NCBI GenBank assembly: GCA_016735295.1
Contig: JAERRU010000024.1
Coordinates: 1-52,959, forward strand
Length of the DNA stretch: 52,959 nt
Source of the DNA: SAR324 cluster bacterium
Lineage (GTDB): Bacteria; SAR324; XYD2-FULL-50-16; JAERRU01
Direction: 5' to 3'
The first letter of the stretch is position 1, and every line of letters begins with the position of its first letter. Made by a program: the position numbers and the translations under genes. This document shows, one piece after another, positions 1-52,959 of this stretch. Below the pieces are notes generated by a model, which did not search any database, was not told the DNA's origin, and saw nothing but the letters and a program-made list of their open reading frames with translations.

Positions 1-48
1 TTCGAAAAACATTACCCCACCAGCACCTAAAAAAATTATTGGTTATTT

Positions 49-382
49 GGGGCTAGTCAGAGGTCTATTTATCGGTAGAATTATCTTCTTGATAACCATC
101 TTTGCTAGTCCCTTCGGTGGTTGATAGTTTGGGGCTAGTCAGAGGTCTATTTATCGGTAGAATTATCTTCTTGATAGTCATCTTTGCTAGTCCCTTCGGT
201 GGTTGATAGTTTGGGGCTAGTCAGAGGTCTATTTATCGGTAGAATTAACTTCTTGATAGCCATCTTTGCTAGTCCCTTCGGCAGTTGATAGTTTTGAGAC
301 TAGTCAGAGGTCTATTTATCGGTAGAATTAACTTCTTGATAGCCATCTTTGCTAGTCCCTTCGGTGGTTGATAGTTTTTGGG
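49..382. repeat. Tandem array of about 82-83 bp units derived from the 3' end of rplI
   Basis: Four tandem units start at about 49, 131, 213 and 296. The matching segment of the rplI 3' end begins at about 379, so the spacings are 82, 82, 83 and 83 bp. On the minus strand each unit reads like the L9 tail, ending TDK-stop-TSD-stop where the gene has TDKSTSD-stop. Each unit also carries roughly 20 bp of downstream flank. The extra copies resemble each other more than they resemble the gene, and all have TAG in place of the TCA serine codon. There are no spacers between units. The array fills the whole spacer downstream of rplI. Confidence 0.9.
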
Positions 383-913
383 CTAGTCAGAAGTTGATTT
401 ATCGGTAGCATCCCCTTCCTGAGAGCTATTGTTAGTCTCTTCGGCAATCTCTTTTATCTCCTCTAAAGGAGTTTCTGGTATAATCTTTATGTTCAAGTTA
501 GCCGTAACTAAAGGATGTAATTTAATAATAACAACTTGCTCCCCGATTTTTCTTAGGTGAATTTCTTCTAGAGCATTTTTATTATTAATTGATATTTTCT
601 TTTCCTTAAGAGCGGCTAATATATGGCTAGTATTTACCGATCCGAAAAGATGACCTTCTTTATTGGTTTTTTCGGTAAATTCTAGCGTCATAGCGTTAAT
701 TTTTTCTGCTAAAGACTGGTAATCGGCCAATAATTTTTCCCGAGCCTCATCTAACTTTTTGCGTTGATGGGTCACCAATTTAATATTAGCACTATTGATG
801 CTAAACGCTTTATTTTTAGGAAGCAGGTAATTCCTGGCATAGCCTGGCTTTACCACAACTTCATCACCCAATAATCCAAGATTAGGCACATCTTCCCTTA
901 ATAATACTTTCAT
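383..913 (-). CDS. rplI: 50S ribosomal protein bL9
   Basis: Ribosomal protein L9 binds 23S rRNA near the L1 stalk and helps maintain reading frame. The N-terminal domain is clear (MKVLLREDVPNLGLLGDEV, then VKPGYARNYLLPKNKA), followed by the long connecting helix and the C-terminal domain ending near residue 147. Residues from about 148 form an extra acidic, Ser/Thr/Asp-rich tail ending in TDKSTSD, which makes the protein (176 aa) longer than the usual roughly 150 aa. It is the last gene of rpsF-rpsR-rplI and starts 18 bp after rpsR. The last 60 or so bases of the gene were the template for the tandem array just downstream. Confidence 0.97.
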   Translation of the reverse strand: MKVLLREDVPNLGLLGDEVVVKPGYARNYLLPKNKAFSINSANIKLVTHQRKKLDEAREKLLADYQSLAEKINAMTLEFTEKTNKEGHLFGSVNTSHILAALKEKKISINNKNALEEIHLRKIGEQVVIIKLHPLVTANLNIKIIPETPLEEIKEIAEETNNSSQEGDATDKSTSD

Positions 914-931
914 AATTTTTAACTCAGTTAG

Positions 932-1519
932 TTATAAATCTTCTTTAATTGGCTCAACGGTACTTTCTTTTACATCATCTTTATCTGAAGAATTTTCTTT
1001 CTCGCTGTCATCTTTTGCTAAAGATTCTTCAGATGATGGGAGAGATTCTTTTTCCTCAACGCTAGCGTCAATTTTCACTAAAGATTCCTCAGATGGTTTT
1101 GAAGAATCTTTTTTTTCAACGACAGCACTATCTTTTATTGAAGATTCCTCAGTTGATTGTGAAGAATCTTTTTTTTCATCATCAGCACTATCGGTTGGCT
1201 TGGTGACAAATTTCTTTGCATATTTTTCTTGCTGGCTAGCTAATTCCTCAGCCGCAGGATAATTTTGAATAAAAGACAATAAAGCTAAATTACGAGCCCT
1301 TTTAATCGCTAGCGATATCAAGGCTTGGTTGCGAGCATTAATGCTGTTAGCTCGCCCAGGCATAATCTTTCCCTTTTCAGTGGTGAAAAGGCTTAAGAGC
1401 TGGATATCTTTATGATCTATGTGGTCTAACTTAGCCGTTTCTATTGAACAAAACTTTTTTCTCGCCGCTAAAGTATAATTGCGACGACGACTATTCTTCC
1501 TCCTTCTTCTTTTTCCCAT
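932..1519 (-). CDS. rpsR: 30S ribosomal protein bS18 with long acidic repeat tail
   Basis: S18 pairs with S6 on the 30S platform. The conserved core lies at residues 24-88: DHIDHKDIQLLSLF, EKGKIMPGRA and AIKRARNLALLSF match the family. It is preceded by an Arg-rich N-terminus (GKRRRRKNSRRRN). The protein is 195 aa, whereas S18 is normally about 75-95 aa. Residues 110 to 195 are an added low-complexity acidic tail that contains three 20-residue repeats of the type DSA-EKKDSS-EES-K. The gene starts 2 bp after the rpsF stop. The tail is absent from the S18 proteins I know, so it is unlikely to be needed for assembly. Confidence 0.95.
   Translation of the reverse strand: MGKRRRRKNSRRRNYTLAARKKFCSIETAKLDHIDHKDIQLLSLFTTEKGKIMPGRANSINARNQALISLAIKRARNLALLSFIQNYPAAEELASQQEKYAKKFVTKPTDSADDEKKDSSQSTEESSIKDSAVVEKKDSSKPSEESLVKIDASVEEKESLPSSEESLAKDDSEKENSSDKDDVKESTVEPIKEDL
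1021..1200 (-). repeat. Three in-frame 60-bp tandem repeats inside rpsR
   Basis: Units begin at 1021, 1081 and 1141, each opening with aagattc on the plus strand. They encode residues 110-129, 130-149 and 150-169 of bS18. The 60-bp period is a multiple of three, so expansion lengthens the acidic tail without a frameshift. A fourth, eroded unit may follow at residues 170-185. Confidence 0.85.
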
Positions 1520-1521
1520 AA

Positions 1522-1896
1522 TTAGTTACCTTTTTTGCTATCTAGATATAAATTAACGTTAATTTTTGGATCTTCTGAAATTGTTTGTAAGAAAGTGATT
1601 TCTTTTTCTAAGTCATCACATTTTATAGGTAGGCTCCGCAAGACAAATTCATCAAAAGCGGCTTTATCTTTTAATAAGGCAAGAACAGTGCTTGGAGCAC
1701 TAAAATAGATGATATAATAGATGGCAAACTGTTTTTTATTTACTAAATAAGCCAACTTGCGGCGACCCCATAATTTGGAGCTAGTAACAGTTCCGCCATT
1801 TTCGGTGACAATTTCTTGGTATTTTTTAACGACGTCCGCGGCTTCTTCGTCGCTTAAAGAATTATCGATAATTAAAAAAAACTCGTATCCTTGCAT
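1522..1896 (-). CDS. rpsF: 30S ribosomal protein bS6
   Basis: S6 is the platform protein that forms a heterodimer with S18. The whole 124-residue protein fits the family: MQGYEFFLIIDNSLSDEE at the N-terminus, GGTVTSSKLWGRRKLAY in the middle, and a C-terminal half with FDEFVLRSLPIKCDD. No long tail is present, unlike its two operon partners. A good Shine-Dalgarno (AAGGAG) lies 5 nt upstream of ATG. It is the first gene of rpsF-rpsR-rplI. Confidence 0.97.
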   Translation of the reverse strand: MQGYEFFLIIDNSLSDEEAADVVKKYQEIVTENGGTVTSSKLWGRRKLAYLVNKKQFAIYYIIYFSAPSTVLALLKDKAAFDEFVLRSLPIKCDDLEKEITFLQTISEDPKINVNLYLDSKKGN

Positions 1897-1910
1897 AAAA
1901 CTCCTTGTGG

Positions 1911-1935
1911 ATAAAAGCCCATTAAATAAAGGGCT
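1911..1935 (-). terminator. Short GC hairpin between ychF and rpsF
   Basis: The minus strand reads AGCCC, a 10-nt AT-rich loop, GGGCT, then TTTTAT. It could end ychF transcripts or form part of the rpsF leader, where S6:S18 autoregulation occurs in other bacteria. The stem is only 5 bp and I do not see the CCG bulge of the known S6:S18 leader. Confidence 0.35.
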
Positions 1936-1989
1936 AAGGGTTAAAAATTAATAATAAATATCTAAAACTTAAAGTTATAAATGCCTAAC

Positions 1990-3072
1990 TCAAGCTTGGA
2001 ATCTAATATGTACTATATCTCCATCTTTAATTCTATAGTTTTTTCCTTCAATTCTAATTTTTCCGAGATTTTTTAAGGCCAACTCATTTTTTTGCTGGGC
2101 AATATCGGCGTAATTATAAACTTCACCTCTAATAAAACCTTTTTGCATATCAGAATGTATTTTGCCTGCTGCTTCGGGCAGAGGGGCATCTTTTCGCACA
2201 TTCCACGCTCGAACTTCTTTTTCTCCTGCCGTAAAAAATGTGATCTGATTTATAATTTTAAAAGATTCTCTAATTACTAACCTTAATGCTGAAAAAGGTA
2301 AAGATAATTCTTTTAAGAATAGGCTCCGATCGGCGTCATTTAAATCAGAAATCTCTTCTTCTAGCTTAGCCGAGATTTTAATAGCTTCAATATTTTGTTT
2401 TTTAGCATATTGGATAACTTTTTGGGCCAGTAAATTATCTTCATCATTACCGTCTCCAACATTTAGCACAAAAAATAATGGTTTGGCGGTTAATAAAGAA
2501 AGCTCAGCCATGAGTTCAATTAATTTTACATCATCAAGATAATCATAATTAATAGCCAGCTTTCCCTCGTTTAAATGATCATCAAGACCAGCCAAAAAGG
2601 CAATTATTTCTTTTTCGCCGTGATTCTTTTTTTCTCTTTTTAAATGACGATTAACCGTTTCTAAATCGGCTAAAATAAGCTCAGTATGAATAATATCTAT
2701 GTCTCGAATGGGATCTATGTCGTCTTCAACATGAATAATATCATCATTACGAAAACAGCGAACCACTTCTAGCAGGGCGTCTACTTGGCGAATATTATCT
2801 AAAAATTTATTACCCAACCCGGCTCCTTGTGACGCTCCCTTAACTAAGCCAGCAATATCAACCACTTCCACCACATTAGGGATAATTTTTTCTGTAGTAA
2901 ATATTTTTGCCAAAGCTTGCAGCCTTTCATCTGGTACCTTAGCGATACCAACATTAGGCTCAATGGTGCAAAAGGGATAATTAGCCATCTCAATTGGCTG
3001 GGAGGTGATCGCCTTAAATAAAGTGGATTTACCAACATTGGGCAAGCCAATAATACCTATATTTAATCCCAT
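1990..3072 (-). CDS. ychF: Redox-regulated ATPase YchF (OLA1 family)
   Basis: YchF is a ribosome-associated P-loop ATPase of the TRAFAC/Obg class that prefers ATP and is linked to stress and translation. Visible features are the P-loop GLPNVGKST (residues 9-17), the switch region NYPFCTIEPNVG, the DIAGLVKGAS motif (G3, lacking the usual Gln as in the whole family), and a C-terminal TGS-like domain around IHSDMQKGFIRGEV. At 360 aa it has the normal length. It starts 3 bp after the pth stop, so the two are co-transcribed, as in many alphaproteobacteria. Confidence 0.97.
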   Translation of the reverse strand: MGLNIGIIGLPNVGKSTLFKAITSQPIEMANYPFCTIEPNVGIAKVPDERLQALAKIFTTEKIIPNVVEVVDIAGLVKGASQGAGLGNKFLDNIRQVDALLEVVRCFRNDDIIHVEDDIDPIRDIDIIHTELILADLETVNRHLKREKKNHGEKEIIAFLAGLDDHLNEGKLAINYDYLDDVKLIELMAELSLLTAKPLFFVLNVGDGNDEDNLLAQKVIQYAKKQNIEAIKISAKLEEEISDLNDADRSLFLKELSLPFSALRLVIRESFKIINQITFFTAGEKEVRAWNVRKDAPLPEAAGKIHSDMQKGFIRGEVYNYADIAQQKNELALKNLGKIRIEGKNYRIKDGDIVHIRFQA

Positions 3073-3075
3073 AGT

Positions 3076-3633
3076 TTACGTAAAGACAGGGGGAACTTGT
3101 AGCGTCCGATCTTCAATAAAATCAGACAATAAATCGTTGGTCATATCTAATAAAGGGGCTAAAGAGACCCTATGTTCGGGGTGTATTGGTGATAAAACTT
3201 GTTTTGCCGGAGCCAAATTGCCCGCTCGGCCAATGCCAATCTTTAATCTTTGAAAGTCACCTCCTTTTAGGTGAGAAATTATATCACGTAAGCCGTTATG
3301 GCCGCCGTGCCCCCCATTTTGACGATATCTAATTTTACCAAAAGGCAAGTCTAAATCGTCGTGCACTACTAGCAATTGATTAAGCTCGCAAGTAAAAAAA
3401 TTTAGTGCCTTAGCAACCGCAACCCCACTAAGATTCATAAAAGTCATCGGTTTAAATAGGCCAAAAGAATGATTATTCAATCTTCCTTGCCAGAAATCTC
3501 CCGAAAATTTATGTTTACCCTTATCATCATCAAGCAGACTAGCTGCTAAATGATCAATCGCCATAAAGCCGATGTTATGATAGGTCTGGCTATAATTTTT
3601 ACCAGGATTACCTAGGCCTACGAGCAATTTCAT
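3076..3633 (-). CDS. pth: Peptidyl-tRNA hydrolase
   Basis: Pth releases tRNA from peptidyl-tRNA that drops off the ribosome. The N-terminus MKLLVGLGNPGKNYSQTYHN includes the catalytic His after the conserved Asn-rich start. GLFKPMTFMNLSG, VVHDDLDLPFGKIR and GGHGGHNGLRDI are all intact family motifs. The frame is open back to 3678, but the homologous start is the ATG at 3633 (185 aa); the upstream 15 codons look like translated spacer. It sits between rplY and ychF in the usual stress/translation cluster. Confidence 0.96.
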   Translation of the reverse strand: MKLLVGLGNPGKNYSQTYHNIGFMAIDHLAASLLDDDKGKHKFSGDFWQGRLNNHSFGLFKPMTFMNLSGVAVAKALNFFTCELNQLLVVHDDLDLPFGKIRYRQNGGHGGHNGLRDIISHLKGGDFQRLKIGIGRAGNLAPAKQVLSPIHPEHRVSLAPLLDMTNDLLSDFIEDRTLQVPPVFT

Positions 3634-3702
3634 TTTAAAATAAAAAATGATAATCTTTTTCAAAAACCAACCAGCCAATAAAGCAAGATATAATATAAAA
3701 AA

Positions 3703-4407
3703 TTAACTGCCTTTTGAGGTAGGAGCACTTTCAGAATCAGAATCTGAGCTTGAATCCGCATCAGAAGCAGTGGCTTCTTTAACTTTTGCATCGTGATCAG
3801 TTTCTACTTCCTCTTCCGCTTCTTGTTTCGCTGCTGCGGTGGTGATAATTGTATAATTATCATTTTTTGCTGTGACGAGCGATATTCCTTCAGGCAAAAT
3901 CATATCATTAGCATGAATGCTGCCGCCAAGCTCTAAATTGTCAATATCAACTTCAATAGCAACAGGGATATCTTTAATTTTACCCCTTACTAGCACAGCA
4001 TGTTTAACTATATGCAACACACCGCCTAATTTAGTTACCTTATCTTCTCCGATAGTGCTAATCGGAACTTCTATATCAACTATGGTATCTAGTTTTATTT
4101 CTCTAAAATCGACATGTAATAATTGCCTAGTGACTGGCGATATTTGATAATCTTGGACGATTACTCTTTTTGTGGTAGTCGCTCCTGTATCAGAAACTAT
4201 CTCCAAATCAAATAATTTTTCAGCACTTCTAGCATTTTCTTTTATGAATCGCCACGCTTGGTCTCTGAACATAGAGATATTTACAGGCTCTTTAATTCCA
4301 TATACTACCCCAGAATTTTGAGGTATGCCTTGGCTAGGGGTTCTTAAGCGGCGATTAATGCCTTTTCCTGTTTGATAACGTTGTGTTACTTTAAATTTAG
4401 TAGTCAT
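3703..4407 (-). CDS. rplY: 50S ribosomal protein bL25 (long, CTC type) with acidic tail
   Basis: L25 binds 5S rRNA. The protein has an N-terminal 5S-binding domain (to about residue 95, with GKGINRRLRTPSQGIPQ and QLLHVDFREI) and the C-terminal TL5/CTC beta domain to about residue 187 (VPISTIGEDKVTKLGGVL, VDIDNLELGGSIHANDM). The last 45 or so residues are an acidic tail rich in Ser, Asp and Glu (SDADSSSDSDSES). Long L25 proteins often have acidic tails, but this one parallels those of bS18 and bL9 in the same window. It is the first gene of rplY-pth-ychF, diverging from yajC. Confidence 0.95.
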   Translation of the reverse strand: MTTKFKVTQRYQTGKGINRRLRTPSQGIPQNSGVVYGIKEPVNISMFRDQAWRFIKENARSAEKLFDLEIVSDTGATTTKRVIVQDYQISPVTRQLLHVDFREIKLDTIVDIEVPISTIGEDKVTKLGGVLHIVKHAVLVRGKIKDIPVAIEVDIDNLELGGSIHANDMILPEGISLVTAKNDNYTIITTAAAKQEAEEEVETDHDAKVKEATASDADSSSDSDSESAPTSKGS

Positions 4408-4690
4408 TTTTAGCGTAAGAAAAATAAAAGAAATTAAATAATAAATTGATTAATTTAAGTAAGCTAACCTGTTAGTCTAAGTTCTTTAATTTAATAAAGC
4501 AACTATAAATTAAGTAAATAGTGGGTTGATAAAAGAAAAATTAATTCTTAAGGTTAATTTTATAAGATGTACCTTGACTAAGATAAGATTAAGGATTAAC
4601 AAGAGAGGTTTAGTTGTATAAGAAATGAGAAAAGAGAGGTAGTTTTTAGGAAATAAAGATAAACATTATAAATCTAAATCTAGGCAAGCT
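4408..4690. promoter_or_regulatory. Divergent AT-rich promoter region of rplY and yajC
   Basis: This 283-bp spacer separates two divergent operons and must hold promoters for both. It is very AT-rich. A TTGACT hexamer occurs at 4574-4579 on the plus strand, but I see no convincing -10 at the right distance. I find no tandem repeat or RNA gene here. Confidence 0.4.
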
Positions 4691-5089
4691 ATGATAAAAA
4701 AGCAAAATTGGTTAAATAAATTAATTAAATTATTAGTAACAGCGGTATTTATAGGGATTAGTGGAAACACATTTGCGCTTACATCTTTTTCAGAAGGACA
4801 ACCGGCGTGGATGCAAGTTTTGCCGATAGTACTGATATTTGGAATATTTTTTCTATTAGTAATTTGGCCACAACAAAGAAAGATGAAAAAGCATAGGACG
4901 TTGGTAAATTCTTTGAATAAGGGTGATGAAGTGCTAATTTCTTCAGGAATTTTTGGTAAGGTGCAAAAATTACACGAAGACCAAAGAACTATTTATCTAA
5001 CAATTAGTGATAAAACAGTGATTAGAGTTACAAAAGATAGTGTAGCTCAAGTTATTAGCAGTAAGGGCAGTAAAGCAAGTAGCAAGTAG
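4691..5089 (+). CDS. yajC: Preprotein translocase subunit YajC
   Basis: YajC is a small inner-membrane protein that associates with SecDF. It has an N-terminal hydrophobic stretch (residues 11-29), then the family transmembrane helix (about 41-59, VLPIVLIFGIFFLLVIWPQQ) with the hallmark PQQRKMKKH just after it. A cytoplasmic domain follows (LNKGDEVLISSGIFGKV). The extra N-terminal segment resembles a signal peptide and makes the protein (132 aa) slightly longer than usual. It leads the yajC-secD-secF operon. Confidence 0.95.
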   Translation: MIKKQNWLNKLIKLLVTAVFIGISGNTFALTSFSEGQPAWMQVLPIVLIFGIFFLLVIWPQQRKMKKHRTLVNSLNKGDEVLISSGIFGKVQKLHEDQRTIYLTISDKTVIRVTKDSVAQVISSKGSKASSK

Positions 5090-5147
5090 CAAGTAGTTAT
5101 AAAAATCAAGTAAACGGAAAAAGATAGATTAAAGAAGATAAATATAG

Positions 5148-7193
5148 ATGAACAAGATCGCTATTAAGGTAATAATCCTCTTTTGTTTTTTGGGAATAGT
5201 TGGATATTTTAATTATCCAAGTTTTAAAAATTTCTTTTTAACAGATCAGGCAGATATTGAAAGAATCATAGCTGAGAGGCATGAATTTGCTCAGAATTTG
5301 ATTAGCGAGCTTGACGTACTTGCTTTGTTTTTGCCTGAGGCTGATAAATCCCGAATAAGGGTGGTTCTTAAGGGAGGGCAAGAAGGAGTGTTTCCGATGG
5401 AAAACTCGGCGATAAAGAATATTTTAAAGGGAAAATTTGCCTTAGAGAGCACGGAAGATGGGACTTTTTTAAGGCTATTAAAATTTGATAAAGATATCTT
5501 TATTTCTGATTTTGCTAAAAAATTAAATGAGCTAGCAAGGAATTTAGATCGGATTGGATCGATAGAAATTTCAGAAGATAAGCAAAGCTTAATTTTTAAG
5601 ATGGTAACCAACAAAAGGTTAGCGTTAGAATCACCACCCATTGATACTATCTTTAAGGATAATAAGTATGATTGGTTGTATGATGCAAATAGTTCACAAT
5701 ATCAAGCGAGGGTGGCTAATCCACCGAATTTGCTTAGTTTAGGATTAGATTTAAAGGGGGGGATTTATCTTGATGTAGGGATAGATCAAGATAAGGCGGT
5801 GCAAGAATTTCTAGAAAGAAAACAAGTGGTGTTAGAAAATACCTTGTTTGATTTGGATATAGGTGTGAAAGAGGCTACCAGCAATAATAAAGATGGAATA
5901 ACTATCATATTAAAAAATCAAGCAGACCAAGAAGGAATAGCAGAGGCTATTGGGGGGCTGATAGATGGTCTTGATTTAATAGAAGAGGGGGCCAAGCTTC
6001 AGTTAAAGGTGAAGGATAGTTATGAGCAAAGCATACAAGAAGATTCACTACGCCAAGCGATGGAGATAATAAGGAGTAGGATAGATTTATTAGGGGTAAA
6101 GGAGCCTATTATCCAAAAGCGGGGCAAAGATGCGATAGTAGTGCAAATTCCAGGAGAAACGGATTCTTTAAGAATAAAGGAGTTAATTACTAAGCCGGCT
6201 AATTTGGAATTTAGGATAGTGTTAGATGAAACTGGTGGAAATACAGCAACTGGCTCATCGGCAGGGGATGGAGAGATTTTATATACAGAGAAGCTAGATG
6301 ATAAAACAAAAGAGGTAATAGAGACGCAAGCTATATTAGTATCAAAAGAGGTGGCTTTAGGCGGAGATATGATCGCAGATGCTAGGGTTGTGTTTGATCA
6401 AATGAGCGGAGCTCCGCAAGTTTCAATGGATATGAAACCAGCAGGGGCAAAGATATTCGCTGAGATAACCAGAAATAATGTGGGTCGTAGTTTGGCGATA
6501 GTGTTAGATAAAAAGGTGCGTTCATACCCCAGAATAAATCAAGCAATCTATGGGGGGCAAGCTTCTATATCTGGTAGTTTTTCAGTTGATGAGGCCAGAG
6601 ATTTGGCGATAGTTTTGCGATCAGGGGCTTTGCCTGTAAAATTAATAATCAATGAAGAGAGGGTAGTAGGGGCGTCATTAGGAGAAGAATCAATAGCAAA
6701 ATCTTTTTATGCATTGGTGGTTGGTTTTTCTATATTAGCAGTTTTAATAATGATTTATTACGCCTTGTCGGGTTTATTGGCGATAATAGGGTTATGGATA
6801 AATTTACTTATGTTATTGGCGGTGTTGGCATTTTTTGGAGCTACATTAACCTTGCCGGGGATAGCGGGAATAATTTTAACTATAGGAATGGCGGTAGACG
6901 CTAATGTATTGATATTTGAGAGAATCAGGGAAGAATTAAAGCACGGAGCGATGCCTAGGCGGGCAATACAGCAAGGATTTAACCGGGTAGCGGTAACGAT
7001 TTTAGACGCAAACATCACCACATTAATGGTGGCGGCGGTGTTGTTTCAATTTGGAACTGGGCCGATTAGGGGTTTTGCGGTGACATTGGCGATAGGAATA
7101 TGCACGACTATCATAACTAGTTTAGGCATATCTCGTTGGTTTTATGATATAGTTTATTTGCGCAAGCATAATTTAAAGAGAATTTCGATTTAG
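5148..7193 (+). CDS. secD: Protein translocase subunit SecD
   Basis: SecD works with SecF to pull exported proteins out of SecYEG using the proton gradient. One N-terminal transmembrane helix is followed by a large periplasmic region with the D1 signature LSLGLDLKGGIYLDVGID (about residue 200), and then five C-terminal helices. The RND-type motif ending in AVDANVLIFERIREE and the final DANITTLMVAAVLF segment are conserved. The 681 aa length exceeds that of E. coli SecD (about 615 aa); the extra sequence is in the periplasmic part before residue 195. Confidence 0.97.
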   Translation: MNKIAIKVIILFCFLGIVGYFNYPSFKNFFLTDQADIERIIAERHEFAQNLISELDVLALFLPEADKSRIRVVLKGGQEGVFPMENSAIKNILKGKFALESTEDGTFLRLLKFDKDIFISDFAKKLNELARNLDRIGSIEISEDKQSLIFKMVTNKRLALESPPIDTIFKDNKYDWLYDANSSQYQARVANPPNLLSLGLDLKGGIYLDVGIDQDKAVQEFLERKQVVLENTLFDLDIGVKEATSNNKDGITIILKNQADQEGIAEAIGGLIDGLDLIEEGAKLQLKVKDSYEQSIQEDSLRQAMEIIRSRIDLLGVKEPIIQKRGKDAIVVQIPGETDSLRIKELITKPANLEFRIVLDETGGNTATGSSAGDGEILYTEKLDDKTKEVIETQAILVSKEVALGGDMIADARVVFDQMSGAPQVSMDMKPAGAKIFAEITRNNVGRSLAIVLDKKVRSYPRINQAIYGGQASISGSFSVDEARDLAIVLRSGALPVKLIINEERVVGASLGEESIAKSFYALVVGFSILAVLIMIYYALSGLLAIIGLWINLLMLLAVLAFFGATLTLPGIAGIILTIGMAVDANVLIFERIREELKHGAMPRRAIQQGFNRVAVTILDANITTLMVAAVLFQFGTGPIRGFAVTLAIGICTTIITSLGISRWFYDIVYLRKHNLKRISI

Positions 7194-7203
7194 TTTTAGC
7201 ATT

Positions 7204-8163
7204 ATGATAAGTCTTTTTAAGCAGACGCCAGAAGTAAATTTTTTAGAGAAGAAGGCGATATTTTTAATAATTTCAGCAATATTTGTGGGGATAACGGCAG
7301 TTTCATTTTTACAAAAGGGGCTAAGCCTAGGATTAGATTTTAAGGGGGGAACCTTGGTGCAGGTGCTTTTTAATGAGGAGGTTGATCAGATAAGCTTGCA
7401 AGAGAAGTTATCACAATCTTTAGGTATACCAGTTAGTATTAGGCGTTTAGGGGGTGGGGATTCTAAGGAAATGATAATATCTTTTAGTGAGAGCTACGGC
7501 AAGGGGTTAGATGGAGATGCTCAGGTTTTGGTTAAGAATAGCTTAACGGAGCAGGGATTAGATTTTGAGATTAGGCAAGTAGAATCAATCGGTCCAAAGA
7601 TGGGCGGTGAGTTAAGGGAGAGTGCTTGGTATTCAATCTTATTATCAATGGGGTTGATTTTACTTTATATGACGGTACGCTTTAAATGGTATTTAGGAAT
7701 AGGGGCGATAGTTGCTTTGGTACATGATGCGGTGGTTACTATGGGGGCGTTTTCATTATTTAATGTAGAATTTGATTTAACAGCGTTAGCGGGAGTATTG
7801 ACGTTGCTTGGATATTCTATGAATGACACGATAGTCTTATTTGATCGAGTGAGGGAAAACATCGTGAAGCACCCGGGGATGAAGTTAACGGCGGTCATAA
7901 ATTTAAGCGTTAATGAGACTATGAGCCGAACTATTTTAACTTTTGCGACAACATTTATAGTAATTTTCGCGATGTATTTTTTTGGAGGGGAATCGATCAA
8001 AGGATTTAGCTTTGCCTTTTTGATAGGATTAGTTGTGGGCACCTATTCTTCAGTATTTATCGCGAGCCCTTTTGCGATATGGAGCCTTATATTTTTTGGC
8101 TCAAGAAGAGCGGCAAAAAGGGATAAAACTCAGTCAAATTTGATAAAAAAACCAGCAAAATGA
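7204..8163 (+). CDS. secF: Protein translocase subunit SecF
   Basis: SecF is the partner of SecD in the Sec translocon. There is an N-terminal helix (residues 20-38), then LGLDFKGGTLVQV, a periplasmic domain, and a C-terminal five-helix block. GYSMNDTIVLFDRVREN is the family signature and SRTILTFATTFIVI is also conserved. It is complete at 319 aa, begins 10 bp after secD and ends 3 bp before the GTG start of argS. Confidence 0.97.
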   Translation: MISLFKQTPEVNFLEKKAIFLIISAIFVGITAVSFLQKGLSLGLDFKGGTLVQVLFNEEVDQISLQEKLSQSLGIPVSIRRLGGGDSKEMIISFSESYGKGLDGDAQVLVKNSLTEQGLDFEIRQVESIGPKMGGELRESAWYSILLSMGLILLYMTVRFKWYLGIGAIVALVHDAVVTMGAFSLFNVEFDLTALAGVLTLLGYSMNDTIVLFDRVRENIVKHPGMKLTAVINLSVNETMSRTILTFATTFIVIFAMYFFGGESIKGFSFAFLIGLVVGTYSSVFIASPFAIWSLIFFGSRRAAKRDKTQSNLIKKPAK

Positions 8164-8166
8164 TAG

Positions 8167-9915
8167 GTGAGGCAAAACATATATCAAGAGCTGTTATTAG
8201 CCTCTGTCATAGAGGCTTATCAAAAGGCATTTAAGCAAAAACTCACCGAAATTTTTTTCGAAAAGCCCCCTCAACCAAAATATGGCGATATTGCTATTGC
8301 TTGTTTTGGTTACGCTCAAAATTTAAAGATAGCCCCTCATTTAATTGCCCAATCTTTGGCTAATGAATTAAATGAATTGGCGGATAAAAACTCACAATTT
8401 AAGGCGACAGCTTTAGGGGCATATATAAATTTTAAATTTCCTCCTAAAATTATAGCTAAAAAAATATTTACTAGTTTTGTGGCGGGAGAATTTAATAAAG
8501 TAAATTTAGGCGGGGGACAAAAAATATTAATAGAATTTAGTGCCCCAAACGCCAACAAGCCACTGCATTTAGGCCATGGCCGCAATAATGCTATAGGGGT
8601 GTTTTTGGTGCGATTGGCTAAAGTGCTAGGATTTTCAGTTACTGCCGCTAATTTGGTAAACGATAGAGGGATTCATATATGTAAGTCTATGTTGGCTTAT
8701 AAAATAAAGGGTGAGGGGCAAACCCCTGAAACGAAAAAACAAAAGGGCGATCATTTCGTTGGTGATTACTATGTCGAATTTGCTAAATTAGCCAAAGAAG
8801 ACCCTATAGAATATAATAAACAAGCCCAAAATCTTTTGCTGCTCTGGGAGCAGGGAGATAAGGGCACGATTGCTTTATGGAAAAAAATGACTAGCTGGGT
8901 GCTAGCTGGTTTTGAGACAACATATCGGCGATCGGGGGTGGAGTTTGATCATTATTACTATGAGAGCGAAACCTATAAGGGGGGCAAAGAAATAGTATTA
9001 AAGGCTCTTGAGGATGGAATTTGTTATACAGAATCTAATGGAGCGGTGGCGATAGATTTAAGCGAGGAGGGGCTTGGCACAAAAATACTTTTACGAGGAG
9101 ATAAAACGAGCGTTTATATAACCCAAGACATATACACTACGACAAAGAAATTTAACGACCATAAGGCAAATATGGCGTTTTGGGTGGTGGGAAATGAGCA
9201 AGAGCATCATTTTAAGGTTTTATTTGCTATTTTACGAAAGCTTGGCTATCACTGGGCTAAGCAGTGCCACCATGTGAGTTATGGGATGATAAATTTACCC
9301 GATGGAAAGATGAAATCAAGGGAAGGCAACACGGTGGATTTAGATGATTTATATAATCAAATGCAAGAGTCGGCGTATGATTTAATAAAGCAAAGGGAGT
9401 TTGCGGAGAAACGAGAAGAACATGAACTTAAAGAAGTGGCGGATAAGGTTGGGCAGGCCGCGATTAATTTTTTCATATTAAAATCAGCCAGCACTAAAGA
9501 TATAGTATTTAACAGAAAGGAATCATTAAGCTTTGATGGCATGACTGGCCCCTATCTGCAGTATACTTTCGCTAGAATGACTAGTCTTTTAGAGAAGGCG
9601 AACCGAAGCGAAATAAAAATAGAAGATATTGATAGCGATGTAGATTGGAGCCAGGAAGAGGTTATGCTTTTGCGCCAAGGGGTGTTTTTTGTTGAGACAT
9701 TACAGATATCGTGGAAGGATAAAAATCCAGGCCCGGTAGCACATTATGCATATGATTTATGCCGATTATATAATAGATTTTATTATCTATATCCGATAAT
9801 AAAACAAAAGGAAGTTTTATTGCGGGAAAATAGAATAAATTTAACGATATTATGTCGAGATATTTTGCGGCAATGTTTGTATTTATTAAATATCGAGGCG
9901 TTAGATAGGATGTAA
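8167..9915 (+). CDS. argS: Arginyl-tRNA synthetase, Bacteroidetes-like type
   Basis: Class I aminoacyl-tRNA synthetase charging tRNA-Arg. The HIGH-type motif is HLGH (residues 134-137, in SAPNANKPLHLGHGRNN) and the KMSKS-type motif is KMKSREGNTVDLDDL. The C-terminal anticodon-binding DALR domain begins near residue 455 with GPYLQYTFARM. The KMKSREG form, together with LRGDKTSVYITQDI and VVGNEQEHHF, matches the ArgRS of Bacteroidetes rather than the usual alphaproteobacterial enzyme. I chose GTG at 8167, 3 bp after secF, because no ATG occurs before the conserved N-terminal domain. Confidence 0.94.
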   Translation: MRQNIYQELLLASVIEAYQKAFKQKLTEIFFEKPPQPKYGDIAIACFGYAQNLKIAPHLIAQSLANELNELADKNSQFKATALGAYINFKFPPKIIAKKIFTSFVAGEFNKVNLGGGQKILIEFSAPNANKPLHLGHGRNNAIGVFLVRLAKVLGFSVTAANLVNDRGIHICKSMLAYKIKGEGQTPETKKQKGDHFVGDYYVEFAKLAKEDPIEYNKQAQNLLLLWEQGDKGTIALWKKMTSWVLAGFETTYRRSGVEFDHYYYESETYKGGKEIVLKALEDGICYTESNGAVAIDLSEEGLGTKILLRGDKTSVYITQDIYTTTKKFNDHKANMAFWVVGNEQEHHFKVLFAILRKLGYHWAKQCHHVSYGMINLPDGKMKSREGNTVDLDDLYNQMQESAYDLIKQREFAEKREEHELKEVADKVGQAAINFFILKSASTKDIVFNRKESLSFDGMTGPYLQYTFARMTSLLEKANRSEIKIEDIDSDVDWSQEEVMLLRQGVFFVETLQISWKDKNPGPVAHYAYDLCRLYNRFYYLYPIIKQKEVLLRENRINLTILCRDILRQCLYLLNIEALDRM

Positions 9916-9936
9916 TAACTTTATCAAATAAGAATT

Positions 9937-11316
9937 ATGGGAGCATCTTTTACACAAATAACTTCACTAGCGAAAAGGCGAGGCTTTATATTTCAAGGAT
10001 CTGAGATTTATGGAGGGTTGGCTAACACGTGGGATTATGGCCCATTAGGCGTGGAGCTTAAGAACAACATCAAAAACTTTTGGTGGAAAAAATTTGTTCA
10101 AAAGCGAAGTAATATATTTGGGTTAGATAGTGCCATATTGATGAACGCTAAGGTGTGGGAGGCGTCGGGGCATGTGGGTGGATTTTCTGACCCATTAATA
10201 GATTGTAGAAGTTGTAAAAACAGGTTTCGTGCGGATAAACTGCTAGCCGATTATTATAATAAAGAGGATATGGCAGAAATATCTGAGGGATTAGATGCAC
10301 ATGAATTATTAGCAAAATTATCAGATTATCAAATTAAGTGCCCGATTTGCGGTAAGCGAGATTTTACTGAAATTAGAACATTTAATCTGATGTTTCAGAC
10401 CCATCAAGGGGTAACGCAAGATTCTCAATCATTAGTTTATTTGAGGCCAGAAACGGCGCAAGGGATATTTGTTAATTTTAAGAATATTTATCATAGCTCG
10501 CGGGCAAAAATCCCTTTTGGGGTGGCACAGATAGGCAAGGCGTTTCGTAATGAAATTAGCCCGAGCAATTTTATATTTCGCACGCGTGAGTTTGAGCAAA
10601 TGGAGATAGAATATTTTTGCCATCCTGATAATTCGTTAAGTGAATTTAAGATTTGGCAAAAAACCTGTTATCAGTGGTTATTGGATATAGGGATTAGGCC
10701 GGAGTTGATAAAATTAAGGGAGCACGAGGCAAAGGAGCTATCACACTATAGCCAAGCGACGACCGATATAGAATTTGCTTTTCCCTTTGGTTGGGGAGAG
10801 CTTTGGGGGTTGGCTCACCGGGGGGATTATGATTTATCACAGCACCAAAAAGTTAGCGGCAAGGACCTTAGATATTTTGATGCTTTGGCGAATAAGCATT
10901 ATTTACCTCATGTGATAGAGCCTTCGCTGGGGGTTGATAGGTTGTTGTTGGCTTTGTTATTTAGTGCGTACCACGAAGATGAGGTAGATGGGGAAAAAAG
11001 GACGGTGCTTAAATTAAGTAATAGATTGGCTCCGATACAAGTGGGCATACTTTCGCTTACTAAAAAGCAAATTTTAGTAGCACAAAAGCTGGCTGATAAA
11101 TTATCAGATGATTATATGGTTGATTTAGATGTAAGTGGCAGCATAGGTAAGCGTTACCGCCGACATGATGAGATAGGAACTCCCTACTGCGTTACGGTTG
11201 ATTTTGAGACTGAGCAAGACCAGCAAGTAACGGTGCGCCACCGCGATACGATGGAGCAAAAAAGAGTGGGGTTGGATCAGCTGGGGGTATATTTGGAAGA
11301 ATGTTTTAAGGAGTAG
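9937..11316 (+). CDS. glyS: Glycyl-tRNA synthetase, single-chain alpha2 type
   Basis: Class II synthetase charging tRNA-Gly. The N-terminus (AKRRGFIFQGSEIYGG, TWDYGPLGVELK) and motifs 2 and 3 (IGKAFRNEISP; EPSLGVDRLLLALL) are those of the homodimeric enzyme. RPETAQGIFVNFKN and a Cys4 zinc-like element (CRSC and CPIC, about residues 87-150) are also present. Alphaproteobacteria usually carry the unrelated tetrameric GlyQ/GlyS enzyme instead, so this form is unexpected. It lies directly after an equally atypical argS (21 bp gap) and 8 bp before miaB. At 459 aa it is normal for the family. Confidence 0.95.
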   Translation: MGASFTQITSLAKRRGFIFQGSEIYGGLANTWDYGPLGVELKNNIKNFWWKKFVQKRSNIFGLDSAILMNAKVWEASGHVGGFSDPLIDCRSCKNRFRADKLLADYYNKEDMAEISEGLDAHELLAKLSDYQIKCPICGKRDFTEIRTFNLMFQTHQGVTQDSQSLVYLRPETAQGIFVNFKNIYHSSRAKIPFGVAQIGKAFRNEISPSNFIFRTREFEQMEIEYFCHPDNSLSEFKIWQKTCYQWLLDIGIRPELIKLREHEAKELSHYSQATTDIEFAFPFGWGELWGLAHRGDYDLSQHQKVSGKDLRYFDALANKHYLPHVIEPSLGVDRLLLALLFSAYHEDEVDGEKRTVLKLSNRLAPIQVGILSLTKKQILVAQKLADKLSDDYMVDLDVSGSIGKRYRRHDEIGTPYCVTVDFETEQDQQVTVRHRDTMEQKRVGLDQLGVYLEECFKE

Positions 11317-11324
11317 AATTTATT

Positions 11325-12665
11325 ATGGAAGGAAATCAAGGGCAGCGGGTATTTATGCAGACATTTGGCTGCCAAATGAATGAGCATGATACGCAGCAGA
11401 TGCAATTTGTGTTAAGCAATAGTGGCTATGAGATAATTCCAGATATAAAAGATGCAGGGGTGGTGGTTATTAATACTTGCTCTGTACGGGAAAAACCAGA
11501 AAATAAAATATATAGCCTTTTAGGGCGGCTGCGGTTAATAAAAAAGACTAACCCTAAGTTGGTTATCGGGGTGGGAGGTTGTGTGGCGAGGCAGGAAAAG
11601 GAAAACATTTTTAAACGGGCTCCGTGGGTGGATATAGTTTTTGGGCCAGATAATTATATTTTACTACCTAAAATGATCGCGAGGGCTAAGAAGGGGGAAA
11701 AGGTTTTGGATGTTGAGTGGAAAAAACAAATGCCAAAATTTGAGGAATTAAAATTTACTAATCAGACCGATTTTGCCAGAAGAATAAATTCGGGCAAGGC
11801 ATATATTGCGATTACTAAAGGATGTGATAATTTTTGCTCTTTTTGTATAGTCCCTTTTACTAGGGGTAGAGAGATGAGTCGTTCTTTGGAATCTATTTTA
11901 ATAGAGGCAAAAGAGCTTATCTCCAGCGGGGCGAAAGAGCTTACTTTAGTGGGACAAAATGTTAATTCATATTTTTCTAAAGAAACAGATTTTTATAGTT
12001 TATTAAACGAAGTATCATCATTGGCGGGGGTGGAAAGGTTAAGATTTGTTTCTCCTCATCCTAAAGATTGGAATGATAAGTTAAGTGCTTTAATGGCTAG
12101 CAAGAAAAATATTTGCAACCAGCTCCATCTCCCGTTTCAATCTGGCTCGACTAGGATATTAAAAATGATGCGCCGCGATCATAGCATAGAAAATTATCTC
12201 AAAAAAATAGCTACCGTAAAAAAATTAATCCCTGATATAGAGTTAAGTACTGATGTTATAGTAGGCTTTCCCGGTGAAACGCAAGAAGACTTTCAAGGGA
12301 CCTTGCGGGTTTTATCGGAGGTGGGCTTTGTGCAGGTATTCGGATTTAAATATTCACCAAGAAAGGGAACAAGAGCAGCAAATATGCCAGACGATGTGTC
12401 TCTACCCATCAAAGATGCTCGGCTAGCAGAACTTATTGCCTTGCAAAAGAAGATAGTGAAAACTCAGTTACAAAAGTATATCGGCAAAACAATTGATGTT
12501 TTAATAGAGAGAGTGGATAGCACAGTAAGTCCTAATATGAGTGTAGGTAAATCTGCTGGGAGCATTACAGTTAAGATTGCTGGCCGAACGAAAACAGAGC
12601 AAGGAGAAATTTACCCGATTAAAATAATAGGGATAGGAGAAACTAGTTTATTAGGCGAAAGATAG
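11325..12665 (+). CDS. miaB: tRNA-i6A37 methylthiotransferase MiaB
   Basis: Radical SAM enzyme that adds the 2-methylthio group to i6A37 of tRNAs reading UNN codons. The N-terminal domain has the three cluster cysteines C16 (QTFGCQMNE), C52 (NTCSVREKPENK) and C86 (VGGCVARQE). The radical SAM cysteines are C167, C171 and C174 (CDNFCSFCIVPFTRGRE). A C-terminal TRAM domain occupies roughly residues 375-446. It is complete at 446 aa and ends the sec/aaRS transcription unit. Confidence 0.97.
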   Translation: MEGNQGQRVFMQTFGCQMNEHDTQQMQFVLSNSGYEIIPDIKDAGVVVINTCSVREKPENKIYSLLGRLRLIKKTNPKLVIGVGGCVARQEKENIFKRAPWVDIVFGPDNYILLPKMIARAKKGEKVLDVEWKKQMPKFEELKFTNQTDFARRINSGKAYIAITKGCDNFCSFCIVPFTRGREMSRSLESILIEAKELISSGAKELTLVGQNVNSYFSKETDFYSLLNEVSSLAGVERLRFVSPHPKDWNDKLSALMASKKNICNQLHLPFQSGSTRILKMMRRDHSIENYLKKIATVKKLIPDIELSTDVIVGFPGETQEDFQGTLRVLSEVGFVQVFGFKYSPRKGTRAANMPDDVSLPIKDARLAELIALQKKIVKTQLQKYIGKTIDVLIERVDSTVSPNMSVGKSAGSITVKIAGRTKTEQGEIYPIKIIGIGETSLLGER

Positions 12666-12705
12666 AACTTTTTCCTTGCGATTACTGGGCTATAAGGTGT
12701 TTAGA

Positions 12706-13260
12706 CTAAAAACCAAAATTAAAACCAATTGACACGGCAGTAGCATCTAGCTTAGAGGATAACGACGATTTGCCATCTTTACTTTCAATCTTCCCTCCGC
12801 TTATTATGTGATAAGCTAAGTAGGTCTCAAAAAGGGGAAAAATAGAAATTCCACTTTCTAAGTATACATGAAATGGATTAGCAGTTTTATAATCTTTTAC
12901 GCTACTTATCGTTGAAGACCCCACCCCTAAAGCTCCTGTGAGGTGGAAAAACACAAAATCCAATCTTTTACCGGCAGATAAAAAGGTTGAATTTACATCA
13001 AGCTTATCAGTTCCTATTTTACCTTTTTGAACGAAATTATCAAGCCTAAACACCCAACCTAAAGGAAGAACAACATCCAACCCCACACCTGCGTTAGAGC
13101 TTTGTTTGATTTTATCGTCGTCCACTAATCCTGTGGCATTGTAGCTTATAGGAACAGATGCACCGACCCTAAAGAGAGTTAGGCTTGAGCCATAAAATGG
13201 GATGGCAATTAGGAATAAAGCTATTAAGGCGGTTCTTTTAAATGGGGTATGTACGATCAT
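12706..13260 (-). CDS. Putative small outer-membrane beta-barrel protein
   Basis: No specific family recognised. The 184-aa protein has an N-terminal signal-peptide-like stretch (TALIALFLIAIPFYGSS). Alternating, Gly-rich amphipathic strands follow, and the chain ends in Phe (SIGFNFGF), a typical BAM recognition end. These traits suggest an eight-stranded OmpA/OmpX-like barrel of unknown role. It is monocistronic and convergent with miaB. A lipid- or porin-like function is possible but not shown. Confidence 0.55.
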   Translation of the reverse strand: MIVHTPFKRTALIALFLIAIPFYGSSLTLFRVGASVPISYNATGLVDDDKIKQSSNAGVGLDVVLPLGWVFRLDNFVQKGKIGTDKLDVNSTFLSAGKRLDFVFFHLTGALGVGSSTISSVKDYKTANPFHVYLESGISIFPLFETYLAYHIISGGKIESKDGKSSLSSKLDATAVSIGFNFGF

Positions 13261-13428
13261 TTTGTGGTGTATAAAAGGGTTAAAATATTTTTATTTATGG
13301 CTTTAGCTTTTATATACAATTAAAATTTCATAATTGCAAGTTGAAATAAAAAGAGGTAATCACCCGATTAAAGGTAGGCATATTGCGGTGCGGGAAAACA
13401 CATCATATTAAGGGGTGAATAAAATTTA

Positions 13429-14223
13429 TCATTTATGTTTTTTTAGAGCAGGAAAAGAGGGCCACTCTTTCGCGATTAGGTTGATTTTGCGTCTTTCATG
13501 GGAGGATAAAGCCTTGGTGAAGGATTTAGTTTGCCAAGCGAGGCAAAGATCGGGAAATATTAAATCGGCCAATTTAGCGGGGGAATGCTTTTTTGCATGT
13601 AAAAGATTTAGGGAGGTAATCCTTTTTTGCATTTGGGGCTTAGATATGGCCGGCCATATTTTTTGCCAGAGGCTAAAATCAAGATCTAAAAGGATGGAGC
13701 CGTGTTGTAGGATGGATTTAGCTTTTCTTAATTGGGCACTACCGACTATTTTTTTACCATCTTGATTTATTTCCCAAGAAGATATTTCTTGAAAGCAGCT
13801 ACTTGAGTGAGCAGCTCTTTTTTTTTCTGGGGTCATGATAAGATTAATTTTTAGTTGATTTTGTAGAGCCTTGATAAAGGCTTGATTAATAATGCGGTAG
13901 GTTTCTAAAATGCTGTAGGGAAAAATGTGTAAGGGGCAGGTAAGGCAATAGGTCAGCTCTTTACTATGAAACACGCTTTTCCCGCCTGAGGGTCTTAGCA
14001 CAAAATCAAAGTTATTAGCTTTACAAAAATCAAAGTCTATATCTGATAGATTGGTTTTGTTTTTACCAAATGATAAGGTAGGCTTTTTCCAGCCGTAAAA
14101 CCTTAAAGTAGGCAAAGCAGAATTTTTTAGCAAAAAAACATCGGCGGCCATATTGAATTTAGCACTCTCCTTTTTATAAGGAATAAGGCGAATTAGGTTT
14201 AATTTTGCTTTAATTTCGGTCAT
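13429..14223 (-). CDS. lplA: Lipoate-protein ligase A-like (BPL/LplA superfamily)
   Basis: Enzymes of this fold attach lipoate, octanoate or biotin to a lysine of E2 and GcvH proteins. NMAADVFLL and LRFYGWKKPTLSFGKNK at the N-terminus, VLRPSGGKSVFHSKELTY (the lipoyl-AMP loop) and GSAQLRKAKSILQHGSILL are clear LplA/LipM-type signatures. It has 264 aa and lacks the large C-terminal accessory domain of E. coli LplA, so it could be an octanoyl/lipoyl transferase instead of a full ligase. The start overlaps the uvrB stop by 4 bp, so the two are translationally coupled. Confidence 0.8.
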   Translation of the reverse strand: MTEIKAKLNLIRLIPYKKESAKFNMAADVFLLKNSALPTLRFYGWKKPTLSFGKNKTNLSDIDFDFCKANNFDFVLRPSGGKSVFHSKELTYCLTCPLHIFPYSILETYRIINQAFIKALQNQLKINLIMTPEKKRAAHSSSCFQEISSWEINQDGKKIVGSAQLRKAKSILQHGSILLDLDFSLWQKIWPAISKPQMQKRITSLNLLHAKKHSPAKLADLIFPDLCLAWQTKSFTKALSSHERRKINLIAKEWPSFPALKKHK

Positions 14224-16202
14224 GAGAAACCAACTAATTCAAGAATACTTTCTTCTAATATTTTTATTTTATCTCGCAACTCAGCCGCCCTTTCAAAATT
14301 AAGTCTTTTCGCGGATATATCCATCTCTTTTCGTAGCCTATTGATTCTTTTTTCCATATTTTCTAAATTAAAAGACTCCTTAGGTTTATTTTCGTCTTGC
14401 TGAGATAATTTATCACGCAAAGAATCGGGGATAGGTTTAACAATAGTTTTAGGAATAATATTATGTTTTAGGTTATAATCTAATTGAATTTTTCTTCTAC
14501 GATCGGTTTCTTTGATGGTAAAATCGATGGAATCAGTAATCCTATCCGCATACATAATAACTGACCCAGAAACGTTTCTAGCAGCGCGGCCACAGGTTTG
14601 GAGCAAAGAGCGGGTAGATCTTAGGAAGCCTTCTTTATCGGCATCTAAAATAGCGACTAGGCTAACTTCGGGTAAATCTAAGCCCTCTCTTAATAAATTA
14701 ATACCTACTAGCACATCAAAAACTCCTAATCTGAGGTCGCGTAGTATTTCTGAGCGTTCGATAGCGTCAATATCAGAGTGCATATAGCGAACTTTAACCG
14801 ATAAATTGTGATAATAATCGGTAAGATCTTCAGCCATCTTTTTGGTTAGGGTGGTGATTAGCACCCTTTCTGATTTAGCTACGCGAGATTTTATTTCCCC
14901 TAGTAAATCATCAACTTGGTAACGAATTGGCCTAACTGAAATTTTAGGATCTAAAAGCCCAGTAGGCCTTATTATTTGCTCGATTAGATTGTTATTGGAC
15001 TTTTCTAATTCATAGTTGCCTGGGGTTGCGGAAACATAGATAGTTTGGTTGATAGAATTCTCAAATTCATTAAAGGTCAACGGGCGGTTATCTATAGCTG
15101 ACGGGAGTCTAAATCCATAATCGGTTAGATTTTTTTTCCTAGCATAATCTCCCTTGTACATGCCGTGCACTTGGGGCAAGGTAACGTGGCTTTCATCAAT
15201 AAAAAGCAAGGAATTGGCAGGAAAATAATCAATCAAGGTGGGGGGGGGCTGGCCAGAATCACGCCTAGTCATAATGCGGGAATAGTTCTCTATCCCTTGG
15301 CAGGTGCCTGTTTCTGCCAGCATTTCCATATCATAATTAGTTCTTTGTTCTAATCTTTGTGCTTCAAGTAGTTTATTTTCGTTACGAAAATTGGTTAGCT
15401 GTTGTTTTAACTCAGTTTTTATCATAGAGATGGTTTTAGCCATCATATGTTTTGGCTGAACGTAATGACTTGCTGGGTAAATTACTATTTTAGAAAGAGA
15501 TTTAATCTTTTTACCGGTTAGGGGGTCAAACACATAAATTTTTTCAATTAGGTCATCAAAAAAATTTACTCGCACAGCAACATCGTCATAGGCAGGGAAT
15601 ATATCAAGAGTGTCTCCTTGTGCTCGAAAGGTGCCAGGTTTAAAATTAATTGAGTTTCTTTCATATCTTATCTCAATTAATTTACTATTTATTTTATCAC
15701 GATCTATTTTTTGCTCGATAGCCAAATAAAGCATCATACCAAGATAGGCCTCAGGCGAGCCTAATCCATAAATACAAGAGACGCTAGAAACAATTATCAC
15801 ATCTTCTCGATCGAATAGAGACCTAGTGGCAGAAAGCCTTAATTTATCTAAACGCTCATTGATGGAGGCGTCTTTTTCGATATAAATATCAGACCTTGGC
15901 ACATAGGCCTCGGGCTGATAATAATCATAGTAGCTAACGAAATATTCGACTGCATTATCGGGAAAGAAATTTTTAAATTCGTGATATAATTGAGCAGTTA
16001 GAGTTTTATTGTGGCTTAAAATCAAGGTAGGGCGACCGATATTTTGAATAACATTAGCCATAGTAAAGGTTTTACCTGAGCCGGTTATGCCTAATAGGGT
16101 TTGATATGGTTGTTTTGTTATAATGCCATTGGTTAGCTTGTCTATGGCATTTTGTTGAGGCGTTGAGGGGGCAAATGGTGATACTATCTTGAAATCAGCC
16201 AT
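14220..16202 (-). CDS. uvrB: UvrABC excinuclease subunit B
   Basis: UvrB is the damage-verifying helicase-like core of nucleotide excision repair. The Walker A motif GITGSGKT is at residues 38-45. The beta-hairpin region reads YYDYYQPEAYVPRSDIYIEK, and the remaining helicase motifs are intact: LLFIDESHV, YVSATPGNYE, GINLLREGLDLPEVSLV and QTCGRAARN. The C-terminal UVR domain that contacts UvrC (MDISAKRLNFERAAELRDK) is present. Complete at 660 aa. It is the promoter-proximal gene of a uvrB-lplA pair, divergent from the recombinase gene. Confidence 0.98.
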   Translation of the reverse strand: MADFKIVSPFAPSTPQQNAIDKLTNGIITKQPYQTLLGITGSGKTFTMANVIQNIGRPTLILSHNKTLTAQLYHEFKNFFPDNAVEYFVSYYDYYQPEAYVPRSDIYIEKDASINERLDKLRLSATRSLFDREDVIIVSSVSCIYGLGSPEAYLGMMLYLAIEQKIDRDKINSKLIEIRYERNSINFKPGTFRAQGDTLDIFPAYDDVAVRVNFFDDLIEKIYVFDPLTGKKIKSLSKIVIYPASHYVQPKHMMAKTISMIKTELKQQLTNFRNENKLLEAQRLEQRTNYDMEMLAETGTCQGIENYSRIMTRRDSGQPPPTLIDYFPANSLLFIDESHVTLPQVHGMYKGDYARKKNLTDYGFRLPSAIDNRPLTFNEFENSINQTIYVSATPGNYELEKSNNNLIEQIIRPTGLLDPKISVRPIRYQVDDLLGEIKSRVAKSERVLITTLTKKMAEDLTDYYHNLSVKVRYMHSDIDAIERSEILRDLRLGVFDVLVGINLLREGLDLPEVSLVAILDADKEGFLRSTRSLLQTCGRAARNVSGSVIMYADRITDSIDFTIKETDRRRKIQLDYNLKHNIIPKTIVKPIPDSLRDKLSQQDENKPKESFNLENMEKRINRLRKEMDISAKRLNFERAAELRDKIKILEESILELVGFS

Positions 16203-16289
16203 AAAACGGTTATTTTATAAAGGAAGAATTTGGCTAAAACTATTTAATTTATAATGATAGATAAAAAAATAAGGTAACGCAAACACTTT

Positions 16290-17219
16290 ATGAAACGAGC
16301 ACAGCAAAGGGTTATTGATGATAGTGCCGCTAGAAAGCTAGCTTTTTTAAAAGCGGCAGAGGCTCCTGAAACTAATCGAGCTTTACAAAAGCAGTGGCGG
16401 GCATTTGAAAAATGGAGCAAAGAAAACAAGTTAGATGGGTTTCCGTGCGATGTATCAATTTACGAAGCTTATTTTGTATATTTGGTCACGAAAGGATTAA
16501 AAAGGGCAGGGCTAGACCAAGCAAAGTGGGCTATAGATACTTGGCATAGGCGAAATAAGGTAGCTATTATCAGTGATTTACCGGAAATTAAGGTTTTTTT
16601 TAAGGGAATTTACCGCACGATTGGTTTTCAGCAAATCCAAAAAAAGGATTTGACTATTGATCATATAAAAACAATGAACTTTGCTGATAATTTAACCGGA
16701 TTAAGGGACAAGTTGCTTTTTTTAATCGGTTTTACAGGGGGGTTAAGGCGTTCAGAATTAACCGATGTGAGGGTGCAGGATTTAGAATTTAATTCTTTTG
16801 GGGTGCGAGTGTGGATTAGAAAATCAAAAACAAACCAAGAAGGTAGGCGAGAAGTGGTTGATTTATCTTACGCAAAGGATAAAAATCTTTGCCCCGTGCT
16901 TACTTTGAAGCATTGGTTGAAGCAAAGTTCCATAGAAAATGGATATTTATTTCAATCTTTTTATCGAGGACAAATCTTGAGCCAACGGCGTTTATCGGGC
17001 CATCACGTGGCGCGGATAATAAAAAAATATGTGGTAACTATAGGATTATCCGCCGATCAATTTTCTGGCCATTCTTTACGAGCAGGGTGCGCTACCTACT
17101 TACTTAGCAAGAAGGTTCCGTTAAATTTAGTAGCAAAACAACTTAGACATAAAAAAGTTGATACTACCATGAAATATGATCGTAACGAGGTTAGCTCGCT
17201 TTTCTCACAACTCTATTAA
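16290..17219 (+). CDS. Tyrosine recombinase / integrase
   Basis: Site-specific recombinase of the phage-integrase family. The N-terminal SAM-like core-binding domain covers about residues 1-120 and the catalytic domain about 130-309. All catalytic positions are seen: Arg in GGLRRSEL, Lys in RKSKTNQEG, His-x-x-Arg in SGHSLRAGC, His in LRHKKVDTT, and Tyr in MKYDRNEV. It could be a chromosomal Xer-like enzyme or a remnant integrase. No tRNA, att site or phage genes lie beside it. Its 3' end overlaps the convergent PAP2 gene by 4 bp. Confidence 0.9.
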   Translation: MKRAQQRVIDDSAARKLAFLKAAEAPETNRALQKQWRAFEKWSKENKLDGFPCDVSIYEAYFVYLVTKGLKRAGLDQAKWAIDTWHRRNKVAIISDLPEIKVFFKGIYRTIGFQQIQKKDLTIDHIKTMNFADNLTGLRDKLLFLIGFTGGLRRSELTDVRVQDLEFNSFGVRVWIRKSKTNQEGRREVVDLSYAKDKNLCPVLTLKHWLKQSSIENGYLFQSFYRGQILSQRRLSGHHVARIIKKYVVTIGLSADQFSGHSLRAGCATYLLSKKVPLNLVAKQLRHKKVDTTMKYDRNEVSSLFSQLY

Positions 17220-17926
17220 CTAGTTTTATTTATTTTGTTTGACGTAGTGAGCCACCAAGCCGGGAGACAAAATATAGCTAATATAGAGGTTATCACAATG
17301 TCCACATTTAAAAAAGAACTCGCCCATAGCAAAGCCAGCAGGCCAAATATAATCCAACGGTAAATAGGGGTGACGCTAATCCCAAAAGTTGGAAAAAATT
17401 TAGCTAACATATTGCTGAAAAAAGGAAACAAAACGAAAGTAACTAAACTGCCCAATAAGAATCCAGCAATAACATCTTGTGGCCAGTGAGCACCCACCAT
17501 AATTCTGGATAGACCAACAGTGAGGGCAAACAAAAGGGCCCCACTTCGCATATAAATATTTTTTGTTGTTAGAAAAATTAAACTACAAAAAACCGCCACA
17601 GAAGTGCTATGGCCAGAAGGAAAGCTGTTACAGCAGAGCTCATCGCCGATTATATTAAGCCGGTCATGATCTAAAAGCACCGGCGGACGAGAGAAATTTA
17701 ACCAACCTTTAATTGATATGGTAGCTATTACCACTATGATTGCATTTAAAAAAAGTGCTAAAACAGCCCTAGCCCCACGATGATAAATTAAAGTAATCCC
17801 TAATAGTAGGGCTACATTAGTATAACCTAAATTGGTTATTCTTTGCCACGCACCATCAGGGATAAAGCTAAATAGCTCTTGTAAAAAATAGATGCTTTGG
17901 GTTTGCCAGGGTAAATATATTATCAT
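17216..17926 (-). CDS. PAP2 family membrane phosphatase
   Basis: Integral-membrane lipid phosphatase of the PAP2 superfamily. All three signature motifs are present: K-x6-RP (KGWLNFSRP), PSGHSTS, and SR-x5-H-x3-D (SRIMVGAHWPQD). About six hydrophobic helices can be seen. Possible substrates are undecaprenyl pyrophosphate, phosphatidylglycerol phosphate or lipid A 1-phosphate; the sequence does not decide between them. The 236-aa protein ends convergently, overlapping the recombinase stop. Confidence 0.88.
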   Translation of the reverse strand: MIIYLPWQTQSIYFLQELFSFIPDGAWQRITNLGYTNVALLLGITLIYHRGARAVLALFLNAIIVVIATISIKGWLNFSRPPVLLDHDRLNIIGDELCCNSFPSGHSTSVAVFCSLIFLTTKNIYMRSGALLFALTVGLSRIMVGAHWPQDVIAGFLLGSLVTFVLFPFFSNMLAKFFPTFGISVTPIYRWIIFGLLALLWASSFLNVDIVITSILAIFCLPAWWLTTSNKINKTS

Positions 17927-17979
17927 ATTAACTTTACGTTAAATTCAATTTTCAATGATTTTTAGTGATTTTAGTACCA

Positions 17980-18017
17980 GCTAGGCGGAGTTCCTTTTTA
18001 AATATCGGCCAATCATA
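17980..18017 (-). repeat. Partial copy of the fpr 3' end
   Basis: A 38-bp segment downstream of fpr matches 18067-18104 inside the gene with two differences, an offset of 87 bp. On the minus strand both read YDWPIFKKELRLAG; the copy then diverges and lacks the RWNIEVY-stop. It is a two-copy instance of the gene-end duplication seen elsewhere in the window. Confidence 0.85.
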
Positions 18018-18038
18018 GATAACCTAACAAGCGGATGG

Positions 18039-18938
18039 TTAATAAACCTCAATATTCCACCGCCCGGCTAAGCGGAGTTCCTTTTTAAATATTGGCCAAT
18101 CATAACCTAGCTCGGTGGTAATTTTTTCAAATAGATCGCTTATCGATTCTTCCATACCCTTTAGGCCACAAACATAAACAGCGAAATTTTTATTAGCAAT
18201 TATCGATTTAATAGCCTCATAGTCTGATAGCATTTTATCGGCCACATAAAGACGTGAGCCTGATTGATTTTTCTCTTCTCGAGACAAAGCTAAATTAAGA
18301 TTAAAGCCAGCTTTTTGGCAAAGATCAATTAATTCTTGATTATAAGAATTGCAATATAAAGCTTCTTTTTGTCGTTTGAATCCTAGATACAAAAAGCCCT
18401 TACCTAGCCATTTAGATGGGCTTTGGCTGATGTGTTGCAAAAATCCCCGAAAGGGAGCTACTCCGGTGCCGGTGCCAATTAAGATAAGATCAACTTGATT
18501 GCTAGCGGGTAAAAGCATAATTCTCCCAGTAGCGTTAATAATAGGAATTTTATCGCCCTTTTTGCTGTTACACAGAAAATCAGAACAGGTGCCAAAAACA
18601 TCTTTTTGGTCGCTATCTTGGTAAACAAGCCGTTTGACGCTCAAAGAAAGGCTAAGCAGGCCTTCATTATCCCCATCTCTAGCAGAAGATATGCTATAAA
18701 GGCGTGCTTTTAATTTTCGACCATCATCTCTTTGACCTGGTGGGATAACTCCAATTGATTGCCCCTCTAAATAGGTTATGCCACTATTTTTTATGTCTAG
18801 GGTTATATGAAAAGTTTGATCGGCACTATCAACTTTTGATAGCTCATAATGCTGAGTGACAGTTGCTAGGTAAGGATTTTTGATTTTATAAGAAGCACCT
18901 TTTGTGGGTACCAATTTATCTAATTTAGGGATAGACAT
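18039..18938 (-). CDS. Plant-type ferredoxin-NADP+ reductase
   Basis: FAD enzyme exchanging electrons between NADPH and ferredoxin or flavodoxin. It looks like a plastidic/cyanobacterial-class FNR, not the usual bacterial Fpr. Matching segments are YKIKNPYLATV, YLEGQSIGVIPPG, the FAD site RLYSISS, CSDFLCNSKKGD, the NADP site GTGTGVAPFRGFL, the segment YVCGLKGMEESI, and the C-terminal RWNIEVY. In this class the final Tyr stacks on the flavin. At 299 aa it is close to a mature plant FNR and has no transit peptide. It follows the 7TM-HD gene by 52 bp and may be in the same transcript. Confidence 0.9.
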   Translation of the reverse strand: MSIPKLDKLVPTKGASYKIKNPYLATVTQHYELSKVDSADQTFHITLDIKNSGITYLEGQSIGVIPPGQRDDGRKLKARLYSISSARDGDNEGLLSLSLSVKRLVYQDSDQKDVFGTCSDFLCNSKKGDKIPIINATGRIMLLPASNQVDLILIGTGTGVAPFRGFLQHISQSPSKWLGKGFLYLGFKRQKEALYCNSYNQELIDLCQKAGFNLNLALSREEKNQSGSRLYVADKMLSDYEAIKSIIANKNFAVYVCGLKGMEESISDLFEKITTELGYDWPIFKKELRLAGRWNIEVY

Positions 18939-18990
18939 ATTTTATATAAAAATAAAATTTAATAATTTAATAAATAGATAAGTTATTAAG

Positions 18991-21558
18991 TTAACTGGGT
19001 TTGGTATAAATACGAGAATGATTTTGTGCTATTAGCATATCAGTATAAACGGCTTGAATCGCTTTAAAATCTCTTAAGTTTATGCGAGAATCATCAAGTT
19101 GACCATCTTCTAAGATATGATTAGATACATTTTTAACCACATCGGCTATCTTTGTCAAGCTTGGGCTACTAAGACTGCGTACGGCGGCTTCGCAAACATC
19201 GGCGATCATAATTAAAGCAGATTCAGGGCTTTGTGGTTTTGGCCCTGGGTAACGGAATTTTTTTTCATCAACTTGCTGGGCGTCAATCAAACCTAGGGCT
19301 AATTTTTCTTGTGCCCGCACATAAAAATATCTAACCAAGCTTGTTCCGTGATGTTCTTCAATAATATCAGTTAGCTGCCTGCCAAGATGATATTTTTTTG
19401 CCAACTCTTTTCCTTTGGCCACATGACCAATTATTATTTCTTTGGATTTTATAGGGTCATCCATTAACAGGTGGGTATTTTTTGCGTAACCACGCATATT
19501 TTCAATGAAAAAGCTGGGATTATGGATTTTACCTATATCGTGATAGTAGGCGGCGATTCGGCAAAACAAAGCATTAGCCCCAATTTTCATCGCCCCTGCT
19601 TCAGAAATTGCCCCCACTGACATAGAGTGATAGTAAGACCCGGGAGCCTTTTCCATTAATTCTTTAAGAACGGGATGATTGGTCGTTGACCATTCCAGCA
19701 AATTAATATCAGTTTTTACATCAAATAATCGCTCTAGCATGGGCAAAAGAACCGTAGCTGAAATAACAGAAATAAGAGCCCCTATCGCTCCACAAAACAT
19801 GCTTAGCCCGATTACCGTAAAATTTACCCCTTCTGCCGTGCTAGGATAATTTAAGGCACTAATTATGATCACTAAGAAAGCATTTACAAAGGCAAGTTTC
19901 ACCCCGATTAATAAAATAGCGGAGCGACTAGCCACTTTAATGTTAACCAACAGCAACCCTAGAACTATATTACTTAGCAAAGTAAACAGCAAACCATTAG
20001 GATTACCTGTAAATAATAACGAAGTAAAAATAGCACTAGCAATGCTTATCGCTATCGCTATTTCATAGCGAATTAAAATGGTGGCTAAAATCGAGGAAAT
20101 ACCAATTGGCATTATATAAAGCTGAGCCATCCTTAAAAAAGAGGGAAAGCTGTTAAATATAGGAATGCTTATCTCCAAAATAAAGCCAGATAATAATATT
20201 TGTATTAGCAGGCTAGTTAGGGTGATGAGCGTCCATTTTCGCCTATATCTTAAGAGCTCTATGTGCTTGTAGGGGGAATTGGTGACCAATAGCAAAATAC
20301 CTATGCTAAGCAGAACTAAGACTAGTAAGCCAAGAATTCTGGGGTATTTGACGATGTTAGTATTAACTTTTTGATAATTTTGCAATAAAGCCACCTTTTC
20401 TGGTGATATTTTTTCTCCTTGCCTAATTAGCACCTCACCTTTTTTAAGCCAGATTCTAACATCTCTAATTTCATTGGTGGTAGCGGTTAGCTCTTGGCTA
20501 GTTATTTGGTCGCTATAAAGCAAATTGGCAGAGACAATTTGGCTAAGAAAGAGTTTATATAATTCATTAGTTTTTTCGCTTTCCCATTGTCTTGCGTATT
20601 GGCTTGCAACTTGGCTTATGATGGATGACTTATCGGTTACAGTGGCTAAGGTAGCAAATTTTTCAAATACATGGTTTGGTTTAATTATATTTACCGCAGT
20701 GGTAGTTTTTTTGGAAAAGATAGTTTTATCTTCAATGAAAGGAGATTGATGAATCTCTTTAATTATCTTTTTAAGATTTACCTCTAAAGATTTATCAGCT
20801 AACAATTGGCGAAGATAAATTTTATTATCAACTAAAAAAGAGATAGGAATACCAAGATTAGTTAATAGAGTTTCTATTAATTTTTGATGGTCTTGGGCTA
20901 ATTTTTGATTGGTTTGCTTAACGAAGGAGGCAAAATCAGTATCAAAAGTTTTTTTAATAGAAAGGTAGTCTTGTAAAATTATTTGTTGCTTAGCTAGCCG
21001 GTCAAAATTTTTCTCTATGTCGGCTAGATTGTTGGTTGATGGGGAAGAATTAGTTTTATCATCCTTATTTTTAGCAGAGGAGGTGAGAAGGAGGGATGGT
21101 TTAAAATTTTGAGCGTCTAGCAAATCTCTTTGTTTAATTTGAGCAGATACTATAGCAAAAAATTTATGATGATGCTTTGTATCAACCTTTTCAATTAGGG
21201 CAAGCAGAGGTTTTTCTTTTTTTCGATATTCTTCAAACACTTTATCCAACAAAGCTAAATCTTGCTGAAGGGCTAGATCGTTTGTAGTAAAGAAAAGGCC
21301 AGTATTTTTTGCGGCTTGGTTTTTTAGAAGATTGGTGGTGTGCTCATCTATTATTTGTACATCGCTTTGTACTATTATATCGTGCTTGGCCACCGAATAA
21401 GCTCTTAATGGGCTTTCTAAAAAAGTTAAGGGAGGCGATAATTGATAAACAATCAATAAAATTATAATGCTAGCCGTCAAATAAAACGGCCATCTTGAGC
21501 TTTTGTCTGCATATAATTTTCCGAAAAGAGAATAGATTTTACAAAATATGCTATCCAT
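18991..21558 (-). CDS. 7TM-HD domain protein (PgpH-like cyclic dinucleotide phosphodiesterase)
   Basis: A large membrane protein whose layout matches PgpH: an N-terminal helix (residues 23-41), an extracytoplasmic 7TMR-HDED region to about 400, a seven-helix block (about 405-625), and a C-terminal cytoplasmic HD domain. The HD motif is in AAYYHDIGKIHNP near residue 672, followed by IIGHVAKGKELAKKYHLG and IEEHHGTSLVRYFY. Characterised members hydrolyse c-di-AMP. No diadenylate cyclase gene is in this window. dapE ends 3 bp upstream, so the two are co-transcribed. The length (855 aa) is longer than Listeria PgpH, owing to the extracytoplasmic region. Confidence 0.85.
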   Translation of the reverse strand: MDSIFCKIYSLFGKLYADKSSRWPFYLTASIIILLIVYQLSPPLTFLESPLRAYSVAKHDIIVQSDVQIIDEHTTNLLKNQAAKNTGLFFTTNDLALQQDLALLDKVFEEYRKKEKPLLALIEKVDTKHHHKFFAIVSAQIKQRDLLDAQNFKPSLLLTSSAKNKDDKTNSSPSTNNLADIEKNFDRLAKQQIILQDYLSIKKTFDTDFASFVKQTNQKLAQDHQKLIETLLTNLGIPISFLVDNKIYLRQLLADKSLEVNLKKIIKEIHQSPFIEDKTIFSKKTTTAVNIIKPNHVFEKFATLATVTDKSSIISQVASQYARQWESEKTNELYKLFLSQIVSANLLYSDQITSQELTATTNEIRDVRIWLKKGEVLIRQGEKISPEKVALLQNYQKVNTNIVKYPRILGLLVLVLLSIGILLLVTNSPYKHIELLRYRRKWTLITLTSLLIQILLSGFILEISIPIFNSFPSFLRMAQLYIMPIGISSILATILIRYEIAIAISIASAIFTSLLFTGNPNGLLFTLLSNIVLGLLLVNIKVASRSAILLIGVKLAFVNAFLVIIISALNYPSTAEGVNFTVIGLSMFCGAIGALISVISATVLLPMLERLFDVKTDINLLEWSTTNHPVLKELMEKAPGSYYHSMSVGAISEAGAMKIGANALFCRIAAYYHDIGKIHNPSFFIENMRGYAKNTHLLMDDPIKSKEIIIGHVAKGKELAKKYHLGRQLTDIIEEHHGTSLVRYFYVRAQEKLALGLIDAQQVDEKKFRYPGPKPQSPESALIMIADVCEAAVRSLSSPSLTKIADVVKNVSNHILEDGQLDDSRINLRDFKAIQAVYTDMLIAQNHSRIYTKPS

Positions 21559-21561
21559 AAT

Positions 21562-22623
21562 CTATTCGCTATAAATAAAATTAGTTAATATTTTATAGCA
21601 ATCAAGCAAAGAATTAATAGCAATTTGTTCATTTTTTTGATGTGCCTCGCTCGGGTCTCCTGGGCCAAAGTTAACGGCGTCAACCATGGCGTCATTTAAT
21701 CTGGCTATATCAGTCCAAGCTTGTTTGGGCTTGGTGATGAGGGAGTTTTGCTCCTTAAATTTAGTTAGGAGAGAGTTTTGGGAAACAACTTTGCTAGCGG
21801 GAGCACAATCGCAAAATTCTATATTAACTTCATCACCTAAAAACTCAATCGCACCTTTTTTGGCAGCAGAAATGCTTTTATGAGGAGCAAATCGCCAATT
21901 TAAATTTGCGTAAGCCCTTTCGGGGATAACATTTTTTAATTTACCAGCACTAATTTTGGTGATGGAGGTGGTTTCTATAAAATCTAATCCATCAATAGTA
22001 ACAGTGTTAGCTGGCTTAGCGGCGACTTTACTAAGCAAGGGAAGCGCCTTGTAGATTGGGTTATCCCCTTGCCAAGGCCTTGCACTGTGGCCACTTTTGC
22101 CGATAAAGGTGAGGTCTATATTCATCACTCCTAGGCAGCCACTTTGGATGTCATTTAGAGTGGGCTCTAGCACCAAGGCTAAATCAGCTTTTTTGAGCTC
22201 AGGCACTTTCAACAGAGCCGGCCCCAGCCCACTATCATTATAGGGACCTTCTTCTCCATCATAAAAGATAAATTGCAAATTAAAATTACTTTTAGCGAAA
22301 AAATCATCTTTTATTAATTTAAGCATCACCGCTAAACCCCCTTTCATATCACTAGCCCCACAGCCAAAAACTGATTTATCATCATGATAGGGAGATTTAT
22401 CTTGCTGATTGTTAACCGTGTCTGTATGCCCATAAAGAGCTAAGGTGGGCAGAGCATCTGATTTATGATAGAAATAGCACAAGGTTTTCCCAATTTTTTG
22501 GGAGGTTAAGTTAGGATTTTTTCGGCAAAAATCATCAATAAAACCAGTAATGGCCTGCTCTTTACCGGTGATAGAATCTATTTTTAATAATTGCAGTAAA
22601 ATAGTTAGTAAGTCATTTTTCAT
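21562..22623 (-). CDS. dapE: Succinyl-diaminopimelate desuccinylase (M20 family)
   Basis: Zinc hydrolase of the lysine/meso-DAP pathway, supplying peptidoglycan. The M20 metal and catalytic motifs are present: LYGHTDTV, GCGASDMKGGLAVM, FYDGEEG, LEPTLNDIQSGCLG, and the late His in EAHQKNE. GKSGHSARPWQGDNP begins the dimerisation domain. The LEPT-IQ-GCLG form is closest to the DapE subgroup best known from Actinobacteria. At 353 aa the protein is complete. Other M20 deacylases cannot be fully excluded. It is the first gene of a dapE-7TM-HD pair. Confidence 0.85.
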   Translation of the reverse strand: MKNDLLTILLQLLKIDSITGKEQAITGFIDDFCRKNPNLTSQKIGKTLCYFYHKSDALPTLALYGHTDTVNNQQDKSPYHDDKSVFGCGASDMKGGLAVMLKLIKDDFFAKSNFNLQFIFYDGEEGPYNDSGLGPALLKVPELKKADLALVLEPTLNDIQSGCLGVMNIDLTFIGKSGHSARPWQGDNPIYKALPLLSKVAAKPANTVTIDGLDFIETTSITKISAGKLKNVIPERAYANLNWRFAPHKSISAAKKGAIEFLGDEVNIEFCDCAPASKVVSQNSLLTKFKEQNSLITKPKQAWTDIARLNDAMVDAVNFGPGDPSEAHQKNEQIAINSLLDCYKILTNFIYSE

Positions 22624-22782
22624 AAATTATTTGTGGTGCTGCTTTGAAGTTACAAGATAGGTAGATTAATATTTATTAACATATTAAGCAAATTTACCTC
22701 TAAATTGGTAAGCATATAAATCTGGTAGCAGATCTCGCCGATTGACCAATAATTAAAGCTAAAACCTGATTATTCCTTTATT

Positions 22783-24534
22783 TTAATGGGGGATTACATC
22801 AACTTTTTGCAGCCCTCTAATCGCATTCATCAGAAATATTTGCGGGTTTTTTGATAGAATGCTAACTGGTATATTTTTTTCACGCAACACACCCTTACCC
22901 AACAAATACCCCCTCATCACCCCAGGTAGCAAGCCACACTCTAACGGCGGGGTGAACAGGGTGTTATCTATTTTTACCGCGATATTGGCGATAGTAGTTT
23001 CGGTGAGCATATTTTTTTTGTTGTATAGCAGTAAATCGGTAGTGCCGGTTTTCTTAAGCAGTTTTTGGTATATGCTACGATTGGTAGTTTTATGATATAA
23101 AAAATTGTTATTAGCATCTATCGGTTGTGGGGCTATTTTTATATTAGGAAAAGCCTGAAAATGTGGCGACAGGCTATCATATTTGATGGTGATTCTACCT
23201 TGTAAAGACAGAAGCAGACGTACTTTATAGGGTGTTTGTGGTTTAAAATTAGTGGTTATCTTGGTTAGCCGCTTTATGATATGGGCGCGCTCCACTTTTA
23301 TATCCCAATAATTTGCTGAGTCGGTTAACCTTGATAGATGTCCTTGTAGGAAGGGATAATTATTTTTAGACCAAAAAATAGTTTCAAGCAGGCTAAATTT
23401 TTTTGTTAAGGAGCTCTGATTGAACCAATTAGCCTTTAGCAAGCATTCGTCAAATTCTTTTTCACATTTTGAATCCCAAACTATTCCGCTACCAGTTCCA
23501 TATTCAGCTAAGCCAGTTTTTTTATCGACTAGCAAGCTTCTTATTGCTAAATTAAATTGGGCTTTTTTACCGGGCAGCCAATAGCCAATAGCGCCAGTAT
23601 ATATTTTTCTAGGAGAATCTTCAAGGGAAGAAATTATTTGTGTAGCCTTGGATTTTGGGGCTCCAGTGATAGAGGCTCCAGGAAATAAGGCTTTTAAGAT
23701 TGATGAAAGTGAGGGGTTATTTATTTTAGCGGTAACTTTAGAAATCATTTGCCAGGCACCTTGATATTTTTTTATTTCACATAGGCAACTAGTTTTTACA
23801 GAAGCAATTTCAGCTATTTTGCCTAGATCATTACGCACCATATCGGTAATCATGATGTTTTCAGCATTTTCTTTGGCAGAAAATTTTAGTTTTTGAAAGT
23901 TTTCTTTATCAGATATCGATGATAATCCCCTGCTAATAGTTCCTTTCATCGGGTGAGATTCAATTTTTTTGTTATCTAACCTAAAAAAAAGTTCAGGTGA
24001 TAAACTGCAAATAGTAAAGTGCTTAGTATCTATGTAGGAGGCGTAGGGCAAATTATTTTTTTTTATTAAATCAAAAAATACATCCTTTAAGTTACTATTC
24101 ACTCGTCCATAAGCCCTAAATGAATAATTAACTTGATAGCTCTCCCCTTGAAAAATAGAATCTTTTATTTTTATAAAATCATCTCGATATTTAGATAAAG
24201 ATATAGTAGGAAGCAACTGGGCAGAGAAATTGCGACTAGTTGATCGGTAATTGGCTAAATCAATAATCTTTGCGTCATTCAAGTTAAAGGAAGCGAACCA
24301 TAATAAAGGAAAATTAAAATCAATTTTATCTCTAACGACATAGCTATCATCAAAAGCTGGCGAGGCCTCATAACCGATAAAGCCAGCCACTACCGAGCCG
24401 TTAGCTATTTCAGCATCTATCTCCACTAGGCAGGGGGTGACTTCTTTATCGCTAAAAACCGACCATACCTTTTTAGGGCTAGTTAATTCTAACCATGATG
24501 AGGTGGTAAAGTCTTTAATTATAACAGAAACCAA
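22783..24534 (-). CDS. pabB: Fused aminodeoxychorismate synthase component I / aminodeoxychorismate lyase
   Basis: The protein makes the p-aminobenzoate part of folate. Residues 1 to about 375 are PabB (chorismate-binding): SIFQGESYQVNYSF, SPELFFRL, ESHPMKGTISRG, MITDMVRNDLGKIA and PGASITGAPK. Residues from about 385 to 583 are a PLP class IV aminotransferase of the PabC type: LLETIFWSKNNYPFLQGHLSRL, then MLTETTIANIAVKI and CGLLPGVMRGYLLG. Such fusions are known in other bacteria. The amidotransferase PabA is not in the window. It follows the PRTase-like gene by 25 bp. folA lies 20 kb away. Confidence 0.93.
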   Translation of the reverse strand: MVSVIIKDFTTSSWLELTSPKKVWSVFSDKEVTPCLVEIDAEIANGSVVAGFIGYEASPAFDDSYVVRDKIDFNFPLLWFASFNLNDAKIIDLANYRSTSRNFSAQLLPTISLSKYRDDFIKIKDSIFQGESYQVNYSFRAYGRVNSNLKDVFFDLIKKNNLPYASYIDTKHFTICSLSPELFFRLDNKKIESHPMKGTISRGLSSISDKENFQKLKFSAKENAENIMITDMVRNDLGKIAEIASVKTSCLCEIKKYQGAWQMISKVTAKINNPSLSSILKALFPGASITGAPKSKATQIISSLEDSPRKIYTGAIGYWLPGKKAQFNLAIRSLLVDKKTGLAEYGTGSGIVWDSKCEKEFDECLLKANWFNQSSLTKKFSLLETIFWSKNNYPFLQGHLSRLTDSANYWDIKVERAHIIKRLTKITTNFKPQTPYKVRLLLSLQGRITIKYDSLSPHFQAFPNIKIAPQPIDANNNFLYHKTTNRSIYQKLLKKTGTTDLLLYNKKNMLTETTIANIAVKIDNTLFTPPLECGLLPGVMRGYLLGKGVLREKNIPVSILSKNPQIFLMNAIRGLQKVDVIPH

Positions 24535-24559
24535 AGGTATGACCGCTAATTTTTAGATT

Positions 24560-25477
24560 TCAGGGTTGAGCCTTAAAAGTAATTAATAATTCCTTAATAT
24601 CAAGCTTAAATTCAGCTTTTAGGGCCTCTTTAAATCTATTTTTTTGTGTGCTAGTCAAAATTTTATCTAACCAGTCGCGGTAAAATATAGCCGCGCGAGC
24701 CTTTTTAGCTTCAGGCATGCTAGGATCAAAAGAAGCCAAAAACGGCAAAGCACCATTTTTCCTTAAATACATAGTGGCACTAGCAATTGGATTTCTCCAA
24801 TAAGAGACACAAAAAACCTTGTTCTGGCAATAATGCTCCAAAAATCTTACCCCCAGCTTTATCAATGAATGAGGCCTAATTCCATGTTTTTTTAGTCTTG
24901 CTTCTCCCCCTTGATTACGCGAAAAAATATAAATAATATCTTGGCAAATAGCCCCTTGGGATCGGAGCGAGGGCAACCAGCCATCAATAACACTTGAGCC
25001 TAAATTGAGTAAATCACTAATAAAAACATATCTTTGCTTGGGTAAAATAGAAACTATCTCTGCTGAAGCAACCATTTTTTTATTAAAGGTTAATCGCTTA
25101 ATGCGAGCATCTTTATAAAATGAAAAATGGGGACGTTTATTAAGATATGCATAAATACCAGAAAAAGGCCAATCACGCCGCTGATAACCAGCAACAAGAG
25201 TATTTTTACCAATAAAACGGTTAGCATAAGGTTCTAATATTTGGCTGACCTCTTTGAAAAGTGGATTTTTTTGGGAACTAATGGCGTGAGAAATCATTAA
25301 AGAGCTGTCATTACCAAATTTTTGCCACTTTCCTTGGTCATGAAGTAGCTTTTCAATGGATATGTAGTAAAACAAAGGAAACCCTGACGCCCCTATGCAA
25401 GGCTCTTTAAGCTCTTTAAACGCCCCAACGTCAATTAAAAGCGATTCAAGTTTATTTTTATCAAAGGGTGATAGCAT
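24560..25477 (-). CDS. Orotate phosphoribosyltransferase-like (type I PRTase fold) protein
   Basis: The middle of this 305-aa protein resembles OPRT. A VAGYQRRDWPFSGIYAYLN segment corresponds to the substrate loop. YVFISDLLNLGSSVIDG aligns with the PRPP-binding loop, normally VxVVEDLxTTGGS, and is followed by GIRPHSLIKL as in OPRT. The first acidic residue of the PRPP loop is Ser here (ISDLL instead of V[ED]DL). N- and C-terminal extensions (about 90 and 70 aa) make it longer than PyrE (about 210 aa). It may be a divergent PyrE or a PRTase with another substrate. It lies 20 bp after livF and 25 bp before pabB. Confidence 0.6.
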   Translation of the reverse strand: MLSPFDKNKLESLLIDVGAFKELKEPCIGASGFPLFYYISIEKLLHDQGKWQKFGNDSSLMISHAISSQKNPLFKEVSQILEPYANRFIGKNTLVAGYQRRDWPFSGIYAYLNKRPHFSFYKDARIKRLTFNKKMVASAEIVSILPKQRYVFISDLLNLGSSVIDGWLPSLRSQGAICQDIIYIFSRNQGGEARLKKHGIRPHSLIKLGVRFLEHYCQNKVFCVSYWRNPIASATMYLRKNGALPFLASFDPSMPEAKKARAAIFYRDWLDKILTSTQKNRFKEALKAEFKLDIKELLITFKAQP

Positions 25478-25497
25478 ATCATAAAAGCAAGTTATTG

Positions 25498-26241
25498 CTA
25501 TTTTCCCATATAGCCTTCGACAACTTCAGGATTATTAATCAGATTTTTAGCCGAATCTTCAATCTCTATTTTGCCATTAACCAAAAGATATCCCCGAGTA
25601 GATATTTTAAGAGCCATACGAGCATTTTGTTCTACTAAAAAAATAGTGGTGTCTTCCTTAGCGATTGAAACTAATGTTTTAAAAATATCTCTTATTATTA
25701 AAGGAGCTAATCCTAAACTAGGTTCATCTAATAACAACAACTTAGGGCGGCTCATCAAGGCTCGACCTACTGCTAGCATTTGTTGCTCTCCACCAGATAA
25801 AGTGCCCGCTGCTTGGTCTTTTCTTTCTTTAAGTACAGCAAATAAAGCGAATATCCGCTTTAAATCCTCATCTTTATGCTGAAATCCAAGAGGGGTGCAG
25901 CCCAATAAAAGATTTTCTAACACCGTCATTCTAGGGAAAATATGACGCCCTTCAGGAACTAACGATATCCCAAGGCGAGATATTTGATGCGTCTTAAGTG
26001 CCGTTATATCATCACCATTATAGTGAATGCTCCCCCCTACAATAGTAGGGATTTTAAATATGGAATTTAACAAAGTAGATTTACCAGCACCATTTGCTCC
26101 GATCAATGACACTATTTCTCCTCGTTTTATGGATAAAGACACCTTGCGTAATGCCTGAATTGCCCCATAAAAAACGTCTAAATCCTTAACTTCTATAATA
26201 TTATTATTATTAGGTGACATATGTTTATCAGCTGTTATCAC
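25498..26241 (-). CDS. livF: Branched-chain amino-acid ABC transporter ATP-binding protein LivF
   Basis: One of two ATPases of the Liv/HAAT importer. It has Walker A GANGAGKST, the LivF-type segment LVPEGRHIFPRMTVLENLLLG, the ABC signature LSGGEQQMLAVGRALM and Walker B LLLLDEPSLGLAP. The first ATG overlaps the livG stop by 4 bp; a second in-frame ATG lies 7 codons downstream (26220) and fits homologs about as well. It closes the livKHMGF cluster. Confidence 0.95.
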   Translation of the reverse strand: MITADKHMSPNNNNIIEVKDLDVFYGAIQALRKVSLSIKRGEIVSLIGANGAGKSTLLNSIFKIPTIVGGSIHYNGDDITALKTHQISRLGISLVPEGRHIFPRMTVLENLLLGCTPLGFQHKDEDLKRIFALFAVLKERKDQAAGTLSGGEQQMLAVGRALMSRPKLLLLDEPSLGLAPLIIRDIFKTLVSIAKEDTTIFLVEQNARMALKISTRGYLLVNGKIEIEDSAKNLINNPEVVEGYMGK

Positions 26242-27113
26242 AATTCATCATCACTAACCCCAAGGTAAGCTTCAATTACTTTTTGGTTAGATTGAATGTC
26301 TTTCGGTGCACCTTCAGCAATGACTTCTCCATGATCTAGCACTATAATTTTTTCGGATATGTCCATTACCATTCGCATATCGTGCTCAATTAAAAAGACC
26401 GTTACTTTAAATTCATCTCGCAAATCTTTAATAATTCCACTCAATTCCTCAGTCTCTCGTGCGTTAAGCCCTGCCGCTGGCTCGTCTAAACACACCAATA
26501 AAGGTGAGGTGCACATAGCTCTAGCTAGCTCTAAACGCCTGGTTTTACCATAGGCTAAAGAACCAGCTAACGCTTGTGCGTCTTTAGTTAACCCTAGCTT
26601 ATCCAACCAGAAAAAAGCTTGATCTATACATTCTTCGTGCTTTTTTTGGTAAGACTTAGTATTAAAAGTGCCGCTAAATAAATTCCAATTCAATTTTTGA
26701 TGTTGGGCAACCAGTAAATTTTCAATTACTGTCATCTCTTTAAATAAACGCACATTTTGAAATGTTCGGGCAATGCCTATTCGATTAATTTCGAATGACC
26801 CACTAAACATCTTATAATATAGTTTAGTAAAAAATTTGCTCGGTGATATAAAGTCACCCCAAATAAAATCGCGCCCTATCAAAGTAGCAATCTCTTTTAG
26901 CCCTTTCTTAGACTCAAATTCAATATCACCAGAAGTGGCAATGTAAAAACCAGTACAACAATTAAATACTGTGGTTTTGCCCGCTCCATTAGGGCCAATC
27001 ATTGCTGTGATTGAATTTTTCTTTACATTAAAACTAATATCAGATAAAGCCAAAATCCCCCCAAAGCGCATAGTCAGATTTTTAATGCTTAATACAGAAT
27101 CAGATGTTGGCAT
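26238..27113 (-). CDS. livG: Branched-chain amino-acid ABC transporter ATP-binding protein LivG
   Basis: Second ATPase of the Liv importer. It shows LTMRFGGILALSDISF, Walker A GPNGAGKTT, the LivG-specific IGIARTFQNVRLFKEMTVIENL, a signature region LAYGKTRRLELARAM (the SGGQ is replaced by AYGK, as is usual in LivG), Walker B LLVCLDEPAAGLN and the C-terminal EAYLG. It has 291 aa, with an insertion of about 40 aa after the Walker A strand. It overlaps livF by 4 bp and follows livM by 23 bp. Confidence 0.95.
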   Translation of the reverse strand: MPTSDSVLSIKNLTMRFGGILALSDISFNVKKNSITAMIGPNGAGKTTVFNCCTGFYIATSGDIEFESKKGLKEIATLIGRDFIWGDFISPSKFFTKLYYKMFSGSFEINRIGIARTFQNVRLFKEMTVIENLLVAQHQKLNWNLFSGTFNTKSYQKKHEECIDQAFFWLDKLGLTKDAQALAGSLAYGKTRRLELARAMCTSPLLVCLDEPAAGLNARETEELSGIIKDLRDEFKVTVFLIEHDMRMVMDISEKIIVLDHGEVIAEGAPKDIQSNQKVIEAYLGVSDDEL

Positions 27114-27136
27114 TTTTTTGCTATCTATTTTTATAT

Positions 27137-28399
27137 TTATTTACTCGTTTTATTAAATCTAGGCCTAAGAACCCTAGTAAGCCCGCGAGGTCTCCATATC
27201 ATCATAACAACCATCACAACCCCAAACATGAGAACCCTAACGTTTGCGATGTCTCGCAAAACTTCTGGTAATAATGTCATCACTACCGCCGCAATTATTA
27301 CCCCAGGGATTGATCCTAATCCCCCTAACACCACTATTGAGACCACTAAAGCTGACTCAATAAAAGTAAACGATGAGGGGCTAACAAACTCAGTTAACGC
27401 AGCAAAAAAGCCTCCTCCAATTCCGCCAAAAAAAGCTCCTAAGCCAAAAGCAAATAACTTTATTGTGACGTGATTAATGCCCATAGATCGACAAGCAATC
27501 TCGTCTTCTCTTAACGCTTCCCATGAGCGACCTAGCGGCATCTTTTTTAGCCGTAGGCAAAAATAAGTAACTGCTATCACAATTAATAGTAGACATAAAT
27601 ATAGAAATATTGATTTATGCGATAAACTATATTCTATCCCTAGTAAATTATGAAAAGAGTTTGGAGAATTCTTATCAAAAGGTATCCCAAAAAAAGAAAT
27701 GTAAGGCCTAGGTAAAATTACTCCATTTGGCCCCCTAGTAAATTCTGTCCAATTATTTAATAATAATCTTATAATTTCCCCAAAGCCTAATGTTACTATC
27801 GCCAGATAATCCCCATGCATTCTTAATACGGGAAATGCCAATAATCCCCCTACTAACATAGCTAAAAACGCCGCGATAGGCATAGCCAACCAAAAATCTA
27901 TCTGGAAAAAATGATGCAATAACGCCACCCCATAAGCTCCTACCGCAAAAAAGGCCACATATCCTAAATCCAGCAAACCAGCAAAGCCAATTACTATGTT
28001 TAAGCCTAAACTTAACATTACATAAATTAACGCCGTGATCATAACTGATAGCCAGTATTGCTCAATAACGAAAGGCAACACAAAGCTTAACGCAATCACC
28101 AAAAATAAAAGAGATTTTTTACGTTGAGAAATGCTAGTCGGGGCCACATGAGGAAGATAAGATACTTGCGAAAATACCTTGCGAAAAGGACCTCTTAAGC
28201 GAGGAGTAAGATTTATAACGCCAATCATAAACCTTATCACAGTAAGCCCAAAGATTAAAAATAATGCATTGGGAATTCTTAAACTATATTTCCAGCCCAG
28301 TAACTTTATACCAACTAAAGGCACAAAAATAAATACTGTAACAAGAAAAAATAAAAAGGTTTGTTTAAATAACTTCTTATAAGATTCTTTCTTAGACAT
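27137..28399 (-). CDS. livM: Branched-chain amino-acid ABC transporter permease LivM
   Basis: Inner-membrane permease. The conserved LivM core runs from about residue 110 (LSLGLNIVIGFAGLLDLGYVAFFAVGAY) through VLRMHGDYLAIVTLGFGEIIRLLLNN to the EAA-like cytoplasmic loop (GRSWEALREDEIACRSMGIN) and GGLGSIPGVIIAA. An N-terminal extension with two more helices makes it 420 aa, as in E. coli LivM. It forms the channel with LivH. Confidence 0.95.
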   Translation of the reverse strand: MSKKESYKKLFKQTFLFFLVTVFIFVPLVGIKLLGWKYSLRIPNALFLIFGLTVIRFMIGVINLTPRLRGPFRKVFSQVSYLPHVAPTSISQRKKSLLFLVIALSFVLPFVIEQYWLSVMITALIYVMLSLGLNIVIGFAGLLDLGYVAFFAVGAYGVALLHHFFQIDFWLAMPIAAFLAMLVGGLLAFPVLRMHGDYLAIVTLGFGEIIRLLLNNWTEFTRGPNGVILPRPYISFFGIPFDKNSPNSFHNLLGIEYSLSHKSIFLYLCLLLIVIAVTYFCLRLKKMPLGRSWEALREDEIACRSMGINHVTIKLFAFGLGAFFGGIGGGFFAALTEFVSPSSFTFIESALVVSIVVLGGLGSIPGVIIAAVVMTLLPEVLRDIANVRVLMFGVVMVVMMIWRPRGLTRVLRPRFNKTSK

Positions 28400-28423
28400 A
28401 AGATCTTAATAATATTAATACTA

Positions 28424-29347
28424 CTAAACTTTAGTGACTTCAGGGGTTCCTAAAAGACCAGTTGGTTTAAAGACCATGAAAAATATTAGCAACCCAAACG
28501 CAAACACATCTTTATAATCGGCATTTACCAGACCAGAAAAGAAAGATTCAGACATCCCCAATAGCAATCCGCCCAACATGGCCCCAGTAACTGAACCAAT
28601 ACCCCCCAATACAGCTGCCGTGAACGCCTTAATTCCTGCGATAAAACCAATAAAAAAATCAAATGAGCCATAATTTAGGGTAACTAACACACTGCCAACT
28701 CCCGCTAAACCTGCTCCTATAATGAAAACTACTGATATGACCCGATCAGTATTCACCCCCAACATCGCTGACATCATTTGGTCTTGTTGTGTTGAGCGGC
28801 ACTGCCGGCCTAAGCTCGTGCTTTTTATCACGTAAGCTAAAGTCAACATGCTAACTAGCGTAACCACCAGAATAACTACCTGCGTATAAGACATAACCGC
28901 AGATAAAGAACTAATTTTATCAGTCCACAAAGTGAAACCACCGCTAATTAATGTAGGAATACCTTGGTTTCTCGCTCCTTGGCTGATTTGTATGTAATTT
29001 TGTAAAAATAATGACATGCCTATTGCTGTTATCAAGGCTGATAACTTTTGTGCATGCCTAAGAGGTTTATAGGCAATTTTTTCTAAAACATAACCATGCA
29101 AAGCAGTGATGGGCACCACTATTAACACAGTTAACGATAAAAGCAAAACAACTGGCATACTAGCTATGCTGCTAATAACAGCTATACTAATTGCCGTGAC
29201 GTAAGCTCCTAGCATATAGATGTCTCCGTGAGCAAAGTTGATCATACCTATTATTCCATATACCATGGTATAACCAATCGCAATCAAACCATAAATTGAC
29301 CCCAAGGCCAATCCATTTACTGTTTGTTGTATTATTTCCCACATCAT
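28424..29347 (-). CDS. livH: Branched-chain amino-acid ABC transporter permease LivH
   Basis: Second permease subunit. Family marks are NGLALGSIYGLIAIGYTMVYG, MINFAHGDIYMLGAY, the loop YKPLRHAQKLSALITAIGMS and a later loop with CRSTQQDQMMSAMLGVN, then KAFTAAVLGGIGSVTGAMLGG. About eight helices. The first two codons are both ATG, so translation may begin at 29347 or 29344. It is separated from livK by 148 bp containing a strong stem-loop and is followed by livM after 24 bp. Confidence 0.95.
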   Translation of the reverse strand: MMWEIIQQTVNGLALGSIYGLIAIGYTMVYGIIGMINFAHGDIYMLGAYVTAISIAVISSIASMPVVLLLSLTVLIVVPITALHGYVLEKIAYKPLRHAQKLSALITAIGMSLFLQNYIQISQGARNQGIPTLISGGFTLWTDKISSLSAVMSYTQVVILVVTLVSMLTLAYVIKSTSLGRQCRSTQQDQMMSAMLGVNTDRVISVVFIIGAGLAGVGSVLVTLNYGSFDFFIGFIAGIKAFTAAVLGGIGSVTGAMLGGLLLGMSESFFSGLVNADYKDVFAFGLLIFFMVFKPTGLLGTPEVTKV

Positions 29348-29410
29348 ATTTGCTTATCTCCTGCGTAAGTTCTTAATTTTATGGATTGGTAGATTTTATG
29401 AAAACATATG

Positions 29411-29451
29411 ACACCAGCGACAAAATTTTAAAAATAATATGTCACTGGCGT
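29411..29451 (-). promoter_or_regulatory. Long stem-loop in the livK-livH spacer
   Basis: The arms at 29411-29422 and 29440-29451 can pair over 12 bp in the RNA, with two G-U pairs, around a 17-nt AT-rich loop. No U-run follows, so it does not look like a complete intrinsic terminator. In periplasmic-binding-protein operons such a hairpin after the first gene often protects the 3' end of a processed transcript and raises binding-protein level over permease; that role is inferred here. Confidence 0.55.
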
Positions 29452-29495
29452 TAAAAAACTAAATAAGTATCGTCTTAGAAATCAGATATTATTTA

Positions 29496-30614
29496 CTATT
29501 CTAACTCAGAATAGCTATCTCCATCCCAAGCGTACATAACATAGTCTGAAACAGTAAGATCGCCTTTACTATCCCAACTCTTTTCGCCCATTACAGTGCT
29601 AACTGAATTATCTTTCAGGTACATAGCTGCTGCTGAAGAATCAAGATCCGTAGCTGATAAAGCAATAACAACTGCTTGTAACGCTGCGTAAGAGTAAAGT
29701 GTATAACCTTCTGGTTGGTAACCATCATCTTTAAATGATTCTACTACTTTTTTACCAGTTTCTAATTTTAAAGGATCACTGCCAAAAGTCATAAATACAT
29801 TTTTAGTGTATTGAGCACCACCAACAGAAATTACAAAATCTTGACTAACAATGCCGTCTCCAGAAATGAAAGGAACGTCAACTCCTTGTTCACGCATTTG
29901 TCTAACTAACAAACCAGCTTCAGTATGTAATCCACCAAAGTAAACCACATCAGGACCTAGTCCTTTTATTTTAGTGACCAGTGCGTTAAAATCTTTATCG
30001 CCCCTAGTAACTCCTTCATAAAGAATTTCATTAACTCCACTCTCGTTTAACACCTTTTTAGTTGCGTCAGCCAAGCCTTGGCCATAGGTATCTTTATCAT
30101 GTAAAATAACTACTTTTTTAGCATTTAATTTATTGATTAAATAATTACCCGCAACAGCTCCTTGTTGATCATCTCGACCACATGTTCGAAAAACATTATC
30201 TAAACCACGCTCAGTGTAAGTTGGGTTAGTAGAGGCTGGAGTAACATTTAAAATACCAGAAGCGGCGTAAATCTCAGAAGCAGGAATGCTTGAAGAAGAG
30301 CAAAAATGACCAACTACTGCGATTACTTTATCTTGACCAGTTAATTTATTAGCAACTGTAACCGCTTGTTTAGGATCACAAGCATCGTCACCAAATACTA
30401 ACTCAATCGATTTTCCGTTAACACCACCAGCGGCATTAATATCAGCTGCAGCTTTTTCAGTTCCTTTATGAATTTGCTCACCGAAAGCAGCATATTGCCC
30501 AGTAAAAGGGCCAGCAACGCCTATTTTGATAGTGTCATCCTTTTTAAAACAACCACCAAGGACCACACTAATCGTACCGACTAGTAGCCCAAACTTTATT
30601 AAATTTTTAGCCAT
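29496..30614 (-). CDS. livK: Branched-chain amino-acid ABC transporter substrate-binding lipoprotein
   Basis: Periplasmic binding protein of the Liv/HAAT family (Leu/Ile/Val or related amino acids). An N-terminal lipobox (SVVLGGC, lipidated Cys at residue 22) suggests membrane anchoring, unlike E. coli LivK. The mature part has IKIGVAGPFTGQYAAFGEQ, GAEKAAADINAAGG-like sequence, IELVFGDDACDPKQAV and VTPASTNPTYTERG, all family typical, and an HLA-type second lobe (GRDDQQGAVAGNYL). Complete at 372 aa and first in the cluster, with a probable promoter just upstream. Confidence 0.94.
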   Translation of the reverse strand: MAKNLIKFGLLVGTISVVLGGCFKKDDTIKIGVAGPFTGQYAAFGEQIHKGTEKAAADINAAGGVNGKSIELVFGDDACDPKQAVTVANKLTGQDKVIAVVGHFCSSSSIPASEIYAASGILNVTPASTNPTYTERGLDNVFRTCGRDDQQGAVAGNYLINKLNAKKVVILHDKDTYGQGLADATKKVLNESGVNEILYEGVTRGDKDFNALVTKIKGLGPDVVYFGGLHTEAGLLVRQMREQGVDVPFISGDGIVSQDFVISVGGAQYTKNVFMTFGSDPLKLETGKKVVESFKDDGYQPEGYTLYSYAALQAVVIALSATDLDSSAAAMYLKDNSVSTVMGEKSWDSKGDLTVSDYVMYAWDGDSYSELE

Positions 30615-30638
30615 ATTTCTATTATTGGTTAGAGTTAT

Positions 30639-30668
30639 ATTTTAAATCACAAGAATTAGAAAGATCAA
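30639..30668 (-). promoter_or_regulatory. Possible sigma70-type promoter of livK
   Basis: On the minus strand TTGATC (30668-30663) and TAAAAT (30644-30639) are separated by 18 bp, about 25 nt before the livK ATG. In sequence this AT-rich the match could be chance. Confidence 0.3.
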
Positions 30669-30760
30669 AAGACATAAAAAAATCCACAAATTCTCATTGC
30701 AGACGTACCACAACTAGCACAAAAAAAAATAAATGCAACATAGTTTATTAAAATATATTA

Positions 30761-32125
30761 TTATTTGCCCGATTTAACTCCTAAAAGAATATATAAACTA
30801 GATGTTATGACAATCATAGCCAACAAAAAACTATAGTTATTAAAACGTAATCCAATCAAGCTAGCTACGATTAATAAAGCATATAAAACTATTTTTATTG
30901 CCTTAGGTAATGTTTTCATTAATGTTCGGCCAATGTGAATATAAGGTAAATGAGAAATCATTAATAACCCACTAAAACAAGCTACCCCAGCGGCAAACCA
31001 ATCTACCCACCAAACTGATTGTTGGCAATCTTTGACGAAAATAAAACAATAGTCATTGAGTAAAGATAAAGTAGAGCCCACAAATAAAGCGGCTGCTGGA
31101 GAGGGAAGCCCATTAAAAATTTCTACCCCTGTCGGTGTGTTGGCTTTCTTTTTATCTCCGATAAATCGGTAAAGTCGAAAAATTGTGCAAATAAAATAAA
31201 AAATGGCACTAAATCCCGCTAACCATTTGTTATGAATTGCCCCATAGGCTAAAAAAGATACTGCTAGCCCAAAATTTGCTCCATCGGCTAAATCATCAAG
31301 TATTTCTCCTCTTGCCGTGCTGCCCCAGTGGGCTGCTGCTCGTCCATCTAGTAAATCTAAAAATTGACCGAGAAAAATTAAAAAGAATGTGTAGGTTAAG
31401 GGATATCCCATTAACACAAGTGCAATGCCCAGCAACCCACAACAAAGGTTGAGAAGACTTAAAATATTAGCGTACCAATAGTTAGGTATTATTCTAAATA
31501 CAATGCTGCAAAGAGCCAAACCTATTACCCCTAACAGCAAAAAAGTTCCTATATCAAGTAGTTGTTGGTCAAGATAAGTTTGTTGTAAAAAAACCAACAT
31601 CAAGGTGGCGGTGCATAGCAGTGTTTTGGTTTTGCCAAATAGATTAGCCCCCTTTACTTTAAAAAGACTACGGGTGAATTGACCAGTAAAATCAATTATC
31701 AAAAATATCAACGCTAATCTTATATCAAGGGCCTTAAATTGAAATGCGGCGTAAAGCAGTGGCGGAAAGTAAAGCAATTTATCTGATAAAGGATCAATTA
31801 TTTCCCCTAGCGTAGAGCGTTTTTTTAAATATATAGCCAGTGAGCCATCGGTTATATCCGTAATCATCCAAAAGCTAAAAAAATATAAAGCGAATACTTC
31901 ATTACCATAATGATAAATCAGCACACTAACTATCCCCATTATATAACGAGATCGGCTGATGTTGTTGGGCTCAAGCCACCATATTTGGGCGAGTTTTTTT
32001 TGCAGTGGGGGGCTATGGGACAATCTAAAAATAAATAGCCTTTCTGCTAAAAAGGTAAGGGATACGGGAATCACAGAATAGATAACCATTTCCAGTAAAG
32101 GCATATAATTCAAACCAAGCACCAT
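30761..32125 (-). CDS. Two-headed CDP-alcohol phosphatidyltransferase
   Basis: Polytopic membrane protein with two complete CDP-OH-P transferase domains in one chain. Domain 1 (about residues 45-185) carries DITDGSLA-x9-G-EII-D-PLS-D. Domain 2 (about 215-350) carries DLLDGRAA-x9-G-EIL-D-DLA-D. Both fit D-x2-DG-x2-A-x9-G-x3-D-x3-D, the catalytic motif using CDP-diacylglycerol. Domain 1 may act like PgsA and domain 2 like PssA or a phosphatidylcholine synthase; this assignment is inference. The ATG at 32125 overlaps the lptB stop as TGATG; a TTG one codon upstream (32128) is also possible. 454 aa from this ATG. Confidence 0.85.
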   Translation of the reverse strand: MVLGLNYMPLLEMVIYSVIPVSLTFLAERLFIFRLSHSPPLQKKLAQIWWLEPNNISRSRYIMGIVSVLIYHYGNEVFALYFFSFWMITDITDGSLAIYLKKRSTLGEIIDPLSDKLLYFPPLLYAAFQFKALDIRLALIFLIIDFTGQFTRSLFKVKGANLFGKTKTLLCTATLMLVFLQQTYLDQQLLDIGTFLLLGVIGLALCSIVFRIIPNYWYANILSLLNLCCGLLGIALVLMGYPLTYTFFLIFLGQFLDLLDGRAAAHWGSTARGEILDDLADGANFGLAVSFLAYGAIHNKWLAGFSAIFYFICTIFRLYRFIGDKKKANTPTGVEIFNGLPSPAAALFVGSTLSLLNDYCFIFVKDCQQSVWWVDWFAAGVACFSGLLMISHLPYIHIGRTLMKTLPKAIKIVLYALLIVASLIGLRFNNYSFLLAMIVITSSLYILLGVKSGK

Positions 32126-32853
32126 CAAAACTTAAATTTTTCTCCAAAATACACCTGTCTTGCCAAGTCGCTATTAATGATAACCTCAGGAGAGCCACTT
32201 AATAAAACCTTACCCTTATTGATGATATGGGCGTGATGGGTGATGTTGAGTGTTTCTCTTATATTATGATCATTAATTAAGATGCCGATATTTTGAGTGG
32301 AGAGGCGTTGTATGATTTCTTGAATGTCGCCCACAACTAAAGGGTCAACTCCGGCAAAGGGCTCATCAAGCAGTAAAAACTTGGGATTAGAGGCTAAGCA
32401 GCGAGCGATTTCTACTCGCCTTCTTTCTCCTCCAGATAGGGCGTAGCCGTAGCTTTTCCTGATGTGAGTTACTTCTAGCGATTCTAAAAGCTCATCAAGG
32501 CGCTCTTTTTTAGCACTTCGCTTCATTTTTTGTACTTCTAAGATAGCCAAAATATTATCTTCCACAGTTAATTTGCGAAAAATACAATTTTCTTGTGGTA
32601 AATAGCCAATGCCTAGCTGTGCCCGCTGGTACATAGCAAGGTTGGTTATTTCTGAATCATCTAGAAGAATTTGCCCCTGATCAGGGTTAATAAAACCAAC
32701 AGCCATATAAAAAATAGTAGTTTTGCCCGCACCATTAGAGCCTAACAGGCCAACAATGCTGCCTTGTGTCAACGAAAAAGACACCTGATCAACAACCGTT
32801 CTCCCATCATAAGATTTGACTATATTCTTGACACGTAAAACTTGTTTATGCAT
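32125..32853 (-). CDS. lptB: LPS export ABC transporter ATP-binding protein LptB
   Basis: Cytoplasmic ATPase driving LPS transport through LptFGC. Walker A GSNGAGKTT (residues 38-46), the LptB-specific segment GIGYLPQENCIFRKLTVEDNI, signature LSGGERRRVEIARCL, Walker B LLLDEPFAGVDPL and the switch His in LINDHNIRETL are all present. The 242-aa length is normal. It implies an outer membrane with LPS. Its first 13-16 codons and start region have been tandemly copied twice just upstream. It overlaps the phosphatidyltransferase gene at TGATG. Confidence 0.96.
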   Translation of the reverse strand: MHKQVLRVKNIVKSYDGRTVVDQVSFSLTQGSIVGLLGSNGAGKTTIFYMAVGFINPDQGQILLDDSEITNLAMYQRAQLGIGYLPQENCIFRKLTVEDNILAILEVQKMKRSAKKERLDELLESLEVTHIRKSYGYALSGGERRRVEIARCLASNPKFLLLDEPFAGVDPLVVGDIQEIIQRLSTQNIGILINDHNIRETLNITHHAHIINKGKVLLSGSPEVIINSDLARQVYFGEKFKF

Positions 32854-32938
32854 TTAAGACTAAACGAATAATTTTAAGGTTATAGCCATCGCTATAGGCC
32901 ACAACCATATTTTTAATGTCCAAGATTTGTCTATCCAT
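32846..32938 (-). other. Mini-ORF 2 of the lptB leader, 30 codons
   Basis: It begins with the copied lptB start (MDRQILDIKNMV) and ends in LVLNA-TAA. The stop lies over the lptB start in the arrangement AATGCATAA, so translation of this ORF would deliver ribosomes to lptB. Whether it is translated is unknown; it may be an accidental by-product of the duplication. Confidence 0.3.
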
Positions 32939-33026
32939 TCAAAACTAAATAAATGGCTTTAAGATTACAGCAATCATCGCTATAGGCCATAACTATATTT
33001 TTAATGTCCAAGATTTGTCTATCCAT
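32931..33026 (-). other. Mini-ORF 1 of the lptB leader, 31 codons
   Basis: It begins with the second copied start (MDRQILDIKNIV) and ends in LVLNG-TAG. Its stop overlaps the start of mini-ORF 2 as AATGGATAG, the same geometry as between mini-ORF 2 and lptB. Translation is not established. Confidence 0.3.
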
Positions 33027-33137
33027 TCAAAACTAAATAAATGACTTTAAGATTAGAACAATCATCGCTATAGGCCATAACTATCATTATAGACCATAAG
33101 TTATGCTTAATATATGCGTCATCTATCATGCCACATT

Positions 33138-34361
33138 TCATTTTTGCAATTCTTGCAATTTTTCGTTAACTTTGTCCATAAATTCGGTGGTGGTTAGGTA
33201 ATGGCTTCGTTCAACTTTTTTATGAATGCAAGACGCTAAATCCTTAGTCATAAATCCACCTTCTACTGATTGAACGCAAGCTTGCTCAAGGTTGTTGGCA
33301 AATTTTAGTAGCTCTGGGTGGTTGTCAAACTTAGCCCGGTAGGCCAGCCCTCGAGACCAAGCAAAAATACTAGCAATTGGATTAGTGCTAGTTTCTTCGC
33401 CTCTTTGGTGGGCTCGGTAGTGCCTAGTTACTGTGCCATGAGCGGCTTCTGATTCTACCACATTTCCATCGGGTGATAATAAAACAGATGTCATTAATCC
33501 TAAAGAGCCAAACCCTTGGGCTAGCACGTCTGATTCCACATCGCCATCATAATTTTTGCACGCCCAAAGAAAGCCTCCCTCTACTTTAAGAACAAAAGCC
33601 ACCATATCATCAATTAAACGATGTTCATAGGTAATGCCTGCTTTTTCAAAATCTGTCTTAAATTCAGCGGCGAAGACTTCTTGAAAAATATCTTTAAATC
33701 GGCCATCGTAGGCCTTTAAGATGGTATTTTTTGTGGAGAAATATAGAGGATATTTTTTGTCTAAGGCAAACTTCATGCAAGCTCTAGCGAAAGCAGTTAT
33801 AGAGTCATCTAAATTAAACATACTTAAGGACACTCCTCCGCCTTGGGTTTTTATTACTTTTCTTTCGATCACCTCATCGCCGTCATCAGAACGATAATTT
33901 ATGGTTAGGGTGCCGGGTTTTTTAAACACAAAGTCGGTAGCAGCGTATTGATCACCAAAGCCGTGCCGGCCAATTATGATAGATTTTTCCCAACGCGAAA
34001 TTAGGCGAGGTACATTTTTACATATGATGGGTTCGCGAAAAATCGTTCCTCCGATTAAATTTCTAATGGTTCCGTTTGGGCTGCGCCACATTTTTTTTAA
34101 ATTAAATTCTTTCACCCTAGCTTCGTCAGGAGTGATAGTGGCACATTTCACAGCCACTCTGTGTTTAATGGTGCTTTTAGCGGCGTCGATAGTTATTTTA
34201 TCATCAGTTTTATCGCGTGACTCCATGCTAAGATCGAAATATTTTAAGTCTAGGTCAAGATAGGGGAAAATTAATTGTTCTTTAATTTTACTCCACATTA
34301 TGCGAGTCATTTCATCGCCGTCCATTTCTACGATAGGATTTTTAACAGTTATTTTTTTCAT
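33138..34361 (-). CDS. icd: NADP-dependent isocitrate dehydrogenase (eukaryote-like class)
   Basis: TCA-cycle enzyme converting isocitrate to 2-oxoglutarate with NADP+. The N-terminus [17 protein letters not shown], the substrate-binding [37 protein letters not shown], the metal-site segment [11 protein letters not shown]-like ([19 protein letters not shown]) and [12 protein letters not shown] are as in mitochondrial and alphaproteobacterial IDH. Complete at 407 aa. Aconitase lies about 11 kb away. Confidence 0.97.
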
Positions 34362-34506
34362 TTTATATATGAGATAATTATTTAATGGTTATGGTAGTAG
34401 CTGTTATCGGTTATAGGCGGTAAAGATTGTATTTTCAAGTAATAAATCAACTAGCGGTTAGTTATATTAATATTTTAAGTGGGGCGTTTTGTGTTGGTTA
34501 ATCTAT

Positions 34507-34536
34507 TTGACATTAGATAATTAAAATTAATATGAT
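34507..34536 (+). promoter_or_regulatory. Sigma70-type promoter upstream of ispH
   Basis: A perfect -35 TTGACA (34507-34512) and -10 TATGAT (34531-34536) lie 18 bp apart, giving a predicted 5' leader of about 100 nt before ispH. An inverted repeat (AACACC 34537-34542 with GGTGTT 34558-34563, followed by a T-run) overlaps the predicted transcription start. Confidence 0.45.
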
Positions 34537-34646
34537 AACACCCGTATAAAGCGAGGTGGTGTTTTTAGTTTTACGATTAATTAATTTAAGTATTGGTTAA
34601 TTTTTGATATTTTTTATCTATATTAACTTAGCTATTATTTTTTAGT

Positions 34647-35666
34647 ATGACAAACAATGGCAAAAAATTAAACCCTTTTAAACTTTTATTAGCTTCTCCG
34701 CGAGGGTTTTGTGCAGGGGTTGACCGAGCTATATTGATAGTAGAAGAGGCTTTGAGGATTTATGGAGCCCCTATTTACGCGAAACATGAGATAGTGCACA
34801 ATAAAAATGTAGTAGATAGATTAACTAATAAGGGGGTAATTTTTATTGAAGATTTAGCATTCGTCCCCCCAGGAGCAAGGTTAATTTTTTCAGCACATGG
34901 AGTTTCGCCTGAAGTTAGAAAGGAAGCCTTTGATCGAAAATTAAAAGTATTAGATGCCACCTGCCCGCTGGTAACTAAAGTCCATAAAGAAGCCATAAGA
35001 TTTGACCTTGATGGGTATAGGATAATCCTAATAGGTCACCGCGATCATGTGGAGGTTATAGGAACAGTCGGCCACGCTCCTGATAGCATAACAATTATTA
35101 GCGACATAAAGGATGTAGATAAATTGACCATAAAAGAGGGGGATAAGGTGGCTTATATTACGCAAACCACTCTTTCTTTAGATGACACCAAAGATATTGT
35201 AAGGGCTTTGCGGGTAAAATATCCAAATATTAAAAGCACCGTTAAGGATGATATTTGTTACGCCACCACCAATCGGCAGGGTGCGGTAAAAGCGATGATT
35301 AAGTTGGTGCAGGCCTTCTTAGTGGTGGGCTCTGATACTAGTTCTAATACTAAAAGGCTAGTAGAGGTCGCTCAAAAAGCGGGTGTGCCGTCATTCTTGG
35401 TGCATGACGCTGATGATGTGGACCCATCTTGGATTAATGGATTGAGCGTTGTGGGTCTGTCTGCGGGGGCGTCAGCTCCTGAAAGTGTGGTGCAAGAAGT
35501 GATTACTAGAATTTTAAGCATTAGACCCGGAGAGGTGGAGGAATTTCTTTACTCAGAAGAAAACATCAAATTTGCTCTACCTCTTGAGATAAGGCAGGAT
35601 TCTAAAGATTTGGAGAAAAGCGATGCCCATAAGTATAATCCGAAAATAGCAGCAAAAACCAAATAA
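34647..35666 (+). CDS. ispH: 4-hydroxy-3-methylbut-2-enyl diphosphate reductase
   Basis: Last enzyme of the MEP isoprenoid pathway, making IPP and DMAPP through a [4Fe-4S] cluster. The three cluster cysteines are in SPRGFCAGVDRAI, LDATCPLVTKVH and DICYATTNRQ. Substrate residues YAKHEIVHNKNVV, IFSAHGVSP and VGSDTSSNTKRL are intact. The 339-aa length is normal apart from a Lys-rich C-terminal extension of about 20 aa. It stands alone on the plus strand. Confidence 0.97.
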   Translation: MTNNGKKLNPFKLLLASPRGFCAGVDRAILIVEEALRIYGAPIYAKHEIVHNKNVVDRLTNKGVIFIEDLAFVPPGARLIFSAHGVSPEVRKEAFDRKLKVLDATCPLVTKVHKEAIRFDLDGYRIILIGHRDHVEVIGTVGHAPDSITIISDIKDVDKLTIKEGDKVAYITQTTLSLDDTKDIVRALRVKYPNIKSTVKDDICYATTNRQGAVKAMIKLVQAFLVVGSDTSSNTKRLVEVAQKAGVPSFLVHDADDVDPSWINGLSVVGLSAGASAPESVVQEVITRILSIRPGEVEEFLYSEENIKFALPLEIRQDSKDLEKSDAHKYNPKIAAKTK

Positions 35667-36068
35667 TAGTCGCTCAAACATTGGCTGATAGCGGTGCGTT
35701 ATGTAGCTGAGAGCAGCATTGATGATAAAATAAAAGCATATCTTGAGGATGAGATAATTAATTTTTCTTGCGGGAGCTGGGAAACATTATTTATTTTAGT
35801 TGTTTTGCTGGGTAATATGTGCTACGATGCGGTATCAATCTACGATTTTCCCCTAACACAAGGTAAGAACTTCTAGGTGATTAATAATCGCTTAGTCGCG
35901 TGCTGGCAATAAAATTTTACGTCCTTTGGTGCGTCTACGGGTCCGCGCTTTTGCTTTGTTTGGATTAGAGGGGGATTGATGGGCGATGAGTTTAAATAAT
36001 GGGCTATATAATTTGATAATTGTTTCACGTGAAACATTGCTAAAACAAACATAAATTATTTTTGCATT
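35667..36068. other. Gene-poor spacer between ispH and prpD containing parS
   Basis: This 402-bp stretch holds no gene I can support. A 60-codon plus-strand frame (35694-35876) has no recognisable similarity. On the minus strand, 35897 to about 36060 is open without a normal start codon and ends in an Arg/Lys-rich stretch (KARTRRRTKGRK), in a locally GC-richer patch. This may be a gene remnant or chance. The parS site lies at 36021-36036. Confidence 0.5.
36021..36036. other. parS centromere site (ParB binding)
   Basis: TGTTTCACGTGAAACA, a perfect 16-bp palindrome identical to the consensus chromosomal parS. ParB loads here and spreads to help segregate the replicated origin. parS sites cluster around the origin in most bacteria. 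No parA or parB gene lies in the window. Confidence 0.92.
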
Positions 36069-37502
36069 ATGAATAATATTAAATCAGCTAAACGACCTGA
36101 ATATGACCAACTTTTGGTAGAAATAACCGATTATATTTTAGATAAGAACGCCACCAACAGCAAGGAAGCTAAAGATATTGCTCACTACTGTTTAATGGAT
36201 TCTTTAGGTTGCGGGTTATTGGCCTTAAGCTTTCCCGAGTGCCGCAAGTTACTGGGGCCAGTAGTGCCTGGAGCCAGTTTGTCCGGCGGAGTTAGAGTTA
36301 TGGGGACAGATTTTGAGTTAGACCCGGTAAGAGGGGCTTACAACATTGGCTTGATGATTAGGTGGTTAGATTTTAATGATACTTGGCTAGCGGAGGAATG
36401 GGGGCACCCGTCCGATAATTTAGGGGGAATCTTAGCAGTGGCAGATTATTTGAGCCGCAAAGATGGAGGAATAAACGTGGATTTTGTGTTGGATGCCATG
36501 ATTAAAGCACATGAGATACAAGGAGTGCTCGCCTTGCATAATTCATTTAACCGAGTGGGGCTGGATCATGTCTTATTGGTTAGGGTGGCCACTGCGGGAG
36601 TTGTTTGTGCTATGATGGGAGGAGGCCGTGAGCATATTTTATCGGCTTTATCTAACGCTTGGGTAGACGGGTCATCACTACGAACCTATCGCCACGCTCC
36701 CAACGCTGGCTCAAGAAAAAGCTGGGCCGCAGGAGACGCAACTAGCCGGGGAGTGTTCTTGGCTTTGACCGCTTTAAGCGGAGAGATGGGCTATCCTTCC
36801 GCTCTTACCGCTAAGACTTGGGGGTTTCAAGATGTATCATTTGCGGGCAAGGAGATAAAGTTAGCGCGAAAATTTGGTACTTACGTAATGGAAAATATTT
36901 TATTCAAAATTTCTTTTCCTGCTGAGTTCCACGCCCAAACAGCAGTGGAATGTGCGATAAAACTTCATCCTGAGGTAGTGGGTAAAATATCACAAATAGA
37001 TAAGATAGTAATAGAATCACAAGAATCGGCGATAAGAATAATTGATAAGGTTGGCCCACTTAATAACCCTGCGGATCGAGATCATTGCTTACAATATATG
37101 GTGGCAGTGGGTTTGCTAAAGGGGCAATTAATTGCTGAAGATTATAGTGATGAAAGTGCGAAGGATACGCAGATAGATTTTCTTAGAGAAAAAATGGAAG
37201 TCTTTGAAAGTAAACGAATGACAGAAGAATACTTGCACCCAGATAAACGCTCAATTGGCAACGGAATACAGATATTTTTTAAAGATGGCTCTCACACCGA
37301 AAAGATAGTAATTGATTATCCTGTAGGGCATAAGTTTCGCCGAGCGGAGGGAATACCTCTTTTGGAGGAAAAGTTTAAACATAATTTAGCAAAGGTATTT
37401 CCTGCACAAAAATGTGAGCAGATACTGGATTTATTTTCTGATAAAAATAAATTAAAAAATCATGAAGTTTTAGAGTTTAATGATTTATTTTGGCTGGGAT
37501 AA
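36069..37502 (+). CDS. prpD: 2-methylcitrate dehydratase family protein (PrpD/MmgE)
   Basis: PrpD dehydrates 2-methylcitrate in the propionate pathway and can also act on citrate. Family segments are [77 protein letters not shown]-type sequence, [13 protein letters not shown] and [14 protein letters not shown]. Complete at 477 aa. No prpB or prpC lies next to it, so it may serve methylcitrate made elsewhere in the genome or help aconitase. Monocistronic, just downstream of parS. Confidence 0.93.
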
Positions 37503-37523
37503 TTCTTTCTAGGTATATGATTT

Positions 37524-37542
37524 TATTAGAATCCTTCTAATA
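37524..37542. promoter_or_regulatory. Irr-box-like palindrome before the metal transporter operon
   Basis: TATTAGAATCCTTCTAATA has perfect 8-bp arms with a 3-bp centre. The core TTAGAA-N3-TTCTAA matches my memory of the iron control element bound by the Fur-family regulator Irr in alphaproteobacteria. It lies 120 bp before the binding-protein gene and 22 bp after prpD. No T-run follows, so it is not a typical terminator. Confidence 0.45.
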
Positions 37543-37661
37543 GGATGGCACAAGGTTAATAATATTTAAATTAATTAGTAGTATTTTTGTGCTAATTGTG
37601 TTAACTAGTATTTTTAACGTTCAAGAAAGATAATAACAGTAAATCAGTAAATAAAAAAACG

Positions 37662-38600
37662 ATGAGTGAGAAATTTAGTAAATTATTATTATGGGCAATA
37701 GCATTATCAAGTGGCTTAATTTTGATTTATCCATCTAATGCGGTAGGGAAAAAGTTTAAAGTAGTAACCACCTTTACTGTACTGGCCGATATTGCCAAAA
37801 ACGTAGCTGGAGACGCTGCGATTGTGGAATCTATTGCTAAAGCTGGGTCAGAAATCCATAACTATCAACCAACCCCACACGATATTATAAAAACACAAGG
37901 GGCAGATTTAGTTTTGTGGAACGGGCTGGATTTAGAAAATTGGTTTGAGAAATTTTTTCAAGACATAGAAGATGTGCCAGTAGAGGTAATGACTAAGGGA
38001 ATAGTGCCTATTTCAATTTTTGACGGCCCTTATAAAGGATATCCCAACCCTCACGCTTGGATGTCTATTGAAAATGGATTGATTTATATAGATAATGTTT
38101 ATGAAGCCCTTAAGAAGTATGATCCCGAAAATGCGATGATTTATAAAAGAAATGCGGAAGATTATGCAGAGCAGTTATTAGATCTAAAAATTAATTTAAT
38201 AGAAAAACTATCTATTATCCCTAAAGATAAGCGATTTTTAGTGACCAGTGAAGGAGGTTTTAGCTACCTAGCTCGTGAACTTGATATGCAAGATATTTAT
38301 TTGTGGGCCACTAACGCAGATCAACAAGGTACTCCCCAACAAGTACGCAATGTGCTTAATCAAGTAAGAAAGCATAATATACCAGTGGTATTTAGTGAAA
38401 GCACTATTTCTGATAAACCAGCTAAACAATTAGCTCTTGAAGCTAATGTAGCTTATGGAGGAGTGCTATATGTAGAAACTTTAAGCGGAGAAACTGGGCA
38501 GGCCCCTACTTATTTAGATATGTTGGTAGTTACTACTAGCACTATCGCCGACGCATTCAAACAGGCATTAAGCATAGAAAAAAATAGTACTAAAAAATAA
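37662..38600 (+). CDS. sitA: Metal ABC transporter substrate-binding protein (SitA/TroA-like)
   Basis: Cluster A-I periplasmic binding protein for Mn, Zn or Fe. A signal peptide (about residues 1-29) precedes FKVVTTFTVLADIAKNVAG. Metal ligands are expected at His in AGSEIHNYQPTPHD, His in YPNPHAWMS, Glu in TSEGGFSYLA and an acidic residue in ATNADQQGTP. YLWATNADQQGTPQQV is closest to the manganese/iron (SitA, YfeA) subgroup rather than ZnuA. No His-rich loop is present, consistent with this. It leads sitABCD and has the Irr-like palindrome upstream. Confidence 0.92.
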   Translation: MSEKFSKLLLWAIALSSGLILIYPSNAVGKKFKVVTTFTVLADIAKNVAGDAAIVESIAKAGSEIHNYQPTPHDIIKTQGADLVLWNGLDLENWFEKFFQDIEDVPVEVMTKGIVPISIFDGPYKGYPNPHAWMSIENGLIYIDNVYEALKKYDPENAMIYKRNAEDYAEQLLDLKINLIEKLSIIPKDKRFLVTSEGGFSYLARELDMQDIYLWATNADQQGTPQQVRNVLNQVRKHNIPVVFSESTISDKPAKQLALEANVAYGGVLYVETLSGETGQAPTYLDMLVVTTSTIADAFKQALSIEKNSTKK

Positions 38601-38604
38601 TAAA

Positions 38605-39498
38605 ATGGATAATACCAAAAAAAACATAGAAATAGCCGATCTATCCGTAATTTACCCTAATGGATATGCAGCTCTTAAATCTGTTGATGTGACTTTGCAA
38701 ACACATAAGGTCTACGGCTTGGTCGGCGCTAATGGGGCGGGCAAATCAACTTTATTTAAGGCAATAATGGGCTTAATTAAGCCTAGCAAGGGGCATATTT
38801 CTATTTTTGGGAAAAGCGTTAAAGATGCTCTCCGGCAAAATTTGATTTCTTATGTCCCACAAACCGAAGAGGTTAATTGGAATTTTCCTGTATTAGTGCA
38901 AGACGTAATTATGATGGGCAGATACAGGCAAATGGGATTTTTGAGGAGACCGAGCAAGCGAGACCACCAGATAGTTGATGATGTGTTGTCGTTAATTAAG
39001 ATGAGTGAATTCAAAAAACGCCAAATCGGAGAATTGAGCGGCGGACAAAAAAAGCGAGTATTTGTAGCGAGAGCCTTAGCCCAAGGAGGAGAAATTATTT
39101 TGTTAGATGAGCCCTTTAGTGGCATAGATATAAAAACAGAAGAAGAATTAATCATACTCTTTAAGTCTTTATCAAAAGAGGGAAAATTAATTTTAACATC
39201 AACTCATAATTTAGGCAGCGTGCCCCGATTTTGTGATGAAGTTATTTTAATAAACAAAACCATTTTATGCCATGGAGAGGTAGAAGATGTTTTCACAACT
39301 AAAAATTTGGCTAAGGCGTTTGGGGGATTTTTGCGACACCACACCCTTTTAGGTGGTGATTTACACAAAGATGAAGATAAAAGAGGCCTTACCGTGATGA
39401 GCGATGATGAAAGACCATTAGTCTTTTATGGTAACGCGAAAGGCGGGCAAAAGATAATTAATAAAGATAAAAAACAAAAAATAGAAACAAAAAAATAA
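38605..39498 (+). CDS. sitB: Metal ABC transporter ATP-binding protein (SitB-like)
   Basis: ATPase of the Mn/Fe importer. Walker A GANGAGKST, Q-loop SYVPQTEEVNWNFPVLVQDVIMMG (typical of SitB/YfeB), signature LSGGQKKRVFVARALAQ, and Walker B IILLDEPFSGID. About 50 extra C-terminal residues (from LGGDLHKDEDKRG) end in a Lys-rich stretch and are not part of the fold. It starts 4 bp after sitA and ends directly before the ATG of sitC. Confidence 0.94.
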   Translation: MDNTKKNIEIADLSVIYPNGYAALKSVDVTLQTHKVYGLVGANGAGKSTLFKAIMGLIKPSKGHISIFGKSVKDALRQNLISYVPQTEEVNWNFPVLVQDVIMMGRYRQMGFLRRPSKRDHQIVDDVLSLIKMSEFKKRQIGELSGGQKKRVFVARALAQGGEIILLDEPFSGIDIKTEEELIILFKSLSKEGKLILTSTHNLGSVPRFCDEVILINKTILCHGEVEDVFTTKNLAKAFGGFLRHHTLLGGDLHKDEDKRGLTVMSDDERPLVFYGNAKGGQKIINKDKKQKIETKK

Positions 39499-40344
39499 AT
39501 GATTAATTTATTATTAGAGCCATTCACCTATCTTTATATGCAAAAAGCGATAGCTATTTGTGCTGTGGTAGGCGGTTTGTGTGCTTTTTTATCAAGCTAT
39601 TTAATGCTTAAGGGTTGGTCATTGATGGGCGATGCATTGGCCCATGCGGTGGTGCCGGGGGTGGCATTATCTCATATATTCAAGGTTCCTTATGTGGTGG
39701 GGGCATTTTTCCCGGGGATGTTGGCGGTGGGGGGCATGGCTTTTTTGAAGCAAAAAACTAAATTATCAGAAGATGCCACGATAGGCCTAGTGTTTACCGC
39801 GTTTTTAGCTAGTGGGCTTTTGTTGATTTCCCTTAATCCAGTTGAGGTAGATTTAGCGACTATAGTTTTGGGTAATATTTTAGCAATTTCTGAGTATGAT
39901 ATTTGGCAGATGCTTTCCATATCTGCTATTTGTTTTATGGTGCTGGCCCTTAAATGGAAGGATTTTATGATTATATTTTTTGATGAAACTCACGCTAGGT
40001 CAATTGGTTTGCCGGTTACACTTTTACAGATAATATTTTTTACGATATTAAGTTTATCAATAGTGGCGGCACTACAAACAGTGGGAGCTTTTTTGGTGAT
40101 AGCGATGGTGATTACTCCTGGTGCTACGGCATATTTATTAACGGATCGATTTAGCAACTTAATTTTTATTTCGATAGGGTTAGGAGTATTTACAGGGGGG
40201 TTTGGCGTTTATTTAAGTTATTTTTTAGATATCCATTCAGGTGGTCTGGTGGTGGTTTTACAGACAACAATCTTTTTATCAGCATTTTTGTTCGCCCCTA
40301 AGCATGGATTTATAAAGACGAGATTGATTTCAGTGAAGGTATAA
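39499..40344 (+). CDS. sitC: Metal ABC transporter permease (SitC-like)
   Basis: Membrane subunit of the ABC-3 family with about eight helices. Family marks are LMLKGWSLMGDALAHAVVPGVALSH, TRPIVASSD-facing loop sequence KLSEDATIGLVFTAFLASG, and VGAFLVIAMVITPGATAYLLTD. 281 aa, complete. It is a homolog of the next gene, so the pore is a SitC/SitD heterodimer. Confidence 0.94.
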   Translation: MINLLLEPFTYLYMQKAIAICAVVGGLCAFLSSYLMLKGWSLMGDALAHAVVPGVALSHIFKVPYVVGAFFPGMLAVGGMAFLKQKTKLSEDATIGLVFTAFLASGLLLISLNPVEVDLATIVLGNILAISEYDIWQMLSISAICFMVLALKWKDFMIIFFDETHARSIGLPVTLLQIIFFTILSLSIVAALQTVGAFLVIAMVITPGATAYLLTDRFSNLIFISIGLGVFTGGFGVYLSYFLDIHSGGLVVVLQTTIFLSAFLFAPKHGFIKTRLISVKV

Positions 40345-40442
40345 GCGTAATAAAATAAAATAAAATTCTACAAGAGAAAAAGAGATTTAATATTTTTTAT
40401 GAGTGTATTTTATAAATTAAAATTAGTGAATATTAGATAGTT

Positions 40443-41288
40443 ATGGCAGTAATAGATTATTTTTTAGAACCACTAAGCTATGCATTTATGCAACGAGCGA
40501 TGTTGGTTTCGGTATTAATTGGGGTAGTTTGTGCGATATTTTCTTGCTTTCTGGTAGTCAAGCGGTGGTCTTTAATGGGAGACGCTGTGTCTCACGCAGT
40601 GCTACCTGGCATGGCGATAGCTTTGCTTATGAAGGTACCAATTGCGGTAGGGGCTTTTTTATCTGGCCTTTTTTGTGCTTTAACGACTGGCTATCTTAAG
40701 CAAAACAGCCGCATAAAAGAAGACGCCTTAATGGGAATAGTATTTTCTGGTATGTTTGCGGTAGGGCTTATAATGCTGACAAAGATAGAGACCAATGTTC
40801 ATTTACTGCATATTTTATTTGGTAACGTTTTAGGGATATCACAGCGAGATATTTGGGAAGTTGCCCTAATTTCGGGAGGTTGTGGGTTTGTTATGTTAAT
40901 AAAGAGGCGAGATTTTATGTTTTATTGTTTTGATCCTATTTACGCCACTGTGGTGGGATTATCTAATAAGAAGCATAATTTCGCTTTATTGAGCATGCTT
41001 GCTTTAACTATAGTCGCCGCGATGAAAGTGGCTGGCATTATATTGGTAATGGCTATGTTGATAACACCTGGCGCGACTGGTTTGTTGGTTAGCAAATCTT
41101 TTGATAAAATGATGTTAGTATCGGTTGGTACCTCAGTAATTTCTTGTTTGTTGGGGGTGATATTTAGCTTTCATTTTGATGCAGCCACCGCCCCTTTGAT
41201 TGTTTTGATGCAAATAGCCTTTTTTCTGGTATCGCTATTATCAATAAAGGCCATAGCCTATAAAAAAAGATTTCTTAGTTTGGCGTAG
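40443..41288 (+). CDS. sitD: Metal ABC transporter permease (SitD-like)
   Basis: Second ABC-3 permease. VVKRWSLMGDAVSHAVLPGMAIA, RIKEDALMGIVFSGMFAVGL and AGIILVMAMLITPGATGLLVS are conserved. 281 aa. A 98-bp AT-rich spacer separates it from sitC, longer than the other gaps of the operon. I see no clear promoter in it. Confidence 0.93.
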   Translation: MAVIDYFLEPLSYAFMQRAMLVSVLIGVVCAIFSCFLVVKRWSLMGDAVSHAVLPGMAIALLMKVPIAVGAFLSGLFCALTTGYLKQNSRIKEDALMGIVFSGMFAVGLIMLTKIETNVHLLHILFGNVLGISQRDIWEVALISGGCGFVMLIKRRDFMFYCFDPIYATVVGLSNKKHNFALLSMLALTIVAAMKVAGIILVMAMLITPGATGLLVSKSFDKMMLVSVGTSVISCLLGVIFSFHFDAATAPLIVLMQIAFFLVSLLSIKAIAYKKRFLSLA

Positions 41289-41351
41289 CGATAAAAAAGA
41301 TATATTATTATCTTAAAATCACGGTGATTAGGGGTGATGGTGCGTGATAGC

Positions 41352-42590
41352 CTAATAGATGGAATAAGAACGCACCGTGTGCTTAATAGAGCGTAAGGCT
41401 TCTTTGATCGCCAGGCGGGAGCTATTGCTTTTAACATCAGCATCGATCACCCCATATCCGATATCGTCGTGGGTTTGTAGGTACTGACCTAGGATATTTA
41501 CCTTTAAAGAGCTAAACACATCATTTATTTTAGTTAGCATGCCGGGCATATTCTTATGGATATGAATAAACCTCATGCAGTTTTTTATAGGGGGCACATT
41601 AAGCCTAGCAAAATTTACCGCGTCTATAGTAGAACCGCTCATCAAAAAATTAGCTAATTTATTAGCCACATCTTGCCCAATATCTACTTGAGCCTCTTCT
41701 GTGCTGCCCGCGATGTGCGGAGTTAAAATTACGTTAGGGGTGTTATTGAGTAAGCAATCAAAACTAATTTCTTTAGAATCAGGCTCAGCAGGAAAAACAT
41801 CAAGAGCAGCTCCAGCGATGTGCTTACTCTCCAAGGCTAAGGATAAATCATCAATTGAGACCACTGACCCACGCGATAAATTTATTAAATAGCTACCTTT
41901 TTTCATGATCGCCAATTCTTGACGGGTGATCATATTTTTAGTGGAATCATTATCAGGCACATGTAGGCTCACCACGTCACTAATTTTTAATAATTCTTTT
42001 AAGGATTTTAACGCTTTAGCATTACCTAAAGATAGTTGCCTTAAGGTGTCGTAATAAAAAACATTCATCCCTAAAGATTCGGCGATAGCTCCTAGCTGTT
42101 TGCCAATATGCCCATAGCCAACAATGCCTAAGGTTTTGCCCCTTATCTCATAGCAACCATTAGCCGATTTATCCCAAACGCCAGCTAAAATAGCGAGATG
42201 TTTAACGCTAATTTGTCTAAATAATGAAATTATATGGCAAATAGCTAGCTCGGCAACGCTGCGAGTATTAGAATAAGGAGCATTAAAAACTGGAACGCCT
42301 AATTCTCTAGCGGCCACAAGATCAACTTGGTTTGTGCCGATACAAAAACAACCGATAGTTGAAAATTTGTTAGCAGCATTTAGCACTTCACCGCTTAGAT
42401 GCGTGCGAGATCTGATGCCTAGCACGTGATAATCTTTAATGATGATTTTTAATTCTTTATTAGAATAGCTTCCTTTGTGTTGGGTAATTTTATTTATACC
42501 ATAGCTTTTAAGCGTATCGATCGCTGAAGGGGCGATATTTTCCAACAACAACACTTTAATTTTAGATAAACTTTTTAAAACGGGAAGCAT
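41352..42590 (-). CDS. serA: D-3-phosphoglycerate dehydrogenase (E. coli-type, ACT domain)
   Basis: First step of serine biosynthesis. The 412-aa chain has the split substrate domain, an NAD domain (GIVGYGHIGKQLG), catalytic Arg in LSRGSVVSIDDL, Glu in the AALDVFPAEP segment and His in LTPHIAGSTEEAQ, then a C-terminal ACT domain (MRFIHIHKNMPGMLTKIND). FCIGTNQVDLVAARELGVPVFNAP-type sequence and the roughly 410-aa layout match the serine-inhibited E. coli enzyme, not the long form common in alphaproteobacteria. It converges on sitD across a 63-bp spacer with weak inverted repeats. Confidence 0.93.
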   Translation of the reverse strand: MLPVLKSLSKIKVLLLENIAPSAIDTLKSYGINKITQHKGSYSNKELKIIIKDYHVLGIRSRTHLSGEVLNAANKFSTIGCFCIGTNQVDLVAARELGVPVFNAPYSNTRSVAELAICHIISLFRQISVKHLAILAGVWDKSANGCYEIRGKTLGIVGYGHIGKQLGAIAESLGMNVFYYDTLRQLSLGNAKALKSLKELLKISDVVSLHVPDNDSTKNMITRQELAIMKKGSYLINLSRGSVVSIDDLSLALESKHIAGAALDVFPAEPDSKEISFDCLLNNTPNVILTPHIAGSTEEAQVDIGQDVANKLANFLMSGSTIDAVNFARLNVPPIKNCMRFIHIHKNMPGMLTKINDVFSSLKVNILGQYLQTHDDIGYGVIDADVKSNSSRLAIKEALRSIKHTVRSYSIY

Positions 42591-42852
42591 TTATATTTAG
42601 TATTTATGTTAGGTGGTTAAAACATTCGATATGTCAAAAAATAGTATGGCGAAAGAAAGGTAAAAATCTATAAGAAACACATAAAAAAGCAAATAAAAAC
42701 AATTATTTTCTTATATATCTCATCTAAAATAACTACAATATAACGCAAAAGTGGTTGACTTTCCTATAAAAATCAAGGAATTTCTTAAGAGAGAGGTTTT
42801 TGTTAGGAAGCGTCAATAAGGGAAAGTTGAATCATTTAACCAGGCAATTAAC
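42591..42852. promoter_or_regulatory. Divergent promoter region between serA and the BMP gene
   Basis: 262-bp AT-rich spacer between divergent genes. A TTGACT hexamer occurs at 42755-42760 on the plus strand, but the sequence 16-18 bp later is a poor -10. I see no tandem repeat, RNA gene or operator. Confidence 0.35.
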
Positions 42853-43875
42853 ATGATAGGCATGAAAAAGATATTTATATTGAGTATTTTCTTGATGAGT
42901 GCAGGAATAGTAAATTCTCAAACAAAGGTGGCGTTAGTTTTTGATGCCGGCGGAAAAAATGACCGTAGTTTCAACCAAGCAGCGTGGGAAGGAGCAAAAC
43001 AAGCTGAAAAGAGCTTTGGTATAATTTTAAAAGATGTTGAACCACCTGATAGCTCGGCAGTACAAGAAGCTATCCGCAACTTTGCTAGCCAAGGTTTTGA
43101 TCTTATAATTGGGGTTGGTTTTGCCAACGCTCCAGCGATTAAAACAGTAGCTAAAGAATTTCCTAAAATAAGCTTTGCTATAGTAGATAGCCGAGTGGAT
43201 TTGCCTAACGTGGCATCATTGGAATTTAAAGAGCAAGAAGGGTCTTTCTTAGTAGGCGTGATCGCGGGCATGACCAGCTATAACGTAAAGGGAAAAAAGG
43301 CCGTTGGCTTTATTGGAGGAATGGACATACCATTAATTCATAAATTTGAAGTGGGCTTCACGCAAGGAGTTAAAGCGGTTAATTCTGATATTAAAGTATT
43401 AGTTAATTATGTGGGTAACACCCCAGCGGCGTGGAATGACCCAGCAAAGGGTAAAGAAATTAGCAATGCTCAAATAGCTAAAGGGGCTACTGTTATATAT
43501 TCAGCTGCTGGTGGCTCGGGCGGAGGCATGTTTGATGCTATTAAGAATAAAAATGGCAAAAAAGACTGTGCAAGCATGAAAGAATCTTGTGTTTATGCTA
43601 TTGGAGTTGATTCTAATCAAAATTATATAGTGCCAGGTCAAGTTTTGACTTCTATGCTAAAGCGAGTAGACGTAGCTGTTTATAACACTATCAGACAAAT
43701 GAATTCTGGCTCATTCAAAGGCGGGAGCTATGTATTTGGTCTTTCTTCTAATGGGGTTGGTTATGCGCTAGATAAGTATAATAAATCTTTGATTAGTGAT
43801 GATACGATTGCTAAGGTCGCTCAATATAGGAAAAAGATTATCGCTAAAACGCTAAAAGTTGACTCGACTAGGTAA
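42853..43875 (+). CDS. BMP-family (PnrA/Med-like) nucleoside-binding protein
   Basis: Periplasmic binding protein of the basic membrane protein family, which feeds nucleosides to an ABC importer. A signal peptide (about residues 4-22, no lipobox Cys) is followed by TKVALVFDAGGKNDRSFNQAAWEGA, then GFANAPAIKTVAKEFPKISFAIVDS, EQEGSFLVGVIAGM, VGFIGGMDIPLIHKFEVGF and SAAGGSGGGMFDAIK, all typical. Two ATGs are possible (42853 and 42862). The partner ATPase and permeases are not in the window. Confidence 0.9.
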   Translation: MIGMKKIFILSIFLMSAGIVNSQTKVALVFDAGGKNDRSFNQAAWEGAKQAEKSFGIILKDVEPPDSSAVQEAIRNFASQGFDLIIGVGFANAPAIKTVAKEFPKISFAIVDSRVDLPNVASLEFKEQEGSFLVGVIAGMTSYNVKGKKAVGFIGGMDIPLIHKFEVGFTQGVKAVNSDIKVLVNYVGNTPAAWNDPAKGKEISNAQIAKGATVIYSAAGGSGGGMFDAIKNKNGKKDCASMKESCVYAIGVDSNQNYIVPGQVLTSMLKRVDVAVYNTIRQMNSGSFKGGSYVFGLSSNGVGYALDKYNKSLISDDTIAKVAQYRKKIIAKTLKVDSTR

Positions 43876-43959
43876 GTTAATTTAGCTATATAATCATAGA
43901 GCCAGATTAAGACTAAAAACAATAATAATAAACAATATGCTAGCGGATGTTTTTATAAG

Positions 43960-44577
43960 ATGAAATGTTGTGAACGTCCGTTAGTAGTTGATTTAGACCG
44001 CACTCTTATTACAGAAGATAGCTTTTGGAGCGATACAAAATTTTTAATTAAGCACCAAGCACTAGGTTTTTGTTATGAGGGGATAAAGATATTATTTTTT
44101 CATAAAGGCAAGGGGCGTTGGCCCTTCTTAAAATCACGAGTTGCTTTTTTAAGTGGAGAAATAGATTATAAGATAAATCCTGAGTTTTTTAAATTTTTGC
44201 AAAGCGAGCATAAGCAACGAAAGTGCTGGTTATTCACAGGATCGGCGGCGCAAAATGCATTCTACATTTCTCAAAAACATCAATATTTCAGTAAAATTCT
44301 AGCCAGCACTAATAAAACAATCATGAGCGCTAGCCAAAAGCTCATTTGGCTTAGGGAGAATAAAATTAATGAATTTGATTATGCGGGCGACAAGCTGGGA
44401 GATTTTATAATTTTCAAAAAATCGGCTATCTGTTATGTGGTTAATCCTAGTCTAGCATTATTGCTTAGGTTGTTATTAGCAAGTAAATTTAAGATAAAGT
44501 TTTTTGATGTGGCAATAAATCTAAAGTGGCTATCTCATTTGGTGATCAGGCGGCACAGCAAAATTAAGGAGCATTAA
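43960..44577 (+). CDS. HAD-superfamily phosphatase (UbiA-associated HAD type)
   Basis: The motifs of a HAD hydrolase are present: motif I VVDLDRTL (DxDxT), motif II Ser in LFTGSAAQ, a basic residue in the middle, and motif IV YAGDKLGD. LVVDLDRTLITEDSFW resembles the HAD domain that in some proteobacteria is fused in front of a UbiA prenyltransferase; here the membrane part is missing and the 205-aa protein ends in a short hydrophobic and basic tail. The substrate is unknown. Its stop overlaps the convergent folA stop by 4 bp. Confidence 0.75.
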   Translation: MKCCERPLVVDLDRTLITEDSFWSDTKFLIKHQALGFCYEGIKILFFHKGKGRWPFLKSRVAFLSGEIDYKINPEFFKFLQSEHKQRKCWLFTGSAAQNAFYISQKHQYFSKILASTNKTIMSASQKLIWLRENKINEFDYAGDKLGDFIIFKKSAICYVVNPSLALLLRLLLASKFKIKFFDVAINLKWLSHLVIRRHSKIKEH

Positions 44578-45053
44578 TCTTTTTTTCGGGTAAGTATTTT
44601 AAATACATACTTAGGCACAGAGTCAATTTTTTTTTCTTCTTGAAGATCAAAACGAGTAGTGTCGATTTCAGAAAAAAAGCGGTCGACATCAAATTTATCT
44701 TGCACCTCACTTATATAAAGTTTTTTTACCCAAGGCAAAAAAATTCGATAAATGCTAGCACCACCAATTACCAATAATTCTTGGTCACTATCATCATAGG
44801 TTTCTATTATTTGTTGGCAGTCATTAATCACTTTTACCCCTGGTAAAGAGTAATCTTTTTGCCTAGTCAAAACAATGTTAGTCCTGTCAGGTAGTGGTTT
44901 TCCGATGGATTGATAGGTTTTATTGCCCATTAATATTGCTTTACCTAAAGTAATTTTTTTAAATCTTTTTAGGTCATCGGGGATGTGCCACGGCAACTTA
45001 TTTTTATAACCTATCCCGCGCTCTAAATCATGAGCTACTATAAGTGAAATCAT
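44574..45053 (-). CDS. folA: Dihydrofolate reductase
   Basis: Reduces dihydrofolate with NADPH. The N-terminus MISLIVAHDLERGIGYKNKLPWHIPDDLKRFK includes the conserved Trp and Asp of the active site. GKAILMGNKTYQSIGKPLPDR, NIVLTRQ and VIGGASIYRIFLP complete the family motifs. 159 aa, normal length. The start overlaps the acnA stop (TAATG), so it is coupled to aconitase. Confidence 0.96.
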   Translation of the reverse strand: MISLIVAHDLERGIGYKNKLPWHIPDDLKRFKKITLGKAILMGNKTYQSIGKPLPDRTNIVLTRQKDYSLPGVKVINDCQQIIETYDDSDQELLVIGGASIYRIFLPWVKKLYISEVQDKFDVDRFFSEIDTTRFDLQEEKKIDSVPKYVFKILTRKKD

Positions 45054-47743
45054 TAAGATTTAATAGCCGGCGTTGATTTTTCCATTATCTCCTTAAGAAC
45101 TGTGTGCAAAATGCCCCCGTTGCGGTAATAATCTATTTCAATTTCTGTATCTAGCCGGCATAGAACCTTAATTTTTCTATCATCAATCGTTAAATCCAAA
45201 CGAGATTGAGGCAACATACCATCATGCAAGCCAGTAATACTAAATAACTCTTCACCACTTATTTTTAAACTAGAACTATCATCTCCTGGTAAAAATTGCA
45301 AAGGCAAAACTCCCATACCAATTAAATTTGAGCGATGAATTCTTTCAAAACTAACCGCAATTACCGCCTTAACCCCTAATAGGTAAGGCCCCTTGGCTGC
45401 CCAATCTCGAGATGAGCCTGAGCCATATTCAGCCCCCGCTAACACTATACTAGGCACGTTATTTTTTTTATATTCTTGAGCGACCTCAAAAATTGTACTA
45501 ATTTTTCCATTAGGAAATAATTTGGTAAACCCTCCCTCAGTGCCAGGAGCTAGCTGGTTTCTGATTCTTATATTAGCAAAGGTGCCCCGCTCCATAATTT
45601 TATCATTACCCCGCCTAGATCCATAGGTATTAAAATCATCTGGCATTACTTTTTTGGTGATTAGATATTGACCAGCCGGAGAAATTTCACCAAAAATACC
45701 AGCAGGAGAAATGTGATCAGTAGTCACAGAATCGCCTAATTTTAACAGAGCACGGGCATTTTTAATATCATTAAGCCCAGCAGATTTATCTTTGATATGA
45801 GAGAAAAATGGAGGATTTTGAATGTAGGTAGACTTTTCATCCCATTGAAAAATTTTATCAGATTTACCTTTAAGATTAGTCCAACGATCGCTAATACCAA
45901 GCACAGTCTTATATCTTTTAATATAAAAATCAGGCAAAACATTTTTTTCAGCCAAGGCGATATCACTATCAGATGGCCATATATCTTTAAGAAACACGTC
46001 TTGCCCCTGTTGATCTTGCCCCAGCGGATCTTTGCTTACATCTATATTCATAGAGCCCGCAATAGCGTAAGCAATCACTAAAGGAGGGCTAGCCAAAAAA
46101 TTAGCCTTGGTATCTCCATGAATCCGACCCTCAAAATTTCGATTTCCTGATAACACAGAACAAACAACTAAATCCTTATCTTTAATCGCAGCAGAAATTT
46201 GAGGCATTAAAGGGCCAGAATTTCCAATACAAGTGGTGCAGCCATAGCCGACGGTATTAAAACCTAGAATATCTAAATATTTTTGTAAATCTGCCTCAGC
46301 TAAATAATCGGTAACCACCCTAGAGCCAGGAGCCAAAGAAGTTTTAACCCATGGTTTAGTTTTAAGACCTAATTTGACCGCCTTTTTAGCCAGCAAGCCA
46401 GCGGTTAACATTAAAGCAGGGTTGCTAGTATTAGTGCAAGAAGTAATAGCAGCAATAACTACCGAGCCATGGTGTAAAATGTCGCCACTACCTTTTATCT
46501 GGCTCTGGTCTGCTAAAGACGAATCAGCCAATCCAAACCCACGATCTTTTACTGGCACAGTTAAATTAGTTGACCAAGCCTGCTTAGCATCTGTTAAATC
46601 AATTCTATCTTGCGGTCTCTTAGGCCCAGCAATTGAAGGCACAAGCGTTGATAAATCAAGTTCTAGCATATCAGAAAAAATAGGATCTTTAGTGGTAGAA
46701 TCTCTGAAAATGCCGAGCGCTTTATAATAGGCCTTAGTTCGCTCAATTGAGTCAGCAGAGCGCCCAGTGCTGGCTAGATATCTGAGAGTCTCATTATCAA
46801 CTGGGAAATATCCCATAGTCGCCCCATACTCAGGAGACATATTAGCAATAGTAGCCCTATCAGCCAAGGAAAGGCTATCTAGCCCTGACCCAAAAAATTC
46901 TACAAACTTCTCCACCACCCCCTTAGCTCTAAGCATTTGAGTTACTCGCAGAACTAAATCAGTAGCCGTTATCCCAGCACTAGCCTTATTAATCAATTTA
47001 AAACCTACCACCTCAGGTATCTTCATATATATAGGCTGCCCCAGCATCACAGACTCTGCCTCAATCCCGCCTACTCCCCAACCTAACACCCCTAATCCAT
47101 TAATCATGGTTGTGTGTGAATCGGTGCCAACCAAGGTATCGGGAAAGGTGACCCCATCTAATGAATGAGAAACTGGCGATAAATATTCTAAATTAACTTG
47201 GTGAATTATTCCCGCACCTGGAGGGAAAACACGTAAATTATCAAATGAATTTTGCCCCCATTTTAAAAATTCATAACGTTCTCTATTACGCTTAAATTCA
47301 GTGGCCATATTATCGGCTAAAGCGTTATTAGTGCCATAGCTATCAACTTGTATTGAGTGGTCAATAATAAGATCAACTGGCACTCTAGGATTTATTTCAT
47401 CTGGAGAGAATCCATTTTCTTGTAGAGCAGTTCTGAGTGAGGCCAAATCAACCAAGCTGGGCACGCCAGTAAAATCTTGCAACACAACCCTAGTGGGCAT
47501 GAAGGGGATTTCATCTTCCGAGATTTTATTTTTCTGCCAGCTGGCTAAATTAGTGATGTCTTTTGAGCGAAATTTTTTCCCATCATAATTGCGTAGCACC
47601 TGCTCTAATAAAACTATAATTGAAAAGGGAACTGATTTAATCCCCGGAAAGCCCATTTCAGCTAATTTACGGGGGTTATAGATGGTTGATTGATGCGAGC
47701 CGTGAGTTATCGTTTCTTGAGATTGCTTTACTATATCTTTCAT
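45053..47743 (-). CDS. acnA: Aconitate hydratase A
   Basis: Converts citrate to isocitrate. The 896-aa AcnA/IRP-type layout is complete. Cluster cysteines are in AAITSCTNTSNP (about residue 434) and GYGCTTCIGNSG (about 500-503). VGTDSHTTMINGLGVLGWGVGG and the C-terminal swivel domain with EYGSGSSRDWAAKGPYLLGVKAV are intact. With icd it covers the first oxidative part of the TCA cycle. Overlaps folA by one base. The upstream spacer is filled by a tandem repeat. Confidence 0.97.
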   Translation of the reverse strand: MKDIVKQSQETITHGSHQSTIYNPRKLAEMGFPGIKSVPFSIIVLLEQVLRNYDGKKFRSKDITNLASWQKNKISEDEIPFMPTRVVLQDFTGVPSLVDLASLRTALQENGFSPDEINPRVPVDLIIDHSIQVDSYGTNNALADNMATEFKRNRERYEFLKWGQNSFDNLRVFPPGAGIIHQVNLEYLSPVSHSLDGVTFPDTLVGTDSHTTMINGLGVLGWGVGGIEAESVMLGQPIYMKIPEVVGFKLINKASAGITATDLVLRVTQMLRAKGVVEKFVEFFGSGLDSLSLADRATIANMSPEYGATMGYFPVDNETLRYLASTGRSADSIERTKAYYKALGIFRDSTTKDPIFSDMLELDLSTLVPSIAGPKRPQDRIDLTDAKQAWSTNLTVPVKDRGFGLADSSLADQSQIKGSGDILHHGSVVIAAITSCTNTSNPALMLTAGLLAKKAVKLGLKTKPWVKTSLAPGSRVVTDYLAEADLQKYLDILGFNTVGYGCTTCIGNSGPLMPQISAAIKDKDLVVCSVLSGNRNFEGRIHGDTKANFLASPPLVIAYAIAGSMNIDVSKDPLGQDQQGQDVFLKDIWPSDSDIALAEKNVLPDFYIKRYKTVLGISDRWTNLKGKSDKIFQWDEKSTYIQNPPFFSHIKDKSAGLNDIKNARALLKLGDSVTTDHISPAGIFGEISPAGQYLITKKVMPDDFNTYGSRRGNDKIMERGTFANIRIRNQLAPGTEGGFTKLFPNGKISTIFEVAQEYKKNNVPSIVLAGAEYGSGSSRDWAAKGPYLLGVKAVIAVSFERIHRSNLIGMGVLPLQFLPGDDSSSLKISGEELFSITGLHDGMLPQSRLDLTIDDRKIKVLCRLDTEIEIDYYRNGGILHTVLKEIMEKSTPAIKS

Positions 47744-47794
47744 AGGAGAACCTTTTTGAGTTGTGATGGTTTACTTATTTATAAAATAACAATT

Positions 47795-48082
47795 TTTTTC
47801 CTTTCTTTTTGATTTTATTACTATTGAAAAACGCTAGCCACATTTTAACTCGTCAATAACAAGAAAAGCCCTTTGATGATATTTTTTTACTTTTTGATTA
47901 TATCATATTAAAAGTGTTATCTACCTTCTAGTTCGGCCATGCCAAGCCCTTTGATTAATATCTTTTTTCCTTTTTGATTCTATCACTATTGACAAATATT
48001 AGCCATCTTTTAACTCGTCAATAACAAGCAAAGCTCTTTGATGATATTTTTTCCTTTTATATTCTATCACTATTGATAGATA
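47795..48082 (-). repeat. Tandem copies of the PPTase gene 3' end (82-84 bp units)
   Basis: The stop codon of the PPTase gene (48083) has counterparts at 47999, 47917 and 47834, spacings of 84, 82 and 83 bp. The gene ends AELKCG-stop; the copies read DELKDG-stop, AELEGR-stop and DELKCG-stop. Copies 1 and 3 are the most alike. Each unit includes about 53 bp of coding end plus about 30 bp of T-rich flank. They occupy nearly the whole acnA upstream spacer, where the acnA promoter must lie. Confidence 0.88.
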
Positions 48083-48853
48083 TTAGCCACACTTTAATTC
48101 GGCGATACCAGATAAAACCCCTCGATTAATATTATTTGGCCAAAATTTTTGGGCGATCACTAGCTCAAACTCTCTATCTGCTGCTACCGCGAGCATGTAT
48201 ATATCTTTTTTCTTATCTGAGTTTGGGGTAATAGTAAATTTTAGATTTAAAAAGTGGCTATGAGTCTTTCTTAGCACAAAATCTTGCAAAATAAAAGATG
48301 GGACTTGCTTTATCTGCCAGACAGAACGAGAATTTTTTTTTAAATAGGCCTCCTTTAGCGTCCATATGCGGTAAAAATATGTTACTGAAAAATTTGTTCT
48401 TTCCCAATTTATAAACTCTGCAGAGCTAAAATAACGACGAGCAATCCTTTTTAAAAAAATACGGGGCACCACCCTTTCTAAATCAAACCCTACCGCAAAA
48501 TCAGCTAAAGCGCAGCCCACCAAATCATTAGAATGAGAAATATTAAAACTGATAACTCTATTGGCCATTAAATCTTTTGCTTCCTTGATGAATCTGCAGC
48601 TAGGGCGTCTTTTTAAATCAAGACCCATTTTAACTGATCGCCAAGGCAAATTAAATTTTTGGCAAATGAGATGCTTAGCTAAAGTGCGTCCTGCTACGAT
48701 CTCAGAGCGTCTTTTTTTTGTCTGCTTAGCCAATAAAGCCAGATCTGGCTTAGAAAAATCGTCTAATATATTGTGAAAATTAGAGTTAGGCAATAATGCC
48801 CGCTCACCAACATCAACAAGCCCAATGGTTAACGACGCTCCAAAGTGATCCAA
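48083..48853 (-). CDS. 4'-phosphopantetheinyl transferase (Sfp/EntD/AcpT type)
   Basis: Transfers phosphopantetheine from CoA to a Ser of carrier proteins. RRSEIVAGRTLAKHL, the CoA/Mg site ISFNISHSNDLVGCAL and VGFDLERV, and FYRIWTLKEAYLKK are the expected motifs. At 256 aa it is the two-subdomain Sfp type, not the short AcpS. The target is unknown and no carrier protein, NRPS or PKS lies in the window. The last 18 codons served as the source of the downstream repeat array. Confidence 0.88.
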   Translation of the reverse strand: MDHFGASLTIGLVDVGERALLPNSNFHNILDDFSKPDLALLAKQTKKRRSEIVAGRTLAKHLICQKFNLPWRSVKMGLDLKRRPSCRFIKEAKDLMANRVISFNISHSNDLVGCALADFAVGFDLERVVPRIFLKRIARRYFSSAEFINWERTNFSVTYFYRIWTLKEAYLKKNSRSVWQIKQVPSFILQDFVLRKTHSHFLNLKFTITPNSDKKKDIYMLAVAADREFELVIAQKFWPNNINRGVLSGIAELKCG

Positions 48854-48942
48854 AGAATATCCTTAAATGATAACCTAATTTAGGCTAAGGTTTATTTGCA
48901 GAAAATCTAAGCTATTAAAATATATTAAAATCTATTAAAAAT

Positions 48943-49449
48943 TTAACGATTAGAAATCTTTTTTAAGATGGGATTAACCTTAAATGGTTCATTGATAAGC
49001 TCTTTTTTATTATCAAAGATTAATTTTTTTATCTTTGATTTAGTTTCATCTGATTCATGTCTAATCATAGCCGACTTTCCTTGAAATAACGCCTGCCCCT
49101 TAACGCTCAGGTTGCTGCAATAAAGAGAAGAATTTTTTTGCACCTCAACTCTACTTTTCCCGTGCAAATCAGCCTTGTTAAGGGCAATAATTGGCCCCTT
49201 ACCAAACAATTGCCCCGCAACTATCAGATCGTCCACAATCAGCAAGTCTACATCAACGTGGCCTGTTTTTCCTATTATCAAGGTAGCACTGCAGTTAGGT
49301 CGACAAATGATTTTCCCCGTTAAATGGCCGTCAATCCTTAGTAGACCCTCAAAAATTAATGTTCCCTCAAAAGCACAATCTTCGCTTAAAATTCCGCTAA
49401 GTCGAGAACTATCATAACTAACTTCTTTATTTTTACCAAACAGACCCAC
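48943..49449 (-). CDS. Bactofilin
   Basis: Cytoskeletal beta-helix protein (DUF583) that polymerises and positions envelope enzymes. The core, residues 17 to about 125, is a run of short strands with the typical pattern FEGTLIFEGLLRIDGHLTGKI, ATLIIGKTGHVDVDLLIVDDLIVAGQLFG and SRVEVQ. A Lys-rich C-terminal tail (about 40 aa) follows. 168 aa, as expected. It has its own spacer on both sides. Confidence 0.9.
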   Translation of the reverse strand: MGLFGKNKEVSYDSSRLSGILSEDCAFEGTLIFEGLLRIDGHLTGKIICRPNCSATLIIGKTGHVDVDLLIVDDLIVAGQLFGKGPIIALNKADLHGKSRVEVQKNSSLYCSNLSVKGQALFQGKSAMIRHESDETKSKIKKLIFDNKKELINEPFKVNPILKKISNR

Positions 49450-49628
49450 AATTATTCTAAATTTGTTATTATCAATACCGTCATTTTTAATTCAAAACAC
49501 CTTGAACGCTAGAGATAGTTAGCCTCCTTGTCAATTTAAAAATCATCCAAAGAGGTGCCACCTAGCTTATTATACTAAGAGAACATGTTTAAATAAAGAT
49601 ATTTAATTAGTACCTATAATTGATGTTA

Positions 49629-51032
49629 CTAGTATTGATCAAAAAATTGCTTAACTGTTCGCCCCGATGGTTGATTATGCTGGTTTTGCAAACAAAAACG
49701 CTTAAAGCTATTTATGGTCTTATCAGCATTGGCTAGCTTTATGTGATGTTTTTTTGCATATTTTAACAAGAAAGCATCAAGTTTTTTAAATCTAGGAGCT
49801 TCAAAATAGAGTTTAAGCCCAAATCGATCATCAAGAGAGCAAAATTCATCAATTATTTGATTTTTCTCACTATCATATTCATCGATTATACCACCATCCC
49901 TAATAAGCCCTTTTCGATTAGAAGTTACATGGAGCAAGGCATTATTGGTGGTGATTATTCCGCCATCTAGAGTGGATTTTAGTAATTTTATGTTAGACTC
50001 TTCTTTACTTAAGCTTAAGTCGTCACAAAATATAATAAATTTTTCTGGCCTAAGCTTTAAAAATGCGAAAAGAGACGGTAAAAATTGCAATTGGGAAGGC
50101 AATAGATTGATTAATTTTAAATTCCTATCTTTAAAATGATTAAGTAAGGCAAAAATTGATGAAGATTTGCCCATCCCAGGCTCACCCCAAAGGAAAACAT
50201 GAAAGGCCTCTTTTTGAGTGAAAAGATTTTCTATATTTTCAATAAGCCTATCTTGATTTAATTGATTATCTATCAAGTAATCAAAACTTTTAAGTGACCC
50301 AACTGACATTTTTATTAACCTCAAAGGCTCAAAATTACTAAGCTCAAAGGCGTTATATTGAGCCAGTAAGCCCCCGCTTGATGTTTGCCAGAACTTAACC
50401 CACGGCGAGGTAGTAAATAAAGACGATAACTTTATTTTGTTAGATGCCCATTTACTAAGACTATTTTTAGGATTAACTTTGCCAATTGATGAAAAATCAC
50501 CACTAATAGACTCACCTTTCTCAATTAACTTAATATTACCCATACCTAACCATAAATCTTGCCAGATATCTTGGGGATTATTTTGCCAAAGGTGCTTAAA
50601 AAAATTTAACCGTGGGCCTAAAATAGTTTTTTTGATCAGTGAATCTGCAGTTAAAGAGGGATGCCAAAATTTATCACTCATGCGGTAAAGTAAAAATGCC
50701 TGCCAATTATTTAACCCTTTAGGAATTAAATAATTATCGCTTTGCTGGGTGAAAACCAGACAAAAGCTATTCCACTGGCTAATAACGCCATTTTCACTAC
50801 GCCAATTTTCATATATTAGTTGGTTGATGCTTTTTGATGCGTCGTTAGGCTGCTGGCGAAGAAATACTATTTTAAAACACAATTCTTCTAATGCACTAAG
50901 CAAGTTAGCCCAAGCTAATAACACCTTTTCCGATTTATGCCACTCTCCTCCTCCACTTTTTTGATAAGAATCAAGTAAATCAGAAATTAAATAGGCCTTT
51001 TGTTTAAGAATATTATCCTTAGCGAGAACCAA
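49629..51032 (-). CDS. DUF815 family AAA-type ATPase
   Basis: The C-terminal half (about residues 240-467) is a DUF815 P-loop domain: Walker A LWGEPGMGKSS, Walker B FIIFCDDLSLSKEE, sensor-like HVTSNRKGLI, EFCSLDDRFGLKLYFEAP and a final PSGRTVKQFFDQY. The N-terminal 240 residues contain a weakly conserved helical region, as is usual in bacterial DUF815 proteins. The function of the family is unknown. The start at 51032 is the first ATG of the frame. Confidence 0.85.
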   Translation of the reverse strand: MVLAKDNILKQKAYLISDLLDSYQKSGGGEWHKSEKVLLAWANLLSALEELCFKIVFLRQQPNDASKSINQLIYENWRSENGVISQWNSFCLVFTQQSDNYLIPKGLNNWQAFLLYRMSDKFWHPSLTADSLIKKTILGPRLNFFKHLWQNNPQDIWQDLWLGMGNIKLIEKGESISGDFSSIGKVNPKNSLSKWASNKIKLSSLFTTSPWVKFWQTSSGGLLAQYNAFELSNFEPLRLIKMSVGSLKSFDYLIDNQLNQDRLIENIENLFTQKEAFHVFLWGEPGMGKSSSIFALLNHFKDRNLKLINLLPSQLQFLPSLFAFLKLRPEKFIIFCDDLSLSKEESNIKLLKSTLDGGIITTNNALLHVTSNRKGLIRDGGIIDEYDSEKNQIIDEFCSLDDRFGLKLYFEAPRFKKLDAFLLKYAKKHHIKLANADKTINSFKRFCLQNQHNQPSGRTVKQFFDQY

Positions 51033-51125
51033 TTATTTATTTTGTTAATAGGGAATTAAAAGATCACCGAAAAGGTTAAAATCAGCCCTCAAATAAAGCT
51101 AAATTTTTCGGCACCAATAATTAAA

Positions 51126-51671
51126 CTAAATCTCTATCCCAAATTCATCGGTTATTTGTGATATTAGCAAAGAATCTAATTCTAAGCCATAATAGCTTAT
51201 TGTAGCAGAGACAATATTTCTAAAAGATTTTTTTAAAGCCAAACTAGATCGAGAATTAACTGACCTTAACCGACCTTTAAGTCTTAATAGCACCGTTTGG
51301 CGTAACTTACCCTTCACCCGATTAATGAGTGTGGGAGAAACTTCACTTAAATGAGTTTCTATTTCAGCTTGATTTTTCCCGCTAGCAGAAAGCCTTAGCC
51401 AAGTAGTAAATAGGTTTCTGGGCAAAAGCTTCACCTTATTACTTATTTCAGGAGTTTCTTTTACAGCATCTAGTGACGTTCCTATTTTTAAGGAAAGGGC
51501 ATCTAAAGCTGGTTCATCATCAAAAGAAGTAAAGGGGGTAGCAGAAGGCAGAGCATCTAATAAATTTTCTTGGTCATTTTCAGAGCCAGGCAAATTAATC
51601 GGCTGGGCATAGCCGATTAAACTAGTTGATACACTGATTGCTAGTATAAAATAAAAAATTAATCTATTCAC
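51126..51671 (-). CDS. Hypothetical exported protein
   Basis: I do not recognise this 181-aa protein. It has a signal peptide (residues 1-22, LIFYFILAISVSTSLIGYAQ) with likely cleavage after AQ and no lipobox. An acidic linker follows (to about residue 60), then a basic, helical region (RLSASGKNQAEIETHLSEV, VKGKLRQTVLLRLKGRL). No catalytic motif is evident. It lies between the DUF815 gene and the EamA transporter, each with its own spacer. A periplasmic structural or regulatory role is possible. Confidence 0.6.
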   Translation of the reverse strand: MNRLIFYFILAISVSTSLIGYAQPINLPGSENDQENLLDALPSATPFTSFDDEPALDALSLKIGTSLDAVKETPEISNKVKLLPRNLFTTWLRLSASGKNQAEIETHLSEVSPTLINRVKGKLRQTVLLRLKGRLRSVNSRSSLALKKSFRNIVSATISYYGLELDSLLISQITDEFGIEI

Positions 51672-51797
51672 AAATCATTAAAGCTATTTTCAGATAAAAT
51701 ATGGCTTTCTATAGATATATTCGCTATATTTACTTCGGCAAAAAGAGGGCGTAACTTAAATATTTTACTTCAAAGATATAATAGCCGTGAATTGATG

Positions 51798-52700
51798 CTA
51801 TCTAGCCTTAATTAGTAACAATTGCGAGATGATACCAGAAACGACTATTAAAGAACCACCGATCATTGCTCCAAAGGTCATAATTTCTTCTAACCAGAGC
51901 CAACCAAAAATAGCGGCAAAAATGCTTTCTGTGCTAAACAAAATAGCGGCGTGCTTGGGGTTAGCCTTAGCTAAGGCTAATATCTGCAGAAAATTAGCGA
52001 TAAATGCTGATATTACTCCAGCATATACAATATCTTGCCAAGCTAAGTTCAAATTAGCCATTCCCCACTGTTCTGGGCTAACTAAAAACACCAAAAATGA
52101 TAAACCAGAACAAAGCAACGATTGCCAAATAATAAGTGCTAGTAACCAGTTAAACGATTGATTTTTGCCGAATTTTCGCGACATAATCATATGCAAGGCC
52201 CAGCAAATAGCACTAATGAGCAATAGAGCGTCTCCTAGGTAATTATCAAAGGAAAGAGATTTAACTCCGTTTATTAATAATAAACCAACTAATGCTAAAA
52301 GAGTAAGCATCCAATGGCTAATAGAGGTCTTGGTGCCCCTGCCGATAAGTAAGATTGGTACTATTATCACATAGGTGGCAGTAATAAATCCAGCGTTAGC
52401 AATTGATGTGTGAATAACCCCAACTTGCTGGGTTAAAGCACCTAAGAAAAAAACTATCCCTAACAGAAAACCGCCTTGACGGATATTCTTGCTCCATAAA
52501 AAAGACATATTACCCTTATTGGCGAGTAAAAATATCAGTAAAGCAAATATGCCAGAAACCAAAAATCGCCAAAAAATAAATTGAAAAGGGCCTAAGTAAA
52601 GCATAGCATGCTTTTGAAAGCTAAAGCCCATCCCCCAAAGTATGGCGGTTAAAAGAATTAATCCATCAGATATTAAATGGCTTTGACGGCTTCTTGTCAT
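51798..52700 (-). CDS. EamA/DMT-family transporter
   Basis: Ten predicted transmembrane helices arranged as two EamA repeats of about 140 aa. The first begins ILWGMGFSFQKHAMLYLGPFQFIFWRF-like and the second GDALLLISAICWALHMIMSRKFG. The end of repeat 2, HAAILFSTESIFAAIFGWLWLEE, is the family hallmark. Substrate unknown; such proteins export amino acids or metabolites or import nucleotides and SAM in intracellular bacteria. Complete at 300 aa. Confidence 0.88.
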   Translation of the reverse strand: MTRSRQSHLISDGLILLTAILWGMGFSFQKHAMLYLGPFQFIFWRFLVSGIFALLIFLLANKGNMSFLWSKNIRQGGFLLGIVFFLGALTQQVGVIHTSIANAGFITATYVIIVPILLIGRGTKTSISHWMLTLLALVGLLLINGVKSLSFDNYLGDALLLISAICWALHMIMSRKFGKNQSFNWLLALIIWQSLLCSGLSFLVFLVSPEQWGMANLNLAWQDIVYAGVISAFIANFLQILALAKANPKHAAILFSTESIFAAIFGWLWLEEIMTFGAMIGGSLIVVSGIISQLLLIKAR

Positions 52701-52764
52701 ATAGAGGTTAAAATGGTTTTTTATTAAAATAATAAATTAAAAAATATGAAATACTAATCACCCT

Positions 52765-52959
52765 CATAGGGATAATTAGTCTAGTATCAAATAGATAATG
52801 AAATAGCTAAACTTATTTAAGATATGTTTTAATGGATGAATTAGCCAAACCAAATAGGGATAATTAGCCTAGTATCAAATAGGTAATGAAATAGCTAAAT
52901 TTATTTAAGATATGTTTTAATGGATGAATTAGCCAAACCAAATAGGGATAATTAGCCTA
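52765..52959. repeat. Tandem 88-bp repeat at the right edge
   Basis: Units begin at about 52771, 52859 and 52947, a period of 88 bp, and the array runs off the window. The units are about 95 percent alike by eye. One frame (plus) contains ATGGATGAATTAGCC and ends in TAG 12 codons later in each unit. By analogy with the other arrays the source may be the end of the next gene to the right, but that gene is not visible. Confidence 0.85.

Follow-up and report, generated by a model that had tools for sequence, protein, structure and literature searches.

Several intergenic spacers in the genome of this SAR324 bacterium are filled with tandem repeats whose units are nearly constant in length and unrelated in sequence from one place to the next. 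They were noticed in the window, i.e., the whole stretch of 52,959 nt analyzed, which is contig C2 of the assembly, and they raise the question of what sets the size of duplications that copy a different sequence at each site.

For the genome-wide part of the analysis, 1.247 Mb of unmasked sequence was taken in stretches, corresponding to about 82% of the assembly (1.52 Mb, 42 contigs, 89.9% complete). Five short contigs reading N throughout (C7, C9, C24, C38, and C41; stretches L009, L011, L026, L040, and L043) were left out. Some arrays had been counted twice, being cut at contig ends or at stretch boundaries; with these duplicates removed, the set comprises 62 independent non-coding arrays.

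Tandem arrays in the window

All five arrays listed by a first-pass annotation of the window were found by direct scans, with periods of 82–88 bp; none of them was assigned a strand. The array at 46–429 has spacings of 82, 82, 83, and 83 bp, and its last and oldest copy (80% identity) overlaps the 3′ end of rplI (383–913, minus strand) by 47 bp. The same array also joins contig C28, with which 117 bp are held in common. The array at 17977–18104 is truncated and consists of two copies with a period of 87 bp: a 41-bp block recurs at 87 bp with 93% identity, and 66 bp of the 3′ end of fpr (ferredoxin-NADP reductase; 18039–18938, minus strand) are overlapped.

The array at 32802–33091 (spacings 85, 88, and 88 bp) is built from units derived from the start of lptB (32125–32853, minus strand) and takes up the spacer as far as the gene for isocitrate dehydrogenase (33138–34361, minus strand). 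Its oldest copy (61–63%) contains the first 52 bp of lptB; gene starts were set by the longest open frames, which makes overlaps with a 5′ end less secure than those with a 3′ end. The other copies can still be read as the start of lptB at the protein level (MHKQVLRVKNIVKSY in the gene, MDRQILDIKNMVVAY in a copy).

Between the aconitase gene (45053–47743) and the PPTase gene (48083–48853), whose 3′ end points toward the array, four copies of 82–84 bp occupy positions 47802–48136. Compared with the first copy, the later ones show 67%, 87%, and 72% identity. Variants alternate, with the best match at 165 bp, and the last copy reaches 54 bp into the 3′ end of the PPTase gene. The array at 52766–52959, with a period of 88 bp and copies 97% identical, is cut by the contig end, and its unit recurs at the end of contig C3 (L005:7369–7511). 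A coding end was thus contained in the array at four loci, as the annotation had stated; by the present scans it measures 47–66 bp.

Other genes of the window were recorded alongside. Ribosomal protein S18 (932–1519, minus strand) has 195 aa, with the S18 domain at residues 32–81 followed by a long C-terminal extension in which a 20-aa repeat recurs about three times in degenerate form (period 60 bp, 1007–1192), and the neighboring L9 gene encodes a tail of about 30 residues past the L9 domain. The open frame at 43960–44577 (plus strand) encodes 205 aa with coding-like composition and matched no Pfam family.

Unit length and unit sequence across the genome

In the 1.247 Mb, Tandem Repeats Finder placed the period peak near 83 bp, and so did a lag scan run independently of it. 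After dimers were resolved, the unit measured 74–91 bp in 39 of the 62 independent non-coding arrays (mean 83.0, sd 3.7). The other size classes were sparsely filled, with one array at 45–73 bp, three at 92–109 bp, two at 110–145 bp, five at 146–180 bp, and eight above 180 bp; five arrays of period 151–175 bp were dimers of a 75–88-bp unit. A period of 42–44 bp, about half of 83 bp, was noted in four non-coding arrays, besides the five genuine arrays at 147–158 bp (L013, L036, L008, L082, and others for both groups); these may be separate size classes.

Simulated two-copy arrays of 50–70 bp were detected in 97–100% of cases at 5–10% divergence, so limited detection does not account for the gap below 74 bp. 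When the same 1.26 Mb was shuffled with an order-3 Markov model, no more than five clusters appeared; all of them had lag 30, and their number equals that of the fully masked contigs. The peak near 85 bp that had been predicted genome-wide was therefore found, the narrow unit length first described for the window extends to the whole genome, and the tandem-array observation is confirmed as a real property of that genome.

The arrays coincide with breaks in the assembly: of 63 contig ends inspected, 18 have an array no more than 150 bp away, against 2.6% expected. Units were common to the contig ends C2–C28 (window positions 1–117), C2–C3 (window positions 52766–52959 and L005), C4–C16 (L006/L018), C14–C37 (L016/L039), C15–C33 (L017/L035), and C15–C10 (L076/L012); these pairs are probably neighbors split inside an array. 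Arrays thus limit the assembly, and their number and length are underestimated. The same breaks, together with the potential loss of long near-identical units, could be taken to mean that the arrays, or at least their size window, were made by the assembly. This is extremely unlikely, as the copies have diverged (mostly 80–99% identical, old copies down to 61–70%), the periods vary between loci, arrays of 97–387 bp were assembled too, and the gap at 45–73 bp falls in a range that would be easy to assemble and detect.

Comparison of units across arrays showed matches between contig-end partners and between parts of one array cut by a stretch boundary, plus a single weak match of 57 bp. Each unit, matching only its own array or the split half of it, is therefore local DNA, and the description of the units as unrelated between loci holds genome-wide, that one weak match apart. 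The G+C content of the units, 32% and intermediate between intergenic (26%) and coding DNA (36%), is what gene-end plus spacer sequence would be expected to give. Rickettsia palindromic elements and mycobacterial MIRU-VNTR are likewise short repeats of tens of bases, MIRU lying in spacers, but they have a consensus common to their loci. No such consensus was found here; a dispersed repeat family of the RPE, MIRU, or REP type is ruled out, and the first-pass annotation had correctly set the repeats apart from dispersed elements.

The constant length and the location in spacers would also suit units that are selected functional elements, such as RNA or protein-binding repeats, with a length set by function. 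No sequence is common to the units, however, and no excess folding was found, the folding z being −0.38 for arrays and −0.25 for control spacers. Rfam matched no family in the window and only two tRNAs in eight further stretches. Selected elements are accordingly a very unlikely source of the arrays, and a structured RNA or tRNA-like unit was rejected on the Rfam results. Duplication driven by hairpin slippage was also rejected on the ordinary folding values.

Arrays inside genes form a separate class. Their period was divisible by three in 12/12 cases, compared with 29/77 of the other arrays.

Placement relative to genes

Intergenic spacers are short in this genome, which is 89% coding, with a median spacer length of 54 bp. 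Only a duplication that falls entirely within a gene disrupts that gene, and a random harmless duplication of 84 bp consequently hits a gene end in about 70% of cases. This neutral expectation (about 0.70, or 0.68 within the arrays' own spacers) was obtained with random 84-bp segments that were merely barred from lying strictly inside a gene. A gene end was spanned by 16 of 30 arrays, which is not above neutral, and targeting of gene ends need not be invoked. The length of overlap with the gene was consistent with a uniform distribution (KS p = 0.50), indicating no register to the stop codon.

The first-pass annotation had read the units as copied from the end of the neighboring gene by a process with a fixed footprint. 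A genome-wide process with a narrow unit length and unrelated units was supported; the preference for gene ends did not stand, as neither enrichment nor register was observed. The apparent copying of gene ends is an outcome of short spacers plus purifying selection.

The type of spacer was not neutral. Convergent spacers were over-used (18/46, 10% expected, p = 2e-7) and divergent, promoter-bearing spacers were under-used (4/46, 22% expected, p = 0.03), while co-directional spacers also hold arrays. The simplest reading of this bias is selection against duplications upstream of genes; transcription collisions may add to it.

The excess in convergent spacers, together with the overlap of a gene end by four of the five window arrays, could be put down to a process directed at gene ends, as the annotation had proposed, or at terminators, for instance where transcription collides. 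Such targeting is considered quite unlikely: it is opposed by the neutral comparison and the missing stop-codon register, by the arrays in co-directional spacers and the lptB unit, which spans a gene start, and by the orientation bias, which is explained by selection against disturbed promoters.

Origin of the arrays and comparison with known systems

Local tandem duplications about 83 bp long (74–91 bp), each copying whatever sequence was present, have arisen independently dozens of times in this genome, and nearly all surviving arrays lie in non-coding DNA. Many arrays have grown to 3–10 copies. Copy numbers tend toward integers, 18 of 27 arrays being close to one (p = 4e-7). In 15 of 27, the array end deviates by at most 8 bp from a whole multiple of the unit, compared with about 20% expected for random ends. 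Arrays ending at whole units imply that the founding events had little flanking homology. Neighboring copies were slightly more similar to each other (identity 0.906) than distant ones (0.879), and no boundary motif survived multiple testing.

The reading we favor, with a probability of roughly 0.55, is that replication slips or switches template locally by a preferred step of about 83 nt, and that the resulting duplications then expand in whole units and are filtered by purifying selection. In the founding event, slippage or template switching would take place at a replication fork or a single-strand gap, and the nascent end would re-engage approximately one fixed step (about 83 nt) back, little homology being needed. 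Later changes in copy number would proceed in whole units, through slippage or unequal exchange. A duplication would survive if it did not lie strictly inside a gene, which would make straddling of a gene end frequent, and if it left promoters undisturbed, which would favor convergent spacers.

Classical slippage occurs between flanking direct repeats and gives a broad range of sizes. In contrast, the arrays described here show short flanking homology and a narrow size. It is a loosely held guess that the step of about 83 nt might be set by the DNA that a replication protein holds or wraps. The footprint of E. coli SSB is about 30–70 nt (PMC4652220), on its face too short to give 83 by itself.

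RecA, MutS, RecJ, SSB, and a full-length PolA with its 5′ nuclease (flap-nuclease) domain are all encoded in the assembly, and simple loss of these proteins is thus not the cause. On the same grounds, loss of repair was rejected with RecA, MutS, and RecJ present, and failed flap processing with PolA full length and its 5′ nuclease domain retained. The recA gene itself is split by a contig break, with its main part at the start of C32 (L034; C32:29–988) and its first fragment at the end of C35 (C35:62871–62954).

In yeast rad27 cells, small tandem duplications arise from unprocessed flaps. Duplications of this kind, and those formed by fill-in at break ends in animal cells (PMC8355091), resemble the present ones in being small (tens of bases) and needing little homology. 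By analogy, an activity with a fixed footprint might make nicks, staggered or paired, at a distance of about 83 bp; fill-in and rejoining would then copy exactly the DNA in between with no homology required, resembling a target-site duplication of great length. The narrow size with its sharp lower limit and the whole-unit arrays without flanking homology would fit such nicking. No boundary motif and no candidate enzyme were found, however, nor was a Ku gene detected in the assembly, an argument against end joining as far as 90% completeness allows; unlike in the flap-derived case, PolA retains its 5′ nuclease domain. Paired nicking is therefore regarded as unlikely.

The 0.8 Mb sampled from nine relatives, seven of the same order and two of the same class, contained no array of 74–91 bp and only one non-coding array of any period, whereas the density here is 56 non-coding clusters per Mb. 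Likewise, 109 diverse control loci (0.98 Mb) contained four non-coding arrays, none of them near 83 bp. The arrays of about 83 bp are specific to this lineage as far as order- and class-level relatives were sampled.

Plasticity of intergenic tandem repeats in the tick-borne pathogen Ehrlichia ruminantium was reportedly described by Collins (2005) and Frutos (2006). According to two other sources (PMC6547736, PMC10710844), that organism resembles the present one in its many unrelated non-coding arrays, a genome of about 1.5 Mb, a preferred unit length, and the growth of spacers by whole units. Tandem units of 150 bp are added to or removed from its non-coding DNA (PMC6547736), and the mechanisms of its genomic plasticity are given as an open question in PMC10710844. 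Independent and mostly non-coding arrays are numerous here too (62, with the 12 in-gene arrays set apart). In contrast, units of about 150 bp do not prevail: the peak is at 83 bp, and only five genuine arrays fall at 147–158 bp. E. ruminantium is of an unrelated lineage and about 64% coding, compared with 89% for the SAR324 genome. Change in copy number between strains is shown for E. ruminantium, whereas the likeness drawn here is based on one genome of its family. Contig breaks at arrays are only suggestive of active copy-number change. By analogy, the process of about 83 bp appears to be like, and not identical to, the process of about 150 bp in E. ruminantium, the closest known case.

Borg repeats are likewise independent, lineage-specific arrays in genes and spacers, with in-gene units divisible by three and spacer units not (PMC9879509). 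Borg units, however, are perfect copies, A-rich, often flanked by partial repeats, and located in ORFs in about half of cases (PMC9879509). Here, by comparison, copies have diverged, arrays lie mostly in spacers, one unit length dominates, and 15/27 arrays end at whole units.

That two unrelated bacteria each have a sharp unit length of their own (83 bp here, about 150 bp in E. ruminantium) is a hint that the machinery of the lineage, rather than the local sequence, sets the size of new duplications, and what sets this length becomes addressable by comparing the two lineages. A stronger version, possible although doubtful, is that a lineage enzyme or nucleoprotein acts as a molecular ruler, measuring about 83 bp and duplicating it in many places with no need for sequence or homology; it would be a lasting source of spacer growth, and E. 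ruminantium would have an independent ruler of about 150 bp. The arrays show a route by which intergenic DNA can be regrown time and again in a reduced genome, and they explain where short-read assemblies of such genomes break.

The genome is small and AT-rich (34.7% G+C), compared with 2.7–7.8 Mb and 41–57% G+C in relatives of the order. An ATP/ADP carrier, a possible sign of intracellular life, had no match here, and none in any control genome either. Small, low-GC SAR324 symbionts are known from a glass sponge (PMC7426153), and this SAR324 bacterium may likewise lead a host-associated life.
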